Positions 1 to 64,000 of a stretch of 64,000 bases of DNA are shown piece by piece. The notes under the pieces are model-generated. The model saw only the letters and a program-made list of their open reading frames with translations. It did no database searches and was not told the origin of the DNA. Source of the stretch: Thalassolituus oleivorans MIL-1 (GTDB lineage Bacteria; Pseudomonadota; Gammaproteobacteria; Pseudomonadales; Oceanobacteraceae). Every line of letters begins with the position of its first letter. The stretch's first letter is position 1. The stretch covers positions 2,649,501 through 2,713,500 of the forward strand of contig NC_020888.1 of NCBI RefSeq assembly GCF_000355675.1. The letters run 5' to 3'. Made by a program: the position numbers and the translations under genes.

Positions 1-49
1 AGCAGGCGGAATGGCGTTATTTCTGCAATAACAGTAGCCCGATGGCCAC

Positions 50-262
50 TTGTAGGAGCGAAACTTTTTCGCGAAGGCGTGGCAAACGGAATAAGCATAT
101 CGTTCATAGACGTTTTCGCGGATAAGATCCGCTCTTACGATCTCAATATTTCGCCTGTAGGAGGTACTCAGGGAGCGAAGCGAGCAGTGCCGATACCCTT
201 CGCGACTACGAACAAAAAGCGTTCGTTGAATCGCTCCTACATGAGCAACAAGCAGCTCCGAT
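50..262. repeat. Modular GTAGGAG-type inverted repeats
   Basis: This intergenic stretch beyond the 3' end of fleQ holds two repeat units and no convincing gene. The first begins GTAGGAGCGAAACTTTTTCGCG and ends in a form of GATCCGCTCTTAC. The second begins GTAGGAGGTACTCAGG and ends GAATCGCTCCTAC. Each unit opens with GTAGGAG and closes with CTCCTAC (or CTCTTAC), so each can fold on itself. The same building blocks recur throughout the window. A 61-codon open frame across them is taken as a by-product of the repeats. Confidence 0.85.
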
Positions 263-272
263 GATTTAAAAC

Positions 273-303
273 AAAAACGGGGCCGAAGCCCCGTTTGTTT
301 TTG
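273..303 (-). terminator. Rho-independent terminator of fleQ
   Basis: A nine-base-pair GC-rich stem (AAACGGGGC / GCCCCGTTT) with a CGAA loop lies 34 bp past the fleQ stop codon. T-rich tracts on both sides mean it could work in both directions. No fleS/fleR two-component genes follow within the window, unlike in Pseudomonas. Confidence 0.85.
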
Positions 304-336
304 CAGTATCTATTTATTAAAGCGCTACCTAGCGTC

Positions 337-1791
337 TTACGCTGTATCTTTTTCTTTACGCTGCAAATCGTATTTACGCATTTTCTCGACCAAGGTCGTG
401 CGGCGAATATTCAATTTCTCGGCAGCTCGGGCAACAACGCCATTGGAGTCGTCTAAAGCCTGTTGAATTAACGAACACTCAAGATCTTGCAGATATTCAC
501 GTAAATCTAAGCCATTCACTGGCAGTAATGCAGGGCTATCAACGCCTGCTAAGCCTTCGTTTTGAGTGACATCGGCGACTACTGGCAATGCAAGACTTTC
601 ATCACCATCATCAACATGGCGGAATTTCTTCGGCAATTCATTCACGCCGACAACGCCATACGGGTGCAGAATAGCCAAGCGCTCAACCAAGTTTGCAAGC
701 TCACGTACGTTGCCATGCCAATCGTGTCGGCATAGCGACATAATCGCGGCAGAGTTGAATCGAATTGAGCCGCGCTTTTCATTTTCAAGGCGAGAGATCA
801 ATTCATTCAGCAGCAGTGGTAAATCTTCAACGCGCTCGCGTAATGACGGCATGTCGATGGGAAATACATTTAGGCGATAATACAAATCTTCGCGAAAGCT
901 ACCGTCCTCGATCATGGTTTCGAGGTTCTTGTGCGTTGCGGCAATGATACGTACGTTGGCATTAATGGTTTTATTACTACCTACGCGCTCAAACGTATGC
1001 TCTTGCAGAACTCGCAGTATCTTCACCTGCATATTCAGCGGCATATCGCCGATCTCGTCTAAGAAAAGTGTTCCACCTTCTGCCATTTCAAAACGGCCCG
1101 GACGACTGTTAATCGCACCGGTAAAAGCGCCTTTCTCATGACCGAACAGTTCACTCTCTAATAACTCAGCAGGAATAGCACCGCAATTTACAGGTACAAA
1201 CGGCTTGTTGCGGCGATGGGAATGGTAATGAAGATTACGTGCAACCACTTCTTTACCTGTGCCCGATTCACCTTGAATCATCACACTAACGTCTTTATCC
1301 GCTACCTGCATAATGAGCTCGCGCACATGCTGAACCTGACGGCTAGTACCAACCAAGCTGCGGAACAACTGAACCTCGCGGCGTTCGCCACGACTGCGAT
1401 TGTGGGTGTATTGCTCGCGGTAGACCTGACAACGGTGCAGACTATCAAGTAGCTTGTTATAGCTCGGCGGCATTTCGATGGCCGCTAACAAAGCACGACG
1501 CAAATTTTCAGGCATAGACTCAGGTGAATCTGACCCCATAAACAGGATCGGCATACCTTTATCCCAAGATAGAATCGCTTCTACCACATCAGCCATAGGG
1601 GTTGTGGCACTGTCGCCTAAAATAACGGCGCTGATATCGGTGCTATCTTCGACATGACCTTCAACCTCACGGCGCCAGTCATTCGTTTGCGCGACAATAG
1701 CTTCTTCACCGAGAAAATCTAAGATTACTTTTAGATCATGGCGACGTTGCGCATTATCATCTATCAACAGTACTTTTATTTCTCTCCACAT
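337..1791 (-). CDS. fleQ: Flagellar master regulator FleQ (sigma-54 enhancer-binding protein)
   Basis: This 484-residue protein matches Pseudomonas FleQ closely along its whole length, starting with [13 protein letters not shown]. In order it has a degenerate receiver-like N-terminal FleQ domain (about 1-125), an AAA+ domain with Walker A GESGTGKE (174-181) and the sigma-54 contact loop GAFTGA (221-226), and a C-terminal Fis-type helix-turn-helix ending [14 protein letters not shown]. In Pseudomonas, FleQ with sigma-54 activates flagellar genes and binds c-di-GMP to control exopolysaccharide genes. That makes its position beside both flagellar and exopolysaccharide genes notable. A FleQ-like box lies upstream, suggesting autoregulation. 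It is transcribed after fliS but has its own 250-bp leader region. Confidence 0.97.
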
Positions 1792-1845
1792 GGCGCTCAG
1801 CCTTTCCTTCCTATGATGACAGGTATGGATTTCATACTCTGAAAC

Positions 1846-1859
1846 GTCATTTGATTGAC
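1846..1859. promoter_or_regulatory. Candidate FleQ-binding box upstream of fleQ
   Basis: GTCATTTGATTGAC lies 55 bp upstream of the fleQ start. It keeps both half-sites of the published FleQ consensus GTCANTAAATTGAC and differs only at two central bases. A second pair of half-sites with the same 14-bp spacing (GTCA...TGAC) lies at 1896-1909. Binding is inferred from pattern match only. Confidence 0.45.
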
Positions 1860-1985
1860 TTAGTGTTCTTCAGTTAAGTAGTAAAATTGCAGTAAGTCAA
1901 ACTTCTGACGTTAAATAATTGTTGTTACTACTATAAACTTCACAGGCGCCATTTATATCCGAATGTGTCGTCAAATGACAAGAAG

Positions 1986-2009
1986 AAATCCCCGATAAAT
2001 CAGGGATTT
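1986..2009 (-). terminator. Possible terminator after fliS
   Basis: An AAATCCC/GGGATTT stem with a ten-base loop lies about 33 bp past the fliS stop. The following minus-strand bases are only moderately T-rich, so termination may be partial, leaving read-through into fleQ possible. Confidence 0.5.
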
Positions 2010-2041
2010 GTCAGAAAGGAATAATAATTACAGTACAGGTG

Positions 2042-2503
2042 TTAGGCTGAAATGGTACTTCCAAGACGACCAGAATCCGAATTGTCAGTGGATACTTGAC
2101 CGCCGTGAGCACCGCGCAAGTACTCCTCGCGAATGCCATCCCAACCGGTTTTAACCTCTAACATAAGGCCCATAATTTCATCGATCATATCGACATCATT
2201 ATGACGTGTAGCCTCGAGTAACCGGCGAATCATGTAGTCGTAGAGACGATCAAGATTACTGGCAATATCTCCGCCACTTTGATGATCAAGACTCGATTGC
2301 AGAGTTTGAATAATTTCTCCAACCCGACCAAGTAACTTGGCCTTTTCTTCCATATCCTTGCGCTCAATAGCACCTTTCGATTGAGCCATGCGGGTAAGAG
2401 CTGCTTCCATCAGCAATTGAATTAACCGGTGCGGATCCGCATCCAACACTTCCGATGTCACATTCACTTGCTGGTATTGCTTGGCACCTGACTTATACAT
2501 CAT
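2042..2503 (-). CDS. fliS: Flagellar export chaperone FliS
   Basis: A 153-residue all-helical protein with the FliS pattern: an N-terminal MYKSGAKQYQQVNV segment, the DADPHRLIQLLMEAAL helix, and the central LDHQSGGDIASNLDRLYDYM region. FliS binds the C-terminal D0 helix of flagellin in the cytoplasm and keeps it unfolded until export. The start has an AGGAG ribosome site ten bases upstream. The gene is normally directly behind fliD; here a block of five unrelated genes and a repeat array separates them, and fliS instead sits next to fleQ. The C-terminus (about 130-153) is an extended tail rich in Ser, Gly and Asp. Confidence 0.93.
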   Translation of the reverse strand: MMYKSGAKQYQQVNVTSEVLDADPHRLIQLLMEAALTRMAQSKGAIERKDMEEKAKLLGRVGEIIQTLQSSLDHQSGGDIASNLDRLYDYMIRRLLEATRHNDVDMIDEIMGLMLEVKTGWDGIREEYLRGAHGGQVSTDNSDSGRLGSTISA

Positions 2504-2655
2504 GGCGTCTCCTGAAATCGTATGGGCCTGATTATGTTTGCGGCCATCGAATCAATTTCTTTAACTTTTTTTTGTCAGGAAGTTTCAAGGTCCCAACCGC
2601 CTTAGGCGTCTTCTCACAACCCAAAAGACTACACCAAAGCGGCAACACCTTGCCC

Positions 2656-2677
2656 GGCAATGCGGTGCCGCATTGCC
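2656..2677. promoter_or_regulatory. Perfect palindrome in the fliS / methyltransferase gap
   Basis: GGCAATGCGG and its exact reverse complement CCGCATTGCC are separated by two bases. The site lies in the divergent gap, 153 bp upstream of fliS and 53 bp upstream of the sigma-54-type promoter of the plus-strand gene. It could be an operator for a dimeric regulator or a hairpin. Its role is not known. Confidence 0.6.
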
Positions 2678-2729
2678 TGTCTTTCTATTATTAAATGAAA
2701 AAATCCATATAAATCAATAAATTAAAAAG

Positions 2730-2745
2730 TGGCACAGATTCTGCT
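2730..2745 (+). promoter_or_regulatory. Sigma-54 (RpoN) promoter of the TPR-methyltransferase
   Basis: TGGCACAGATTCTGCT matches the RpoN consensus TGGCACGNNNNTTGCW, with the invariant GG and GC elements exactly ten bases apart. Transcription would start near 2756, about 26 bases ahead of the ATG at 2782. FleQ, encoded 1 kb away, is an RpoN activator and the obvious candidate for controlling it. Confidence 0.75.
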
Positions 2746-2781
2746 GATAGGCCATACACACTCGAAATTGAGGTGCCGATT

Positions 2782-4818
2782 ATGGCCAACCCACAACGAA
2801 CTACACGCGCAGCGGTCAGCCCTCCGGGAGACCACCGGATACTGATGGACACTGCAAGCCGCTGTTATAGCGATGCCGTGCGTCGTGGCAATGAAACCAT
2901 GATGGCAAGAGCGAATGACCTAGCGATAAAAGCTTATGAGCTCGCACCTAATTACCTTCCAGGTATTAACTTGCTGGCACGTATTGAATTGCAACGTCAG
3001 CATCTAGACCGCGCAGAGCACTGGGCACATTTAGGATTAAGCCTAAAACCTAAAAGTACTAGCTTACTCTACAGTGCTGGCCATATTGCATTGGCGCGAG
3101 GAGAGCTCGACCAAGCAGAAGAATTTTTTAGTCGTGCTTGCCGAATTTCTCGGGTAAATACCAAATCGGCGACCTTCTTAGCTCACGTTAAATTATTGCA
3201 AGGCGATTATCTTGAGGCCTTCCAACAATATCGAGAATTAGCGAAAACCCAAGCTAATGATCCACAAATTCGTAACAAATTATTTGAAGCGGCAAATAAC
3301 ATTGTCGCGGATTTTTATTCATCAGAGCTAGAGCAAGATCTATTACGCTACCTCGAATTCCCTGACGTTGACTACAGCAATTTACGCCCTTTAGCGACCT
3401 CATTAATCAAACATAAATTGCGATTATCAGAGGCTGGATGTCCTTTAGAACTTGACGAAATCGCTCAAGATCCACTGTTATTAACTTGCTTAACCAAGTT
3501 TTATTTCAGCGATCCTCTCATTGAGCGCTTGCTGATGACGTTACGACAAACGTTACTCATTAGCTGCAGTCGCCAATTGGCGATTCGTAATGAATATCTG
3601 CCGCTGGTGTGCGCATTGGCGTATCAATGTTTTTTAAATGAATCAGTCTGGTACATCAATCACACAGAAGCGAGCTTAGTTAAACAACTAACTGTCGTTA
3701 GCGAAAAAATGGTCGCTTTAAATACCCTGGGTGTTGATGATTGCTATCCAATTTTATTGCTGATTTTCATGTATAAACCGGCGGCTAACACCAGTATTTT
3801 CGAAACATTAGCCGAGCGAGAATGGCAATGGCCAACCTTGATGCAACCGCTAATAAACGCCAGTATAAAAGATACGTTTGCTATGCATCAGCAAGGGCTT
3901 ACCATTCCTAATTTAGGTGTTAGTAGCAATAGTGTATCGACCCGAGTGCAAGCTCAATACGATGAGCATCCGTACCCTCGTTGGACAGCGCTAGGCTATA
4001 ACCAGCCCGCCAATTACTATGCATCCTTGAAAGCGTTATTCCCGTATAAATTAAATGATCTACCTAATATACACAAAACACTTAATGTACTCGTTGCTGG
4101 TTGTGGTACCGGACGTCATGCACTACGTCTTTCGCGCTATTTCGAAAAGCTGAATGTAACCGCGATGGATTTAAGCCGTACGGCATTATCTTATGGGCGT
4201 TATCAAGCGCAACTACGCAACTTAAAAGACATTGATTTTATTCAAGGTGATATTTTAGTCAGCGAACGCTTAGGACAATCATTCGATATTATTGAATGCT
4301 CTGGCGTATTGCATCACATGGAAAAACCAGAAGCCGGACTGCAAGCACTCGCGCGCCAACTAAAAGCCGGCGGTTTAATGAAAATTGCGCTGTACAGTCG
4401 TACTGCTCGGTTGAATATTGCGGCGCTACGCAGTCAGCTTAAAGATCAATTACCACACGGTAATGAAGAAATACGACTCGTACGTGAGGCTCTTTTGCAG
4501 GGAAATGTCGATGGTGACTGGAATAATATTCTGCAATCTGATGACTTCTATAGCCTCAGCGCTTGTCGAGACTTGCTATTCCACGAACAAGAGCACGTAT
4601 TTAATTTAACCGAAATAGACGAACTGGTAAAAAATGCGGGGCTTGAATGGGTGGGTATATTACCGCCGCACAATTCACGGGCTTTGTCTCAGCAACATCT
4701 AAGTAAAACACCAGACACTATGACCATTGAAGACTGGGATGAATTAGAGCAGAAAGAACCGGCTATTTTTGCCGGTATGTATCAGTTCTACGTCAGAAAA
4801 CCTCAAAATTGCCATTGA
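2782..4818 (+). CDS. TPR-domain methyltransferase, probable flagellar regulon member
   Basis: A 678-residue protein. TPR-like helical repeats fill about residues 30-170, a poorly recognised helical middle follows, then a DEHPYPRW motif near residue 393. The C-terminal class I SAM-dependent methyltransferase domain has the SAM-binding VAGCGTG loop near residue 437 and a post-motif [11 protein letters not shown] plus methyltransferase proteins of this kind occur widely in proteobacteria, but their substrates are mostly undefined. The sigma-54 promoter and the fliS/fleQ neighbourhood suggest a role in flagellar biogenesis, for example methylation of an axial protein; that is inference. The ATG at 2782, preceded by GAGG, is preferred over GTG at 2773. 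The 3' end overlaps the convergent ung gene by 16 bp. Confidence 0.8.
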
Positions 4819-5486
4819 ATCGGTGTCTGGCCGCGAGCGGTCAGATACTGATTAATTTGCGAGAAAGGTTTGCTGCCGTAAAATCCACGATACACAGACA
4901 ACGGCGATGGATGTGCCGATTGCAATACTAAGTGCTTGGTCTGATCAATCGCTTTGCACTTCTTCTGCGCGTAACCGCCCCAAAGTAAAAACACCAAACC
5001 CTCGCGCTCGGCATTCAGTGCGGCGATAGCAGCGTCTGTAAAGGCCTCCCAGCCTTTCTTTTGATGTGAGCCGGCATTTGCTTGCTCTACGGTTAACATG
5101 GCGTTCAGCAGCAATACACCTTGATTGGCCCACGGCGTTAAATCACCAAGACCAGACATAGCAACACCAAGATCGCTCTCGATTTCTTTAAAGATATTGA
5201 CCAGCGATGGTGGTGGCTTTATTCCCTCAGGAACCGAAAAACTCAAACCATGCGCTTGGCCTTCACCGTGATAAGGATCTTGGCCAATAATCACCACCCT
5301 CACCTGCTCAAATGGTGTGTGATTAAATGCATTAAAGACCAAAGGCTCAGGCGGAAAAATCACCTTACCCGCGGCTTTTTCAGTCGCCAAAAACGCCGCT
5401 AGGTTTTGCATGTAGGGTTTATCGAATTCTGCGCCTAAAACACGTTGCCAAGATGGATCGAGAGGGCTTTGTTGGAAATCAGGCAT
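4803..5486 (-). CDS. ung: Uracil-DNA glycosylase (family 1)
   Basis: This 227-residue enzyme removes uracil from DNA as the first step of base-excision repair. It carries the water-activating GQDPYHG motif with catalytic Asp, the uracil-binding LLLNAMLTV segment, and the [11 protein letters not shown] motif with catalytic His. Length fits family 1 UNG. The start at 5486 (MPDFQQS) is chosen because an AGGA ribosome site sits about nine bases upstream; a longer reading to 5552 has no family support. It ends inside the 3' end of the convergent methyltransferase gene. Repeats fill the region ahead of it. Confidence 0.96.
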
Positions 5487-5551
5487 GAAGTACATCCTAG
5501 GAAAAATGGAACGGATAATAGCATTACTGATGGTGTGACAAACCACAAACA

Positions 5552-5835
5552 CATCGCGACTACGAACAAAAAGCGTTCGTTGAATCGCTCCTACAGGTAT
5601 TCATCTCTATTTGAACAATAGAAGGTGCTCGGGAAGTTGTCGGTGGGACATTGGCAGCGGTAGGAGGTATTTAGCAGTTGTAGGAGGTACTCAGGGAGCG
5701 AAGCGAGCAGTGCCGAAGCGGTATAAAAACCACAAACCATCGCGACTACGAACAAAAAGCGTTCGTTGAATCGCTCCTACAGGTATTCATCTCTATTTGA
5801 ACAATAGAAGGTGCTCGTTGAATCGCTCCTACAAC
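5552..5835. repeat. Duplicated GTAGGAG-type repeat block
   Basis: Two near-identical 80-bp blocks start at 5552 and 5738 (186 bp apart). Each runs from CATCGCGACTACGAAC through GAATCGCTCCTACAGG to GAACAATAGAAGGTGCTCG. Between them lies the GTAGGAGGTACTCAGGGAGC...CAGTGCCG module. No gene is seen between ung and lysS. Confidence 0.85.
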
Positions 5836-5920
5836 ACCGTCGATACATTCTGTTCAAACCATATCGTCTCGTACCTCTAAGCTTGCCGCAATAAAGAACC
5901 ACGATAAGGCTCAGAGACAC

Positions 5921-5945
5921 AAAAAAACAGCGGCCTAAGCCGCTA
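5921..5945 (-). terminator. Rho-independent terminator of prfB-lysS
   Basis: AGCGGC and GCCGCT form a six-base-pair stem with a four-base loop, followed on the minus strand by seven T residues. It starts just six bases past the lysS stop, so it closes the prfB-lysS transcript. Confidence 0.88.
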
Positions 5946-5950
5946 TCAAA

Positions 5951-7474
5951 CTACTCAGCCAATGGCTTCATATGCGGGAACAAGATCACGTCTTTAATGG
6001 TATGGCTGTTGGTAAACAACATCACCAAACGGTCGATACCGATACCTTGGCCTGCCGTCGGTGGCAAACCGTATTCCAACGCACGCACGTAGTCGTCGTC
6101 GTAATGCATGGCTTCGTCGTCACCTGCGTCTTTCTCTTCCACTTGCTTACGGAAACGCGCCGCTTGGTCTTCAGCATCGTTTAATTCCGAGAAGCCGTTG
6201 GCCAATTCACGGCCACCAATAAAGAATTCAAAACGGTCGGTCACAAATGGGTTGGCATCGTTACGACGGGCCAACGGTGATACTTCCCATGGGTATTCGG
6301 TAATAAAGGTTGGCTGATCGAGTTTTTCTTCAGCCGTTGCTTCAAAAATCTCGCAAATATATTTACCTGGGCCCCAAGCAGATTGCTTGGCAGATACCGG
6401 TACACCAACGCTTTTCGCGTATTCTTTTAACGTGTCCATATTATTGGCTGCATCGTTAAGTACCGCTGGATCCATGTCTGGATTGTACTTAATAATGGCG
6501 TCAACCATAGTGATACGAGTAAACGGCTTACCGAAATCGTATTCCGCTTCGCCATACGGCAAAATCGTCGTGCCCAAAACGGTTTGCGCTAAGAAACGCA
6601 GCATGTCTTCAGTTAAATCCATGAGATCGTTGTAATCGGCATACGCCTGATAAAACTCGATCATAGTGAATTCAGGATTGTGACGCGTGCTCAAACCTTC
6701 GTTACGGAAGTTACGGTTAATTTCGAATACTTTATCAAAGCCACCAACAACCAAACGCTTTAAATACAGCTCAGGAGCGATACGTAAAAACATATCGATA
6801 TCCAATGCATTGTGATGCGTTTCAAATGGCTTAGCCGAAGCACCACCTGGAATGGTTTGCAGCATTGGGGTTTCGACTTCTAAGAAACCTTTTTGCGACA
6901 AATAGAAACGCATGCTTTCGATCAATTTAGAGCGAATTAAGAAAGTACGACGCGTTTCTTCGTTAATAATTAAATCAACATAACGCTGACGGTATTTCAT
7001 TTCCTGATCGGCAAGACCATGGAATTTATCGGGTAATGGACGCAATGATTTGGTCAGAATACGGAAGTTTTCAACTTCGGTCACTTCACAATACAGTTCG
7101 CCTTTACCCGATAATTGCAGCGTGCCTTTAGCGCCAACAATGTCGCCCATATCCAGCAATTGCCATGCTTCGCTTTCTTTTTGCAAAGCTTTACCTACGT
7201 ATATTTGCAGGCTACCTGTGCTGTCGTTAATACCGACAAATGGGCCACCACGACGCATGACACGGCCAGCAACAGCAACCTCAATACCGAGACCTTGTAG
7301 GGTTTCTTTATCCTTTTCGCCATGCCCAGCTTTCAATTCAGCCGCTAGATCTTTACGACGAAAATCATTTGGATGGCCATTCGCAGCGTTATCCACACGC
7401 AACTTTTCTAATTTAGCGCGACGTTCGGCAATGAGTTTGTTTTCATCCTGAACGGTTTGAATCTGATCGGTCAT
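5951..7474 (-). CDS. lysS: Lysyl-tRNA synthetase, class II
   Basis: A 507-residue class II aminoacyl-tRNA synthetase that charges tRNA-Lys in the cytoplasm. The N-terminal OB-fold anticodon-binding domain covers about 50-165. The catalytic core follows, with the [11 protein letters not shown] motif 1 region, the [18 protein letters not shown] motif 2, and the [11 protein letters not shown] motif 3 near the C-terminus. Length and motifs are those of the E. coli enzyme. A GAAGGG ribosome site precedes the start. It lies 67 bp downstream of prfB in the same direction, the conserved gammaproteobacterial prfB-lysS arrangement. Confidence 0.98.
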
Positions 7475-7541
7475 ATTGCACCCTTCTCTGTCGGGTAAAT
7501 CTTGAAATTTGGTTTTAACGCAGTTTCCACAAGTGAGAGGA

Positions 7542-8637
7542 TCAAAGACCCTTCTTCAAACTTGCTTCGATAAACTGGTCTAAATCGCCGTCTAATACCG
7601 CTTGCGTGTTACGTGTTTCAACACCAGTACGTAAATCTTTAATACGCGCATCGTCCAATACATAAGAACGAATCTGACTGCCCCAGCCAATATCCGACTT
7701 ACTGTCTTCTAACGCTTGGGCTTCGACATTGCGCTTTTGCATCTCATGCTCATAAAGCTTGGCTTTCAACTGCTTCATCGCTTGATCTTTGTTCTTGTGC
7801 TGCGAGCGATCATTCTGACACTGAGTCACGATATTGGTCGGAATGTGAGTAATACGCACCGCCGATTCAGTACGGTTAACGTGCTGACCACCAGCACCCG
7901 AAGCGCGGTATACGTCGATGCGTAAATCCGCCGGATTGATCTCGATATCAATATCGTCATCCACTTCGGGAGAAACAAACACAGAAGAAAACGACGTGTG
8001 ACGACGATTACCTGAATCGAACGGGCTTTTACGCACTAACCGGTGTACGCCTGTTTCCGTGCGCAGCCAGCCGTAGGCATATTCGCCTTCAACACGAATG
8101 GTTGCGCCTTTAATACCAGCGACTTCACCCTCGGAAACTTCCATCAACTCACCTTTAAAGCCGTGAGCTTCAATCCAACGCAGGTACATGCGCAACATCA
8201 TATTGGCCCAATCTTGCGCCTCTGTGCCGCCAGAACCCGACTGAATCTCAACATAGCAGTTGTTCGGATCTAATTCGCCCGAGAACATGCGACGGAATTC
8301 CAATACCTCTAGATTGCTGCGCAGTGCCGCTAACTCAGCCTCAACATCTGCCACCGAGCCTTCGTCATCTTCCTCTACCGCCATCTCAAGTAGGTCACGC
8401 GCATCAGATAACCCTACGTCGAGGGTATCAATGGTTTTCACCACATTTTCTAATGCAGAACGCTCTTTACCCAACTCTTGGGCACGTTCTGGATTATCCC
8501 AAACATCACCCTGGGATAGCTCCTGCTCTACCTCTTCAAGGCGCTCGGTTTTGGTAGCGTAGTCAAAGATACCCCCTAAGCACGTCGGTGCGGGCTTGCA
8601 GGTCTTTGATGAGTTCGACGATTGGATTGATTTCCAA
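7542..8637 (-). CDS. prfB: Peptide chain release factor 2, with programmed +1 frameshift
   Basis: RF2 releases peptides at UGA and UAA stop codons. The main frame carries the stop-reading tripeptide SPF (in RKSPFDSG) and the catalytic GGQ motif (in [10 protein letters not shown]). The true gene begins upstream in another frame: a TTG at 8637 with AGGTGA six bases ahead encodes 24 residues beginning MEINP, ending at an in-frame TGA (8565-8563). A +1 shift at CTT-TGA-C continues into the [14 protein letters not shown] frame, giving about 364 residues in all. A predicted start at 8474 would drop the N-terminus and is wrong. Low RF2 favours the shift, the known autoregulatory circuit. Confidence 0.96.
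8563..8577 (-). promoter_or_regulatory. prfB programmed frameshift signal
   Basis: On the minus strand AGGGGG, an internal Shine-Dalgarno-like element, is followed after three bases by CTTTGAC. This is the same arrangement as in E. coli prfB (AGGGGGTATCTTTGAC). The ribosome pauses at UGA when RF2 is scarce and slips +1. Confidence 0.95.
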
Positions 8638-8789
8638 GCTGGTCACCTATGTAAAAAACGAACGGATTCGAGAATGCGCGCGCATTCGGAATACAGACAA
8701 AATGAGGCGGCATTTTACAGAAAGACGGCGCGCGATGCGAGCGGCTAAAACAACCCGCTAAACGTATTGCAAACAATTCGCATTAACTG

Positions 8790-8808
8790 TATATTGGTAA
8801 TCATTCTC
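8790..8808. promoter_or_regulatory. Fur box in front of bfd
   Basis: TATATTGGTAATCATTCTC matches 15 of 19 positions of the classic Fur box GATAATGATAATCATTATC. It lies 21 bases ahead of the bfd start, so Fur with iron would block transcription. This fits the known iron-starvation induction of bfd in other gammaproteobacteria. Confidence 0.8.
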
Positions 8809-8828
8809 ATATGGAGTGGGTACTAGAA

Positions 8829-9023
8829 ATGTACGTATGTCTATGTAAAGCAGTAACACAGAAGCAAATTGAAGATGCTGTCGAACAAGGTGACGGCTAC
8901 GCGCAAGTGCGCCAAAAGCTTGGTGTTGCTAGCGATTGCGGCTGTTGTGGACAGATGGCAAAGAAAGTCATCCGCGAGCATCTGCAAAAGATGCCGGAAT
9001 GTGAGTTTTCTGCAGCGGGGTGA
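8829..9023 (+). CDS. bfd: Bacterioferritin-associated ferredoxin
   Basis: A 64-residue protein with the Bfd [2Fe-2S] ligand pattern: CxC at residues 4 and 6 and CxxC at 37 and 40, here CGCC with one additional Cys at 39. Bfd reduces the ferric core of bacterioferritin to release stored iron when iron is scarce. The ATG at 8829 gives the MYVCLC start typical of the family; an upstream ATG at 8811 would add six unsupported residues. A Fur box precedes it. It is divergent from prfB, and no bacterioferritin gene is in the window. A tandem repeat begins 28 bp after its stop. Confidence 0.95.
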   Translation: MYVCLCKAVTQKQIEDAVEQGDGYAQVRQKLGVASDCGCCGQMAKKVIREHLQKMPECEFSAAG

Positions 9024-9051
9024 TTGGTTATCAGTAACGCTCGCTACGCGT

Positions 9052-9469
9052 GTATGAGCGAAACTTGTTCGCGAGGTTGTTCGCGGATGAGATCCGCTCC
9101 TACATGCGACGAATGCTCTGTACTGTAAGAGCGAAACTTTTTCGCGAGGTTGTTCGCGGATGAGATCCGCTCCTACATGCGACGAATGCTCTGTACTGTA
9201 AGAGCGAAACTTTTTCGCGAGGTTGTTCGCGGATGAGATCCGCTCCTACATACGACGAATGCTCTGTACTGTAAGAGCGAAACTTTTTCGCGAGGTTGTT
9301 CGCGGATGAGATCCGCTCCTACATGCGGCGAATGCTCTGTACTGTAAGAGCGAAACTTTTTCGCGAGGTTGTTCGTGGATGAAATCCGCTCCTACATGCG
9401 GCGAATGCTCTGTACTGTAAGAGCGAAACTTTTTCGCGAGGTAGTTCGCGGATGAGATCCGCTCCTACG
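9052..9469. repeat. Six-copy 73-bp tandem repeat
   Basis: Units start at 9052, 9125, 9198, 9271, 9344 and 9417, exactly 73 bp apart, and differ at only a few bases. Each contains GAGCGAAACTTTTTCGCGAGG, then GTTCGCGGATGAGATCCGC and TCCTACATGCG. So each unit carries two short hairpins made from the window-wide GTAGGAG repeat family. The array lies between the 3' ends of bfd and fliD and contains no gene. The high copy identity indicates recent expansion. Confidence 0.95.
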
Positions 9470-9499
9470 AATAGGCACAGCGTCAAATACTTCAATCAC

Positions 9500-12400
9500 C
9501 TACTTCTTCGAATTATTCATCGCTTCAAACTGCTGGGTAAGATAATCCAACGTGGTATTAATCGTTTGAATAATTGCATCATTGTAAGCGAACTGAGATT
9601 TCAAACGCGTTTCTTGTGCCGAAATCCTAGCTTCAAGCTTAGCGCGATCTTCATCAATCACGGCTAAATCATCTTCTAATGAATTCTGCTTTCCGGTCAG
9701 TAAACCATCTCTTGAATTCAAGAACCCATCCAAAATCGTTTTTAGCTGATCACCGAAACCCGAGATATAAGTAAGGCTTCCGCGCGCACCAACAGCACCA
9801 CCGGTCACTTTGATACGTAAACCCGACGCATCATCCACTGCACCACTGGCTTCTTTACCGCGTTCACCATCGCCGATACCTCGGGTAAAACCAAATACAT
9901 TCGAGGCTTCACCCGATATATCTGATATTTCAACCGAAGAATCGGAGCCGGTAGTATTAGAAATAATACCGAACTTATTATTAGCAAAAGACGTTGGATC
10001 ATCGGTGAACTCGACTTTTACTGATAGACCTTCATCTTTAAATGCGCTGGTTTCATTAATCGCAGTCTGTAATGCACTGGCCATGGCACTGCCCGAGATA
10101 TAAGTCGCAGGCTGATTGAGTGATACTTCAGCTTCAACACCATCGATTTTAATTTTGAAGGTGTTATTGGTTGCATCTAATGTAACCGGAGTCGAAAAGT
10201 CGGCTGCTTCTGCGCCGATATAAAAACCCGGCGAAGCTTTAACGTTACCATCGACAGCGCGTAAAAACTGACCCGATCCCGAAGCTTCAACACCATTAAT
10301 CTTACCGGCAACATCCTTACCCTTTGGTGCGGTAGGTGAGTAAACGCTCACATCTTGTAAACCCATGAAGGCTATAGCATCAGCATCTAGTTCAGTAAAA
10401 CCGATTTTAGTACCTTCACCACCAATTTGAATTGAGAAAGAACCTGTGTCATTTTCAACGTCATAATTATAATTAACAACGGGATCTAAATCGTAGCCAA
10501 AGGTACGGCTCTGAGAAATACCGACACCATCGTAGCCATTACTAACCGTCTCGGTACTGATACCTAAACTTGTCGCAGCAGTGCCACCCAAATTACTAAT
10601 ACTCAAGGTTGCGCCCGAACCAAAAGTACCGGCCGTTTTAACACCGTCTTTACTGTTACTCTCAAAATATAATTGGCCGCTATCATCAACCGCCGCGGTT
10701 ATATCACCAGCGGCAAATTGACCACTGGCAACCAATGCGGCATCAACCGCTTGTTGAATGACTGTTAAATTCGACTGCGCATCATTGCTTCCCGAAGTGC
10801 CATCGCCGTTCACATCAACCGCAAGATCAACACCATCAAGATTTAAGGTGAAGGTCGCATTTTGCGCAGGCTGGCTAAAATCGAAGCCCGTAGATATATC
10901 GGCAAAACTACTGCTTTTCGCGCCGCTGCCATCACTCACAACTTCAATAAATTCGTTATGCCCTGTCGCAACCGAGCTTAACTTCAAACCAGTACCATCA
11001 AGCGCAGCAGTAACAACACCGGCACCAAATGCCGTGTCTAGCGCAGCTTGAATATCAACAATATTATCGCCCGAGTCGGTATTAATCAGCACATCTTGCT
11101 CAACACCCGATACATTCAGACGAAAGCCTGCATTAGTGGTGGGGAAATCAATATTGGTACTTAGATCTCGCGTACCTGTCGACGTTTCTGCGCCTTTCAC
11201 TACACCCGCAAAATTGACGTCAGCACCAAGCGTAGCGGCTAATTGCGTTTGAATTTCGGCGGCTAAGTCATTACCCGTTAAATAAGTACCCGCAGTAATA
11301 GAAACAAAGGTATCGCTTTCAATCCCATCCACTTGAACTTTAAAATTCACGGCCGCCGGAAATTCTAAGCCAGGGTCTTTACCATTTGCCTGAACACCTT
11401 GGGTGCCATCTAACCCCAGAATAGTGTCTGAAGTCGTTGCACCGATACCGGTAATTTCAATCGATTTTGCTGCGCCAACGCCTGAAGTTTCGAATTGCAA
11501 ATAGCCATTATCATCAAATGAGGCAACCACCTGACCATTCAACGCCGTCGCATCAATCGCGGTTTGGATTGATTGCAAAGTATCTTTGCGATCGCCAAAG
11601 GTACCGTCGCCATTTAAATCAACACCTAGCGAACTTAGAGAGACATTAACTGCAACTGGCCCACCGCCGTCGACATTTAATGAGAAGGTGGCATTATTAG
11701 TCGCGAAATCAACGCCTTTATTGGCATCAACCGGACGCGTGCCAATCTGAGTACTCGCTCCCTGGCCTAAAAAGGCATCGGCATTCAGCGTGGTTAAATT
11801 GATGCCTTCATAAGTACCACTACCGAGTGTACTAAAGCCTAAGGTGTTAGCAGTATTTCCGCTAACCGAGGTGATAAACACCTGAGAGTCCGCGCCGTAT
11901 TTATTCGATGTAATCGCAAAGTTTTTATTCGTCGCACTGTAATCCACAGACACGGAATAGGCGGATTTAACTAAGGTTGAATCACTATTAATCTGTAACG
12001 CTATTTCGCGTGCAAGATCTTCACCAGTGGCATAGTCACCGCTGGTTAAAGTAACGCTAGCATTCTTACCATTAACATTAATTCCAAAGCTATTATTGCT
12101 CTCGTCAATGGTTACTGGCGAAGCAAAATCTAATAAAGCTAATTTACCCGATTCGTATTTAGCCTGAGTCGCTACTTGAGTAATCTCAACATCATAGGTA
12201 CCCGGCTTAGAATTAATCGAATCGTTTACATAGGTAATTTGGCCATCCGTCGTTGACCCCGACTTAGCTAGAATACTCACAATGGATGAACGTTCAGCCG
12301 TCATTGCGGTTTTAAATATGGACTGATCAAATTCTAACAAGAAGTTATTGTTCTTGTCGGTATTCACACCCAGCTCAGTTAACGAGCGATACGCCGTGCC

Positions 12401-13453
12401 GGTTAAGCCTTCAATCGGCTGCGAAATCATCGCGCGAATTTGATTTTGAATGGTGCGCATGGTCGAATCGCCTAACAGTAAACCGGCTTGCTGTTTATCA
12501 GCATCGTAGCTCGATAAGTCATCGGCAAACTGCTTCAACTCATTATACGAATCAACAAAACGCTGAATATTCTCAGCCAATGTATCCGAATCAGCTTCAA
12601 CCGTTACGTTAACAGTATTACCAACATCAGCGCCTTTCAGATTAATCGTAACGCCTTTAATTACTTCGTTAATGGCATTACTGCTGCGCGTGATGGTCAG
12701 ACCATTAACACTGATCTGTGCGTCCTCACCTTTGCTGGTTTGCTCTAAGTTACCCGAACCATTTTGCTGTTCGTTAAAGGCTAAAGCAGACAAGCCAGAA
12801 TTAAGTAAGTTACCGCTACTGTCTTTAGCCACAATGCGCATGGCATTTTCTTCACCGGTGGCGGTGGAACTCATTAACAAGCGATAGCCATTACCATCAT
12901 TAATGATTGAAGCGCTAACGCCCATATTGGCGTTATTGATGGCGTCGCGAATACCACTTAAGGTACGGTTCGATTCGTCGATCACTAGCGTTTTACTTGG
13001 CGTCGAGGTATTAGCTGTTTGGCTAACGAAATCACCATTGGTGTCGTAGGTGATATCACCAAAACTAAAGGTTAACGACCCAGTACCCACCACCTCATCA
13101 AAGCTAGTGTAAGTGCCCGTCGCCAACGAATGCGACTTCGCCGTATTTAATACGTCAATATTGTATGAACCAGGGTCAGCCAAGCTGGATGTCGTGACCG
13201 TTAATAAATCTTCATTAGATGAGGTGGCCTTTGTCGCGCCAGCTTCACTTGGGCTCGCCAAGGTATTAACCGAAGCCTGCATAGTCGACATCAACGACTT
13301 AATTTCGCCATAAGCAGTGATTTTCGCTTCCACTAACTCCTGACGATTATTCAGCCGTAACTCTCCGCCCTCTTTCTCAGCGGTGATGATTTTATCAACC
13401 AGATCCGTGGTCAGTACCCCTGAACCCAGTCCGAGTGACTCAATCGATGCCAT
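9500..13453 (-). CDS. fliD: Giant flagellar cap protein FliD (hook-associated protein 2)
   Basis: FliD caps the filament tip and helps flagellin fold into place after export. The N-terminal FliD domain is clear (MASIESLGLGSGVLTTDLVDKII), as is the C-terminal domain with coiled-coil helices ending in FEAMNNSKK. At 1317 residues it is nearly three times the usual 450-480. The extra length (roughly residues 400-1200) is a chain of diverged modules of about 100 residues. Each runs NN-F-I-DG, then a YATGEDLAREI-like or TLQSIQTAID-like helix, then a strand-rich segment ending near S-LGF. GAGGTGAG precedes the ATG. A terminator sits between flaG and this gene, so it may have its own promoter. Confidence 0.93.
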   Translation of the reverse strand: MASIESLGLGSGVLTTDLVDKIITAEKEGGELRLNNRQELVEAKITAYGEIKSLMSTMQASVNTLASPSEAGATKATSSNEDLLTVTTSSLADPGSYNIDVLNTAKSHSLATGTYTSFDEVVGTGSLTFSFGDITYDTNGDFVSQTANTSTPSKTLVIDESNRTLSGIRDAINNANMGVSASIINDGNGYRLLMSSTATGEENAMRIVAKDSSGNLLNSGLSALAFNEQQNGSGNLEQTSKGEDAQISVNGLTITRSSNAINEVIKGVTINLKGADVGNTVNVTVEADSDTLAENIQRFVDSYNELKQFADDLSSYDADKQQAGLLLGDSTMRTIQNQIRAMISQPIEGLTGTAYRSLTELGVNTDKNNNFLLEFDQSIFKTAMTAERSSIVSILAKSGSTTDGQITYVNDSINSKPGTYDVEITQVATQAKYESGKLALLDFASPVTIDESNNSFGINVNGKNASVTLTSGDYATGEDLAREIALQINSDSTLVKSAYSVSVDYSATNKNFAITSNKYGADSQVFITSVSGNTANTLGFSTLGSGTYEGINLTTLNADAFLGQGASTQIGTRPVDANKGVDFATNNATFSLNVDGGGPVAVNVSLSSLGVDLNGDGTFGDRKDTLQSIQTAIDATALNGQVVASFDDNGYLQFETSGVGAAKSIEITGIGATTSDTILGLDGTQGVQANGKDPGLEFPAAVNFKVQVDGIESDTFVSITAGTYLTGNDLAAEIQTQLAATLGADVNFAGVVKGAETSTGTRDLSTNIDFPTTNAGFRLNVSGVEQDVLINTDSGDNIVDIQAALDTAFGAGVVTAALDGTGLKLSSVATGHNEFIEVVSDGSGAKSSSFADISTGFDFSQPAQNATFTLNLDGVDLAVDVNGDGTSGSNDAQSNLTVIQQAVDAALVASGQFAAGDITAAVDDSGQLYFESNSKDGVKTAGTFGSGATLSISNLGGTAATSLGISTETVSNGYDGVGISQSRTFGYDLDPVVNYNYDVENDTGSFSIQIGGEGTKIGFTELDADAIAFMGLQDVSVYSPTAPKGKDVAGKINGVEASGSGQFLRAVDGNVKASPGFYIGAEAADFSTPVTLDATNNTFKIKIDGVEAEVSLNQPATYISGSAMASALQTAINETSAFKDEGLSVKVEFTDDPTSFANNKFGIISNTTGSDSSVEISDISGEASNVFGFTRGIGDGERGKEASGAVDDASGLRIKVTGGAVGARGSLTYISGFGDQLKTILDGFLNSRDGLLTGKQNSLEDDLAVIDEDRAKLEARISAQETRLKSQFAYNDAIIQTINTTLDYLTQQFEAMNNSKK

Positions 13454-13510
13454 GTCTCACCTCAACGCCTTATCAGGCTGTTAAAACACTGTCTGCTAAA
13501 AGTAGCAGGC

Positions 13511-13553
13511 AAAAAAAAACCTACATTGTCCTTATCGGCCAATGCAGGTTTTT
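13511..13553 (-). terminator. Terminator between flaG and fliD
   Basis: An 11-base-pair stem (AACCTGCATTG / CAATGTAGGTT, one G-U pair) with an 11-base loop is followed by nine T residues on the minus strand. It begins 24 bases past the flaG stop, so fliC-flaG transcripts should mostly end before fliD. Confidence 0.85.
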
Positions 13554-13558
13554 CTGTA
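13532..13558 (-). promoter_or_regulatory. Candidate sigma-28 (FliA) promoter of fliD
   Basis: The minus strand carries GCCGATAA, an exact match to the FliA -10 consensus, with TACAGAAA eleven bases upstream as a poor -35 (4 of 8 against TAAAGTTT). Unusually, the -10 lies in the loop of the flaG terminator. The weak -35 keeps this tentative. Confidence 0.35.
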
Positions 13559-13576
13559 GAGCTGTTTACTCTACCG

Positions 13577-13960
13577 TTACACTTGCGCACTGAATAACAA
13601 AGATGGTTCCTCATCATTCAATTTCTGCGCCAGCTCTAGTGCTAGTTCGCCGGGGATCTGCCGAATCAACTCAGAAGATGCCCTGTCGTACACACTAATC
13701 ACTGTTCTACCGCTAGCTTCATCCAATTTAAAGTCCAAAGTACGCTCGGTTTGCTGAACATATTCATTAATCCGAGAGACTGCTTCCTTCACTTGATCGT
13801 TGCTTACAACACTTAGCTCTGAAGTCGCTTGTGGCAATTCTTTGCCGCCTTCTTTACCGCTGTAGGCGGTAATCGCTTCTTCTTGGCTTCGTTTACCATT
13901 AATAGATGGTGTAGTTGCTTTATTAGCACTATCCATCGAATTCATTCTCAGCTCATTCAT
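13577..13960 (-). CDS. flaG: FlaG family flagellar protein
   Basis: A 127-residue protein with a variable, polar N-terminal half and the conserved FlaG C-terminal domain: VNEYVQQ-like helix (INEYVQQTERTLDFKLDE), a strand with VISVYDRASSELIRQIP, and a final helix GELALELAQKL. In Pseudomonas and Vibrio, FlaG sits between fliC and fliD and affects filament length; its mechanism is not settled. GAGGTGAG lies two bases ahead of the ATG, the same ribosome site as fliD. It is 63 bp downstream of flagellin and probably co-transcribed from the fliC sigma-28 promoter. Confidence 0.9.
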   Translation of the reverse strand: MNELRMNSMDSANKATTPSINGKRSQEEAITAYSGKEGGKELPQATSELSVVSNDQVKEAVSRINEYVQQTERTLDFKLDEASGRTVISVYDRASSELIRQIPGELALELAQKLNDEEPSLLFSAQV

Positions 13961-13990
13961 AACTCACCTCACTGGTATCAGAGTCAGCTC

Positions 13991-14012
13991 GGGTAAGCCC
14001 TAAGGCCTACCC
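13991..14012. other. Hairpin between fliC and flaG
   Basis: GGGTA-A-GCC and GGC-C-TACCC can pair around a CTAA loop, directly after the fliC stop. No T-run follows on the minus strand. It looks more like an attenuating or mRNA-stabilising hairpin behind flagellin than a strong terminator. Confidence 0.45.
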
Positions 14013-14023
14013 TATTCCGTCTA

Positions 14024-17000
14024 TTAACCCAGTAGAGACAGAACTTGCTGGCCAGCTGCGTTAGCCTGAGCTAGAACCGAAATACCGGCCTGCTGAAGCA
14101 CCTGAGTACGAGATAGCTCTGCGGTTTCTGCCGCGAAGTCAGCATCTTGGATTCGAGAGTTCGCTGAGTTCAAGTTCTCAGAGGTAACTTGAAGGTTGCT
14201 TACTGTTGATTCCAAGCGGTTCTGAATCGCACCGAGATCCGCACGTTGGCTAGCGACCTGGCCAATGGCGTTGTCGATTGCAGTGATTGCAGACGTTGCA
14301 CCTTCGAAGGTAGAGATGTCGATATCAGATAGGAACTGACCATCTTCACCACCACCGTAAGTACCAGTCTTCAAGCCCAGAGCATCCAACTCGCCATTAC
14401 CGTTAGCGCCACCTTCTAGCGTGAATTCACTCGCAGAAGACAGTTTCACAGTACCGTAAGTGGTTTCATAAGCCGCACCTTCAGCAGATACCGCACCACC
14501 AGCAGAAGCTGCGCCGAAAGTCGCCTCACCGATACCATCAACCGCAGCATCCAAGCCCATCACCGCACCAATTGAAGCATCCGCACCTGACTTATCGTCA
14601 ATCGCGATCGAAACGTTACGACCATCCGCTGCAGTCAAGGTTAACGACACACCGTTGTCTGTCGCGGTAATACCTGTCTTACCTGCGTTCTGGTTGATCA
14701 AGTTCAACGCATCGGCACGAGCACGGTCACTATCTAACGTGCCAGAGCCATCGTTCTGTAAGGTTACAGTACCCACTTCAACACCGTTGATGTAGATGCC
14801 CGCTTGATCACCTTCTTCGAACTGAGTGAGATCAACGTTAGTTCCGTCACCACCAACCACTTCGGTAGCATTGACTTCAGCAGTCACACCGGTTTCAGCA
14901 GAAACCTTATTGATTGCCGCAGCAACTGCAATGGCAGACTGTGATTTCTCAGAAGACAAGATCTTAGAGCCATCTGAAGATACAGTAGCAGATGCTTTAT
15001 CAGAACCTACATCAGCTGCACCAATGGTCACACCGTTAACTAACAAGTCACCATCTTGCAGACCGTTAACACCGGTATAGTCAGAAGAAGCTGAACTACC
15101 ACTGTATAGTTCACCACCTACATCAGGGTCAGCTAGTGCAACAGTGACATCCTGACCATCTTCAGAGAAGAACTTCAATTCACCGGATAGATTCTTGCTT
15201 ACAGAGCTAGCAAATTCATCAGTACCGGCAACATAAGCACCACTGGCGTCTGTATCTAGAGCAACACCACGACCTTGCGCATCAGTTTGAATCGTTACTT
15301 CAGTAGCAGAGAAGTTACGAATCTGCAGAGCTAGATTACCGTCAGCATCCAAAGACGCTGACACGTCGATGTTTTGTGCAGAGAAATCAGTTTTATTGAT
15401 GTCGTCTGCCAACGTCGCTAGATCACCCGCAGCGCCAGAAACACTGACACTCACACCGGCAATTAATAACTGATCACCAGACTCAAGTGTTGAATCAACG
15501 GCTGACAGATTGATCTCTTCGTACGCTTTAACACCGTTATCGGCAACGTTAATTGCGTTAGCGATATCAGCAACTGTAGAGTTAGCAGCGATTGTTGAAG
15601 TCACTGGAGCAGCATCACCAACAGTCACACTCAACTGATTCTCACCAGAAGTAGACAGAGCCGCAGAGCCATCGGTAGAGATTGTCGCTGAACCATCGGC
15701 GAACAACTCACCGTTAGATGCACCGCCCGCTTCAGTACCGGTAATGCTCACGCTGTTAGCAGGAGTCGATGCAGAAAACTCTAGGCTACCTTGCAAAGTC
15801 AACGCAGTGTTAGTAACGGATATAGCACCAGCTGAGTCTGTAGCTGTCAGACTAGTCGTACCAGCATCACTCACGATGGTTTGACCTGTGCCCGACTGAG
15901 TATCATCTAACACAGTGATATTGATACTGGCTTTATCGAAACTTAGCTCAGCAGTAACCGTTACACCGGCGGTATAACCAGTAGAAGAGTTAATAGACTC
16001 GGCTAGGGCAGTTAAACGATCTGCAGTCGCGGTAGGACCAGTGAAGCTATCAGAAGACGCTAAGGCGATCGTCGCACCAGCGAACGTCAAAGAACCAGCG
16101 GTGCTAGCCGCAGTCGCATAATCACTTACCGAGAATTCAATGCGTTCTGATACGTCTACACCTGATACGCCATCTAAGGTCGCAGCTGCTTGAGCCGTTG
16201 TTTGACCCGCCGCTACCTGTGCAGTATTCACCGTACCCGCGTCGTCTACTGCAAATTCAGTAGCAGCAGTAGTGGTTTCTGCCGTAGCAATCAAACGATT
16301 AGCAAAACTACCGCCGCTGAATGCAGCTGTAGTGTCATCCGTACGCTCGACAGCATTCGTCAAAGAACCACCAGAGATAGTAGAAGCAACACTGCTATCA
16401 GTAACTTTCGCTGATACAGAAGACGCTACTGCTCGATCATAAGAACCAGCAGTTAAACCAGCATTCGCCAAATCACCACGGCCAGTACCGTTACCACCAG
16501 AAATGTCGATAGACTTTTGATCACCATCAGCAATCAGAGTGTAACCGCCTTCGTAAGTGTTGCTGTAAACGGTACCTGAACCACCGTTGTCCGCACCACC
16601 TGCCAAGCCAGTCGCAGAAGCAAATGTATCTGCAGTGATAGAGCTTAAATCAGCAGTATCAAAGGTCAAAGTAATGTTACGACCGTCATCTGCAACTAGG
16701 TTGACACCCGTTGATGCAGAATCCGTATCAACTGCTTTTACGCCCGTTTGATCGGATACAGCGTTAATCGCTTGAGAGATCGCAGCACGAGTCTGTGCGG
16801 CATCCGTTGTAGTCGAGAAAGAAATATCGACGCCGTTCAGAGTGAAAGTACCTGAACCGGCTACCGCCGACATCTCGCTACCGCCAGCAACGTTTTGGTT
16901 AACCTGAGCGGTTACACCAGTTTCGCTGCTGTAGCGGTTGATGGCTTCAGCTTTAGAAATTGCAGAAGCAGAGTTATTGGCAACAGACGAAGTATCGTCT

Positions 17001-17608
17001 TCTGCACGAGAGGCTGCGATGGCTACACCGTTGATCACTAAATCGCCGTTTTCTAAGGCGTTATCAGTACCGCGAGCACTTAAACCAGACTGAGAAGAAG
17101 AACCCAGCTTATTAGAAGTCAACTCAGCGATAGAAACGTCTACGGTTTGACCCGCGTTAGCGCCAACTTGGAAAGTAGCAGAGAAAGAACCATCCAACAG
17201 TTTACGACCGTTGAAGTCAGTCTCTTCAGAAGTACGAGTGATCTCAGCTACTAGCTGATCAACTTCCGCCTGTAGTGCGTCACGGTCGACGTCAGAGTTC
17301 GTCGCGTTAGCAGACTGAACCGCCAATTCACGAACACGCTGTAAGTTTTCGTTGATTGAACCCAACGCACCTTCAGCTGTTTGCGCTAGAGCGATACCGT
17401 CACCCGCGTTACGAACCGCAACGTTCAGACCTTTAATCTGAGAGGTAAAACGAGTAGAAATCGCTAAGCCCGCCGCGTCATCTTTTGCGCTGTTAATACG
17501 CAGACCAGAAGAAAGACGTTGCAGAGCCTGTTGGTTAGAGGACTGTGATTTGTCCAAGTTACGTTGAGCGTTCAACGAGGCAATGTTGGTATTAATAATT
17601 TGTGGCAT
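14024..17608 (-). CDS. fliC: Giant flagellin FliC
   Basis: A 1194-residue flagellin; most are 270-550. The conserved N-terminal D0/D1 region (MPQIINTNIASLNAQRNLDK to NGRKLLDGSF, about 1-155) and C-terminal D1/D0 region (last ~100 residues, ending AGQQVLSLLG) are intact. Between them about 900 residues of low-aromatic, Ala/Ser/Thr/Asp-rich sequence would form enlarged outer domains. Two segments resemble each other: GDLVINGVAI ... INRYSSETGVTAQVN ... DGRNITLTFD early, and GDLLVNGVTI ... INKVSAETGVTAEVN ... DGRNVSIAID late, each a Flagellin_IN-type module. Start at 17608 is set by AGGAG and by the sigma-28 promoter, which starts transcription downstream of the longer reading at 17683. Confidence 0.96.
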   Translation of the reverse strand: MPQIINTNIASLNAQRNLDKSQSSNQQALQRLSSGLRINSAKDDAAGLAISTRFTSQIKGLNVAVRNAGDGIALAQTAEGALGSINENLQRVRELAVQSANATNSDVDRDALQAEVDQLVAEITRTSEETDFNGRKLLDGSFSATFQVGANAGQTVDVSIAELTSNKLGSSSQSGLSARGTDNALENGDLVINGVAIAASRAEDDTSSVANNSASAISKAEAINRYSSETGVTAQVNQNVAGGSEMSAVAGSGTFTLNGVDISFSTTTDAAQTRAAISQAINAVSDQTGVKAVDTDSASTGVNLVADDGRNITLTFDTADLSSITADTFASATGLAGGADNGGSGTVYSNTYEGGYTLIADGDQKSIDISGGNGTGRGDLANAGLTAGSYDRAVASSVSAKVTDSSVASTISGGSLTNAVERTDDTTAAFSGGSFANRLIATAETTTAATEFAVDDAGTVNTAQVAAGQTTAQAAATLDGVSGVDVSERIEFSVSDYATAASTAGSLTFAGATIALASSDSFTGPTATADRLTALAESINSSTGYTAGVTVTAELSFDKASINITVLDDTQSGTGQTIVSDAGTTSLTATDSAGAISVTNTALTLQGSLEFSASTPANSVSITGTEAGGASNGELFADGSATISTDGSAALSTSGENQLSVTVGDAAPVTSTIAANSTVADIANAINVADNGVKAYEEINLSAVDSTLESGDQLLIAGVSVSVSGAAGDLATLADDINKTDFSAQNIDVSASLDADGNLALQIRNFSATEVTIQTDAQGRGVALDTDASGAYVAGTDEFASSVSKNLSGELKFFSEDGQDVTVALADPDVGGELYSGSSASSDYTGVNGLQDGDLLVNGVTIGAADVGSDKASATVSSDGSKILSSEKSQSAIAVAAAINKVSAETGVTAEVNATEVVGGDGTNVDLTQFEEGDQAGIYINGVEVGTVTLQNDGSGTLDSDRARADALNLINQNAGKTGITATDNGVSLTLTAADGRNVSIAIDDKSGADASIGAVMGLDAAVDGIGEATFGAASAGGAVSAEGAAYETTYGTVKLSSASEFTLEGGANGNGELDALGLKTGTYGGGEDGQFLSDIDISTFEGATSAITAIDNAIGQVASQRADLGAIQNRLESTVSNLQVTSENLNSANSRIQDADFAAETAELSRTQVLQQAGISVLAQANAAGQQVLSLLG

Positions 17609-17688
17609 GGTAGTTCTCCTGTACCTGCTTAAGGAGCCGGCATCTATATCAGATGCTATTCGTGCTCCACCAGACTTTGTCATAGGGG

Positions 17689-17715
17689 TTAACGGCGCAA
17701 TATTTAGGTTCTTTA
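17689..17715 (-). promoter_or_regulatory. Sigma-28 (FliA) promoter of fliC
   Basis: TAAAGAAC, eleven bases, then GCCGTTAA on the minus strand fit the FliA consensus TAAAGTTT-N11-GCCGATAA with the exact spacing and 7 of 8 matches in the -10. Transcription would begin near 17680, giving a leader of about 70 bases ahead of the flagellin ATG. Confidence 0.85.
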
Positions 17716-17857
17716 GATATTTTTTTTAGAAGATTGCAGCGAAGGTATGACAGGTACGACGAGGAGTATTATTAGGGGTTACAAATCTTTGATTTTTAAG
17801 GAAAAGTTTTTTTGACGCAGAGAGAAATTAAGTCTAAAAATTATTGTTACAGATTGT

Positions 17858-17950
17858 GTAGGAGCGATTCAACGAACGTTTTTTGTTCGTAGTCGCGATT
17901 AATAATCGGCACTGCTCGCTTCGCTCCCTGAGTACCTCCTACAACCTCCT
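17858..17950. repeat. GTAGGAG-type composite repeat
   Basis: One full composite unit: GTAGGAGCGATTCAACGAACG, a T-run, TTCGTAGTCGCGA, then CGGCACTGCTCGCTTCGCTCC and GAGTACCTCCTAC. It separates the flagellin promoter region from the exopolysaccharide operon and, through its hairpins, may end transcripts of the latter. Confidence 0.85.
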
Positions 17951-17969
17951 ACAGCTACCTGACTACTTC

Positions 17970-18611
17970 CTACCGGCAGAGCCTTTTCACTTGGTTCCAC
18001 GGCAGGCGCGTGCAGAGGGTGTTGCGGAGGTTATTTTTCACAGCAAAATCGTATAAATACTTGCGAGTATTGTGATTAGAACTCGCAATGCGGTTAACAG
18101 CCCAGGTTTGCTGGTCTGGTGTGAGTTTGTGCCAAGATAGGATAACAATCTCTAAGGTATTACGATCAATGCCACGTTCGTTCGGCGCAAGAGTCATTAA
18201 CGTATTAATACGCGCTTGAAGCACTTCAGCAGGCGAACCTAGCAAATATTCAACATCGAGTGCCCCCACATGATAATAAGGCCACAACGGACGTTCTTCT
18301 TGGGCCGCTTGCCAATGCACTAATGCTTGCTGCAAATCCTCTTGCCACTCGTCTTGCCCTTTTAATAAAGCACGAGCACGCAAAAATCTTGCTAATGCAG
18401 CATCAACTTCGGGATTATTAAAATTCAGTGAATTAGCTAATTGCAGATAGGCATTATCGTCTAGCGTCACTTCTTGGTCGGAACCAATCGCCAATAGCGT
18501 TGATACCAAACCAAGATGCGCCGCCAATAAAGCAGGTACTAACAGCAACCACCACGACTGGCGAACCAGTCGTGAACCTAGGCTAGCTTTGTTCTGTGGT
18601 TGTGTAGCCAT
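17970..18611 (-). CDS. Membrane-anchored protein at the end of the exopolysaccharide operon
   Basis: A 213-residue protein of unknown function. After a short cytoplasmic segment, one hydrophobic stretch (about 20-42, WWLLLVPALLAAHLGLV) would anchor it, leaving a soluble helical domain outside the cytoplasmic membrane; helices of TPR type are possible (NSLNFNNPEVDAALARFLRAR). The ATG at 18611 lies inside the end of the upstream kinase gene (29-base overlap), indicating translational coupling and a job in polymer assembly. Its TAG stop is the TAG of a GTAGGA motif at the edge of the downstream repeat zone. Confidence 0.75.
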   Translation of the reverse strand: MATQPQNKASLGSRLVRQSWWLLLVPALLAAHLGLVSTLLAIGSDQEVTLDDNAYLQLANSLNFNNPEVDAALARFLRARALLKGQDEWQEDLQQALVHWQAAQEERPLWPYYHVGALDVEYLLGSPAEVLQARINTLMTLAPNERGIDRNTLEIVILSWHKLTPDQQTWAVNRIASSNHNTRKYLYDFAVKNNLRNTLCTRLPWNQVKRLCR

Positions 18612-20796
18612 AACCGTCGTAATATCCCGAGTAGTGACCGCCGTAGCGAGCTTCTTTCTCAACGTCCATTTGATTCAGCAACACACCCAAGATACGAGCG
18701 TTCGAGTCACGCAAACGCGCAATGCCCGATGTAATCAATTTATCTTTGGTCTCATCGGCTTTAACTACGTACACCACACCATCAACCAGTGTCGATAGAT
18801 AGGTCGCGTCACTTACCGCATGTGTCGGTGCAGAGTCGATAATAATGCGGTCATAACGGCCTTTCAGTGTTTCTAGCAAAGCACTGAAGTTTTTCGACGC
18901 CAACAACTCTAACGGATTTGGTGGGATTGGCCCCGCCGGAATCACATCAATACCAAGATCAGCTACATGGTGAATACAATCATCCAACGTCTCAGGGTAG
19001 GCAACAGCGTTCGATAAACCACGGCTATTTGGCGGCATATTCAGCTTACGGGCAACCGTAGGACGACGCATATCGGCATCGATTAAAACAACTTTTTCCA
19101 TCTGACCAAAAGCTTCCGCCAAGTTGGTCGATGTTGTTGTTTTACCTTCGCCCGGAACAGACGACGTGAACAGCATTACCTGAGCCTTATTTTCTAAACT
19201 GGCCAAGGTCAAACTGGTACGCAAAGTACGAATCGATTCTTGGAAGCCATGATCCGATCCCTCGACAAAGGCCCGCACTAAAGTTGCATCCAATTTATTA
19301 GGATCAATTTTCTTATTGCGCTTACCGCTAGCAATTAACGGCACAATACCCAATAACGATACGCCTAATTTACGATCAACATCTTCAGCATTTTTTACCG
19401 TCGCATCTAACGCATCCAACAAGAACGCCAATGCAATACCAAACATCGCACTCACTACCAACGCCAAAGCCACAATCAGCTTTTTATTCGGTTTAATTGG
19501 CTCTTTTGGTAATACTGCAGGATCAATAACACGCGCGTTTGCAGTTTGCAGATCACCAGTTACTGAAGTTTCCGAAATACGATTAAAGAAGGTCTCATAC
19601 AAACCACGATTAGCACGTACCTCACGCACATAATCATTTAATTCAAATTCGGTACGGTTCATATCGCGAATACGTGCCTTCGTGCTATTTAAGGCACTCT
19701 GCAATGAATTCTCTTTCGACTTAGCGACCAAGAAATCATTTTCAATACCGTTAGCAATACGCTTCATTTGCGTAAATACAGAATCACGAACCGCATCTAA
19801 ATCCGATTGCGCCGCAATCATACGCGGATGCAAAGGCCCATAACGCTTCGAAAGCTCCGATACTTTTAATTCAGCATTGGTTTCGTTTTCGCGCAGTTTA
19901 ACCACCAAAGGATTATTTAAAATCGACGGTAAGCTGCTTAACGATTCGTAGGTTTGCTCAGCCAAAGACTGCAACTGACGATACGTACCTTCCAATTCTA
20001 AACGACGGCTACGCGCATCAATTAAACGCTCCGTAATTTGATCGGTTTCTTTCGCAACTAAGGTATTAACACCTTCAATATCGACCAGATCATTCTGTTC
20101 GCGATACGTTTGTAATTTGCGCTCTGACTCAGACAATTTATCTTTCAAACCACCCAAACGATCCGACAACCACACAGCCGCTTGCTGAGTTAACCCCACA
20201 CGCGCTTCCATCTGGCTTTCGATATAACCCTCAGCCACAGCGTTTGCCGCTGTGTAGGCTAATTCAGGAGATTGACTCTCGACCGAAATCTTAACCAACT
20301 GCGTTTTACGAACCGGTTCAATGGAAATTGCTTGCCAAAAATTCTCGATGGTTTTGGCTAACACTTCGTCTGCTGTTGGCGGCTCTTTGGCACCCAAAAT
20401 AAATTCACGTAACGAAAAAGACTTACCGTTCGCTTCGTGATACGGGTTAAATTCTGGGTTGTCCACCAAGCCAAGCTGCAGCACAACACGCTTGGCTAAC
20501 TCGCGAGATTTTAGAATTTCAAATTGGGTTAAAAAATATTCAGAAGACTGACCCGACAAGCCGTACACTTCTTCAATCGAAAGAATCTTAGCTTCTTCCG
20601 ATTCAATCAATAAAGTCGCGGTTGCGCGGTAAATCGGGGTCATCACTAAAGCAACTAACACCGCAATAATGGTGGCAATTACGCTTAGGGCCATGATTTT
20701 GCGCGTCTGACGACGAATCACATGCCAATAATGGGTTAAATCAATTACTTCTACTGCGGCAGCATTATTCATTAAATTCGCTCTGCTCTTATCCAT
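18583..20796 (-). CDS. Polysaccharide co-polymerase with tyrosine autokinase (Wzc/GumC-like)
   Basis: A 737-residue inner-membrane protein. A Wzz-type domain with first membrane segment (about 33-53) is followed by a long periplasmic coiled-coil region, a second membrane segment after PKEPIKPNKKLIVALA (about 440-465), and a cytoplasmic BY-kinase domain. The kinase has Walker A VPGEGKTTTS, Walker A' LIDADMRRPT and Walker B RIIIDSAP. The C-terminus RYGGHYSGYYDGYGY is a tyrosine cluster for autophosphorylation. Such proteins control chain length and couple polymerisation to outer-membrane export. It follows the export protein by 12 bp. No partner low-molecular-weight tyrosine phosphatase (Wzb) is seen in the window. 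Confidence 0.93.
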   Translation of the reverse strand: MDKSRANLMNNAAAVEVIDLTHYWHVIRRQTRKIMALSVIATIIAVLVALVMTPIYRATATLLIESEEAKILSIEEVYGLSGQSSEYFLTQFEILKSRELAKRVVLQLGLVDNPEFNPYHEANGKSFSLREFILGAKEPPTADEVLAKTIENFWQAISIEPVRKTQLVKISVESQSPELAYTAANAVAEGYIESQMEARVGLTQQAAVWLSDRLGGLKDKLSESERKLQTYREQNDLVDIEGVNTLVAKETDQITERLIDARSRRLELEGTYRQLQSLAEQTYESLSSLPSILNNPLVVKLRENETNAELKVSELSKRYGPLHPRMIAAQSDLDAVRDSVFTQMKRIANGIENDFLVAKSKENSLQSALNSTKARIRDMNRTEFELNDYVREVRANRGLYETFFNRISETSVTGDLQTANARVIDPAVLPKEPIKPNKKLIVALALVVSAMFGIALAFLLDALDATVKNAEDVDRKLGVSLLGIVPLIASGKRNKKIDPNKLDATLVRAFVEGSDHGFQESIRTLRTSLTLASLENKAQVMLFTSSVPGEGKTTTSTNLAEAFGQMEKVVLIDADMRRPTVARKLNMPPNSRGLSNAVAYPETLDDCIHHVADLGIDVIPAGPIPPNPLELLASKNFSALLETLKGRYDRIIIDSAPTHAVSDATYLSTLVDGVVYVVKADETKDKLITSGIARLRDSNARILGVLLNQMDVEKEARYGGHYSGYYDGYGYTTTEQS

Positions 20797-20808
20797 TTAG
20801 CTTAATCG

Positions 20809-21360
20809 TCAGAAGAAGCTCTGCTCAACTGTGATCACATCACCGGGCTGAACGACATCAAACAATTTGATCGAGTCTTTGGCAGCACGCCCATCGGAGT
20901 CTTTATGATTAGGCTTAGTCGCCGAATCATCATGCATAACATAAATACGGCTTTTAGAAGCACGCTCAGTAAAACCACCCGCAATAGAAATCGCTTTATC
21001 AACGGTTAAGCCTGGGTGAAAAGCATAACTGCCTGGTTTTTCGACTTCGCCAGTGACATAAAAAGGACGGTATTCAAGAATAGATACGGTCACACTAGGA
21101 TCGAGTAAATAAGGGCCTTTTAAACCGCTTACTAACTTCATTTCAAGCTCTTTAGGGCTTAAACCTGCAACGCGTACATCACCCAATAAAGGGTAAGAAA
21201 TATCACCAGAAAGACCAATACGAACTTCCTGACTAAGGTCGGGTTCATCGTAAACACTGATGGTAATTAAATCGCCAGCTCCAAGCCGGTATGAATTATC
21301 CTCAGCAAATGAGGAAAAAGAACACAACACAATAAACAGCAGGCTAACTAAGCGCAGCAT
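20809..21360 (-). CDS. Polysaccharide export protein (Wza/GumB family, short form)
   Basis: A 183-residue protein with an N-terminal signal peptide (MLRLVSLLFIVLCSFSSFA). The Poly_export domain begins YRLGAGDLITISVYDEPDLS, and a SLBB-like segment follows (FYVTGEVEKPGSYAF). No lipobox Cys is evident at the cleavage site, unlike E. coli Wza, and the protein is about half the length of Wza. It would form or support the outer-membrane export channel together with the adjacent beta-barrel protein. The start at 21360 has GGGAAG upstream; a start at 21381 would spoil the signal peptide. Confidence 0.9.
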   Translation of the reverse strand: MLRLVSLLFIVLCSFSSFAEDNSYRLGAGDLITISVYDEPDLSQEVRIGLSGDISYPLLGDVRVAGLSPKELEMKLVSGLKGPYLLDPSVTVSILEYRPFYVTGEVEKPGSYAFHPGLTVDKAISIAGGFTERASKSRIYVMHDDSATKPNHKDSDGRAAKDSIKLFDVVQPGDVITVEQSFF

Positions 21361-21436
21361 GAACACTTCCCGTTGACTCAAACTTCAAAAACCAAAACGG
21401 CCTGACTTGGCAGGCCGTTCGGAAGGCGCTTAGCAA

Positions 21437-22642
21437 TTAGATTGCGACAGCAAAACCTAACATGATGATTTGACGGTCGTAGTCTAAATCAGCAATGTTT
21501 GAATTACGGCTTTCATCTTTCAATGACGCTTTGATATCCAAAATTTTGCTTGGAGAGAACACACCAGTCACACCATAGCTAACAACTTCATCTTCACGGC
21601 CAGCAGTATCATCAACATATTCGTCATTAGACAAAGAGGCATCTAATACAACAGACATAAATGGAGAAAACTCATGATCCCAGCTTACTAAGCTGTACTG
21701 AGACGCAATGTAAGTACCAGGGCCGCTAGTTTCGTTAGCTGTTTGTTGAGTTAAGAAAGTAACGGTTGAGTAAGAACGTGGGTTCCAAGTCAACTGAGCT
21801 TCCCAAGCAAAACGAGTGTCATCTTCAACGGCTGAATCGTCGAAAGAACGCTTCAAAGCACCTAACTTAACTTCACCAGTGGTTTTACCAGTAATGTCCC
21901 AGCTAGCACCAGCCAACAGGTTCATTAAGTTACCTTCACGAGCGGCTGCAGTTGCTGAATCTTCTTCATAGCTGATGTTAGTAGAGCGAACTTCAACCAA
22001 AGCTTTAGTTGCAGAGCTTACGTTAACAGTCAACAAAGTACCCAACTTAACCTTAGAGTGGTTACGATCAGTCGTAGGAGAAGGTAAGTTTTGATTGTTT
22101 GTGTAATGCTTGCTGTAGTACTCAGCGTATGGCTTAACATTCAGCATGGCTGAATCGCTACCATAGATGTACGCCGCACCAACAACCTTTTCGTCGTATG
22201 TATCAGGCTCAGTCGCGATAGCAGCGTTACCTTCAGCAGTACCTGAACCGCGGTCATCGTGAACGATGTTGTAGTTAAGATTGAAGTCTACTTCGCTACG
22301 TGAAGTAAGTTCAGATTTAGAAGACGCAGACAAACGGTGATCAACATAGTTGTCATCGTTATCGTAAGTGTACATACCCTTTTCAGCAGCATAACCAGCC
22401 GTCAACTGAGTTGCGCCTAGGTCAGCTTGAATACCGAAAGATGGCTTCAAACGAGTAACCGTAGAATCAACTTTAGTTGCATCTGGTAGCTTGTAGATGT
22501 TGCTGTCATCACTAACAGTCAACTCAAACCCCGGTAAAAATGTAACACCACTTCCCAAATCAATACCATTTGGTTCAACTGCATAAGCTGAAGAACTTAC
22601 TGCTGCAATAGCAGCGCACAAAGGTAGCTTCCAGGCTTTCAT
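21437..22642 (-). CDS. Outer-membrane beta-barrel protein of exopolysaccharide operon
   Basis: A 401-residue exported protein with a clear signal peptide (MKAWKLPLCAAIAAVSSSAYA). The remainder is alternating hydrophobic/polar strands, ending in an aromatic-poor IIMLGFAVAI strand. It resembles the outer-membrane beta-barrels found in Wzy-type exopolysaccharide loci (EpsL-like). Its likely role is as the outer-membrane exit for the polymer, complementing the short export protein downstream. GGGGAAG precedes the ATG. There is a 141-bp gap on its 5' side, so it may start a separate transcript. Confidence 0.75.
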   Translation of the reverse strand: MKAWKLPLCAAIAAVSSSAYAVEPNGIDLGSGVTFLPGFELTVSDDSNIYKLPDATKVDSTVTRLKPSFGIQADLGATQLTAGYAAEKGMYTYDNDDNYVDHRLSASSKSELTSRSEVDFNLNYNIVHDDRGSGTAEGNAAIATEPDTYDEKVVGAAYIYGSDSAMLNVKPYAEYYSKHYTNNQNLPSPTTDRNHSKVKLGTLLTVNVSSATKALVEVRSTNISYEEDSATAAAREGNLMNLLAGASWDITGKTTGEVKLGALKRSFDDSAVEDDTRFAWEAQLTWNPRSYSTVTFLTQQTANETSGPGTYIASQYSLVSWDHEFSPFMSVVLDASLSNDEYVDDTAGREDEVVSYGVTGVFSPSKILDIKASLKDESRNSNIADLDYDRQIIMLGFAVAI

Positions 22643-22783
22643 AGACTTCCCCTAATACCTGTAAATAAAAAATTTTAGGTCCCGTGCACAGGCGCACACA
22701 CAACCAATGATCTGTTTCACGACCAAGATCACAGTTTCAGTGTCTTGCAGTCGCTACTATTAACAATCGTTAACGTCATTCTA

Positions 22784-23176
22784 TTAAGTACTACGCCGCT
22801 CCCCAAAGCGTGACGTAATCATTAATACGACGAGGTAAATGGCTATGCCACCTACTAATCCACACACTCCGTAGGCCGAATCGAGCCACTCAAAGCGTCT
22901 GGACGCTACAATATACTGGTGTGCTTCATCCAGCAACAGTGCCGCTACCAGAAATCCAAACACGGCTAGTATACGTCGTCCTAGCGCGAATTCTATCACC
23001 CGTTCTGACGCAAAGCATGCCAAAAAGGACAATATCGTGGCTAATTTTAAGTGCATCCACTTATCGCCGCCCAACCAATGCTCTAAAGCGTTAATCGAAG
23101 GCAAAAACCACTCCGCTGTCTTGCATACACTCAACACGACCAACAAAGCGCCATAGGCTATAAATAAAGGCAGCAT
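22784..23176 (-). CDS. VanZ-like membrane protein
   Basis: A 130-residue protein with about four membrane segments and VanZ-family features: GGDKWMHLK after the first segment, and LLLDEAHQYIVASRRFEWLD. VanZ-like proteins are common beside exopolysaccharide genes, but their biochemical role is undefined. The ATG at 23176 is one base past the upstream transferase's TAA stop, showing tight coupling; the longer reading from 23200 would overlap that gene. Confidence 0.8.
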   Translation of the reverse strand: MLPLFIAYGALLVVLSVCKTAEWFLPSINALEHWLGGDKWMHLKLATILSFLACFASERVIEFALGRRILAVFGFLVAALLLDEAHQYIVASRRFEWLDSAYGVCGLVGGIAIYLVVLMITSRFGERRST

Positions 23177-23177
23177 C

Positions 23178-24581
23178 TTAATGTACGTGGCTACCAACAA
23201 AGCCTTTGAATATGGTTAAGAAAATAATCTTCACGTCCATCCAGATTGACCATTTACGGATATATTCAAGGTCATAATCAACACGCCCCGACATTTTGTC
23301 CAAAGTGTCCGTTTCACCGCGATAACCGTTGATCTGTGCCCAACCGGTAATACCTGGCTTAACTTTGTGGCGCAGCATGTAATACGGGATCAACTTACGG
23401 TATTCCTCGTTATGCGCAACCGCATGAGGACGAGGTCCAACCACCGACATACGCCCCTGCAACACATTAATAAACTGCGGTAATTCATCTAACGACGTAC
23501 GGCGAATAAAAGCCCCTACTTTCGTGATGCGAGCATCACCTTTCTTGGCCTGTACAACCTTATCGCCGTTATCCATCGTGGTCATACTGCGGAACTTCCA
23601 AACCAAAATCTTACGACCATCCAATCCATAACGTGCTTGTTTAAAAATCACTGGCCCACGTGACGTGAACTTAACCGCAGCGGCAATCACCAGCATCGGC
23701 ACCGCAATAACAGCCAACACCGCCAACGAAAAGCAAATGTCGAACATACGCTTTAGTACGTCATTGATGCCAAAAATGGGCGAATCATACACGCTAAGGG
23801 TCTGCATCGTGCCAATTTCACCCAAACGCGCATGCAGCAAGTTATAGGTGAAGAAATCAGGAATCAAATGAACAGAAGCCGTGGTATCACCACACCGCTC
23901 TAAAATATGAGCAATCCGTTTTTGTGCCTTCAACGGCAACGCAATAAAGATGACATCAAATTCGCCGTTACGGGTACGATCAATTAACTCATCAATCGTT
24001 CCTTCTAAGTGTTCATCTCCGCACTCATCAGCAAGACGATCATGAGTGCGGTCATCGAAGAAACCATCAAAATGAAAACCTAGCTGGGGATGCTGCTCAA
24101 CTTGAGTACGCATGCGCATAGCGCTTTCATTTAAACCCACAATAGCAACGCGACGACTGTTAAAACCACGCACTCGCAAAGAGTAAAGCACCTGTCGCAC
24201 CGCTAAACGCCAGCCACATAAGCCAAACAAAGAGGCCAACATCCAAGTACCAATGGTTAAACGAGAAAACGACTCACTGACCTTAGCGAAGAAACCAATC
24301 ACCAAAATGGCAACGCAGACGATAGCCCAAGCCGATGCAGTAGTCGTGACCATGCGCATCGCGGTAGAAGCGCGCCAAGAACGATACACCTCAAGCGACT
24401 CAGCCATTAATAAATAACCAAGAGCAGCGACCATGGCCGCAGAAAAATACAATGGGGTAACCGAGATGCCGTAAATCGACGCGGATAACAGCAATAACAT
24501 TAAGATGGTGAACAGATCAAAAACGCGATACAAAGCACTAAAACTGTTCTGATGCGAACTGATCATTCCTTGATTCGTCAT
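23178..24581 (-). CDS. Undecaprenyl-phosphate sugar phosphotransferase (WcaJ/EpsE-like)
   Basis: A 467-residue enzyme that starts a polysaccharide repeat unit by moving a sugar-1-phosphate, usually glucose, to undecaprenyl phosphate. Four or so N-terminal membrane segments (about 15-120) lead into a Rossmann-like domain (RVAIVGLNESAMRM). A further membrane helix then precedes the C-terminal sugar transferase domain with KFRSM, RRTSLDELPQ, VGPRP and KPGITGWAQING. AAGGAG precedes the start. A 256-bp non-coding leader without repeats lies upstream, so this probably heads the export operon. Confidence 0.95.
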   Translation of the reverse strand: MTNQGMISSHQNSFSALYRVFDLFTILMLLLLSASIYGISVTPLYFSAAMVAALGYLLMAESLEVYRSWRASTAMRMVTTTASAWAIVCVAILVIGFFAKVSESFSRLTIGTWMLASLFGLCGWRLAVRQVLYSLRVRGFNSRRVAIVGLNESAMRMRTQVEQHPQLGFHFDGFFDDRTHDRLADECGDEHLEGTIDELIDRTRNGEFDVIFIALPLKAQKRIAHILERCGDTTASVHLIPDFFTYNLLHARLGEIGTMQTLSVYDSPIFGINDVLKRMFDICFSLAVLAVIAVPMLVIAAAVKFTSRGPVIFKQARYGLDGRKILVWKFRSMTTMDNGDKVVQAKKGDARITKVGAFIRRTSLDELPQFINVLQGRMSVVGPRPHAVAHNEEYRKLIPYYMLRHKVKPGITGWAQINGYRGETDTLDKMSGRVDYDLEYIRKWSIWMDVKIIFLTIFKGFVGSHVH

Positions 24582-24837
24582 ACCAAACTCCTTCTACCGA
24601 CTGCAAAATAGATGCGACAACTGGTCATATAGTGCCAAAACCACGGAGGGTGAATTATGTGCCCTAGGCCCCTCAAAAGTCTATTAAGAAGTATGAGTAT
24701 TAGCTGTCAAATAGAACACAGTGTGTTTCATTAGCAACAACACTCTTCGATTCTGTAGGCGCAGTTTGCCCGACTCATATGACAGTTATACGACAATTAC
24801 GCGCATAGACAACCGCCCAAATAGATTGCCATACCGA

Positions 24838-26256
24838 TCACGCGTTAGGTATGACGATCCGAGCCGTTGGCACCACTTCCAAGAACTTCTGCTTTAAAGT
24901 CGCTTTAGCCTCATCATCGCCATGCACAATACGGATATCATCCGGCTTGTAGCGCATGCGCTTAACGAAATTAACCAAGTCTTTTTGATCCGCATGAGCA
25001 CTGTAACCGCCCAAGGTGTATACGCCTGCCTGAATCTCGATTTTTTGCCCATCAAAATACACAAAGCCACCTCGCGGACCATAGGTTTGAATATCGCGCC
25101 CTGGGGTACCTTTGGCTTGATAGCCGATAAACACCACATCCGTGCGTGGGTCTGGTAGCAAGGCCTTCAAGTAATTTTGCATGCGCCCACCAGCACACAT
25201 ACCACTCGCCGCGATCACAATCGCCGCCCGCCCGGATTGCGCCAAATAACTAACCGTTTGCATGTGTTCTTGGTGCGAACTGATGGTGATTAATTGCTCA
25301 AACGACAACGGATGCCGCCCTGCTTTCACCTTAGCGCGTGCTTCGGCATCCCAGAGGGTTTTTAACGCCCGATAATGTGCGGTAAACCCAGAAGCCAAGG
25401 GCGAATCAACAATAATATCTAAATGTTGCCACTGCTCTGCTTGCTTACTTTTTGAACGCTTAGCCGCAGCGCGATGAATAATTTCCTCTAGCTCGTACAG
25501 CAGCTCTTGGGTACGCCCTATCGAAAACGCCGGAATTAGCACCGTGCCCTTGTTTTTTAAGCAACGTTCCACCGTTTGCTGCAAACGCTTGCGGCGCATA
25601 CGTCGCCCTTCATGCTGGCGATCACCATAAGTACTCTCAATGATAAGTTCATCGCAACGGAATGGCGATTTTGGCGCGGGCAATAAAGGTGAATATGGCG
25701 CACCCAAATCGCCCGAAAACACCACACGCTTGCGGTCTTGGCTGCGCTTCGCTGAACCGATATCCAACTCGACATACGCCGATCCTAAAATATGCCCAGC
25801 CACCCGAAATCTGGCTTTAACCTCCACCAGCTCCTCAGGCGCAAACCACACATCATAGGGTACGGGTACGAGCTGCTGATTGAGTAAGCGTAAAAAAGTA
25901 TTGATTAGAGCTTCATCGCGGGTAACGCCGACTTTAAGCGCGTCTTCCAACACCAAAGGCAATAACTTCGCGGTGGCTTCTGTTGCATAAATCGGCCCGC
26001 GAAACCCCGCCGCAATTAAATAAGGAATGCGCCCCACATGGTCGATATGGCAATGAGTAACCAGCAGCGCCTTAACCGGCGCGATATCGAAATCAATTTG
26101 GGTAGTAACAAAGACCGAATCAGCTTCCCGATCCATTGATTCGGCACCTTGAAACAAGCCGCAATCAATCAGTAATGACGCACCCGAATCGAGGGTCAGT
26201 TCGTGGCAAGAGCCGGTAACACCGTTAACCGCCCCATGGTGTGAGATTTTGTACAT
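24838..26256 (-). CDS. Beta-CASP metallo-beta-lactamase-fold hydrolase (RNA-processing type)
   Basis: A 472-residue protein of the MBL/beta-CASP/RMMBL class, related to archaeal-type CPSF nucleases and bacterial homologues. The metal-binding HCHIDH motif lies near residue 60, followed by VFSGDLG, beta-CASP signatures such as IPAFSIGRTQELL, and the C-terminal RMMBL region with GYSAHAD. Such enzymes cleave RNA in the cases tested, but this one's substrate is unknown. Its position between ugd and the export operon looks coincidental or transferred. AAGGAGG lies ideally ahead of the ATG at 26256; the earlier reading at 26313 is less likely. Confidence 0.9.
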   Translation of the reverse strand: MYKISHHGAVNGVTGSCHELTLDSGASLLIDCGLFQGAESMDREADSVFVTTQIDFDIAPVKALLVTHCHIDHVGRIPYLIAAGFRGPIYATEATAKLLPLVLEDALKVGVTRDEALINTFLRLLNQQLVPVPYDVWFAPEELVEVKARFRVAGHILGSAYVELDIGSAKRSQDRKRVVFSGDLGAPYSPLLPAPKSPFRCDELIIESTYGDRQHEGRRMRRKRLQQTVERCLKNKGTVLIPAFSIGRTQELLYELEEIIHRAAAKRSKSKQAEQWQHLDIIVDSPLASGFTAHYRALKTLWDAEARAKVKAGRHPLSFEQLITISSHQEHMQTVSYLAQSGRAAIVIAASGMCAGGRMQNYLKALLPDPRTDVVFIGYQAKGTPGRDIQTYGPRGGFVYFDGQKIEIQAGVYTLGGYSAHADQKDLVNFVKRMRYKPDDIRIVHGDDEAKATLKQKFLEVVPTARIVIPNA

Positions 26257-26299
26257 ATCGTCCTCCTTGACGATGTTTTGTTTCGCGTTGTAAGAGCGA

Positions 26300-27466
26300 T
26301 CAATCGCTGCCAAACAAATCGCGGGTATATATCTTGCTCACCACATCGCGGATATCATCCGACAAACGGTTAGCAATAATTACGTCAGAGATTTCTTTAA
26401 ACTCATTAAGGTCAGCAATTACGCGTGAATTAAAGAAGCTGTCTTCTTCAAACACAGGTTCGTAAATCACCACCTCGATACCTTTGGCTTTAATGCGTTT
26501 CATAATTCCCTGAATCGCCGAAGCACGGAAGTTATCCGAGCCAGACTTCATCACCAAGCGGTAAATACCCACGACTTTGGGATTGCGCTTGATCACAGAA
26601 TCCGCAATAAAGTCTTTACGTGTACTGTTCGAATCTACAATGGCGCGCACCATGTTATTCGGTACGTCTTGGAAGTTTGCCAACAACTGCTTGGTATCTT
26701 TCGGCAAGCAATAGCCACCATAGCCAAAGGAAGGGTTATTGTAGTGGTTGCCGATACGAGGATCTAATCCCACGCCTTCGATAATCTGCTTAGTATCCAA
26801 ACCATGGCTTTCAGCGTAGGTATCCAGCTCGTTAAAGTAAGCAACGCGCATGGCCAAGTAAGTGTTTGAGAACAACTTAACCGCTTCGGCTTCGGTCGAA
26901 TCGGTGAACAACACCGCGATATCGTCTTTAATTGCGCCTTGCTCTAACAAGCCAGCAAATTCTTGTGCGCGCTCTGAACGCTCGCCCACAATAATGCGCG
27001 ACGGATACAAGTTATCGTACAGCGCCTTGCCTTCACGCAAGAACTCAGGCGAGAACATAATGTTCTCACAGCCCATTTCTTCTTTAATACGCTTGGTAAA
27101 GCCCACAGGAATGGTCGATTTAATCACCATCACCGCGTCTGGGTTAATGGCCATCACATCTTTAATCACGGCTTCTACCGTGCTGGTATTGAAGTAGTTG
27201 TTTTGCGTGTCGTAATCGGTAGGCGTGGCGATAATGACAAAACGCGCATCTTTGTATGCGTCGTTTTTATCCAATGTCGCGCGAAAGTTGATTGGCTTAT
27301 TAGCCAAGAAGTCTTCAATTTCCGTATCCACTATCGGTGATTGGCGTTCGTTTAACATGGCTACTTTTTCAGCAACCACATCCAAAGCTACCACTTCATT
27401 GTGCTGCGCCAGCAACATGGCATTCGACAAACCAACGTAACCCGTACCCGCAATCGCGATCTTCAT
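26300..27466 (-). CDS. ugd: UDP-glucose 6-dehydrogenase
   Basis: A 388-residue NAD-dependent enzyme oxidising UDP-glucose to UDP-glucuronate. It shows the N-terminal nucleotide-binding GTGYVG, the central SPEFLREG segment, and the catalytic Cys253 in [12 protein letters not shown]. The length is that of the short form typical of E. coli Ugd. It supplies an acidic sugar for the surface polymer. It lies 55 bp downstream of rmlD in the same direction. Confidence 0.96.
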
Positions 27467-27521
27467 ACCGAAGAAAACTCCAATCCCAAAAATATTGGCC
27501 CGATTCTAACACCGTTTTCTA

Positions 27522-28409
27522 TTAGGGGAACATGGCCAGTAACGAGAGTCGTATGCCTAATTGCCAATCGGAAGAAGCAACGCCCAAGGCATTAATCTTA
27601 GAACAATCTAATGCTGAAAACGCTGGGCGCTTTACCGTGGTGGGATATTCCGCTGTAGAAATAGCCTTGAGAGCCGGAGCCTGCTCTAACACACCAAGCT
27701 CCACAGCTTGGGCAAATACAACTTGGGCAAACTCAAACCAAGTGACGGCGTGATCTCCAGCGAAATGGTATACACCAACCTCGGCATCGCCTGTTTGAGC
27801 AAGCACCGCCAGCGTTACCAGTGCCGCCGCAAGATCCCCTGCATACGTTGGGCACCCTACTTGATCGTTAACCACCCGCACTGGCAACGACTGCGACGCC
27901 AGACGCAGCATGGTTTTAACAAAATTATTGCCATACTCACTAAATAACCACGACGTGCGCACAATGATATGACGCGAACAAGACGCCGCCGCCAACTCCC
28001 CCGCTAATTTAGAACGGCCATACACAGACAAAGGCGCAGGCAATTCGCCCTCGGCATACGACTCAGCACGATCTCCGAATTCACTACCAAATACATAGTC
28101 GCTAGAAACCTGTACCAACCAAGCATCATTAGCTTCGCACCACGCCGCTATATACCCCGGCCCATCAGCATTCACGGCATACGCATGTGTGCGATCCGAC
28201 TCTGCAGCATCGACCGCATTATAAGCCGCCGCATTAATCACAACATTCGGCGCGTGCTGAGTTAATACTGAATTCACCATTGCTGGCCGCGTAATATCTA
28301 AATCGGTTGAATTTAACGCAATAAAATCGGCATTTAATGCCGTTAAATGGGCCTGCAAACAACGGCCAAGCTGGCCATCCGCACCGGTAATTAAGTACCT
28401 CAAGCGCAC
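27522..28409 (-). CDS. rmlD: dTDP-4-dehydrorhamnose reductase
   Basis: Last step of dTDP-L-rhamnose synthesis. This 295-residue SDR protein has the nucleotide-binding TGADGQLG and the catalytic Y130xxxK134 pair (in SVYGRSK), plus VSSDYVFG. The start is probably the GTG at 28409, overlapping the rmlC stop by ten bases; a TTG at 28403 would also give the usual MRYLITG-like beginning. Either way translation is coupled to rmlC. Confidence 0.95.
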   Translation of the reverse strand: MRLRYLITGADGQLGRCLQAHLTALNADFIALNSTDLDITRPAMVNSVLTQHAPNVVINAAAYNAVDAAESDRTHAYAVNADGPGYIAAWCEANDAWLVQVSSDYVFGSEFGDRAESYAEGELPAPLSVYGRSKLAGELAAASCSRHIIVRTSWLFSEYGNNFVKTMLRLASQSLPVRVVNDQVGCPTYAGDLAAALVTLAVLAQTGDAEVGVYHFAGDHAVTWFEFAQVVFAQAVELGVLEQAPALKAISTAEYPTTVKRPAFSALDCSKINALGVASSDWQLGIRLSLLAMFP

Positions 28410-28960
28410 GACTCGATGAACTCAGCAAATGTAGGCGCATTGGCATCACGAGGAGACACCACTAAATCGGTATCGCCCAATTGATCAAGCGGCCAATCAA
28501 TCGCAATAGCAGGGTCATTCCAGCGAATACAGCCCTCAGCAGCAGCATCGTAGAAATCACTGCACTTATAACTAAAATCGGCGAAATCCGACAACACCAA
28601 AAAGCCATGGGCTAAACCCGGAGGAATCCACAACTGGTGCTTAGACTCCTCGTTTAACATCACACCATCCCAACGGCCAAAGGTTGGCGACTGCGGGCGA
28701 ATATCCAAAATAACATCGAATACCTCACCGCGGGTTACCTGCGCCAACTTGCCCTGCGGGCGTGATTTTTGAAAGTGTAAACCACGGACAACCCCCTTCT
28801 TCGAGCGCGAGATATTATCTTGCACAAAGTGCACATCAATACCGGCTAAGTCGCGGTAGCGTTGCTGTTGGAACGTTTCGACAAAAAAGCCGCGCTCATC
28901 ACCATGCACCACAGGCTCGATGATCACAGCGCCCTCAATCGCGGTTTTAATCACGCGCAT
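28400..28960 (-). CDS. rmlC: dTDP-4-dehydrorhamnose 3,5-epimerase
   Basis: A 186-residue cupin epimerase of the dTDP-L-rhamnose pathway. It carries the DERGFFVETF segment, QDN-S-S---GVVRGLHFQ with catalytic His62, and GLAHGFLVLSD. Size matches the family. A repeat-filled 268-bp gap separates it from rmlA, so the order rmlB-rmlA / rmlC-rmlD is split by repeats although all four genes run the same way. Confidence 0.96.
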   Translation of the reverse strand: MRVIKTAIEGAVIIEPVVHGDERGFFVETFQQQRYRDLAGIDVHFVQDNISRSKKGVVRGLHFQKSRPQGKLAQVTRGEVFDVILDIRPQSPTFGRWDGVMLNEESKHQLWIPPGLAHGFLVLSDFADFSYKCSDFYDAAAEGCIRWNDPAIAIDWPLDQLGDTDLVVSPRDANAPTFAEFIESCA

Positions 28961-29014
28961 GGTGGTTCTCTTAAATAATTTGATAATACATCAACAATGT
29001 AAATCGGCACTGCT

Positions 29015-29222
29015 TCATGCTTCAATCGGCACTGCTCGCTTCGCTCCCTGAGTACCTCCTACAGTTCAAAACTGAGTACCTCCTACAGTTCACATCCGAA
29101 TATTTAGATTCAACAAACGGTGTTTCTGTAAACGAACGGTGTTTCTGTAGGAGCGACTCAACGAACGTTTTGTCTGTAGGAGCGACTCAACGAACGCTTT
29201 TTGTTCGTAGTCGCGACAAGCG
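29015..29222. repeat. GTAGGAG-type repeat array splitting the rml genes
   Basis: The segment contains CGGCACTGCTCGCTTCGCTCC, two GAGTACCTCCTACAGTT units, and three GTAGGAGCGACTCAACGAACG-type modules, one of them complete with TTCGTAGTCGCGA. No gene. It abuts the rmlA stop codon, which is itself the TAG of a GTAGG motif. Confidence 0.85.
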
Positions 29223-29228
29223 GTGAAC

Positions 29229-30098
29229 CTACAACAACCCCCGCAAATACGCACCATACCCGGTGTGCTTCAACGCTTCGGCTTGCTGCGCTAACTGCTC
29301 GTTGCTTATCCAACCCTGATGAAAGGCAATCTCTTCCAAACAGGCGATCTTCAATCCTTGGCGCTGTTCTATGGTTTGCACAAACATACCGGCATCCAAC
29401 AATGAATCATGCGAACCGGTATCCAACCATGCAAACCCACGCCCTAACATATCAACCTGCAATTCGCCCAAGGCCAAATAGGCGTTATTTACATCGGTTA
29501 TTTCTAGCTCACCGCGGGCGGAAGGTTTAATATTTCGGGCAATATTCACCACGCGATTGTCGTAAAAATATAGCCCAGTAACCGCGTAATTTGATTTTGG
29601 ATGCTTCGGCTTTTCTTCGATATTTAATGCCTTACCATCGGCATCAAACTCAATTACGCCATATTTTTCTGGCTCACCAACATGATACCCGAATACCGTT
29701 GCGCCGTGTTTGCGCGCCACAGCACGATGTAAAATATCGCTAAAATATTGGCCGTAAAAAATATTATCACCCAGCACTAAGGCTACCGACGAATCGCCAA
29801 TAAATTGTTCACCAATTAAAAACGCCTGCGCCAACCCATCTGGCGATGGCTGTGCTGCATAACTTATTGCCACACCAAATTGACTACCATCACCCAACAA
29901 GCGCTGAAATGCAGGCATATCGTCCGGTGTGGTAATAATTAAAATATCGCGAATCCCCGCCAGCATTAATACCGACAGCGGGTAATAAATCATCGGTTTA
30001 TCATAAATTGGCAATAGCTGTTTCGACACACCCAAGGTTATCGGATGCAAGCGCGTGCCAGCACCACCGGCTAAAATGATGCCTTTATAATTGCTCAT
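29229..30098 (-). CDS. rmlA: Glucose-1-phosphate thymidylyltransferase
   Basis: First enzyme of dTDP-L-rhamnose synthesis. The 289-residue protein carries the nucleotidyltransferase signature [11 protein letters not shown] (residues 10-20), plus [13 protein letters not shown] and [11 protein letters not shown]. The ATG at 30098 overlaps the rmlB stop (30095), and a longer reading to 30161 is not needed. The stop TAG is part of a TTGTAGGTT sequence at the edge of the repeat array. Confidence 0.96.
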
Positions 30099-31165
30099 CG
30101 TACTGGGTTCATCCCGATTCGCTCTAACTGATAATTGCCATTCAATACATCCTGCCACCACGGTTCATTCGCTAAATACCAACGTACGGTTTTAGCCAAA
30201 CCAGAGGCAAACGTCTCTTTAGGCTGCCAGCCCAACTCGTGCTGAATTTTACTCGCGTCGATGGCATAACGCACATCATGGCCGGGACGATCATCGACAA
30301 AGGTAATTAAATCGTTAAATCGAGCAATACCCACCGGTTTATTGTCCACAAGGGTATTTAATAAATCGCAAATAGCATTCACTACATCTAAATTCGTTTG
30401 TTCGTTGTGGCCGCCAATATTATACGTCTCGCCCGCCTGGCCAGCGGTTAACACGCGATACAAAGCCGCCGCATGATCATCCACATACAACCAATCACGC
30501 ACTTGCAGACCATCGCCGTATACAGGCAACGGCTTCCCCTGCAAGGCATTTAAAATAATGTGAGGAATTAATTTCTCAGGAAACTGGCACGGGCCATAAT
30601 TATTCGAACAATTCGATACCACAATTGGCAAACCATACGTTCGGCCCCAAGCACGCACCAAATGATCGGCTGCGGCTTTGGAAGCGGCATACGGCGAACT
30701 CGGCGCATATGCGGTTTGCTCAGTAAACTTAACAGCGCTTAAACCTAAATCGCCGAATACCTCATCGGTAGACACATGATGAAAGCGAAACGCCGCTGCA
30801 CGTTCTGGCGGCATGGCTTGCACGTAATCACGAACCACCTCCAACAAGTTAAACGTACCAACGACATTGGTTTGAATAAAATCCGCTGGGCCATCAATCG
30901 AACGATCCACATGGCTCTCGGCGGCTAAATGCATAATGGCATCCGGTTGAAACCGCGTAACGACCGCCCTAAGCTCAAGTAAATTGCAGATATCCGCCTG
31001 TACAAACTGGTAGCGTGGCGAATCCGCAACCGCCGACAACGACGCCAAATTCCCCGCGTAAGTGAGGGCATCGAGGTTAAATACTTCATCTTCCGTGTGC
31101 TCAATCACGTACCGGATCACAGCGCTACCGATAAACCCCGCACCGCCCGTAACCAATAACCGCAT
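30095..31165 (-). CDS. rmlB: dTDP-glucose 4,6-dehydratase
   Basis: Second enzyme of the dTDP-L-rhamnose pathway. The 356-residue SDR protein has TGGAGFIG at the N-terminus, [11 protein letters not shown], the [10 protein letters not shown] segment, and the catalytic YAASK. The ATG at 31165 gives the usual MRLLVTGG beginning. Its 5' side is a 570-bp gap largely filled with repeats, so the promoter must lie among or beyond them. Confidence 0.96.
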
Positions 31166-31212
31166 CAAAGCCACCCAAAAGACAAAAGCGTCAGGCGGAT
31201 GGTATACACACA

Positions 31213-31600
31213 GTAGCGGCGATTCAACGAACGTTTTGTCTGTAGGAGCGACTCAACGAACGGTGTTTCTGTAGGAGCGACTCAACGAACGTTTTTTGTT
31301 CGTAGTCGCGATGAGCGGTGAGAATATCATCAATGCTAATCGGCACTGCTTCAATCGGCACTGCTCGCTTCGCTCCCTGAGTACCTCCTACAAATTCTGG
31401 ACTTCTGTAGGAGCGACTCAACGAACGTTTTTTGTTCGTAGTCGCGATGAGCGGTGAGAATATCATCAATGCTAATCGGCACTGCTTCAATCGGCACTGC
31501 TCGCTTCGCTCCCTGAGTACCTCCTACAGTTCAAAACTGAGTACCTCCTCCAGTTCACGACACCTCCTACAGTTCACGAAACCTCCTACAATTTAAACCG
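31213..31600. repeat. Composite GTAGGAG-type repeat array
   Basis: Two full composite units (GTAGGAGCGACTCAACGAACG ... TTCGTAGTCGCGATGAGCGG ... CGGCACTGCTCGCTTCGCTCC ... GAGTACCTCCTAC) and extra partial modules. These are followed by diverged short ACCTCCTACAGTTC units up to 31600. An 88-codon open frame across the array is a by-product of the repeats. Confidence 0.88.
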
Positions 31601-31695
31601 GAGCACCGTTGGTTGGGCTAAGCGAACTGATGCCCAACAAACAACATCGCGGCATGATAACCCTTCGCAAAAAAGTTTCGCGCCTACGGTACTAA

Positions 31696-31721
31696 CAACT
31701 ATATACTTTGCAAAGGCATCA
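31696..31721 (+). promoter_or_regulatory. Conserved leader/promoter of HEPN-MNT cassette 1
   Basis: AACAACTATATACTTTGC followed by AA-GGCATCAA is nearly identical to the sequence ahead of cassette 2 (38414-38440). It carries TATACT at 31702-31707, 35 bases before the start codon, a plausible -10 box. No good -35 is visible. Conservation between the two cassettes supports a function. Confidence 0.5.
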
Positions 31722-31736
31722 ACAGCGGGACATCCA

Positions 31737-32153
31737 ATGGAAAACCACGACATTCGCTGGCAGCAACGCTTTCAGAATTTTCGACGAGCTTTCACTCTGC
31801 TCAGAGAAGCATTGGAAAACGATCTCGACACCCTAAACCAGCTAGAAAAAGAAGGCATAATCCAGCGCTTTGAATACACTTTCGAACTTGCTTGGAAAGT
31901 CCTTAAAGACAAAATGGAATTTGACGGTCTTGAGCTCAACCAAATTTCTCCAAAAGCTGTCGTCCGACAGGCGTTTCAAGCAAAATACATCTCCGATGCC
32001 GACTGCTGGATGCGCATGATAGGCGATAGAAACTTAATGAGTCACACATATGACTTTGCCAAGTTCGAAGCCGTTATCAAAACCACCAAGGCCGAATACA
32101 TGCCGATGCTCGACGAGTGGTACACAGATTTATTAGAAGAACTGCAACAATGA
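31737..32153 (+). CDS. HEPN-type protein of a HepT/MntA-like pair (cassette 1)
   Basis: A 138-residue helical protein of the HI0074 / nucleotidyltransferase substrate-binding family. It starts IRWQQRFQNFRRAF and carries EQ-like KEGIIQRFEYTFELAWKVLKD and the HEPN RNase-like motif R-x4-H-x-Y (RNLMSHTY). In characterised HEPN/MNT modules the HEPN protein is a toxin RNase and the MNT partner neutralises it by adding nucleotides to the Tyr of this motif. Whether this member is toxic is unknown. Its stop overlaps the next start as ATGA. Confidence 0.88.
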   Translation: MENHDIRWQQRFQNFRRAFTLLREALENDLDTLNQLEKEGIIQRFEYTFELAWKVLKDKMEFDGLELNQISPKAVVRQAFQAKYISDADCWMRMIGDRNLMSHTYDFAKFEAVIKTTKAEYMPMLDEWYTDLLEELQQ

Positions 32154-32449
32154 CCTACACCCTGCCAGAACATACCCGAAATGAAATTAAGCAGATAATC
32201 AGCGGCTATCCAGAAGTTGAGCGTGCGACACTATTCGGATCTCACGCAAAGGGAACAGCCACAGCAAGAAGCGATATCGACATCGCCCTACAAGGGCGGC
32301 AACTCAACCGCTTCGTACTTGCAGACATAGCATTATCGTTTGACGACAGCGATATTCCTTTGCAGATTGACCTACAAAATTATTCAGACATCAAAAATAC
32401 AGCCTTAAAAGAGCACATCGACCGTATCGGTATTCAGTTATACCCATAA
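32150..32449 (+). CDS. MNT-type nucleotidyltransferase (cassette 1)
   Basis: A 99-residue minimal nucleotidyltransferase. The pol-beta-fold active site GSHAKGTATARSDIDIAL carries the GSx10DxD pattern with both metal-binding Asp residues. It is the MntA/HI0073 partner of the overlapping HEPN gene and probably its antitoxin. The start at 32150 is set by the ATGA overlap. A repeat array begins at its stop. Confidence 0.9.
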   Translation: MTYTLPEHTRNEIKQIISGYPEVERATLFGSHAKGTATARSDIDIALQGRQLNRFVLADIALSFDDSDIPLQIDLQNYSDIKNTALKEHIDRIGIQLYP

Positions 32450-32790
32450 ATCGGCACTGCTCGCTTCGCTCCCTGAGTACCTCCTACAAATTCTGGACTT
32501 CTGTAGGAGCGACTCAACGAACGTTTTTTGTTCGTAGTCGCGATGAGCGGTGATTATATCAACAACGTAAATCGGCACTGCTTCAATCGGCACTGCTCAC
32601 TTCGCTCCCTGAGTACCTCCTACAAATTCTGGACTTCTGTAGGAGCGACTCAACGAACGTTTTTTGTTCGTAGTCGCGATGAGCGGTGATTATATCAACA
32701 ACGTAAATCGGCACTGCTTCAATCGGCACTGCTCGCTTCGCTCCCTGAGTACCTCCTACAGTTCAAAACTGAGTACCTCCTACAGAGGCT
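32448..32790. repeat. Composite GTAGGAG-type repeat array
   Basis: Two nearly identical composite units of about 130 bp, each from CGGCACTGCTC-CTTCGCTCC through GAGTACCTCCTACAAATTC to GTAGGAGCGACTCAACGAACG and TTCGTAGTCGCGATGAGCGG, followed by a third partial unit. The last GTAGG on the minus strand supplies the stop codon of the next gene. Confidence 0.88.
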
Positions 32791-32798
32791 ATTCGCGC

Positions 32799-33650
32799 CT
32801 ACAGCTTCAACTCCGGCGGTGGGCTGCCCAATTTCGATACGACGATATTCGGTTCACCCAGATCCGCATGGCCTTTGCGCCATTTGGGGTATGTCCACTG
32901 CTCTGGCTCGCGAAATTCGGATACTTTGGCATTCGGCCATCGCGCCTTCACCGCAGCCATACGTGCTTTAACCTCGTCGCTGAGGGTGAGCTTTACCGAC
33001 CGGCATATCTGTCCTCTTACCTTTTGCACAAATGGCTCAGGGGCGTATCCCAAGGTGTTGTGCATTACACGTAATATATGGCGCTCATCTAATGCGGTTA
33101 TGGCAAAGCTGGTAAATTGCATATTGTCGTAGGGGGTTGGTTTTAATATCGCGTCGATATCGTTACGCATTTCGCAATTAATCCACGTAGAATCGCCACG
33201 ACAAAACACGCGCCAATTAACCGGTGCTATTTTCTTCCAAAACCCCGGATTACCCGGCCCCAGCCGATGCAGCAAGCGCATCACCACCTGCTCGAAATGC
33301 GCAGGATTTAAACAATTCATACCGTTCGGCAAGCAATCCACCCGCTCTACCATCGCTACAACACCGATAGTGCCAATACTCTTCACACCGCACGGCGTCG
33401 AGTAAAAATCCAAATCACGATTAAATAATGTCGCGCTACAAAAATCAGGTGATGCCCGCGAAAAATAGCGCAGGTTGTGAATGTCTAAACGTAAATCAAT
33501 GGGGTTAAGTTTTTCTACCGTACGGAAATCAAGATACGCCGGAACCTGAAATTCAAAACGCGAACCCGATAAATTAACACGAATGAGCTGAGGGTTTTCT
33601 AACCCCGGAAGGTATGGATGATGGCGCGAAGCCGAAAGAAGTTTAAGCAT
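32799..33650 (-). CDS. Protein of unknown function, paralogue of the 289-aa protein at 40781-41650
   Basis: A 283-residue soluble protein I do not recognise. It aligns along its whole length with the protein at 40781-41650. Shared segments include ASR--P-L-GL--PQ at the N-terminus, RVDCLP-GM-CLNP-HFEQVVMR--HRLGPG, the LD-R-ILR-M motif, RSLKLTLS, and S-FREPEQW--PKWR near the C-terminus. No signal peptide or membrane segment is seen. Unlike its paralogue it has no partner gene downstream. Its leader AGCAGGGATT-ATG is shared with two other genes of the zone. The stop TAG lies in CTGTAGG, a repeat edge. Confidence 0.8.
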   Translation of the reverse strand: MLKLLSASRHHPYLPGLENPQLIRVNLSGSRFEFQVPAYLDFRTVEKLNPIDLRLDIHNLRYFSRASPDFCSATLFNRDLDFYSTPCGVKSIGTIGVVAMVERVDCLPNGMNCLNPAHFEQVVMRLLHRLGPGNPGFWKKIAPVNWRVFCRGDSTWINCEMRNDIDAILKPTPYDNMQFTSFAITALDERHILRVMHNTLGYAPEPFVQKVRGQICRSVKLTLSDEVKARMAAVKARWPNAKVSEFREPEQWTYPKWRKGHADLGEPNIVVSKLGSPPPELKL

Positions 33651-34064
33651 AATCCCTGCTGTATTAAATAGAGTTCCTCCTGCATTAACCGCATAAAAAC
33701 CGGCGCTTAAACAGCAAGCGCCGGGGTAGCACTACAGGAGCAATCAATCTCAGCACGCGCTTATTTAACTCAAGACGTAATGCACAAACGACCAACACAA
33801 TCGTTCGAATATCGACACCTGATACAACTAAATATCAGACCGCAAAGCGACACAACAGGGAGACAACAGGGAGACAACACAACACCTTATTTAAAGGCCC
33901 CATCCCTAGACGCATCCACACTCTGTACTACACAGCTTTCGTGCTAGGATGATCCGTTACATGGTTATCAAACCGGCTATGGCAGTAGCCGACCAAGACA
34001 CAATAGGAGAATTGCATCTATTGCGCAAGTATTTGCGTGATTTATGTATATTTATATTTTTTAT
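33651..34064. other. Non-coding gap, no recognised element
   Basis: About 400 bp between divergent genes. I see no gene, tRNA or member of the GTAGGAG repeat family here. There is a short direct repeat (ACAACAGGGAGACAACAGGGAGACAAC) near 33850. The promoters of the 283-aa gene and the XRE-like gene should lie here. Confidence 0.5.
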
Positions 34065-34319
34065 ATGGAATCGATTGTTGATAGGTTTCTATTATTGCTA
34101 AGTGCCGAAGGCGTAAAAATGCCTTGGCTAGCAGCACAAACAAATATTGAAGCAAAACGCTGGCACACGATAAAACAACGCAAAGGCATGCGCACCAGCG
34201 AACTAGAAGCTGTTATCGCTATTTGGCCAGAATATGCTTACTGGCTAACCACCGGCAAAGAGATTCCCGATTCAGGGCAAATCAGCCCGAGTACCAAGCA
34301 AGCAATGCGTCGGATGTAG
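34065..34319 (+). CDS. Small XRE/phage-repressor-like DNA-binding protein
   Basis: An 84-residue protein with a helix-turn-helix-like core (LAAQTNIEAKRWHTIKQRKG) followed by W-EYAYWLTTGKEIPDSGQISP, a tail common in small prophage-type regulators of Pseudomonas and relatives. The ATG at 34065 is preferred over 34044, which lacks support. Its target is unknown; the divergent 283-aa gene is a candidate. The stop TAG is the TAG of GTAGGAGCG, the first bases of the following repeat array. Confidence 0.65.
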   Translation: MESIVDRFLLLLSAEGVKMPWLAAQTNIEAKRWHTIKQRKGMRTSELEAVIAIWPEYAYWLTTGKEIPDSGQISPSTKQAMRRM

Positions 34320-34655
34320 GAGCGATCCGGGCGGCGTTTCGTTTGTTCGCGACATTGTTCGCGAAAAAGTTTCGCTCCTACAGACGGAATTTGTAGGAGC
34401 GACTCAACGAACGCTTTTTGTTCATAGTCGCGATGAGCGGTGAGAATATCATCAATGCTAATCGGCACTGCTCGCTTCGCTCCCTGAGTACCTCCTACAG
34501 TTAAAGCCTGAGTACCTCCTACAGTTAAAGCCTGAGTACCTCCTACAGTTAAAGCCTGAGTACCTCCTACAGTTCAAACCTGAGTACCTCCTACAGTTCA
34601 AACCTGAGTACCTCCTACAGTTAAAACCTGAGTACCTCCTACGATAAAGATATTT
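34316..34655. repeat. GTAGGAG-type repeats with a seven-copy 24-bp tandem array
   Basis: After two inverted-repeat modules, the unit CTGAGTACCTCCTACAGTTAAAGC (24 bp) is repeated seven times with GAGTA at 34486, 34510, 34534, 34558, 34582, 34606 and 34630, with AAAGC, CAAAC and AAAAC variants. The array ends at the manB stop codon, itself a repeat-type TAG. Confidence 0.92.
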
Positions 34656-34660
34656 CGCTC

Positions 34661-36088
34661 CTACAATACCTTAACCTTACTCAATACCTGCACAACCAAC
34701 TGCTGCGCTTTTTCATCGCTGGTTGATTCGGCATAACACCGCAATTCAGGTGCATTGCCTGAAGGCCGTAGATGAACTACATCGTCATTCGATAACGTCA
34801 TGCGCAAACCATCGGTTACATCAACACGCTCAACGGTTAAGCCCTCAAACCCTAATAACGCAATCAGGCCAGCGGTATCGTTGGTGTAGGTTTGGATAAT
34901 CTGCTTACTTTTTTCGGTCGGGAAATTCTGAATACGATCACTGGCCGAAAAACGCACGGTGCAGTCGCTCACCAATGCAGAAATCGGCTTATTTGAGGTA
35001 GTTGCAGCCAACAACATAATGGCAGGCAGCACGGCATCGCGGGTTGGTAATGCTTTTAATACTTTATTATTTATCTCGGTATCCGAGCCTAATAAAAAAC
35101 CGCCGTTGGCCTCAAAACCTGCCACAGATGCATATTCGTTAGCCAGCTGCGCAAATTCAGCAATGACATAAGGCGAGCCAATTTTAGTGCGCTCTACCAA
35201 CTTAAATGCCTGTGATAATTCGATAGACGAATTGCAGCTTACGGGCACAGCCAGCGCTTCTATACCCAGCTGTTTAGCACACAACAAACCGAGAATATCG
35301 CCGCGCAGCCAAACACCGTTTTCATCGGCTACCAATGGGCGGTCGCCATCACCATCCGTCGAGAAAATAGCGTCAAAGCCATACTCTTTAGACCAATTAA
35401 TCGCTTTTAGCTGATCATCGGCAGACACCGCTTCGGTATCAATCGGCACAAACTGATTGCTGCGCTCTAGTGGGGTTACTTTCGCGCCCAGTTGTTCAAA
35501 CAATGCTTGGTATAAATCTCTACCCGCACTGGAATGTTCGTAAATACCAATATGTTTACCGGTTAAAAACGGCTGATCGAACAACGACAAATAGCGCTGA
35601 ATATATTCTTCTGCTGCTGCCTTAGAAACCGTTAATTCATTGAGATTTTCCAGCGCACGAAAGCCGACTTCAATAGTTAAAATAGACTGCTCGTCGGCTT
35701 TGGTGATCTCGCCGTCGGGACGATAAAACTTCAAACCATTGCGGTCGAAAGGAATATGACTGCCAGTAACCATAATGCTTGGGATCTTGCGTTCCATTGC
35801 AGCAAATGCCAGCGCAGGCGTAGGAATAACACCGTAATAAATAACCTGAATTCCCTGTTGCATTAACGCAGCGGCACAGGCTTGCGCCATCGCATAACTG
35901 CTTGGGCGGTTATCAATAGCAATAGCCAAAGAATCAACGGTGAATTGGCCTTTTAGGGTGTGAAGAAATGCCAACGAAAACGCCGCGCACACATCCGGCG
36001 TAAACTGCTCCACCAAGCCGCGTGCACCGCTCGTACCGAAGGCAACACCGCTGTTGGCTAATACATCATGTGATTCTAATAACGACAT
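34661..36088 (-). CDS. manB: Phosphomannomutase (ManB/CpsG-like)
   Basis: A 475-residue alpha-D-phosphohexomutase converting mannose-6-phosphate to mannose-1-phosphate. It has FGTSGARG near the N-terminus and the metal-binding loop STDGDGDRP. The phosphoserine loop is [12 protein letters not shown] (Ser110-His111), a variant of the usual TASHNP seen in some phosphomannomutases. The phosphate-binding [12 protein letters not shown] is near the C-terminus. It starts one base after the manC stop, so the pair is co-translated for GDP-mannose. Its stop TAG belongs to TTGTAGGAGCG at the repeat edge. Confidence 0.92.
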
Positions 36089-36089
36089 A

Positions 36090-37580
36090 CTATTTCACTC
36101 GACCGTAACGATCTTCAAATCTTACAATATCGTCTTCGCCTAAATACGAACCCGACTGCACTTCGATCATCTCTAGCATTACTTTGCCAGGATTTTCTAA
36201 CGCATGAACTTGGCCGATAGGAATAAAGGTCGATTCGTTTTCCGTCACCAAATAAGTTTCATCGCCATTGGTTACGCTGGCTGTACCCGACACCACAATC
36301 CAATGCTCAGCGCGGTGATGATGCATTTGCACCGATAACTTAGCACCCGGTTTAACCGAAATGCGCTTAACCTGATAGCGTTCGCCGTTGTCGATAGAAT
36401 CGTACACGCCCCAAGGACGATACACTTCACGGTGCTGATGATGTTCGGTGCCACCTTGCGCTTTAATTTGCGCCACAATGCTTTTGATATCTTGCACTTT
36501 GTCTTTGTGTGCTACTAATACCGCATCGAGCGTATCGACAATGATTAAATCATCCACACCTAAGGTCGTGATCATGCGCTGCTGAGTACTGATTAAACTA
36601 TTGCGCGTATCTTTCAAAATCGTTTTTGCTTCGCCAGCGCCCGAATGTAAAACCGCATTACCGTTTTCGCATTTATCAGCAATTTCCCACAACGCAGACC
36701 AACTGCCCACATCGCTCCAGCCAGCGTCTAACGGCGCAACCACCACCTGCGGCTCGGCAGACTCTAACGCGCACAGCGGTTCCATAATCGCATAGTCGAT
36801 AGAATCGTCTGGGCATTGCTCGAAGGCTTCTTTATTAATGCGGATAAAATCCAAATCTTGCTGGGTGTCGGCCATGGCCAGTTCACAGGCGGCAAACATT
36901 GCAGGGCTAAAACGCGCTAACTCTTCTAAGTAACGGTCGGCGCGAATCATAAACATGCCGCTGTTCCAGTACCATTGTCGCGAGCCATGCTCGCCGCTCA
37001 GGGCTGCTCCCTCATCCAGATATCTCTGGGCTGTTGCCGCATCCGGCTTTTCAACAAACTGCTCAACGGCATACAAGCCATTCTGCTCATTATCAGCACG
37101 AATGTAGCCGTAACCGGTTGCCGCCTCGGTAGGCACAATACCTAAAGTACCCACCTTGCCCGCCTGAACCGCAGGCAATAACTGACTCACCGCCGCCTGA
37201 AACGCCACCGTGTTTTTAATAACGTGATCGGCCGCCAAAATTAACAATACCGGGGCTTCTTGCTCGCTCCCCTTCGCTTGCCACTCTTTCACCGCCTGAA
37301 ACGCCGCTAACGCAATCGCCGGAGCCGTATTACGCCCAACCGGCTCAAGAATAATAGACGCCGTCTTCCCCTGCTGACGCAACTGCTCGGCCACCAAAAA
37401 ACGGTGCTCTTCGTTACAAATAATCAGCGGAGCTGCATCCGACAAGCCATCTAAACGGGCTGCGGTTTCTTGTAATAAGGTTAACTGACTGTTTAACGCT
37501 AAAAACTGTTTGGGGAACGCCGTGCGAGACAACGGCCATAAACGAGTGCCAGAGCCACCGGCCATAATTACTGGGATCAT
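36090..37580 (-). CDS. manC: Mannose-1-phosphate guanylyltransferase / mannose-6-phosphate isomerase
   Basis: A 496-residue type II bifunctional enzyme. The N-terminal pyrophosphorylase domain has [14 protein letters not shown] and FVEKPD; the C-terminal cupin isomerase domain has the [10 protein letters not shown] and [15 protein letters not shown] metal-binding region. It makes GDP-mannose, the precursor of GDP-fucose made by the gmd-fcl pair 11 kb away. The ATG at 37580 has AAGG just upstream; a reading from 37595 is longer than needed. Repeats fill the region on its 5' side. Confidence 0.95.
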
Positions 37581-37675
37581 TACCTTGAATCTCAATATCG
37601 AATAATGGGTGTAAGGTTAACATGGAGAACGGCAGTAACACAGTGCAGACGGCCCATAGAAGCGATGTTGTTCGC

Positions 37676-38330
37676 ATGTAGGAGCGATCTTGGCGGCGTT
37701 CCGTTTATCCGCGAGGGCGTTGATTCATCCGCGACATTGTTCGCGTGTAGGAGCGGATCTTATCCGCGACATTATTCGCGTGTAGGAGCGATCTGGGCGG
37801 CATTCCGTTTATCCGCGACATTGTTCGCGAAAAAGTTTCGCTCCTACAGACGGAATTTGTAGGAGCGACTCAACGAACGTTTTTTGTTCGTAGTCGCGAT
37901 AAGCGGTGAGAATATCATCAATGCTAATCGGCACTGCTCGCTTCGCTCTGTAGGAGCGGATCTTATCCGCGAACAGCCTCGCGAAAAAGTTTCGCTCCTA
38001 CAGACGGAATTTGTAGGAGCGACTCAACGAACGTTTTTTGTTCGTAGTCGCGATAAGCGGTGATGATATCAATGCTTTAATCGGCACTACTTTATTCGGC
38101 ACTGCTCGCTTCGCTCCCTGAGTACCTCCTACAGATTCTGAGTACCTCCTACAGATTCTGAGTACCTCCTACAGATTCTGAGTACCTCCTACAGATTCTG
38201 AGTACCTCCTACAGATTCTGAGTACCTCCTACAGATTCTGAGTACCTCCTACAGATTCTCAGTACCTCCTACGGATTCTGAGTACCTCCTACAGTTCAAA
38301 CCTGAGTACTTCCTACAGATCTTTGAATAC
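37676..38330. repeat. Large GTAGGAG-type array including a nine-copy 20-bp tandem repeat
   Basis: The first 420 bp hold hairpin modules of three kinds: GTAGGAGCGGATCTTATCCGCG, GCGAAAAAGTTTCGCTCCTAC and GTAGGAGCGACTCAACGAACG. From 38118 the 20-bp unit CTGAGTACCTCCTACAGATT follows, with AGTACCTCCT at 38121 and every 20 bases to 38281 (nine copies, two with single changes), and a degenerate copy near 38304. No gene. Confidence 0.94.
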
Positions 38331-38413
38331 CTACCTCCCCGTAGGTTGGGCTGAGCGGAGAGATGCCCAACAAAAGGCCTGTTCGCGAAAAAGTTTCGCT
38401 CCTACGGTGCGAA

Positions 38414-38440
38414 CAACTATATACTTTGCGAAAGCATCAA
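38414..38440 (+). promoter_or_regulatory. Conserved leader/promoter of HEPN-MNT cassette 2
   Basis: CAACTATATACTTTGCG and AAAGCATCAA repeat the leader of cassette 1 with few changes. TATACT at 38420-38425 lies 36 bases before the start codon, against 35 in cassette 1. The upstream GTTGGGCTGAGCG...GATGCCCAAC hairpin is also shared. Confidence 0.5.
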
Positions 38441-38455
38441 ACAGTAAGATCTCAC

Positions 38456-38875
38456 ATGAACTTAGACATCCGCTGGCATCAACGCCTTGCTAATTATGCC
38501 TCTGCCTTCAACGAACTTGATGAAGCCGTTGCTCTTAACAACCAACGACCACTCAGTAAATTAGAAGAACAAGGTCTAATTCAAGCATTTGAATACACCT
38601 ACGAGCTTGCATGGAACAGCATTAAAGACTTCTACCAAGCTCAAGGTGAAAGTGATATTCAAGGTAGCCGCGATGCAATACGAATGGCGTTCCGCCGAGG
38701 GCTAATCACCGACGGTGATCTTTGGATGGAGATGATAAAAAGCCGCACGCTAACCTCCCACACATACAACCGCGAAACAGCGCGTTTAATTGTTAGCCAA
38801 ATATTAAACGACTATCACAACGCATTTAAACTCCTGCTAACAAACCTACAAAACAGAAAGCAAGAAGAGACATGA
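38456..38875 (+). CDS. HEPN-type protein of a HepT/MntA-like pair (cassette 2)
   Basis: A 139-residue paralogue of the protein at 31737-32153. It shares IRWHQRLANYASAF, the EEQGLIQAFEYTYELAW core, MAFRRGLITDGDLWMEM, and the R-x4-H-x-Y motif as RTLTSHTY. The start at 38456 matches the paralogue's N-terminus; a longer reading from 38363 runs back into repeat sequence. The stop overlaps the MNT start as ATGA. No strong ribosome site is visible. Confidence 0.87.
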   Translation: MNLDIRWHQRLANYASAFNELDEAVALNNQRPLSKLEEQGLIQAFEYTYELAWNSIKDFYQAQGESDIQGSRDAIRMAFRRGLITDGDLWMEMIKSRTLTSHTYNRETARLIVSQILNDYHNAFKLLLTNLQNRKQEET

Positions 38876-39177
38876 AAACGCTGATAAATACCGGATTAAA
38901 AGCCGAAGACATTGAAGCGATTAAACGTGTCATGCAGCAACACCCTGGAATTATCAGCGTTGTACTTTATGGCTCCAGAGCAAAAGGCAATTATCGTAAT
39001 AACTCCGACATAGATCTTTGCTTGATAGCTCCAAACATGAACTACAGCGAATTTAGCCAAATATCGCTTGAACTTGACGACCTCATGCTGCCTTACGACA
39101 TTGATCTTAGCCTGCAACACCACATCGAGAACCAAGAGTTGTTAGAACATATCGCAAGAGTAGGAAAACCTTTGTGA
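38872..39177 (+). CDS. MNT-type nucleotidyltransferase (cassette 2)
   Basis: A 101-residue minimal nucleotidyltransferase with active site YGSRAKGNYRNNSDIDLCL (GSx10DxD). It differs substantially from the cassette 1 partner outside the active site, so the two cassettes are old paralogues or separate arrivals, not a fresh duplication. Likely antitoxin to the overlapping HEPN gene. Confidence 0.9.
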   Translation: MKTLINTGLKAEDIEAIKRVMQQHPGIISVVLYGSRAKGNYRNNSDIDLCLIAPNMNYSEFSQISLELDDLMLPYDIDLSLQHHIENQELLEHIARVGKPL

Positions 39178-39194
39178 TTATATCAGTGCTGTAA

Positions 39195-39597
39195 ATCGGC
39201 ACTGCTCGCTTCGCCCTGTAGGAGCGGATCTTATCCGCGAACAATGTCGCGAAAAAGTTTCGCTCCTACAGACGGAATTTGTAGGAGCGATTCAACGAAC
39301 GTTTTTTGTTCGTAGTCGCGACAAGCGGTGGTTATATCAACGCCATTAATCGGCACTGCTCGCTTCGCTCCCTGAGTACCTCCTACAGTTCAAATACAAT
39401 TCAGATTTAACAATGATCCTGTAGGAGCGACTCAACGAACGGTATTTCTGTAGGAGCGACTCAACGAACGTTTTTTGTTCGTAGTCGCGACAAGCGGTGG
39501 TTATATCAACGCTTCAAATCGGCACTGCTCGCTTCGCTCTGTAGGAGCGGATCTTATCCGCGAACAGCCTCGCGAAAAAGTTTCGCTCCTACAGCTA
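39195..39597. repeat. GTAGGAG-type repeat array
   Basis: Alternating modules GTAGGAGCGGATCTTATCCGCG / GCGAAAAAGTTTCGCTCCTAC and GTAGGAGCGACTCAACGAACG / TTCGTAGTCGCGACAAGCGG, with CGGCACTGCTCGCTTCGCTC. The array runs up to within five bases of the stop codon of the following minus-strand gene. Confidence 0.9.
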
Positions 39598-40758
39598 CGC
39601 CGCCCAATCTTCATTACCCTTGCCAAAGGTTGCCGCAAACGCTCCTTGAATATTGCGCGCATAGGCACTGTTCTTCTTGAACGATTCTTTAACTACCAAA
39701 TACCCAGCCAGTAAAAAGCCACTCGCCGCAATAGCGCTTTGGGTACTAAACGCCATATCCAAACTCGTAGCCGCACCGCTAAGACCAACCGCTCCTATGC
39801 CGCCACCCAGCGTTAACTTAGCACCAATAGACTTCAACTCACCAACCGCCTCAGAACGTGCATCTGGGTTGTGTATGACATCGCGCTTATTAATATTGAT
39901 ACCCTGAAAAACAAGGCCCGATTTTTTACACAAGGCTTCCAAATCATTTTTACTGGTCGTTTTACCGCGTGGGTTCGAGAAAAATACCGACTGCTTTTCC
40001 AAACCACGTTGAGCAACATGAATATCACTCGATGCAGGGTTGCTATTCAGATAATTCAACGCCTTAACAAAGCACGCTGCGCCTTCGCCGTGTACTAACC
40101 AGCGCAAGCTTTCTTGTTTTCGTTGCGCCATTTGAATTAAAGAAATCAAATGGTCAAGTTGGTCTTTGCTGGTGAATTCGTTATTCATCCAAAACAACGA
40201 ATAATGATTACTGGGCTGACGATAATAGCTAATTTCATCATTATTTAACCAAGCGTTTTCAATATGCGTGCCTAGCTTCTCAGCTGCTGTATCTGCATCA
40301 TCAAACTTCCCTGCGACCGCCGCCATGTGCGCCATAACCCCCCACTTATGGCTTAACTCCATCGACACTTCAGGTCTGCTACCATCCGGTATGGACCAAG
40401 CTCTTTCATCAACATCCCATTTTGCTTGATACAAACCCGCTGCTTTATGCTTAGGCGCTTCGAGTGCTTCATCGACCACAAATAAGTCTACCTGCACGTC
40501 GCCGTTATCGAGGATTTCATAAAACATTTTGCACGGCCCAAAGATTTTTTGCTGCATCATGCGCCGATTACCATCGGGCAAAATAGCCAATGCATATAAG
40601 GCCCGTAACATAGTGGTCATGTAATAATTACCCGCATGACCAGCTTTCAGTTTCTTCCAAGAACCGCCTGCGTCTTTGCGCACAAACACGCTGCGGTTAA
40701 TGTTGGTGTTTTCGCCTTTTTGAACAATCATTTCCCATTCGGCTGAATTTAGGGTCAT
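39595..40758 (-). CDS. Unknown protein with C-terminal hydrophobic hairpin; partner of the 289-aa protein
   Basis: A 387-residue protein I do not recognise. Residues 1-300 are polar and look globular. Residues 314-356 form two hydrophobic Gly/Ala-rich stretches (GGGIGAVGLSGAATSL and SAIAASGFLLAGYLVV), which suggest a membrane-inserting hairpin. A basic and polar tail ends the protein. There is no signal peptide. The ATG at 40758 has AAGGAGAG upstream. It begins 22 bp behind the 289-aa gene and is surely in its operon. Such a hairpin occurs in some pore-forming effectors, but no secretion marker is seen, so function is open. Confidence 0.8.
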   Translation of the reverse strand: MTLNSAEWEMIVQKGENTNINRSVFVRKDAGGSWKKLKAGHAGNYYMTTMLRALYALAILPDGNRRMMQQKIFGPCKMFYEILDNGDVQVDLFVVDEALEAPKHKAAGLYQAKWDVDERAWSIPDGSRPEVSMELSHKWGVMAHMAAVAGKFDDADTAAEKLGTHIENAWLNNDEISYYRQPSNHYSLFWMNNEFTSKDQLDHLISLIQMAQRKQESLRWLVHGEGAACFVKALNYLNSNPASSDIHVAQRGLEKQSVFFSNPRGKTTSKNDLEALCKKSGLVFQGININKRDVIHNPDARSEAVGELKSIGAKLTLGGGIGAVGLSGAATSLDMAFSTQSAIAASGFLLAGYLVVKESFKKNSAYARNIQGAFAATFGKGNEDWAA

Positions 40759-40780
40759 GTCTACTCTCCTTGTATTAACT

Positions 40781-41650
40781 TTATTTACGGGTATTAGATT
40801 TATCTTCAAATTTAAATTCGGGTGCTGGGCTACCCGCTTCTAGAATCACGATATGCGGTTCGCCTTCGCTGGTACGGCCATTGCGCCATTTGGGCTGAAT
40901 CCATTGTTCTGGCTCACGATATTCCGAGATTTTGGCATCGGGCCATTTGTTTTTAGCTTCGGCTATCCGGCGTGTTAAATCCGCACTTAAGGTTAGCTTT
41001 AAGCTGCGGCATATTTGGTCGCGAACGCGACGAGAAAATTCGACCGGTGGCGACCCTAAATTAAGAAACATAATGCGCAGAATATAACGATCATCCAACG
41101 GCGTAACCGCATAGCTTGAATATCTAGTAAAGTCGTGGGAGGTAAACTCTGTTACGCCAGTGAGATCGCGATGCATCTCATACACCACCCATGGAAGGTG
41201 GTCTGTTGGCAACAGCCGCCATGCTCTTGGTCCTATTCTCCCCTTGCACCCCCCTGGACCTAGGCGATGAATAAAGCGCATCACCACCTGCTCAAAATGC
41301 TCAGGATTCAGGCACGTCATCCCTTCGGGTAAGCAATCAACACGGTCTATCGCTACCTTAACTGAGATAGTACCCATGCTGGACGACAAGCCAAACGGCG
41401 CGGCATATAAGTCCAGATCACGGCCCATCAACAAGGCGGTTGAAAAGGTGCCATCATCAGGATCAAAGCCTTCGGTAGTGTATAAATTGAAGTGACTCAG
41501 CGGCGCTTGCTGCTCAGGCAACGATGCATCGTTATGCGCAGGCACATCAAGCTCCAGCTTGGAACCGGAGATATCCATCTCAATATGTTGAGGCTTATTT
41601 AAGCCTGCAAGAAAGGGGCGCTTGCGTGAGGCAAAAAGACGATTCAGCAT
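40781..41650 (-). CDS. Unknown protein, paralogue of the 283-aa protein at 32799-33650
   Basis: A 289-residue soluble protein of an unrecognised family, first gene of a two-gene operon with the 387-aa protein. It shares segments with the 283-aa protein throughout: RVDCLPEGMTCLNPEHFEQV, HRLGPG, RSLKLTLSAD and EYREPEQWIQPKWRNG. It begins MLNRLFASRKRP, the same twelve residues that open the Imm11-like gene at 42009-42638. A conserved leader AGCAGGGATT lies before the ATG. The 5' gap holds another repeat array. Confidence 0.8.
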   Translation of the reverse strand: MLNRLFASRKRPFLAGLNKPQHIEMDISGSKLELDVPAHNDASLPEQQAPLSHFNLYTTEGFDPDDGTFSTALLMGRDLDLYAAPFGLSSSMGTISVKVAIDRVDCLPEGMTCLNPEHFEQVVMRFIHRLGPGGCKGRIGPRAWRLLPTDHLPWVVYEMHRDLTGVTEFTSHDFTRYSSYAVTPLDDRYILRIMFLNLGSPPVEFSRRVRDQICRSLKLTLSADLTRRIAEAKNKWPDAKISEYREPEQWIQPKWRNGRTSEGEPHIVILEAGSPAPEFKFEDKSNTRK

Positions 41651-41665
41651 AATCCCTGCTTTGTA
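41616..41665 (-). repeat. 50-bp leader/start block, copy A
   Basis: This block covers the ribosome-site leader and first twelve codons of the 289-aa gene. It is identical in 49 of 50 positions to 42604-42653 in front of and within the Imm11-like gene. Sequence on both sides of the block is unrelated between the two genes. Confidence 0.9.
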
Positions 41666-41717
41666 TTTATAAAGTGGCTAGATAATAACAATCAACGAAT
41701 GCCGAGTCACCACCGCA

Positions 41718-41985
41718 AAGCTAATCGGCACTGCTCGCTTCGCTCTGTAGGAGCGGATCTTATCCGCGAACAGCCTCGCGAAAAAGTTTCGCTCCTACAG
41801 ACGGAATTTGTAGGAGCGACTCAACGAATGGTATTTCTGTAGGAGCCACTCAACGAACGTTTTTTGTTCGTAGTCGCGATAAGCGATAATCCTATCAACG
41901 CCATTAATCGGCACTGCTTTAATCGGCACTGCTTTAATCGGCACTGCTCGCTTCGCTCCCTGAGTACCTCCTACAGATTTTAATT
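41718..41985. repeat. GTAGGAG-type repeat array
   Basis: GTAGGAGCGGATCTTATCCGCG, GCGAAAAAGTTTCGCTCCTAC, two GTAGGAGC-ACTCAACGAA modules, TTCGTAGTCGCGATAAGCG and three CGGCACTGC starts before CTCGCTTCGCTCC and GAGTACCTCCTAC. It is the last array before the second polysaccharide operon. Confidence 0.88.
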
Positions 41986-42008
41986 CAACGAATACTATCT
42001 CAGTAAGT

Positions 42009-42638
42009 TTAAAAATCACCCACCAATTTTTTGTTGAAAATAAGTCCCTTTAACTTGTGCGAATCTATCAATTGCTTAAACTCATCACCACAGAAAAGTG
42101 TTGAACAACGATCAAATCGAGTAGTAAAGACCAGTTGATTAACTGTAGAAGATTCATCAAATCCCAATGCTGAAACTCCCTGCCAAAAGCCTTCTTTAAT
42201 GATAGATTTGCTAACACTTAGATCTGTATTAATTGCGTTTAGACAGTGGAAAACTTGGTACTGCTCTCCCTCAATAGTAATCGGCATAAACTCTCCGTAC
42301 TCTTCGAGCTTATCTCCAATCGCCATAAAAGCCTTAGGTGACAACACCAGATTACTACTGTCCCAAATCGTTATATCAGGCTTGATTAGGCCCTCATCGT
42401 CGGCCATGAACGAACCACCGATATCAACCCATATATCTCTTAATGAGCGCAAATCCCACGCATAACTATCGAATTGCTCCGGCGAAATTGATCCACCCAT
42501 TGCCTCAAGAAGATCGAAAGGATCAATATCAATATTTAGGTATTCGTTATATGCATCGCTAATTCGATATATCATGCTGGCACCAGCGAGTCGATAGACG
42601 CCAGGGCGCTTGCGTGACGCAAAAAGACGATTCAGCAT
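42009..42638 (-). CDS. Imm11-like immunity protein with borrowed N-terminus
   Basis: A 209-residue protein whose body matches the Imm11 (DUF1629) immunity family and the protein at 44167-44748: KPDITIWDSSNLVLSPKAF, then GEFMPITIEGEQYQVFHCLNA, and a C-terminal LKGLIFNKKL. Imm11 proteins usually protect against a toxin encoded next to them; no recognisable toxin is adjacent. The first twelve residues, MLNRLFASRKRP, and the leader are copied from the 289-aa gene. The native start may be the internal ATG at 42575 (MIYRISDAY), which lines up with the paralogue's MKIYSIGADY. An IS3-family element lies 80 bp upstream. Confidence 0.7.
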   Translation of the reverse strand: MLNRLFASRKRPGVYRLAGASMIYRISDAYNEYLNIDIDPFDLLEAMGGSISPEQFDSYAWDLRSLRDIWVDIGGSFMADDEGLIKPDITIWDSSNLVLSPKAFMAIGDKLEEYGEFMPITIEGEQYQVFHCLNAINTDLSVSKSIIKEGFWQGVSALGFDESSTVNQLVFTTRFDRCSTLFCGDEFKQLIDSHKLKGLIFNKKLVGDF

Positions 42639-42653
42639 AATCCCTGCTTTGTA
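42604..42653 (-). repeat. 50-bp leader/start block, copy B
   Basis: Second copy of the 49/50-identical block described at 41616-41665. It supplies the ribosome site, ATG and first codons to the Imm11-like gene. It ends 65 bp before the insertion sequence. Confidence 0.9.
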
Positions 42654-42736
42654 CTTTCAAATAGGCCGGTATTTTAACACCCACAGCCTGACGCTGTTAA
42701 CCTTGGCGCGACAGCCTCTGAATCGCCCCTAGTTTC

Positions 42737-43618
42737 CTAGACACCCATTTGCTTCAAAAAATAATTCTTTTCATAGTCCCTTGGCGACAAGTCATTATTA
42801 TTACCATGACGACGTGTGGAATTATAAAACAGCTCGATATAATTAAATATATCCGCTTTTCCTTCTTCTCTTGTGCGATAAATTTTACGGCGAATACGTT
42901 CTCGCTTTAGCAAGGCAAAGAAGCTTTCCGCACAGGCATTATCATGACAGTTCCCTCTACGGCTCATGCTGACGGTTAAGTTATTGGCTTTTAACATGCT
43001 TTGCCAGTCGTAACTTGTGTATTGGCAACCTTGATCGGAATGCACGATCACCTCACCTTTTGGCTTCCTTCGCCAGCACGCCATCGTGATTGCATTCAGT
43101 ACCAAGTCGGTATTAATACGTTCACTCATCGACCAGCCAACGACCTGTCGTGAGAATAAATCAATGATTACCGCTAGAAACAGCCAGCCCTCATAGGTAC
43201 GAATGTATGTAATATCGGTGACCCATACGGTATTCGGTTTGGATACATCAAATTCACGATTCAGTAGGTTAGGGGCAACGGTGGATAGCTCGCCGCTGTC
43301 ATAGCGTGTTTTTCGGTTGTAGCCCCGTTCTGCCTGTATTTGTGCCTGCTGCATCAGTCGATGAACACGATTTTTCCCGCAGTGTTCTCCCGCATGCTTT
43401 AGATCTTTATAGATTTTTCGATAGCCATAAACGCAACCACTCTCAAGCCAGAATTGCTTAATAAACCCGAGAAGATACTCATCAACTTTCTGCCGTATAC
43501 TTTCGGGATTCGCTAACCAGGCATAAAACCCACTAGGATGAACTTCAAGTGTTCGACACAGAGTACGAACGGAGTAGCGATCTGTTCGAGATTTTATGAA
43601 CGTGTATTTTTCTTTGAC
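42737..43618 (-). CDS. IS3-family transposase OrfB (DDE integrase)
   Basis: The catalytic half of the transposase. An HTH_21-like region (SGCVYGYRKIYKDLK) is followed by the rve integrase core with the DDE triad: Asp in VTDITYIRT, Asp in VHSDQGCQYTS and Glu in CAESFFALLKRE. No ATG starts the frame; it opens upstream inside orfA, so it is made by -1 frameshifting at the A-rich stretch 43606-43615 to give OrfAB. An internal ATG at 43354 would lack the N-terminal part. The start given marks the approximate shift region. Confidence 0.92.
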   Translation of the reverse strand, partial: VKEKYTFIKSRTDRYSVRTLCRTLEVHPSGFYAWLANPESIRQKVDEYLLGFIKQFWLESGCVYGYRKIYKDLKHAGEHCGKNRVHRLMQQAQIQAERGYNRKTRYDSGELSTVAPNLLNREFDVSKPNTVWVTDITYIRTYEGWLFLAVIIDLFSRQVVGWSMSERINTDLVLNAITMACWRRKPKGEVIVHSDQGCQYTSYDWQSMLKANNLTVSMSRRGNCHDNACAESFFALLKRERIRRKIYRTREEGKADIFNYIELFYNSTRRHGNNNDLSPRDYEKNYFLKQMGV

Positions 43619-43887
43619 TCGGCAGCAAAGAACACGGCGGCCTCCTTTAATATGTCACGCTCCTCTGTGACACGTTTTAGCTCCGCTTTAAGCTTACGCA
43701 GCTCTTCATGACTGGATTGCTTCTCGTGGTAGGCTTGCGCATTCTCGCCGTAACGATCACGCCAGTTGTACAAGCTCTTAGTTGTAATGCCTAAACGCTG
43801 AGCAACATCAGCAATGGAGTAACCATGTTCGGTCACTTGCTTTACTGCTGCGATCTTGAATTCTTCGTTATATCGTTCACCAGCCAT
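43594..43887 (-). CDS. IS3-family transposase OrfA
   Basis: A 97-residue DNA-binding subunit. The HTH_Tnp_1 domain spans about 5-50 (NEEFKIAAVKQVTEHGYS ... LGITTKSLYNWRDRYG) and a leucine-zipper-like coiled coil about 58-88. It ends in a lysine-rich tail coded by the A-rich sequence where ribosomes shift into orfB. Alone, OrfA usually represses transposition; fused OrfAB is the transposase. Confidence 0.93.
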   Translation of the reverse strand: MAGERYNEEFKIAAVKQVTEHGYSIADVAQRLGITTKSLYNWRDRYGENAQAYHEKQSSHEELRKLKAELKRVTEERDILKEAAVFFAAESKKNTRS

Positions 43888-44166
43888 ATCGGCCTCCTCT
43901 TTAAGTACATTGTAACTTTAAAGAGTGTCTAGGAAACTAGGGGCGATTCACCTCTATAAATAATTTTTGTTGCAAGTTGGGCCATTTGACCAGCTACTTA
44001 AGCAGCGTTAGCATCCTCGACAAAGAAGCATTTTTGATGCGCGTAACCCTATTGCCGAGGCATACGGTAGCGTTCAATAATAGAAATACCTATGTAACAA
44101 TGAACCGATTAGAATAAATCCCGTAAGATAAATACCCTGCAATGCAATATAGTAGAGTCTGCGCAT

Positions 44167-44748
44167 ATGAAAATTTACAGCATTGGCGCAGACTACGAAG
44201 CCTGCAAAACGTTTACGCTCCCAATGAGCGACGTGCTACTTGCTTACAAAAACCAAATCCCAATGAAACAACTGCTCGACTTTCCAAAGCATAATCTTGC
44301 TTTAACTGATGTATGGAAACGGATGGAAGCCAGCTTTGAAAGTATTAGTGATATCACGCAAAGCGAAACAATTCCGGATATTACAACTTGGGTTACTGGC
44401 ACACTGGTACTATCAGAAAAAGCTAAGCAATTATTAACGTGCTTGGAAGGTCACGGCGAATATCTACCGATTAACACGCCAGATGGAGAGTATTGGATAT
44501 TTAACTGCTTAGAGGTGCTGCCTGCCGATGAAAAGCAAAGTAAGCGCACAGTAGAACAAGGGCAAGTTTTGGATGTTGAGAAAATAGAATTTTCTGACGA
44601 TGCCGTTAAAAACGTATGTATCTTTAAAACAGACTACGACGGTTTTCGAAGTACGTTTTGCACTAGTACGTTAAAGGAAGAGATCAGTAAAAATCAGTTA
44701 AGTGGTTTAACTTTTAATACAAGCTTAGGGAGTCCGAACTACGTATAG
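44167..44748 (+). CDS. Imm11-like immunity family protein
   Basis: A 193-residue protein with the Imm11 (DUF1629) pattern: IPDITTWVTGTLVLSEKA at about 73-90, GEYLPINTPDGEYWIFNCLE at about 98-117, and a C-terminal LSGLTFNTSLG. It is a diverged paralogue of the protein at 42009-42638, on the opposite strand and on the other side of the IS element. It could be an orphan immunity gene, with its toxin lost or replaced. The start MKIYSIGADY is the only good one. Confidence 0.78.
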   Translation: MKIYSIGADYEACKTFTLPMSDVLLAYKNQIPMKQLLDFPKHNLALTDVWKRMEASFESISDITQSETIPDITTWVTGTLVLSEKAKQLLTCLEGHGEYLPINTPDGEYWIFNCLEVLPADEKQSKRTVEQGQVLDVEKIEFSDDAVKNVCIFKTDYDGFRSTFCTSTLKEEISKNQLSGLTFNTSLGSPNYV

Positions 44749-44771
44749 AGAGGAGAGTGAGTGCCGTATAC

Positions 44772-46058
44772 TCACCCTATCGGCCAGAACCCCAACCGCT
44801 TTTTAACCATAGCCAAGGCCAATAAGTTCTGAACTGACAACCCTATAGCCGTAGCGCTTGCTGCGCCCAGCGCTCCCCAATAATGAGTAAACGCCAACGC
44901 TAAAATAATAGTAAGCGGGCCTGCAAAAAAGGTGACACGACGAAAGTCTTTTTCGTGACCACTCATATTCAATAAATAGCCCACTGATCCCGTAGCCACA
45001 TTGATAAACTGACCTATTGCCATAATAGTAAGCAGTAATGCACCTTGCTCAAATCCCTTACCAAACAAGCCCATTACAAACTCAGGGAACACAATCATTA
45101 CTGCGACAACGGGTAGTACAATGGCAATCATTCCACGAGTAGACCACTTGGCTAGCTTTTGGATTTGAGCAACATTGCCCTCCTTCCAAAGCCGAGCATA
45201 ACGTGGAGCAACCACCATATTAACCACCATTAAAACAAAGCTTGTTAGCGTGGCCGTACGCTGAGCTGCGGTCAAATAAGCAAGATCCTCTGAACTAACA
45301 TAAGCACCGGCAATTAATATACCCGACCACAAAACGGCCAAAGACATGCACGATGCCGCCCACAAATTTGAACTAGCAGACCAAAGCTCTGAATCACGTA
45401 ATTTACCGATACTGAACGTAACCCCCGTTTGTGAATACCACAACCCGAATGCACTAGAGCAAACCACTACAGCGCTAAGAGCATAAATCATTGCTGCATT
45501 TTCGGCATTAAGCCAACTCGCTATCAAACCAGCTGAATAGTATTTTTCGTAAACGAAAATCGCTGAAAACGCCGCCACGAATAAAGCAGATAAACCTAAG
45601 TTCTGATAAATAGTAGTAAGAATAACTCGGTGCTGACCCTGAAAACCCATAGCCAACAGCATAAACAGCGCCATAGCGGGTAAAGCCAGCATCAACCACC
45701 GCAATACAGGGGCTAACTCTGGTTTGTTAAATATAAGCTCTGAGATAGGATCAGCGAGTAAAGCAGTTAAACCGCAAAAAGGGACGACTGCTAACACGAT
45801 CCACAGTAAACCTGTATTAAGCTTTTGTTGCGCAACCTCGGACGTCCCTTCAGCCCCGATAAATCGCAGCACCACGTTATCCAGCCCAAGACGGAAGAAC
45901 ACTGACAATGCGGATAACAGAGAAAAGCCAAAAAGGAATAAACCAGACTCGGCCGCACCCAACGCACGAGCGACAACAGCAGTGAGCACAAACGCGACAA
46001 CAGCAGCGCTGGCTTTAACTAAGCCAGCGATTGCCGTTTTGATCAAAAGAGGCGACAT
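44772..46058 (-). CDS. wzx: Wzx-type oligosaccharide flippase
   Basis: A 428-residue protein with about twelve to fourteen membrane segments, of the polysaccharide biosynthesis / MATE-like flippase class. It would move undecaprenyl-linked repeat units to the periplasmic side. The N-terminus (KASAAVVAFVLTAVVARALG--ESGLFLFGFSLL) is clearly related to the remnant at 55304-55597. It is the last gene of the long minus-strand operon; its ATG overlaps the TAA of the sugar-phosphate isomerase (TAATG). A weak hairpin covers its stop, facing the convergent Imm11-like gene. Confidence 0.9.
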   Translation of the reverse strand: MSPLLIKTAIAGLVKASAAVVAFVLTAVVARALGAAESGLFLFGFSLLSALSVFFRLGLDNVVLRFIGAEGTSEVAQQKLNTGLLWIVLAVVPFCGLTALLADPISELIFNKPELAPVLRWLMLALPAMALFMLLAMGFQGQHRVILTTIYQNLGLSALFVAAFSAIFVYEKYYSAGLIASWLNAENAAMIYALSAVVVCSSAFGLWYSQTGVTFSIGKLRDSELWSASSNLWAASCMSLAVLWSGILIAGAYVSSEDLAYLTAAQRTATLTSFVLMVVNMVVAPRYARLWKEGNVAQIQKLAKWSTRGMIAIVLPVVAVMIVFPEFVMGLFGKGFEQGALLLTIMAIGQFINVATGSVGYLLNMSGHEKDFRRVTFFAGPLTIILALAFTHYWGALGAASATAIGLSVQNLLALAMVKKRLGFWPIG

Positions 46059-46984
46059 TATTTTTTAAACACACCGACGACATTCTGACCATCTGATACC
46101 AAAACAGAATTAATTCCCTTGGTATCCATTAGTTGTAAAGCATCTTCGACACGAGTGCCCACTTTCACAGTAACTGGGTTCGCCACCATTAAGTCATTAG
46201 CGCATTTGCTAAAGAGTTCGGCTTGATAACGTTCAATAGCGCGGCGTAAATCACCGTCGGTGATTACATGGGCAACGTCGTTTGCCATAACAATAGCTAA
46301 GCCTAAACCCGATTTACTCATTGTGGTAATAACGTCTGCCATCGACGCAGTGGCATTTAAAATTGGTAAATTCTCCGTCGACATTTCATTTTCGACACGA
46401 GACAGCAAACGACGCCCCAACGATCCACCAGGGTGAAAGCGAGCGAAGTTCTCTGGCTTAAAATCACGCGCTTTCATTAAGGTAACTGCTAATGCATCCC
46501 CCATGGCAAGCGTTGCTGTAGTGGACGCCGTTGGAGCTAACTGCAAAGGACAAGCTTCTTGCTCAACACCAACATCTAAATGGTAGTTAGCTGCTAAAGC
46601 CAGAGTTGACTTTGGATTACCCGTCATAGCGATTAAGACATTACCGTTGTCTTTTAAAAACGGGATCAATTTTACAACTTCGTCGGTCTCGCCAGAGTTT
46701 GAAATTGCAATAAACACATCATCAGGCGACACCATGCCTAAATCGCCATGATAGGCTTCGCCTGGGTGCATAAAGAACGAAGGAGTACCAGTACTTGCCA
46801 TAGTGGCAGCGATCTTTTTACCGATGATACCCGACTTGCCCATGCCGCAGATTATAACGCGACCTTGAGAAGTCAATATGGATTTAATCGCACTATCAAA
46901 ATTATTCGTTAACCTATTCTTTAAACCCAAAACTGCATTTGCTTCAATATCGAAAACCTGCAACGCTAAAGTTTGATAATTCAT
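46058..46984 (-). CDS. kdsD: Arabinose-5-phosphate isomerase (KdsD/KpsF/GutQ family)
   Basis: A 308-residue enzyme interconverting ribulose-5-phosphate and arabinose-5-phosphate, the first step to Kdo. The SIS domain (about 30-170) has ICGMGKSGIIGKKIAATMASTGT and HGDLGM; two CBS motifs follow (about 200-305). It is slightly shorter than E. coli KdsD (328 aa), ending soon after the second CBS. Capsule loci often carry a second copy (KpsF), so this may be cluster-specific. TAATG overlap couples it to wzx. Confidence 0.92.
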   Translation of the reverse strand: MNYQTLALQVFDIEANAVLGLKNRLTNNFDSAIKSILTSQGRVIICGMGKSGIIGKKIAATMASTGTPSFFMHPGEAYHGDLGMVSPDDVFIAISNSGETDEVVKLIPFLKDNGNVLIAMTGNPKSTLALAANYHLDVGVEQEACPLQLAPTASTTATLAMGDALAVTLMKARDFKPENFARFHPGGSLGRRLLSRVENEMSTENLPILNATASMADVITTMSKSGLGLAIVMANDVAHVITDGDLRRAIERYQAELFSKCANDLMVANPVTVKVGTRVEDALQLMDTKGINSVLVSDGQNVVGVFKK

Positions 46985-47038
46985 TTTATTTCCTAAACTA
47001 TAAAATGATAATACTCGGTGGTATACCAGCTACGAGTA

Positions 47039-47536
47039 CTATCTGCCCCTAAATCCTTTCGTCTTATCCACATACCAACGACTGTGCACATGCACTTCAT
47101 CACTGGCTCTAAATTCTGTTTCGCTTAACCAGCGATATTCGTTGTGCTGCTCTTTTGGCAGTAATGCATTGCCATTGGGCAACACCACTTCAAAACCGTT
47201 CACGACATAGTGAGTACTGACATCTTCACCAAAAATACTATCGGTATAAAAATGCTCGTATAAACCTAAATAGCGCGAATTTTCGATGGGAATAGCTACG
47301 CCTAATTCTTGCTCTGTTAAACGCAAAAAAGCGTGGGTTAGACGCTCGTTTTTCAGTATCCGGCCACCGGGCACAAACCAATACCCTTGGGCTGGCCTAT
47401 TTACTCGCTTACCCACAAGGATTTGACTATCCGCATTACGCACCAGTAAGTCGATGGACACCAGCGGCGTCGCATCGACTATGGTTTTAAACGTCTCGCG
47501 ATCTAACAACGGCTTGGTATCAGCCACGAAAATCAT
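47039..47536 (-). CDS. gmm: GDP-mannose mannosyl hydrolase (Nudix)
   Basis: A 165-residue Nudix enzyme that hydrolyses GDP-mannose to GDP and mannose. It matches WcaH/Gmm: [35 protein letters not shown] in place of the canonical Nudix box, and a tail region [14 protein letters not shown]. In the colanic-acid locus it sits beside gmd and fcl, as here. The start overlaps the fcl 3' end by 17 bp. Confidence 0.93.
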
Positions 47537-48497
47537 CCTGATGCGCTAAAAACCATTTATAGGTACTGGCCAATCCGTCTTTTAGTTCAATGGTATAAGA
47601 CCAACCTAAGCGTTTTAGGGTATCGACATTCATTAGCTTACGCGGTGCACCGTCTGGCTTAGTGGCATCAAATGTAACGTTTCCTTGATAACCCACGACC
47701 TCGGCCATGGTTAATGCTAATTCAGCAATGGTGCAATCCACACCAGTGCCGACGTTAATATGCGATAGCATTGGCTCGGTGCAGGATTCGTAAGTTTCTT
47801 GGCTGACGTTAGCAACGAAAATTGATGCTGCTGCCATATCATCCACATGCAGAAACTCACGCATAGGCTTACCAGAACCCCACACCGCGACTTCAGGTGT
47901 GTTGTTCAGTTTGGCTTCGTGGAAACGACGCATTAAGGCCGGAATAACATGGGAGTTATTCGGATGGAAGTTGTCATTTTCGCCATACAAGTTGGTCGGC
48001 ATCACACTGCGATAGTTACGACCGTATTGGCGGTTGTAGCTTTCACATAATTTGATACCTGCAATTTTTGCAACCGCGTATGGCTCATTCGTTGGTTCTA
48101 ATGTGCCGGTTAGCAAGGCAGATTCTTGCATCGGCTGTTCAGCCAACTTAGGGTAAATGCACGATGAACCTAAAAATACGAGGTCATTCACACCCGCCAC
48201 ATGGGCAGAATGAATGATATTGCACTCAATCATTAGGTTTTCGTAAATGAAGTCAGCAGGGTAAGTATTATTGGCAATAATGCCGCCCACCTTCGCCGCC
48301 GCCAAATACACTTGATCGATTTTTTCTTGCTGAAAAAATGCCTGTACGTCTGCTTGGCTTAATAGATTAAGCTCGCTGCGAGAACGTAATACTAATTCAA
48401 CATTATCTTGCTGTTGCAACTGACGCACAATTGCCGAGCCGACCATACCGTTATGGCCAGCAACAAAGATGCGTTTAACGACTGTAGTAGAAGCCAT
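47520..48497 (-). CDS. fcl: GDP-L-fucose synthase
   Basis: A 325-residue bifunctional epimerase-reductase making GDP-L-fucose from the Gmd product. It shows the NADP-binding [24 protein letters not shown], and the catalytic YAVAKIAG. Length and motifs are those of E. coli Fcl/WcaG. It lies 8 bp after gmd. Confidence 0.96.
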
Positions 48498-48505
48498 ACC
48501 GCGCC

Positions 48506-49630
48506 TCAGCTTTCGATAGCAACAGACACATCAAAACCGTGCTTTTTAAGCAGGGCGTGCTGTTTGGCATTTTGTAAGTCGCTTTGAACCATCTCAGCAC
48601 ACATCTCTTCGACAGTGATTTCTGGAACCCAACCCAACACTTCTTTCGCTTTGGTTGGATCACCCAATAGAGTTTCAACTTCTGCAGGACGGAAGTACTT
48701 TGGATCAACACGAACGATGACATCGCCTGCTTTCAATGCATTCGCATTGTCGCCGGTGATGCTATCAACGATAGCCACTTCATCGACGCCGGTACCTTCA
48801 AAGCGCAAAGTAATACCTAACTCTTGTGCCGACATACGCACAAATTCGCGCACTGGAATTTGCTTACCAGTAGCAATCACGAAATCGTCGGCAACGTCTT
48901 GTTGCAACATCATCCACTGCATACGCACGTAGTCTTTAGCATGACCCCAGTCGCGCAGCGCATCCATGTTGCCAAGGTATAGACACTTTTCTAACCCTTG
49001 AGAAATATTGGCTAATGCACGAGTGATTTTACGGGTAACAAAGGTTTCGCCACGACGTGGAGATTCGTGGTTAAACAGAATACCGTTGCAAGCGTACATA
49101 CCATAAGATTCACGGTAGTTTACCGTAATCCAATAAGCGTACATTTTAGCAACCGCATAAGGAGAGCGCGGATAGAAAGGTGTGGTTTCTTTCTGTGGAA
49201 TTTCTTGTACTAAACCGTATAGCTCAGAGGTAGACGCTTGATAAAAACGCGTTTTCTTTTCCAAACCCAAAAAGCGAATGGCTTCAAGTAAACGCAAAGT
49301 GCCCATGGCATCCACATCGGCAGTGTACTCCGGTGCTTCGAACGACACTGCGACGTGAGACTGTGCACCCAAATTGTACACCTCATCTGGCTGTACTTCT
49401 TTTAAGATACGCGTCAGGTTAGATGTATCGGTAAGATCGCCATAATGAAGGAAGAAATTAACATTTTCTTCATGGGTATCTTGATAAATATGATCGATAC
49501 GCTGAGTATTTAATGACGATGCACGACGTTTGATACCGTGAACTTCGTAGCCTTTTTCTAACAAAAATTCGGCTAAATACGAACCGTCTTGGCCGGTTAC
49601 GCCGGTGATGAGTGCTACTTTTTTAGACAT
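48506..49630 (-). CDS. gmd: GDP-mannose 4,6-dehydratase
   Basis: A 374-residue SDR enzyme converting GDP-mannose to GDP-4-keto-6-deoxymannose. It carries [19 protein letters not shown], the catalytic STSELYG and [10 protein letters not shown], and [16 protein letters not shown]. The length matches the E. coli enzyme. Together with manC-manB and fcl it completes a GDP-fucose pathway within the window. Confidence 0.97.
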
Positions 49631-49678
49631 ATTAAATAGTCCCTTAAACTTAAATTTAAAAATTATTTGTTAATTTTC

Positions 49679-50905
49679 TTAGCCAATAAGGCTTAATAAA
49701 TCTTCACGAAAACGACCTAAGATCGCTTCTTTATTCAAATTCTTTTCTGCGTATTCACGAGCAACACTGTTAACGCCTGATTTCGCCAGTTCGGTTTCTA
49801 AACCTTGGCAAAATGACGCGACGTTCTCCGGCTCTACACAGCTATAAATACCGGGATACTCGTTTACCAATCTTCCCAACTCCGTGTCAGCCTCAGCAGT
49901 AATCACCGCATTGCCACCTGCCGATAAAATATTGGTTAACTTAGACGGTAATACCGCATCGGCAGCGCCCTTACGTTGAACAACCAAATGCACATCGGCC
50001 ATTGCCAACATCGCTGGAACATCTTCCCATGCTTGTAACGGCTTAAATTCAACATTAGATAAACCACGCTGGGTAGCCATACTTTGCAACTCAGTGGCGT
50101 AAGCGCCTGAACCAACCAAAAAAAAACGAATATCTGGTTGTGAAAGATACCGTTCTGCGGCATCTAATACCAGTTCCAAACCTTGCTTGGCGCCTATGTT
50201 GCCAGCATAAAGAACGATCTTTTGTGACTCAGTAACTCCCCATAACTTACGAAGATCAGATCCATCAACACTCGGATGAACAAATGAGGTATCTGACCAA
50301 TTAGGAAAGAAGACTAATCGCTGAGGGTCAACGCCCTTCTGTTCTGCTTTCGTCATCATACTGAAAGAGATGGTAGATACAGCATCAAAACGGCGCATTA
50401 ACCAACGCTCAACTTTGTAGGCTGCACTAGCAAGAAAACCGGCCTTACCTGCCATACCTAAACCAAACATGGCATCCACTTCGTAATCTTGAATATGCAA
50501 CACAGATTTTGCACCGACGAGCTTACAAAATAGCAAGGTCACAGGCACAGTAAATAAGGTTGGCTCAACAACAAATACAACATCAGGGCGCTTAAATACT
50601 TTTGCAAACAAAGCCAAACCAGACGTAAAAGCAAACGACGCTAAATGTGAAAGACGCTTAATAGTAGAAGGCTGGGCAGGAACATACAGAGGGCAGCGAG
50701 TAACACGAACGCCATTTTCAACTGAGGTGCGATAACTTAAGCCAGAATAGCCTGCATGGACCTTCCACTCAGGATAATAGGGAGGGGCACAGACTACATC
50801 GACATTATCGCCAGCAGCAACAAACCAAGGTGCCATTTCACCGTTGTATTTGCCGATGCCGGTGAGTTCGGGGGAGTAATTAAGGCTGACTAACGTAATT
50901 TTCAT
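49679..50905 (-). CDS. wcaI: Glycosyltransferase WcaI-like (colanic acid family)
   Basis: A 408-residue GT-B glycosyltransferase of the WcaI group. It begins LVSLNYSPELTGIGKYNGEM, carries VVCAPPYYPEWKVH, and has the GT4-type C-terminal segment LPSKLTNILSAGGNAVITAE. WcaI is assigned a sugar transfer step in colanic acid repeat assembly, proposed to use GDP-fucose; here acceptor and donor are not proven. The start overlaps the upstream acetyltransferase by 26 bp. Confidence 0.88.
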   Translation of the reverse strand: MKITLVSLNYSPELTGIGKYNGEMAPWFVAAGDNVDVVCAPPYYPEWKVHAGYSGLSYRTSVENGVRVTRCPLYVPAQPSTIKRLSHLASFAFTSGLALFAKVFKRPDVVFVVEPTLFTVPVTLLFCKLVGAKSVLHIQDYEVDAMFGLGMAGKAGFLASAAYKVERWLMRRFDAVSTISFSMMTKAEQKGVDPQRLVFFPNWSDTSFVHPSVDGSDLRKLWGVTESQKIVLYAGNIGAKQGLELVLDAAERYLSQPDIRFFLVGSGAYATELQSMATQRGLSNVEFKPLQAWEDVPAMLAMADVHLVVQRKGAADAVLPSKLTNILSAGGNAVITAEADTELGRLVNEYPGIYSCVEPENVASFCQGLETELAKSGVNSVAREYAEKNLNKEAILGRFREDLLSLIG

Positions 50906-51449
50906 CCATAATCCTTGGCTTAATAGGCTTCGCAGGAGAACCTACACAAATCATACCTGCTGGCATATCAGAAAATACCGAACTGCGAGCGCCAATAACG
51001 GCCCCTCTACCAATCGTTACTCCTGGTGCAACGTAAACATCCGTTGCAACCCACGCTTCATCTTCTATAACGGTTTTGACTGAATAAATGTCGAAAGTGG
51101 GTTTAGTATGGTCATGGCTAGCAGTACAAATATAACTACGCTGAGAAATCACTGCATTATTGCCTATAACTATTTCACCTAAGGTATAAAGCTCGACATT
51201 ATCACCAATCCAAGCATAATCGCCAATGGTTAACTTCCATGGATAAGTAATACGAACAGAAGGACGAATAATTACTCCCTTACCAATCTTGGCACCAAAA
51301 ATACGTAGTAACCAGTTTCGCCATCCGTATAAAAACTGAGGAGATGAAGCAAATAGGATACTTTGGGTCATCCACCAAAGTTGTACAAAAGCTCCCGAGC
51401 GTCCTCTGAAGTTCTTGGGTAAATTAAACCGGCATAACATTTGATACAT
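50880..51449 (-). CDS. Colanic-acid-type acetyltransferase (WcaF-like, hexapeptide)
   Basis: A 189-residue left-handed beta-helix acyltransferase. Hexapeptide turns run from about IGKGVIIRPSVRITYPWKLTIGD to VTIGRGAVIGARSSVFSDM, with the conserved catalytic-site SHDHTKPTF region. The PAGMICVGSPAKPIKPR ending is typical of the WcaF / putative colanic-acid acetyltransferase family. It likely adds acetyl groups to the repeat unit before export. It begins five bases after the preceding acyltransferase stop. Confidence 0.88.
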   Translation of the reverse strand: MYQMLCRFNLPKNFRGRSGAFVQLWWMTQSILFASSPQFLYGWRNWLLRIFGAKIGKGVIIRPSVRITYPWKLTIGDYAWIGDNVELYTLGEIVIGNNAVISQRSYICTASHDHTKPTFDIYSVKTVIEDEAWVATDVYVAPGVTIGRGAVIGARSSVFSDMPAGMICVGSPAKPIKPRIMDENYVSQP

Positions 51450-51453
51450 AAAT

Positions 51454-51987
51454 TCATTCCTGATATCTATATTTTACGGTCGCTGGGGCCGATGCAATGA
51501 CTGAATACGCTTCATACTCACCTTTAACATATGCATTAGCTCCAACAATGCACCCTTCCCCTAAAACAGTACCAGCATCAATAACCGCGCCATAACCAAT
51601 AAAACAATTCTTACCGATACTAGTTTTTATTACCTCATCCTCCTGCGCCAATATATTAGCGCCAGCAACTTTTTTAAAACTATGCTTAATATCTGTAATG
51701 CACACATTAGCAGCGATACAGACTCCACTATTTATAACAAGATGCCCCTTACAAGTCACATGAAAACCTTGGGCTATAGCGACATCGTCATGGACATCTA
51801 ACACAGCACCCGGAAAAATCTCAATCCTGCTATTAGGGAAAATCCTAACTCTACGGCCAAATCTAGCGCCTAATATTCCTTTTAAGTATAAAGGTCGACC
51901 AATATATCCCGGAAATCCAAACGATCCAAAAAACCACCTAATGAGTAAATACCTAAAAAACCAACTTGATTTATAAAAATATTCCAT
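51454..51987 (-). CDS. Second hexapeptide-repeat acyltransferase
   Basis: A 177-residue acyltransferase with hexapeptide turns (GARFGRRVRIFPNSRIEIF; IGYGAVIDAGTVLGEGCIVGANAYVKG). An active-site-like DIKHSF segment, comparable to the SHDH region of other family members, lies near its middle. The preceding helix (YFYKSSWFFRYLLIRWFFG) is hydrophobic and may bind the membrane. The ATG at 51987 has GGAG about seven bases upstream and overlaps the upstream gene by 17 bp; the longer reading to 52044 is unlikely. It lies where A+T-rich sequence begins. Confidence 0.82.
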   Translation of the reverse strand: MEYFYKSSWFFRYLLIRWFFGSFGFPGYIGRPLYLKGILGARFGRRVRIFPNSRIEIFPGAVLDVHDDVAIAQGFHVTCKGHLVINSGVCIAANVCITDIKHSFKKVAGANILAQEDEVIKTSIGKNCFIGYGAVIDAGTVLGEGCIVGANAYVKGEYEAYSVIASAPATVKYRYQE

Positions 51988-53221
51988 TACCGACTCCAAA
52001 AAGTTCACTAACAACAATCTCAACCTGAAATTCATTTGAATCAAACAATAACTTCAGTGCCGAAAAGTCCAATTCTTTACTACCAAGATTAGATAATTCA
52101 GAGCATACATCAAGCTGAGGTAAGAACTTTCTAAATACTGGAGCGAGACCATCAACATCACATACATAAAAAATTTGTTTTCTCGCAATACATTCAATGA
52201 AAAACCCCGTCATAGCCATAATAGAAAACCGAGTGTTTTTGAAATATTCATTAGAGTCATCAATTACACCAACAAATCCAGAACCAAACAGATCCGAATA
52301 ATCCTTAAGAGAATTCGAAGGGTGTAATTTAACATAATACCCCAAACCACTCGCAGAGCTTATCAACTCTGAAAATCGCACCAAATCAAAATTATTCAGC
52401 TTAGAATTCTCACCGGAGAAAACTACACCAAAACAACCATGACTAGATAATTCATCAACGACAGTTAAATTTGACCGATCCATAAAGCGACCAACACATA
52501 GCATTCTATCTCGGCCAATTCCATACTTCTCAAATTCACAAACAGTAGCTTCTCCCCAACAAAACAAATAATCACTGCAGAAATTACTAATAGCTTCAAT
52601 ATCTTGCGAGAAATTAACTTCCTCCAAGCCTCTATACTGCCCATGTTGTAGCGTATAGCTCACCACATCCTCATCAGATACAATTTGTGCAAAAATATTT
52701 TCTGCCCCAATCGCATCACAAAAAGTAACCAATTTAATAACATTAAAATCGAACAAAAATCGGCCAATCACTTTTGTATCAAACCTAGCTTTAGCCGCCC
52801 CCGCACAGACAATTAAAGAGATCCAGTCTAGGCGTTTACTTCTTAATAAATACAGAACAAAATAAGTGAATTTATGCAAAAATAACCATGGACTCAATTC
52901 ATCACGAGTTAAAACATTCACACACCGAGAACCAGTAACATCATTAAAAACACGCACAATCTCACTTGAGGAAGATTGCTTTAACGCATACTCTCCATAT
53001 ACAAATAACACACAGCCAGACTCTCTTTCAGCAGCAGACTTAGTCTCACACACCACCCCGTAAAAAAAACAATAAACCATATAACGGAATAGCTCAAAAT
53101 AACGCAGAATATACATCTTAGTCCTATAAGGACTGGAAAGATCAACCGCCCCAAGAAAAAAGGAATTCTTAAAACAATTCAGTGCCACATGGATTTGAAA
53201 TTTATTAATAGGCCTTTGCAT
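51971..53221 (-). CDS. Probable surface-polysaccharide glycosyltransferase (GT-B-like)
   Basis: A 416-residue protein without a confident family. A TLQHGQYRGLEEVNF segment, and later GYYVKLHPSN, are like those of capsule glycosyltransferases and polymerases that use a GT-B fold (LQHG and KLHP motifs). No membrane segments of length suit a polymerase. Base composition is clearly A+T-rich. Its position between the Wzy-like and acyltransferase genes supports a role in repeat-unit assembly. The start is taken at the ATG 53221 inside the end of the polymerase gene; TTG at 53242 is possible. Confidence 0.65.
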   Translation of the reverse strand: MQRPINKFQIHVALNCFKNSFFLGAVDLSSPYRTKMYILRYFELFRYMVYCFFYGVVCETKSAAERESGCVLFVYGEYALKQSSSSEIVRVFNDVTGSRCVNVLTRDELSPWLFLHKFTYFVLYLLRSKRLDWISLIVCAGAAKARFDTKVIGRFLFDFNVIKLVTFCDAIGAENIFAQIVSDEDVVSYTLQHGQYRGLEEVNFSQDIEAISNFCSDYLFCWGEATVCEFEKYGIGRDRMLCVGRFMDRSNLTVVDELSSHGCFGVVFSGENSKLNNFDLVRFSELISSASGLGYYVKLHPSNSLKDYSDLFGSGFVGVIDDSNEYFKNTRFSIMAMTGFFIECIARKQIFYVCDVDGLAPVFRKFLPQLDVCSELSNLGSKELDFSALKLLFDSNEFQVEIVVSELFGVGNGIFL

Positions 53222-54461
53222 AATGAGAGACCACTCTTTCAATAACTAAAAAAATCAAGAAAACCCCTAAAAACTTGAATAACACATAGGGCCCATAAAG
53301 CCACCAACGACTTACAGAAACAAAAAAAACAAAAGTCATAGCCAAAGTAAATTGGCCTCCTCCTTGAAAAATCCTACGATATACCATATAAAAATACGGT
53401 ACTATAAAAAGAAGTAAAAGATAGTCAAAATACCAAACGAAACCTGCGAGCAACCCCCCTCCCGGTATACGCCCAACATATTTACTGGCCAAATCGTAAT
53501 AATAAATCATGTGATTTGGAATCAAAGATCCTGGCAGAGGTAAAACCGTACCTATCAGTTCCATGAATCTGTCGATAAAGTTTAAATTTTGATATATCGA
53601 ACTATAAATCAAGGCTGTTTCTATAACACCACTAAAAGTATTGTCGAGATAACCAAAATCCTTATAACCTAAAATTTGAGAAATACCAATATCATACGAT
53701 CCGCCTCGATAATAACTAATAAACGCCATCAAAATATACAAAAGAACCCAGGAAGCCAACATTAACCACCTACTAATAGCCTTACCAGGAAGTAGCGATA
53801 TAATAATCGACATCACATATATAATTGAAACCATTCGATAGGATGCAATAATAGCGGACAAAACTAATAGACAACTCACCAAGAAAGCTAAATTCCTTAG
53901 ACGTTTTGAAACATCAGCCCTTAGTAGAAAAAATATTACCACAGAAAGATATTCCAAGAATGAATACTTTTCCAACTCCTGCAAATCAAAATCGGAAGAC
54001 AGCATACTTCCAGAGTTCTTAAATATAAATACAGAACAGAATCCTACAGACAATAACAATGGAATATATAAAATTTTGTGAGCCGTATATTCTAATCGAG
54101 GTATTACAACCCCCCTAAGGCTATGATCACGCAGACTACATGCAAAATATACATCGAGAAAAAGCACATACAAAAACAATAGAACCGAGATCGCTGCTAA
54201 CAACTCAACACTTACCCCCCGCCCATCATAGAACTCATAACCATAACCCCACACTCGCAGATAGTAATCGAACGCTATAGACACAGAGAAATTCAAGAAC
54301 CCCAATATCATAGTCACAAAACTACGGCAGACAATCAAACATATTAAACTAAGAAAGACACCATACAGCCCCAAATAAGAATCAAATAACAGAAAAATAA
54401 CAAATGTTATTGATACAAGAAATACAAATACCGAAAACTTAGAACTTAACGAATCAACCAT
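53205..54461 (-). CDS. wzy: Wzy-like polysaccharide polymerase
   Basis: A 418-residue protein with about ten to eleven membrane segments and a larger loop around residues 255-335 carrying YRGGSYDIG and IPGGGLLAGFVWYFDYL. This resembles Wzy/EpsG-type O-antigen and exopolysaccharide polymerases, which join flipped repeat units in the periplasm. Such proteins share little sequence, so the call rests on topology and position. The A+T content is high. It overlaps the sulfotransferase-like gene by 16 bp. Confidence 0.72.
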   Translation of the reverse strand: MVDSLSSKFSVFVFLVSITFVIFLLFDSYLGLYGVFLSLICLIVCRSFVTMILGFLNFSVSIAFDYYLRVWGYGYEFYDGRGVSVELLAAISVLLFLYVLFLDVYFACSLRDHSLRGVVIPRLEYTAHKILYIPLLLSVGFCSVFIFKNSGSMLSSDFDLQELEKYSFLEYLSVVIFFLLRADVSKRLRNLAFLVSCLLVLSAIIASYRMVSIIYVMSIIISLLPGKAISRWLMLASWVLLYILMAFISYYRGGSYDIGISQILGYKDFGYLDNTFSGVIETALIYSSIYQNLNFIDRFMELIGTVLPLPGSLIPNHMIYYYDLASKYVGRIPGGGLLAGFVWYFDYLLLLFIVPYFYMVYRRIFQGGGQFTLAMTFVFFVSVSRWWLYGPYVLFKFLGVFLIFLVIERVVSHYAKAY

Positions 54462-55183
54462 TTCCTCTCCATTTCCTCCTTATAAGCATCTCCGTAAAAA
54501 TGGCGAAAGTACTCAGTATTATACAACAGATCCAAATACTCTTCCGATGGCGTAAATGATTTCAAAAAATCCGAATACAAATCACCAGACCATTTCTCGC
54601 CCCCTTCATTTACTGCGACCAACTTAAAATCCGGAATATTCAAGAAGTCACCCAATTCTTTCGAAAGTCCCCGCAAATTCTCCTGCCTATATAAAAAAAC
54701 ATCGTAAATCCCATCCGAAAAACTCGTCCAACCATTACCAACATCAAAAGGATAGCTATATACATCTATACCTAACCGCTGCCTTAATTCCACATCAAAC
54801 CATTTCACTGAACATAGATGAGGGCAATAGGCATAAAACATATCCATTAGCAGACTAAGATCAACTCCCTCTTCCCTACTCATCAAACTTTGAAAATAAC
54901 CCGAAATATTTCTAGATACAGGTTCTCGAACTCCAATAATTAGTTTAATTCGCCCATTATTTTCTTTCGCTCTACCGACCAATTTACTCAAATTTCGATA
55001 AGCTAATTTCCATTTGAAATATTGCTTAAACCGCCCCAAGCCGCTCCCGGTATTTCGAGAGGAGAAAAACATAATGGGCTCTTCAGAGCTCCAAGAGTGG
55101 AACTGCTTGCATCCAGGAATCGAAGCAACTATAGACGACGAACCAACTTTCCCCATTTGATAAGAGACAACCAAATCATTCAT
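54446..55183 (-). CDS. Sulfotransferase-like capsular polysaccharide protein
   Basis: A 245-residue protein. It starts with VSYQMGKVGSSSIVASI, the 5'-phosphosulfate-binding loop of PAPS-dependent sulfotransferases, and later has GVREPVSRNISGYFQSL, the 3'-phosphate-binding segment. It resembles the capsular polysaccharide synthesis (NKWYS) group. PAPS could come from the APS kinase encoded 1.6 kb upstream, pointing to a sulfated polymer. It is probably the first gene of the long operon and has an A+T-rich composition. Confidence 0.78.
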   Translation of the reverse strand: MNDLVVSYQMGKVGSSSIVASIPGCKQFHSWSSEEPIMFFSSRNTGSGLGRFKQYFKWKLAYRNLSKLVGRAKENNGRIKLIIGVREPVSRNISGYFQSLMSREEGVDLSLLMDMFYAYCPHLCSVKWFDVELRQRLGIDVYSYPFDVGNGWTSFSDGIYDVFLYRQENLRGLSKELGDFLNIPDFKLVAVNEGGEKWSGDLYSDFLKSFTPSEEYLDLLYNTEYFRHFYGDAYKEEMERKWLIR

Positions 55184-55249
55184 ATTTCAACACCTAAAAA
55201 TGATTCTAAATTTCATATTAAAATCAGTAACTAAGACACCATTCATGCG

Positions 55250-55277
55250 TATATATTAGCACTAGCTACAGCCTCAA
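55250..55277 (-). promoter_or_regulatory. Candidate sigma-70 promoter of the second polysaccharide operon
   Basis: On the minus strand TTGAGG, sixteen bases, then TATATA lie about 67 bases upstream of the sulfotransferase start. This is an acceptable vegetative promoter in an A+T-rich stretch. It lies directly downstream of the flippase remnant. Confidence 0.4.
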
Positions 55278-55303
55278 ATTCCCCAATCGACACCCACAAC
55301 AAC

Positions 55304-55597
55304 CTATATCTGAACAATCAAACTTGAACACAGCGCAGCTTTTTTTGACGTAGCACGAACCCCGAGAGCGCTCAGAAAACAAAGCACCTTGTCTAACCTA
55401 AGACTGAAAAACTGCAACAATACTGCAAGCAGCGAGAATCCGAGAAGAAACAGCCCCACTTCGTCGTTTAACATATTGCGGGTTACAAGCGCAGTTAACC
55501 CGAAGGCTATAAAAGCAGCACTGAGCTTTGCCCCAGCCGCAAAAGCGAGCTTGATAAGCCTTGTGGCCCTGCCTGTTACTAGGGTGTGTTGAGACAC
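55304..55597 (-). pseudogene. Remnant of a Wzx-type flippase
   Basis: A 97-codon frame matches only the N-terminal three membrane segments of a flippase: AKLSAAFIAFGLTALVTRNML and GLFLLGFSLLAVLLQFFSLRLDKV line up with the intact Wzx at 44772-46058 (SAAVVAFVLTAVVARAL; GLFLFGFSLLSALSVFF). A full protein needs about 430 residues, so more than three quarters is missing. The identity to the present wzx is only moderate, so it comes from a different, older flippase. Confidence 0.75.
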
Positions 55598-55816
55598 CTA
55601 GACTCTCCTTGCTGACGGGGGTTAGCGGGTTAAATCGAAGGCCGAACAGTACTAGATTTAGGCCACAATTGGAACACGCCAACCGGCCTTTACTGGCGCA
55701 AAGGGGCAATGTGATCAATGACTTACTTGCAGCTATACCACTTCAATCAATGCCTGACACATTTGGGGACATTCAGCAAAAATACGGCACATTATTACAG
55801 CAATTTTGATTTGAGC

Positions 55817-56803
55817 TTAAACGTAGGCCTCGGCTAACGCATCAGCCAATTTATCCATATCCGTGGTGGCTAATACGTCGATACCGGCTGCGCCTTTGCG
55901 ACCACCACCACCAAACTTAACGGCGATGCTGTCGGCACCTGTTAGGTTGTTTTTAGGGGCACGTAAGCTAACTAAATAGGCCATTTCGCCGTTTAGCGGT
56001 TCTGGCAGTTCGGTAAGGATGGCGTGCGCACGATCCGGGAAGCGGTTGGCTAGTTCGTTGCCGAGTACGCCACTGATGCGTCGTGCCCATTGTTCGTTCG
56101 GCAGTATCATCATAGCGGCACCCTTTTCTTCGCCTGGGTGGGTTTCGCTGTATGGGGTAATGCTTAGGCCTTTGTCCATGTCTTCTTGGTAGCCGACGGT
56201 TAGGGTGCGGTAGACGTCTTGGCGTGTTTCGATCATGTCGAATGGTGAATCGTACTGCACGGCAATGCGGAACAGTTCGGCGGGGTGATAAAACAGGTCG
56301 TCTAGGCTGGCGCCGTAGCCGTTGTAGTTCATGCCTACGCCGAGTTGTTCGAGCATGAGTTTTTGTGCGGTGTTGTAGCCTGCTTGGTTGGCTAGCTCTT
56401 CGGCTACTTGGGTAATGTTGTCGCCGTAGGCGGCTACGATGGCCCAGTCGCGGTATTTACCTTCTAGGTAATAATCCACAATTAATGCCGTGCAGGTATT
56501 AGAGGCAGTATTAATGTGGGCGCTAAGGGCTGGGTGATCGGGTATGTCACCGCTTTGATGGTGGTCGGCATAAAATACGGTCGCGCCTGCTTCGAGGGCG
56601 GCGTGTAGACCTTTTTGGTTTTTTTCCATGCTAACGTCGAGCACGGTAATGCGGTCGCCTGCTTCAGGGCGGATGTGACCCATCAATTTAATATCGCGCT
56701 TGATGCCGGTAATTAATGTGCTGATGCGTGGTTCGGCTAATCGCAGTTGCACGAGTGAGCATATGCCGTCGGCATCGCCATTAAATAGATCATAATCTGC
56801 CAT
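55817..56803 (-). CDS. DHH-family phosphoesterase
   Basis: A 328-residue cytoplasmic protein with the DHH/DHHA1 layout: FNGDADGICSL, LDVSMEKNQ, YADHHQSGD (the DHH motif), ALIVDYYLEG, and AAYGDN. The C-terminal GGGGRKGAAGID replaces the usual GGGH-x-AAG of DHHA1. Family members hydrolyse short oligonucleotides, cyclic dinucleotides or phosphoesters. One possibility is recycling of 3'-phosphoadenosine 5'-phosphate from sulfotransfer, since it lies 32 bp from the APS kinase; that is inference from position. Confidence 0.8.
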   Translation of the reverse strand: MADYDLFNGDADGICSLVQLRLAEPRISTLITGIKRDIKLMGHIRPEAGDRITVLDVSMEKNQKGLHAALEAGATVFYADHHQSGDIPDHPALSAHINTASNTCTALIVDYYLEGKYRDWAIVAAYGDNITQVAEELANQAGYNTAQKLMLEQLGVGMNYNGYGASLDDLFYHPAELFRIAVQYDSPFDMIETRQDVYRTLTVGYQEDMDKGLSITPYSETHPGEEKGAAMMILPNEQWARRISGVLGNELANRFPDRAHAILTELPEPLNGEMAYLVSLRAPKNNLTGADSIAVKFGGGGRKGAAGIDVLATTDMDKLADALAEAYV

Positions 56804-56834
56804 GTGCTGGGTTCCTTATGCTGCGCGCTGTTAT

Positions 56835-57449
56835 TTAGGCTGCGCGATAGTTGGGCAACACGCCCACGTTTACTAGGTGCGCTAGCACGATTTCTACACA
56901 TTCATCGATGCTCATGCTTGAGGTATCGAGCGTTACTTCTGGGTTGATCGGCGGCTCGTAGTCGGAGTCGATACCCGTGAAGTTTTTAATTTCGCCCGCG
57001 CGTGCTTTTAGGTAAAGGCCTTTCGGGTCACGCTGTTCGCAGGTGGCTAATGGGGTGTCCATGAATACTTCTATGAACTCCCCTTCTTCTACTAGTTCGC
57101 GCACCATTTGACGCTCGGCGCGGAATGGAGAAATAAATGCCGATAGTACGATGATGCCTGCGTCTACGAAGAGTTTAGCGACTTCGCCGATGCGACGGAT
57201 GTTTTCCACTCGGGCCTCATCGGTAAAACCAAGATCTTTGTTTAGGCCGTGACGAACGTTGTCGCCGTCTAATAAATAGGTGTGCTGCTGGAGACTGGCA
57301 AGGCGCTGTTCTACGGCGTTGGCAATGGTGGATTTACCCGCACCGCTGTAACCGGTGAACCACAATACGCATGGCTTTTGTTTGTTTAGAGCCGACCGTG
57401 TTTGCTTCGTTACGGCGGATGCGTGCCATACGATATTGCTTGCTGTCAT
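56835..57449 (-). CDS. cysC: Adenylylsulfate (APS) kinase
   Basis: A 204-residue kinase phosphorylating APS to PAPS, the activated sulfate donor. It has the P-loop GYSGAGKST near residue 40, [27 protein letters not shown], and the [11 protein letters not shown] lid. The ATG at 57449 has GGAG ahead; the reading from 57467 is less likely. No sulfate-reduction or cysDN genes accompany it, and it sits beside a polysaccharide cluster with a sulfotransferase-like gene, so it may serve polymer sulfation. Confidence 0.95.
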
Positions 57450-57597
57450 TGTAGGTCTCCTTGGCATTAGCCACTGGCGTTTTGTAAGGGCGTGTAACAG
57501 GGGCGAACATTACTAAAGAACGGCAGGGAAAGAAACAAAGCATGCACCGGAATGTGGCGTTAATAGACGTAAGTCAGTCAATGTGTTCAATGGGGGG

Positions 57598-58085
57598 TTG
57601 TAGGAGGTGTTCTGGATTCTGTAGGAGGTGCTCAGGATTCTGTAGGAGGTGCTCTGGATTCTGTAGGAGGTACTCAGGGAGCGACAGCGAGCAGTGCCGA
57701 TTGGTTAGGGTTGATCGCGACTACGAACAAAAAGCGTTCGTTGAGTCGCTCCTACACAAAAAACGTTCGTTGAGTCGCTCCTACATAAAAAGCGTTCGTT
57801 GAGTCGCTCCTACAGGAAAGATTGATCAAATGAGGAGGTATCTGTAGGAGGTACTCAGGGAGCGATAGCGAGCAGTGCCGATTGGTCAGGGTTGATCGCG
57901 ACTACGAACAAAAAACGTTCGTTGAGTCGCTCCTACGGGAAAGATTGATCAAATGAGGAGATATATGTAGGAGGTACTCAGGGAGCGACAGCGAGCAGTG
58001 CCGATTGGGCAGGGTTGATCGCGACTACGAACAAAAAGCGTTCGTTGAGTCGCTCCTACAGGGTTGGGGTCGCTCCTACGGGTGC
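57598..58085. repeat. GTAGGAG-type repeat array, reversed orientation
   Basis: Four short GTAGGAGGTGCTC-GGATTCT-type units open the array. Three composite units follow: GTAGGAGGTACTCAGGGAGCGA, CAGTGCCGATTGG, GATCGCGACTACGAAC, GCGTTCGTTGAGTCGCTCCTAC. The order is the reverse complement of that in the 29-42 kb arrays. An 86-codon open frame here is a by-product. Confidence 0.9.
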
Positions 58086-58252
58086 ATTCGGCTTATAAAT
58101 AACCTTTGTTCATTAAATATTTTGTAAGGTTTATGACATTGCCGACGTTTGGCCTTCTTTAACTAACTTTTTTTGTAAGCATGTGTTGGCAGTTGTTGAT
58201 ACTCACTATAGAATGGTCACAAATTAAGCTTTAACACGTAAGGATAAAGACT

Positions 58253-58945
58253 ATGCGTAAATTACTTACAGGGATTCTCCTTGCTGCTGCATTCACGACT
58301 GCATCAGCTGAAGATGCTGTGAATGGTTCTGATATTGCTGCTAACTTGGCTAGCGGCATGTCTGTACAAGAAGCCTATGCGGCTGCTTCTGCTGCTTGTG
58401 GTGGCGGTTGTGATGCTGACATCATGGCTCAAATGCAAGCGGCTGGCGTTTCTGTTGCTGATGCAATGACTGCTGCGGCAAGCGTTGCTTTCGCTTCTGG
58501 TGCCGACGTTAACGCTGTTATGGCTGCTGCTCTTTCTGTTGAAGGCGTAAGCCAAGCAGATGCGGTTGCTGCTGTTTCTTCTGCTGCTACTGCTAACGGT
58601 GTTTCACTTTCTTCTGTGATCTCTGCTGCTTCTGCTGCTGGCGTTCCTTCGATTGTTGCTGTTCAGGGTGCTTCTGCTTCTGGCGCTGACACTGCTACCG
58701 TTACTGCTGCTGCTTTGGCTGCTGGCGTTTCTCCTGATGTTGCGTCTGCTGGTATCGCATCTGCTGCTGCAACTGCTGCTGGTAACCCGAATGCACCTGG
58801 CCAAAACGGTACTGCTCCTGGTTTAGCGGGTAATACTCCTGGTCAAAACGGTACTGCGCCGGGTCAAACGACTAACCCAACGCCAATCGTTCTGCCTACA
58901 GTTCCTACTCCTCCACCTGCTATCAGCCCTGCAAATCGCGGCTAA
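58253..58945 (+). CDS. Secreted Ala-rich repeat protein of unknown function
   Basis: A 230-residue exported protein. A signal peptide (MRKLLTGILLAAAFTTASA) is followed by about 150 residues made mainly of Ala, Ser, Val, Gly and Asp in short helical units (GVSVADAMTAAASVA; GVSQADAVAAVSSAA; GVSPDVASAGIASAA), and then a Pro/Gly/Asn linker with two GQNGTAPG copies. Two Cys residues (ACGGGCD) could form a disulfide or bind a ligand. It is alone between two repeat arrays with its own terminator, so it is an independent transcript. It may be a matrix or surface protein; no family is recognised. Confidence 0.8.
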   Translation: MRKLLTGILLAAAFTTASAEDAVNGSDIAANLASGMSVQEAYAAASAACGGGCDADIMAQMQAAGVSVADAMTAAASVAFASGADVNAVMAAALSVEGVSQADAVAAVSSAATANGVSLSSVISAASAAGVPSIVAVQGASASGADTATVTAAALAAGVSPDVASAGIASAAATAAGNPNAPGQNGTAPGLAGNTPGQNGTAPGQTTNPTPIVLPTVPTPPPAISPANRG

Positions 58946-58966
58946 TTAGTTTAGGTAGTTGAGTGT

Positions 58967-58994
58967 AAAAAACCCGGTTCGCCGGGTTTTTTTT
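58967..58994 (+). terminator. Rho-independent terminator of the Ala-rich protein gene
   Basis: AACCCGG-TTCG-CCGGGTT, a seven-base-pair stem with a stable tetraloop, is followed by an unbroken T-run of over nine bases. It lies 22 bases after the stop codon. Confidence 0.95.
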
Positions 58995-59027
58995 TGGCTG
59001 TTGTTTGGTGGAAATCAGGCACCGTAG

Positions 59028-59425
59028 GAGCGATCCGGGCGGCGTTCCGTTTATCCGCGACGCCAATCGCGAAAAAGTTTCGCTCCTACATAAAATACGT
59101 TCGTTGAGTCGCTCCTACATATAATACGTTCGTTGAGTCGCTCCTACATATAATACGTTCGTTGAGTCGCTCCTACATGAAAAGATTGATTCATCAAATT
59201 TGAAGAAATCTGTAGGAGGTACTCAGGGAGCGGCAGCGAGCAGTGCCGATTGGTCAAGGTTTATCGCGACTACGAACAAAAAGCGTTCGTTGAGTCGCTC
59301 CTACATAAAAAACGTTCGTTGAGTCGATCCTACAGAAATACCGTTCGTTGAGTCGCTCCTACATAAAAAACGTTCGTTGAGTCGATCCTACATATAATAC
59401 GTTCGTTGAGTCGCTCCTACAGGAT
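59028..59425. repeat. GTAGGAG-type repeats with 29-bp tandem units
   Basis: GTAGGAGCGATCCGGGCGGC and GCGAAAAAGTTTCGCTCCTAC form the first hairpin. Three units of 29 bp (TACGTTCGTTGAGTCGCTCC...) follow with CGTTGAG at 59102, 59131 and 59160, then one composite unit and several more GTTCGTTGAGTCGCTCCTAC copies, some altered to GTCGATCCTAC. Confidence 0.9.
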
Positions 59426-59479
59426 GAACATTCCTACCTACGTGGTAATATTCGTTTTTTGTTTCAACAAGGATGATTT

Positions 59480-60835
59480 ATGACCCGTTGGGGCTGTTTT
59501 CAGGCGTTGCTGTTTATTCTTCCCCTTCCTTTTGGTGGTGCTGCTGATTGGGTGTGGCCTTGGTTTGCTGTTACGGCGATGGTGTTGCTGGCGTTGGATT
59601 TGCGCGAGCGTTTGTTATTTCAATCGGTTAATCATCTTCCTTCTTTGACTCTTCCTGTTGCGTTTACGCGTGCTTTGCCGGTGTTGGGGTTGTTGGCTGC
59701 GGTGCAGGTTTGGGTGTTCTTCCAATGGTTATGGCCGACGTCGGTGTCGGTTTTTGAAACGTATCAAAGCTTATTAAAGGGCATTGGCCTTACGTCGTTT
59801 TTTGCGTTGGCTTTGTTGAATTTAGATTCGCGCAGGCGGGTAACACGGGCCATTTGGATTGTGGTGTTGGCAGCGGCGTTTCAGGCTGTTTTTGGTGCGC
59901 TGATGGTACTCACTGGTTGGGAGTTGGGCTTTTTTATCGAGAAGTCGGCTTATCGCGGTTTGGCAACGGGTACATACATTAACCGCAATCATTTGGCAGG
60001 CTACTTAGAGATGGCGCTGGCGCTGGGTATTGGGCTGTTGTTGGCTCAGTCTACTCAGTATCGCGGATCGTTTCGCCAGCGTTTGCGCCAGTTGGTTCGC
60101 ATGTTGCTAAGCACTAAGGTGCTGTTGCGTTTATTGCTGGCGATTATGGTGATTGCCTTAGTGCTTACGCGCTCACGCATGGGTAATACGGCATTTTTTG
60201 CCAGTTTGATGATTACCGGTGGCTTGGCCTTGGTGTTGATGCGCAATAAGACGTTGTCGACGACAATTCTATTATCGAGCTTGCTGGTGATTGATATTGC
60301 GATTGTGGGTACGTTTTTTGGTGTTGAAAAAGTGGCGGAGCGTTTGCAAAACACGACGTCTGAAACCGAGAGTCGCGATGAGGTAACCCGCGATACCTTG
60401 CAAATTGCCCGCGATCATTTACTGGCGGGGATCGGGGCGGGCACGTTTATTTATAGTTATCCTGCTTATAAAAGTGATGACATTAAGGCCGACCGTATTT
60501 ACAACAATGCGCACAACGATCATGCGCAGTTTATGGCTGAATTTGGATTGCCGGCATTTTTGCTGTTGGCGCTAGCGGTGTTGATCAGCATCTGGTGGGC
60601 AATCATGGCGATGGTTAAACGTAACAGTGAGCTCTTTAAAGGAGTAGGATTCGGGGCTTGCATGGGGATTATTGCATTGCTGATTCATTCTGCGGTGGAT
60701 TTTAACCTTCAGATCCCTGCTAATGCCTATATGTTTGTGCTGTTGCTGGCTTTAGCTGCAGTGGCTAGGTGGACTCCACACAAATCGGAGAAGGCACCTG
60801 AAATAAGGAGGAGCCGGAGCGCTCATAACGGATGA
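59480..60835 (+). CDS. O-antigen ligase / Wzy-type membrane protein
   Basis: A 451-residue inner-membrane protein with about eleven membrane segments. The large loop near residues 290-355 has ETESRDEVTRDT and the AHNDHAQFMAEFGLP segment, characteristic of the O-antigen ligase / Wzy_C family. It could ligate polymer to an acceptor or polymerise it. A CCGC-rich codon use and G+C level differ from the A+T-rich Wzy-like gene at 53-54 kb. Its 3' end overlaps the phosphatase gene as ATGA, so the two form an operon. Confidence 0.85.
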   Translation: MTRWGCFQALLFILPLPFGGAADWVWPWFAVTAMVLLALDLRERLLFQSVNHLPSLTLPVAFTRALPVLGLLAAVQVWVFFQWLWPTSVSVFETYQSLLKGIGLTSFFALALLNLDSRRRVTRAIWIVVLAAAFQAVFGALMVLTGWELGFFIEKSAYRGLATGTYINRNHLAGYLEMALALGIGLLLAQSTQYRGSFRQRLRQLVRMLLSTKVLLRLLLAIMVIALVLTRSRMGNTAFFASLMITGGLALVLMRNKTLSTTILLSSLLVIDIAIVGTFFGVEKVAERLQNTTSETESRDEVTRDTLQIARDHLLAGIGAGTFIYSYPAYKSDDIKADRIYNNAHNDHAQFMAEFGLPAFLLLALAVLISIWWAIMAMVKRNSELFKGVGFGACMGIIALLIHSAVDFNLQIPANAYMFVLLLALAAVARWTPHKSEKAPEIRRSRSAHNG

Positions 60836-61491
60836 AATTAAAAGCTACACTTCTCAAATTAGAAAAAAACACTCAAGGCCGTGATTTTGTGGTGGGTGAT
60901 CTGCATGGTCATGTTACTAAATTACATGATCAGTTGGCGGCTCTTAATTTTAACTCTGCTGTAGATCGCGTTATTTGTGTTGGTGATTTAATTGATCGCG
61001 GGCCTGAGTCGGCTGAGGCACTTAATTTATTAAACGAGCCTTGGTTTTTTTCGGTGATTGGTAATCATGAATATTTGATGATTAACGGTATGCGTTATAA
61101 AAGCAGCCGTCATCGCATGGCATGGTTAAATCATGGCGGTGATTGGATTACGCAAACCTCCCCTGCCCTTTGGGATGATTGGTTTGATGCGATTGAGGCC
61201 TTGCCGTTGGCGATTGAGGTAGAAGGCAGCGACGGTAGCCGTTACGGAATTATTCATGCTGATTATCCGCATTCACATTGGCAAGAGTTTGGCCATTTAA
61301 CGCCCGAGTTGTTAGAGAAGTGTATTTGGTCGCGCAGCCAGTTTCAGTGCCAGTCGCGTCACGTGGTGAACGGAATTGATTATTTAATTCATGGGCATAA
61401 TGTGAATGGCGGCGATTTGCAGTTAGGGAATCGGTTTTATATCGAGCGCGGCGCGTATCTCGGTAATGATTTGGTGATTAAAGAGTTGTAG
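60832..61491 (+). CDS. PrpA-type metallophosphatase (PP family)
   Basis: A 219-residue metal-dependent phosphatase with the full PPP/PrpA motif set: GDLHGH, GDLIDRGPES, GNHE and HGHNVNGG, and catalytic His residues in IIHADYPHSH. Relatives are protein serine/threonine phosphatases or diadenosine tetraphosphatases. In the absence of a Wzb-type phosphatase it is the only protein-phosphatase-like gene near the tyrosine kinase; a functional link is speculative. The start overlaps the ligase-like gene. Confidence 0.88.
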   Translation: MKLKATLLKLEKNTQGRDFVVGDLHGHVTKLHDQLAALNFNSAVDRVICVGDLIDRGPESAEALNLLNEPWFFSVIGNHEYLMINGMRYKSSRHRMAWLNHGGDWITQTSPALWDDWFDAIEALPLAIEVEGSDGSRYGIIHADYPHSHWQEFGHLTPELLEKCIWSRSQFQCQSRHVVNGIDYLIHGHNVNGGDLQLGNRFYIERGAYLGNDLVIKEL

Positions 61492-61499
61492 TGGTGTTC

Positions 61500-61980
61500 T
61501 GTCGCGACTACGAACAAAAAGCGTTCGTTGAGTCGCTCCTACACAAAAAGCGTTCGTTGAGTCACTCCTACACAAAAAGCGTTCGTTGAGTCGCTCCTAC
61601 ACAAAAAGCGTTCGTTGAGTCGCTCCTACAGGAATTATTGATTCATCAGATTTGAAGAAATCTGTAGGAGGTACTCAGGGAGCGACAGCGAGCAGTGCCG
61701 ATTAATGGCGTTGATAGAATCATCGTTTATCGCGACTACGAACAAAAAGCGTTCGTTGAGTCGTTCCTACAGGAATTATTGATTCATCAGATTTGAAGAA
61801 ATCTTTAGGAGGTACTGTAGGAGGTACTCAGGGAGCGACAGCGAGCAGTGCCGATTGGCGGTGTTGATAGAATCACTGCTTATCGCGACTACGAACAAAA
61901 TACGTTCGTTGAGTCGCTCCTACATAAAATACGTTCGTTGAGTCGCTCCTACAAAAAAACATTCGGTTAATCGCTCCTAC
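61500..61980. repeat. GTAGGAG-type repeats with four-copy 29-bp tandem unit
   Basis: CGTTCGTTGAGTCGCTCCTACACAAAAAG units start 29 bp apart, with CGTTGAG at 61526, 61555, 61584 and 61613. Two composite units with GTAGGAGGTACTCAGGGAGC and GATCGC/ATCGCGACTACGAAC follow, then further single copies. The last CTCCTAC supplies the stop codon of flgL on the minus strand. Confidence 0.92.
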
Positions 61981-63215
61981 AACTGATTAAACAAGGATAA
62001 TCGCGATATGGTGGTGTAGCTTTGCTGCGCTGCTTCTAATAAAAACGTTTGCAGCGATAGCCTGCTGACGGCTTCGGCAAAATCCACGTCTGATAATTCT
62101 GATAGTACCGCTTGGCTTACTAATTTTACGTCGTCGCTTAAATTACGCGTGTTGTCGATGACGTTTAATCGCGCGCCAACTTGGCTACGCACTTCGGATA
62201 TTGATGATTGTGCAAATGCGAGGTTGGTTAGGGTGTCTTCGATCAAGATATCTAGGGTCGCTGAATCTTCTGGGTTGTCTTCCAGCGAATCCAGTCCTTG
62301 GCGTAAGCGAAATACGGTGTCGGTGATACTTTGCTTGGGCGTTGATTTTGCCAGCACTTCGTCGCCGGGTTCTGGGTTGCCATACACTGTCATGCTGACG
62401 CCTGCGACTACGATGTCTTTCGAGCCTGTGTAGCCGACATTTACTTTGCCTTCGATAACGTGATTATCAGAGGCTCTGCGTGCGGTGTAATTTGGCCCTG
62501 GTGGGCTGATGGCGGATTCTTGGTTAAACGTTATGATGATATCGTCGGGATAGAAGTCGGCGTAGGCTTCTTCGTCGACTACAAACCCTGCATTCACCTG
62601 AGCATCGCCGGTATTTAATGGATTTATTTGTGTGGTAAACGTATTTTTAGCGGCACGTACGTCGATAAATAATGATTTACCGCTATCACCGGTAGCAACG
62701 TTGGTGGTGTCGCCAATGGATAAGAAACGTTGACCTTCGTCGCCTTTATAGGCATAGCGACCATTAGCTTGTTGTTCGAATGGTGGATTTTTTCCTTTAA
62801 ATCCAGCAAAAATAAATTCACCGTTGGGATCACGGGTATTAAATAAACTGGCTAGACTTTTTTCTAGCTGATTAATTTCTGAGCTGATTGCTTGGCGGTC
62901 GGTTTGCGTGAGTGTACCACCACCGGCGTTAACGGTGAGTTCTTGTAGCCGCGTTAGGTTGTCGGTTATCGACGATAAAGTCGCTTCTTCGAGTTTTAGG
63001 CGGTTTTCTGCCGCGGTCATATTGCGGTCGTATTGATCCCGCTGAGCGATATCTTGCTGCAACTGTAAAATTTTAGTCGAGGCAATAGGATCATCAGCCG
63101 GAGTTAAAACACGGCGACCCGAAGATACTTGTTGCTGGGTTTTATTAACTGATGATTGATTATCCAATATCGAGTTTAAGCCGCTATTAAATGACTGCAA
63201 AGTTGCGACGCGCAT
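61977..63215 (-). CDS. flgL: Flagellar hook-filament junction protein FlgL
   Basis: FlgL (hook-associated protein 3) joins hook and filament. This 412-residue protein has the flagellin-like N-terminus MRVATLQSFNSGLNSILDNQ, the QVSSGRRVLTPADDPIAST segment, and the C-terminal helix SDVDFAEAVSRLSLQTFLLEAAQQSYTTISRLSLF. GGAG lies six bases before the ATG, and it begins nine bases after flgK. The TAG stop is part of TTGTAGGAGCGA, the edge of a repeat, so no native 3' sequence remains after the coding region. Confidence 0.95.
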   Translation of the reverse strand: MRVATLQSFNSGLNSILDNQSSVNKTQQQVSSGRRVLTPADDPIASTKILQLQQDIAQRDQYDRNMTAAENRLKLEEATLSSITDNLTRLQELTVNAGGGTLTQTDRQAISSEINQLEKSLASLFNTRDPNGEFIFAGFKGKNPPFEQQANGRYAYKGDEGQRFLSIGDTTNVATGDSGKSLFIDVRAAKNTFTTQINPLNTGDAQVNAGFVVDEEAYADFYPDDIIITFNQESAISPPGPNYTARRASDNHVIEGKVNVGYTGSKDIVVAGVSMTVYGNPEPGDEVLAKSTPKQSITDTVFRLRQGLDSLEDNPEDSATLDILIEDTLTNLAFAQSSISEVRSQVGARLNVIDNTRNLSDDVKLVSQAVLSELSDVDFAEAVSRLSLQTFLLEAAQQSYTTISRLSLFNQL

Positions 63216-63224
63216 AATCTGCTC

Positions 63225-64000
63225 CTATCGGAATGTGCTAATTAATGTGTCGAAGATTTGCCGTGCCACCTGAATTACCTGCGCGCTGGCGTTGTAGGCC
63301 AATTCGTATTTAATTAGGGCTGCTGCTTCTTCATCAAGGTTTACGCCGGAGTTACTGTCGACTGCATTTTGCGAGTTGCGCAATAATACTTCGGCGGAGT
63401 CGCGGTTAATTTGCGACCGACTGGTTACTGAGCCTACGACTTCTACTAAGCGTGCGTAAGCTTCGGTATAACTGGTATTTCCGCTAATAGAGTCTTCTGT
63501 TTGCAACGCGGCCATTGACGATCCGTTACGACTATCGGAGGTGCCATCGGTGTTAAATTCGATGGTAAATTCATCTCCGGCCTGGGCTAAGCCCGATACA
63601 TTAACGTCAAAACCAAAATGCACGGGTTCGCCGACGGGGTCGGTGTCGAATAAATTATTGCCCGGCGGAGCAATGCTAAGGCTGTAATTTTCGTCGAGCA
63701 CGACTTTTAGTTGGCCACCCATAGTGAGCTTGGATGAGCCATTAATGCCGGTTGCGTTCATTTCTAAGCGCGGCGTAAAGCTGATTTTTCCACGTTCGTT
63801 AATGCCGACGTCTAGGTTGCCTGAAAATACGTAACCGGAGTTTTCGAGTTCGGTTCGAATACCATCAAGCAGTTCATCGCCTGTGGCGTAAGTGCCGGTC
63901 ATTTCGATACTAAAAGTGCCCTGCCCCGGTACGTCAAATTCGTAGGTATACGGCCCGCCTTCGCTAAAATCGTAGCCTTCGTATTCACTCAATGCGGTAA
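63225..64000 (-). CDS. flgK: Hook-associated protein FlgK, C-terminal part (runs off the window)
   Basis: The last 250-odd residues of FlgK (hook-associated protein 1), open to the window edge. The C-terminal D1/D0 signature is present: NSGVNLDEEAAALIKYELAYNASAQVIQVARQIFDTLI. Ahead of it lies a module GTFSIEMTGTYATGDELLDGI, like those repeated in FliD of this window. The FlgK-FlgL order and spacing are those of other gammaproteobacteria. The start lies beyond position 64000. Confidence 0.93.
   Translation of the reverse strand, partial: TALSEYEGYDFSEGGPYTYEFDVPGQGTFSIEMTGTYATGDELLDGIRTELENSGYVFSGNLDVGINERGKISFTPRLEMNATGINGSSKLTMGGQLKVVLDENYSLSIAPPGNNLFDTDPVGEPVHFGFDVNVSGLAQAGDEFTIEFNTDGTSDSRNGSSMAALQTEDSISGNTSYTEAYARLVEVVGSVTSRSQINRDSAEVLLRNSQNAVDSNSGVNLDEEAAALIKYELAYNASAQVIQVARQIFDTLISTFR

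Follow-up and report, generated by a model that had tools for sequence, protein, structure and literature searches.

GTAG-tagged REP elements in the window analysed here, a stretch of 64,000 nucleotides of the Thalassolituus oleivorans MIL-1 genome, place the TAG of their foot exactly on the stop codons of adjoining genes, and such coincidence goes beyond what the spacing between genes and feet would lead one to expect, both here (3 of 17 genes with a nearby foot) and in 80 named neighbourhoods of genes for REP-associated tyrosine transposases, or RAYTs (41 of 157). The main fact, that the TAG of a REP can act as a stop, is already published: Di Nocera, De Gregorio and Rocco (2013; PMC3733652) state, in the sections consulted, that GTAG REPs often supply a TAG stop, and what we describe is a further instance, now counted. 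On balance we favour the explanation that GTAG REPs mobilised by a RAYT come to lie behind genes and that the TAG of the foot takes over the end of translation, mostly without shortening the protein.

A GTAG-tagged REP element and its candidate transposase

The repeat of the window is a GTAG-tagged REP element, laid out as an unpaired GTAG foot followed by two spacer bases and a hairpin. The foot GTAGGAGCG is present 62 times in the 64-kb window against 0.26 expected occurrences. One 42-nt copy (REP A) folds at -11.6 kcal/mol (z -4.35) with GTAGGA left unpaired ahead of the stem-loop, and two 23-nt REPs likewise consist of an unpaired foot and a stem-loop (z -3.20 and -2.85). A second type of foot, starting with GTAGGAGGTACTCAGGG, folds weakly (z +1.04) and its hairpin is doubtful, while an inverted pair of REPs has a predicted fold of -14.3 kcal/mol. 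The window holds many near-identical, mostly intergenic copies with an unpaired GTAG beside a palindrome, in pairs and in tandems spaced at 29, 73, 123 and 136 bases. They resemble the GTAG REP super-family, which the consulted parts of PMC3733652 describe as foot plus hairpin, occurring singly, as dimers and in tandem groups near the 3' ends of genes. The two bases between GTAG and hairpin are shared with REPtron Mb of Marinomonas, as far as the excerpts of PMC8266576 go.

Six copies at 73-base spacing are located downstream of fliD (9500-13453) at 9095-9468 on the minus strand. Further arrays include a 29-base tandem of the 5' half with a 136-base unit (31242-31448, plus strand), a mosaic of paired REPs in both orientations (37678-38055), 29-base half units with 123-base units (57747-58079, minus strand) and 29-base half units (59024-59420); at 61534-61980, again on the minus strand, an array fills the space between a phosphoesterase gene (60832-61491) and flgL.

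A candidate RAYT gene lies 5.6 kb to the right of the window, and its product most likely mobilises these REPs. The protein, of 152 aa, matches NF047646 with 135 bits (cut-off 80) as well as PF01797. It is a predicted Y1 transposase in which H68, H70 and Y127 are invariant across 14 aligned RAYTs; we take the two histidines to be the HUH motif and the tyrosine to be the nucleophile. REP feet are found on both sides of the gene (5615-6073 of locus L005), at 5358-5563 and at 6164-6478, and the closest-scoring RAYT relatives come from Thalassolituus, Bacterioplanes and a Saccharospirillaceae bacterium.

REP feet coincide with stop codons

An earlier note on this DNA had named six genes ending in the TAG of a GTAGG motif and had taken these stops for repeat edges. 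Each TAG is where it had been placed and is flanked by G on both sides, but stop and repeat edge are exactly identical in three of the genes. On the minus strand, the foot GTAGGAGCG supplies the stop of flgL (gene 61977-63215, stop 61977-61979, foot 61972-61980), the product of which matches TIGR02550 above the cut-off, and that of a manB-like phosphomannomutase gene (gene 34661-36088, stop 34661-34663, foot 34656-34664). On the plus strand it supplies the stop of a 91-codon ORF (34044-34319, stop 34317-34319, foot 34316-34324) that had been labelled 'XRE-like' and that has no Pfam or NCBIfam match at E 0.001. Two further genes end in degenerate copies: the gene at 17970-18662 in what appears by eye to be a degenerate foot of the second type (GTAGGAAGTAGTCAGG versus GTAGGAGGTACTCAGG; 17958-17973, minus strand), and the 283-aa gene (32799-33650) in the stretch GTAGGCGCGAATAGCC (32787-32802, minus strand), which its similarity to sibling REP ends suggests to be a decayed REP. 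The TAG of rmlA (29229-30161, minus strand) is not a foot; the REP copies facing this end (29147-29228, plus strand) are in the opposite orientation, and the GTAGG lies within the 3' flank of the REP. A 404-aa ORF (39595-40809), the '387-aa gene' of the earlier note, ends in TAG, followed by CT and then by a REP foot (39584-39597, minus strand).

For a local count, same-strand feet within 150 nt downstream were scored for ORFs of at least 90 aa in the window plus 20 kb, using a greedy ORF set that omits the gene at 17970, which overlaps its neighbour. Such a foot follows 17 of the 73 ORFs and overlaps the stop exactly in three, against about 0.11 under uniform spacing (Poisson P ~2e-4). In the sibling stretches of six genomes, exact overlap was found for one of 26 foot-near genes (manB of G002), so that only a few cases carry the excess within the genus. 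Across the 80 named RAYT neighbourhoods, exact overlap (d=0) accounts for 41 of the 157 genes with a nearby foot, counted from ORFs rather than curated genes and with short ORFs inflating the d=0 total (41, 35 and 22 cases at minimum lengths of 100, 150 and 200 aa). Positions d=1-30 together hold 44 genes, a mean of 1.5 per position, and the next-fullest position holds 8, which puts numbers on an effect that the literature mentions in a single line. At the same loci, 41 of 665 REP feet act as stops, compared to 109 of 5731 other GTAG words. That G-preceded TAG stops merely coincide with abundant repeats might be argued from the window, where exact cases number only three, and from the single case among the siblings; yet the local P value, the pooled peak at d=0 and the difference between feet and other GTAG words make chance scarcely credible, and for the pooled set of named loci it is refuted.

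A second peak at d=13 comprises eight genes, including four Xanthomonas loci with apparently one orthologous gene. GTGG-type feet were considered as a control (0 of 53 at d=0) and are uninformative on insertion, since GTGG cannot yield TAG. Overlaps are tallied and protein ends compared here; no such tally was seen in section 15 of PMC3733652. In E. coli, REPs within 15 nt of stops similarly lie at 3' ends with a possible effect on translation (work cited in PMC12306157), but the excerpted text of that paper describes the REP as standing behind the stop, whereas here the foot itself is the stop.

Ends of foot-stopped proteins

The earlier note had also suggested that the repeats changed the last codons of these proteins. 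A REP inserted within the last codons would have its TAG read in frame and leave a shortened protein; where checked, sequence comparison indicates that foot-stopped proteins are mostly not cut back. FlgL ends at the same residue as in each of the seven siblings whose end could be read, and these stop with TAA in six cases and TGA in one. Nine other foot-stopped proteins, judged by profile coverage, align to or near the end of their curated models, and LigA aligns with a solved enzyme of 671 residues as far as residue 669. Among RAYTs with a GTAGG stop none of 23 is shortened, in a set biased to complete C-termini, as its members were collected in part through a peptide pattern at the C-terminus and retained on their score, such that shortened RAYTs could escape it. 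What stands of the suggestion concerns ManB, 2 to 5 codons shorter at its end than sibling proteins, and RmlA, which ends at least three codons before them yet matches its own model to position 284 of 286, the sibling proteins in both cases differing among themselves in end position. With these two proteins on one side and FlgL, the RAYTs and the nine modelled proteins on the other, insertion within the last codons with a shortened product is improbable.

RAYT ends differ in the other direction. Eight of the 18 RAYTs with a strict-foot stop have the usual end and ten are extended by 1-11 residues, compared to 9 of 62 extended ends among the others (P 0.0009). The excess persists if one of five Xanthomonas rows is kept (P 0.026) and under the looser GTAGG definition (10 of 23 versus 9 of 57, P 0.018), but is lost if under the latter the five Xanthomonas rows are treated as one (6 of 19, P 0.18).

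How a foot may become a stop

We infer that the TAG of a REP becomes the stop at the natural end of a gene or shortly beyond it, often after the native stop is lost. REPs would settle directly 3' of genes, the site of least harm; loss of the few bases between native stop and REP would then let the TAG of the foot terminate translation, or, alternatively, a REP landing in the last codon would bring about termination at the foot. Cases would accumulate at d=0 because this end state is harmless and stable. A third route, in which the DNA from the native stop to the REP is lost, spacer included, is absent from the options of the earlier note, which were insertion targeted at gene ends and selection for copies that restore a stop. 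Insertion and deletion are inferred here from loci other than a close strain pair with and without the REP at one site. In two siblings, the foot behind flgL is positioned 13 bases further down (TTG TAA, 9 nt, GTAGGAG), and a deletion of 13 bases between the two GTA words would yield the exact sequence found here. In five Xanthomonas RAYT genes the last conserved Leu codon is followed by the foot after 2 nt; L125, 70% identical to one of these RAYTs, reads CTG TGA, 12 nt and GTAGG, and by eye the DNA past the REP is similar at the two loci. A pre-existing GTAG as insertion target at flgL is not supported, as the siblings carry TAA or TGA.

The same arrangement could arise by direct insertion, with a cut behind a dinucleotide whose second base is T, and GTAG plus hairpin pasted in; an insertion behind base two of a final Leu codon would restore xTG, supply TAG and leave the protein unchanged. 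In line with this, at the named loci T precedes 453 of 665 feet, in this cluster it precedes 117 of 131, and terminal Leu is found in 27 of 41 foot-stopped ORFs compared to 77 of 951 without a foot, an excess largely due to T preceding most feet. The consulted parts of PMC8266576 moreover report that the REP is cut at a CT on its 5' or 3' side and propose GTAG as a guide. However, direct insertion should give roughly equal numbers of cases at d=0 and at any other nearby position, instead of the 41 and at most 8 that were counted, and alone it leaves the extended ends of the strict-foot RAYTs (10 of 18) unexplained, which makes it a possible but doubtful account.

Selection would keep copies that re-establish termination or provide a backup for it, because they help the gene, and the persistence of the overlap across the five Xanthomonas RAYTs, while adjoining codons vary, would fit such a benefit. 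Feet at d=1-60 show no in-frame preference (24, 24 and 23), unlike a useful second stop, a point against the idea that spare stops are selected, and TAG is not clearly enriched near non-overlapping feet at the named loci (28 of 116 versus 189 of 951). We consider selection unlikely, and the effect of a foot stop is most likely neutral. Take-over at the natural end offers a testable mechanism for the fixation of repeats at the ends of genes; in a search of a library with few subscription papers, none of the titles and abstracts dealt with the way in which REP feet turn into stops.

Concentration of REPs beside the RAYT gene

Genome-wide, 71 of 107 occurrences of GTAGGAGCG fall into the 73 kb adjoining the RAYT gene (1.9% of the genome), as do 48 of 58 copies of a 21-mer REP at up to one mismatch, and the genome-wide dispersal of a REP family is not seen. 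According to the consulted parts of PMC3733652, most families are spread genome-wide, with the block-clustered T. roseum as the exception, whereas here most copies lie in ~73 kb. REPs are also concentrated near the transposase gene in the Marinomonas REPtrons Ma and Mb and for the Thauera RAYT; the authors suggest recent arrival, in the excerpts consulted (PMC8266576; PMC2817692), whereas the siblings here suggest lasting confinement. Sibling RAYTs are only 46-47% identical to the one here, and siblings with other REP words hold 30 of 40 (G004) and 24 of 43 copies (G008) in the homologous RAYT-holding stretch. That siblings with a diverged RAYT likewise have most copies of their REP word in this flagellar/glycan region suggests that confinement near the RAYT lasts. 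Confinement of this kind, seen in three related species, is relevant to the question whether a RAYT acts near its own gene.

More tentatively, the foot may be an absorbing end state which, together with lasting confinement near the RAYT and a change of REP sequence in place, at positions conserved between sibling species, would give rise to locally homing, stop-entrenched elements. If so, a gene that has lost its native stop would depend on the TAG of the repeat, and a selfish repeat would be fixed in host genes.

Counting against locality, the RAYT contig carries only 4 of 12 copies of the REP word searched for in G001 and 0 of 5 in G006, both fragmented assemblies. Feet in the flagellar region number 138, 88, 86 and 33 in four species with a RAYT near flgL, compared to 7, 6 and 1 in three species without.

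REP elements are concentrated beside a RAYT gene

The window holds 62 copies of GTAGGAGCG, where 0.26 are expected. A typical site is the start of a short palindrome made up of GTAG, the two bases GA and a hairpin such as GCGACT-CAA-CGAAC...GTTCG-T-AGTCGC; the repeats are GTAG-type REP elements, and we refer to their unpaired GTAG start as the foot. They are arranged as single copies, inverted pairs and tandems with units of 29 (5' half alone), 73, 123 or 136 bases, and a second foot, GTAGGAGGTACTCAGG, is part of an oppositely oriented partner element with a weak hairpin. Across the genome, 71 of the 107 GTAGGAGCG words (the reversed form has 27 matches) and 48 of the 58 copies of a REP 21-mer fall within 2649552-2722475, or 1.9% of the genome. 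Eight feet form another small cluster of these words (L006 6950-11719, genome 1261950-1266719), far from the transposase gene described next.

Near the right end of the REP-rich stretch, 5.6 kb to the right of the window, the minus strand carries a gene for a REP-associated tyrosine transposase (RAYT; genome 2719118-2719573, L005 5615-6073), with REP feet on both sides. The protein reaches 135 bits with NCBIfam NF047646, whose cut-off is 80, and two His and one Tyr, in keeping with the HUH/Y1 pattern, are invariant in an alignment of 14 RAYTs. A RAYT gene is also located near flgL in the sibling genomes G001, G004, G006 and G008 (including loci L016, L018 and L020); its position with respect to flgH is not the same in G000 and G008, which suggests rearrangement or separate arrivals.

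The RAYTs of G004 and G008 are 47% and 46% identical to that of MIL-1. In these genomes the homologous flagellar/glycan stretch, which includes the RAYT, contains 30 of the 40 (G004) and 24 of the 43 (G008) copies of another REP word, and 11 more copies in G008 are grouped on another contig. In two fragmented assemblies the word is rarer, with 4 of 12 copies on the RAYT contig in G001 and none of 5 in G006. Stretches of 20 to 84 kb contain 138, 88, 86 and 33 feet in four species whose RAYT lies near flgL, and 7, 6 and 1 in three species without a match to the MIL-1 RAYT. At the flgH 3' end of G001, G004 and G008 (L068, L072 and L081), spacer and REP position are common to all three while both sides of the outer stem vary (GCGC.../...GCGC versus GCTATT.../...AATAGC), so that REP positions persist and their sequences turn over in place.

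REP feet coincide with stop codons more often than expected

An earlier note placed the TAG stops of at least six genes at repeat edges. Its stop coordinates are correct on re-inspection, and the TAG of an intact foot is exactly the stop of flgL, manB and a 91-codon ORF; the stops at 17970 and 32799 fall in degenerate REP copies, and the GTAGG at the rmlA stop is not part of a foot. All overlap counts are based on ORFs rather than curated genes. The window and the 20 kb that follow it hold 73 ORFs of ≥90 aa, 17 of which have a foot on their own strand no more than 150 nt away. The overlap is exact in 3 of these 17, against about 0.11 under uniform spacing (P about 2e-4), and TAG is the stop in 8 of the 17 versus 9 of the 56 others (P 0.018).

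RAYT relatives were sought among 84,980 species (one genome each); at least 592 stretches matched and 473 were confirmed, the best 80 of which were analyzed. In these neighbourhoods, 157 of 1108 ORFs (≥100 aa) have a GTAGGAG[CG] foot at a distance d of 0 to 120 from the stop. For 41 of the 157, spread over 26 loci, d is 0, so that the TAG of the foot is the stop; d of 1-30 sums to 44, and the fullest single position other than 0 holds 8. The spike is kept with longer ORFs (35 at ≥150 aa, 22 at ≥200 aa), and the 41 comprise 12 RAYT genes and 29 others. REP feet are used as stop in 41 of 665 instances versus 109 of 5731 for other GTAG words (P 3e-9). The coincidence is thus above chance, and the effect is strong and general, the cases noted in the window being a small sample of it. 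The finding is known in kind: Di Nocera and co-authors (PMC3733652) state that GTAG REPs frequently supply a gene's TAG stop, and reports on Thauera (PMC2817692) and Marinomonas (PMC8266576) describe REPs concentrated near the transposase gene.

Effect on protein ends

The suggestion that the repeats may have changed the last codons of proteins is mostly not borne out where ends were compared. flgL was found in eight siblings, seven of which are comparable as the G006 contig stops too early. The last 15 residues of FlgL are the same as here in six, and in G005 two of the 15 differ with the end residue unchanged; six of the sibling genes stop with TAA and one with TGA, and the stop codon is therefore the sole change here. 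ManB of MIL-1, by contrast, ends 2 to 5 codons ahead of the sibling proteins, and RmlA at least 3.

The 80 RAYTs were treated as a natural orthologue set. The strict foot GTAGGAG[CG] stops 18, of which 8 end at the usual last residue and 10 are extended by 1 to 11; five with a GTAGG stop lacking the full foot all end at the usual residue, as do 48 of the remaining 57, the other 9 being extended. Extended ends are more frequent where the foot is strict (10/18 versus 9/62, P 0.0009; P 0.026 if a single Xanthomonas row of the five is retained). None of the 80 is shortened, in a set found partly via a C-terminal pattern that may miss shortened members. An NCBIfam scan covered 25 of the 29 non-RAYT foot-stopped ORFs, and nine of these score above the cut-off of a model. 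Dephospho-CoA kinase, Nudix hydrolase, ZapE, HscA, YihG, LigA, MarR_EPS and dGTPase come to within 3 positions of where the model ends; the ninth, an AidB-like dehydrogenase, reaches position 520 of 540. Counted from the match end, these nine extend 0 to 16 residues beyond the model end. The other 16 gave no match at E 1e-20, scored below cut-off or matched models uninformative on the end (HsdR, UvrA).

Loss of the native stop as a proposed route to overlap

A 13-base step occurs twice, in flgL and in Xanthomonas RAYTs. The flgL 3' end reads TTG TAA, 9 nt and GTAGGAG in G001 and G008, while a decayed foot lies equally far on in G004 and a GTGGGAG foot 11 nt on in G003; in MIL-1 it reads TTG TAGGAG. 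Five Xanthomonas RAYTs (86-95% mutual identity) have two bases between the last Leu codon and the foot, and the comparison RAYT locus L125 (70% identity to one of the five) has CTG TGA, 12 nt and GTAGG, the DNA past the REP being similar as judged by eye. Loss of the native stop, upon which the TAG of the foot would take over, is the simpler reading of the step, because a stop directly after the last conserved residue is the commonest RAYT state (61/80). The direction of the step, like any insertion or deletion here, is inferred by comparing species. That the REP is instead kept as a selected spare stop is unlikely, since in-frame feet are not commoner at d of 1-60 (24, 24 and 23 in the three phases). 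Leu is the last residue in 27 of the 41 foot-stopped ORFs versus 77 of the 951 that lack a foot, mostly because T precedes most feet.

Other genes of the window

Two HI0074/MntA-like nucleotidyltransferase gene pairs (NTase_sub_bind and Polbeta, toxin-antitoxin-like; 31737-32449 and 38363-39177) adjoin REP arrays, the latter pair being 93-95% identical to proteins of the sibling G002. Neither the 283-aa gene (32799-33650) nor the 289-aa gene (40784-41650) has a Pfam match; the former shares 45% identity with the latter's counterpart in G002, and the two therefore look like diverged copies.
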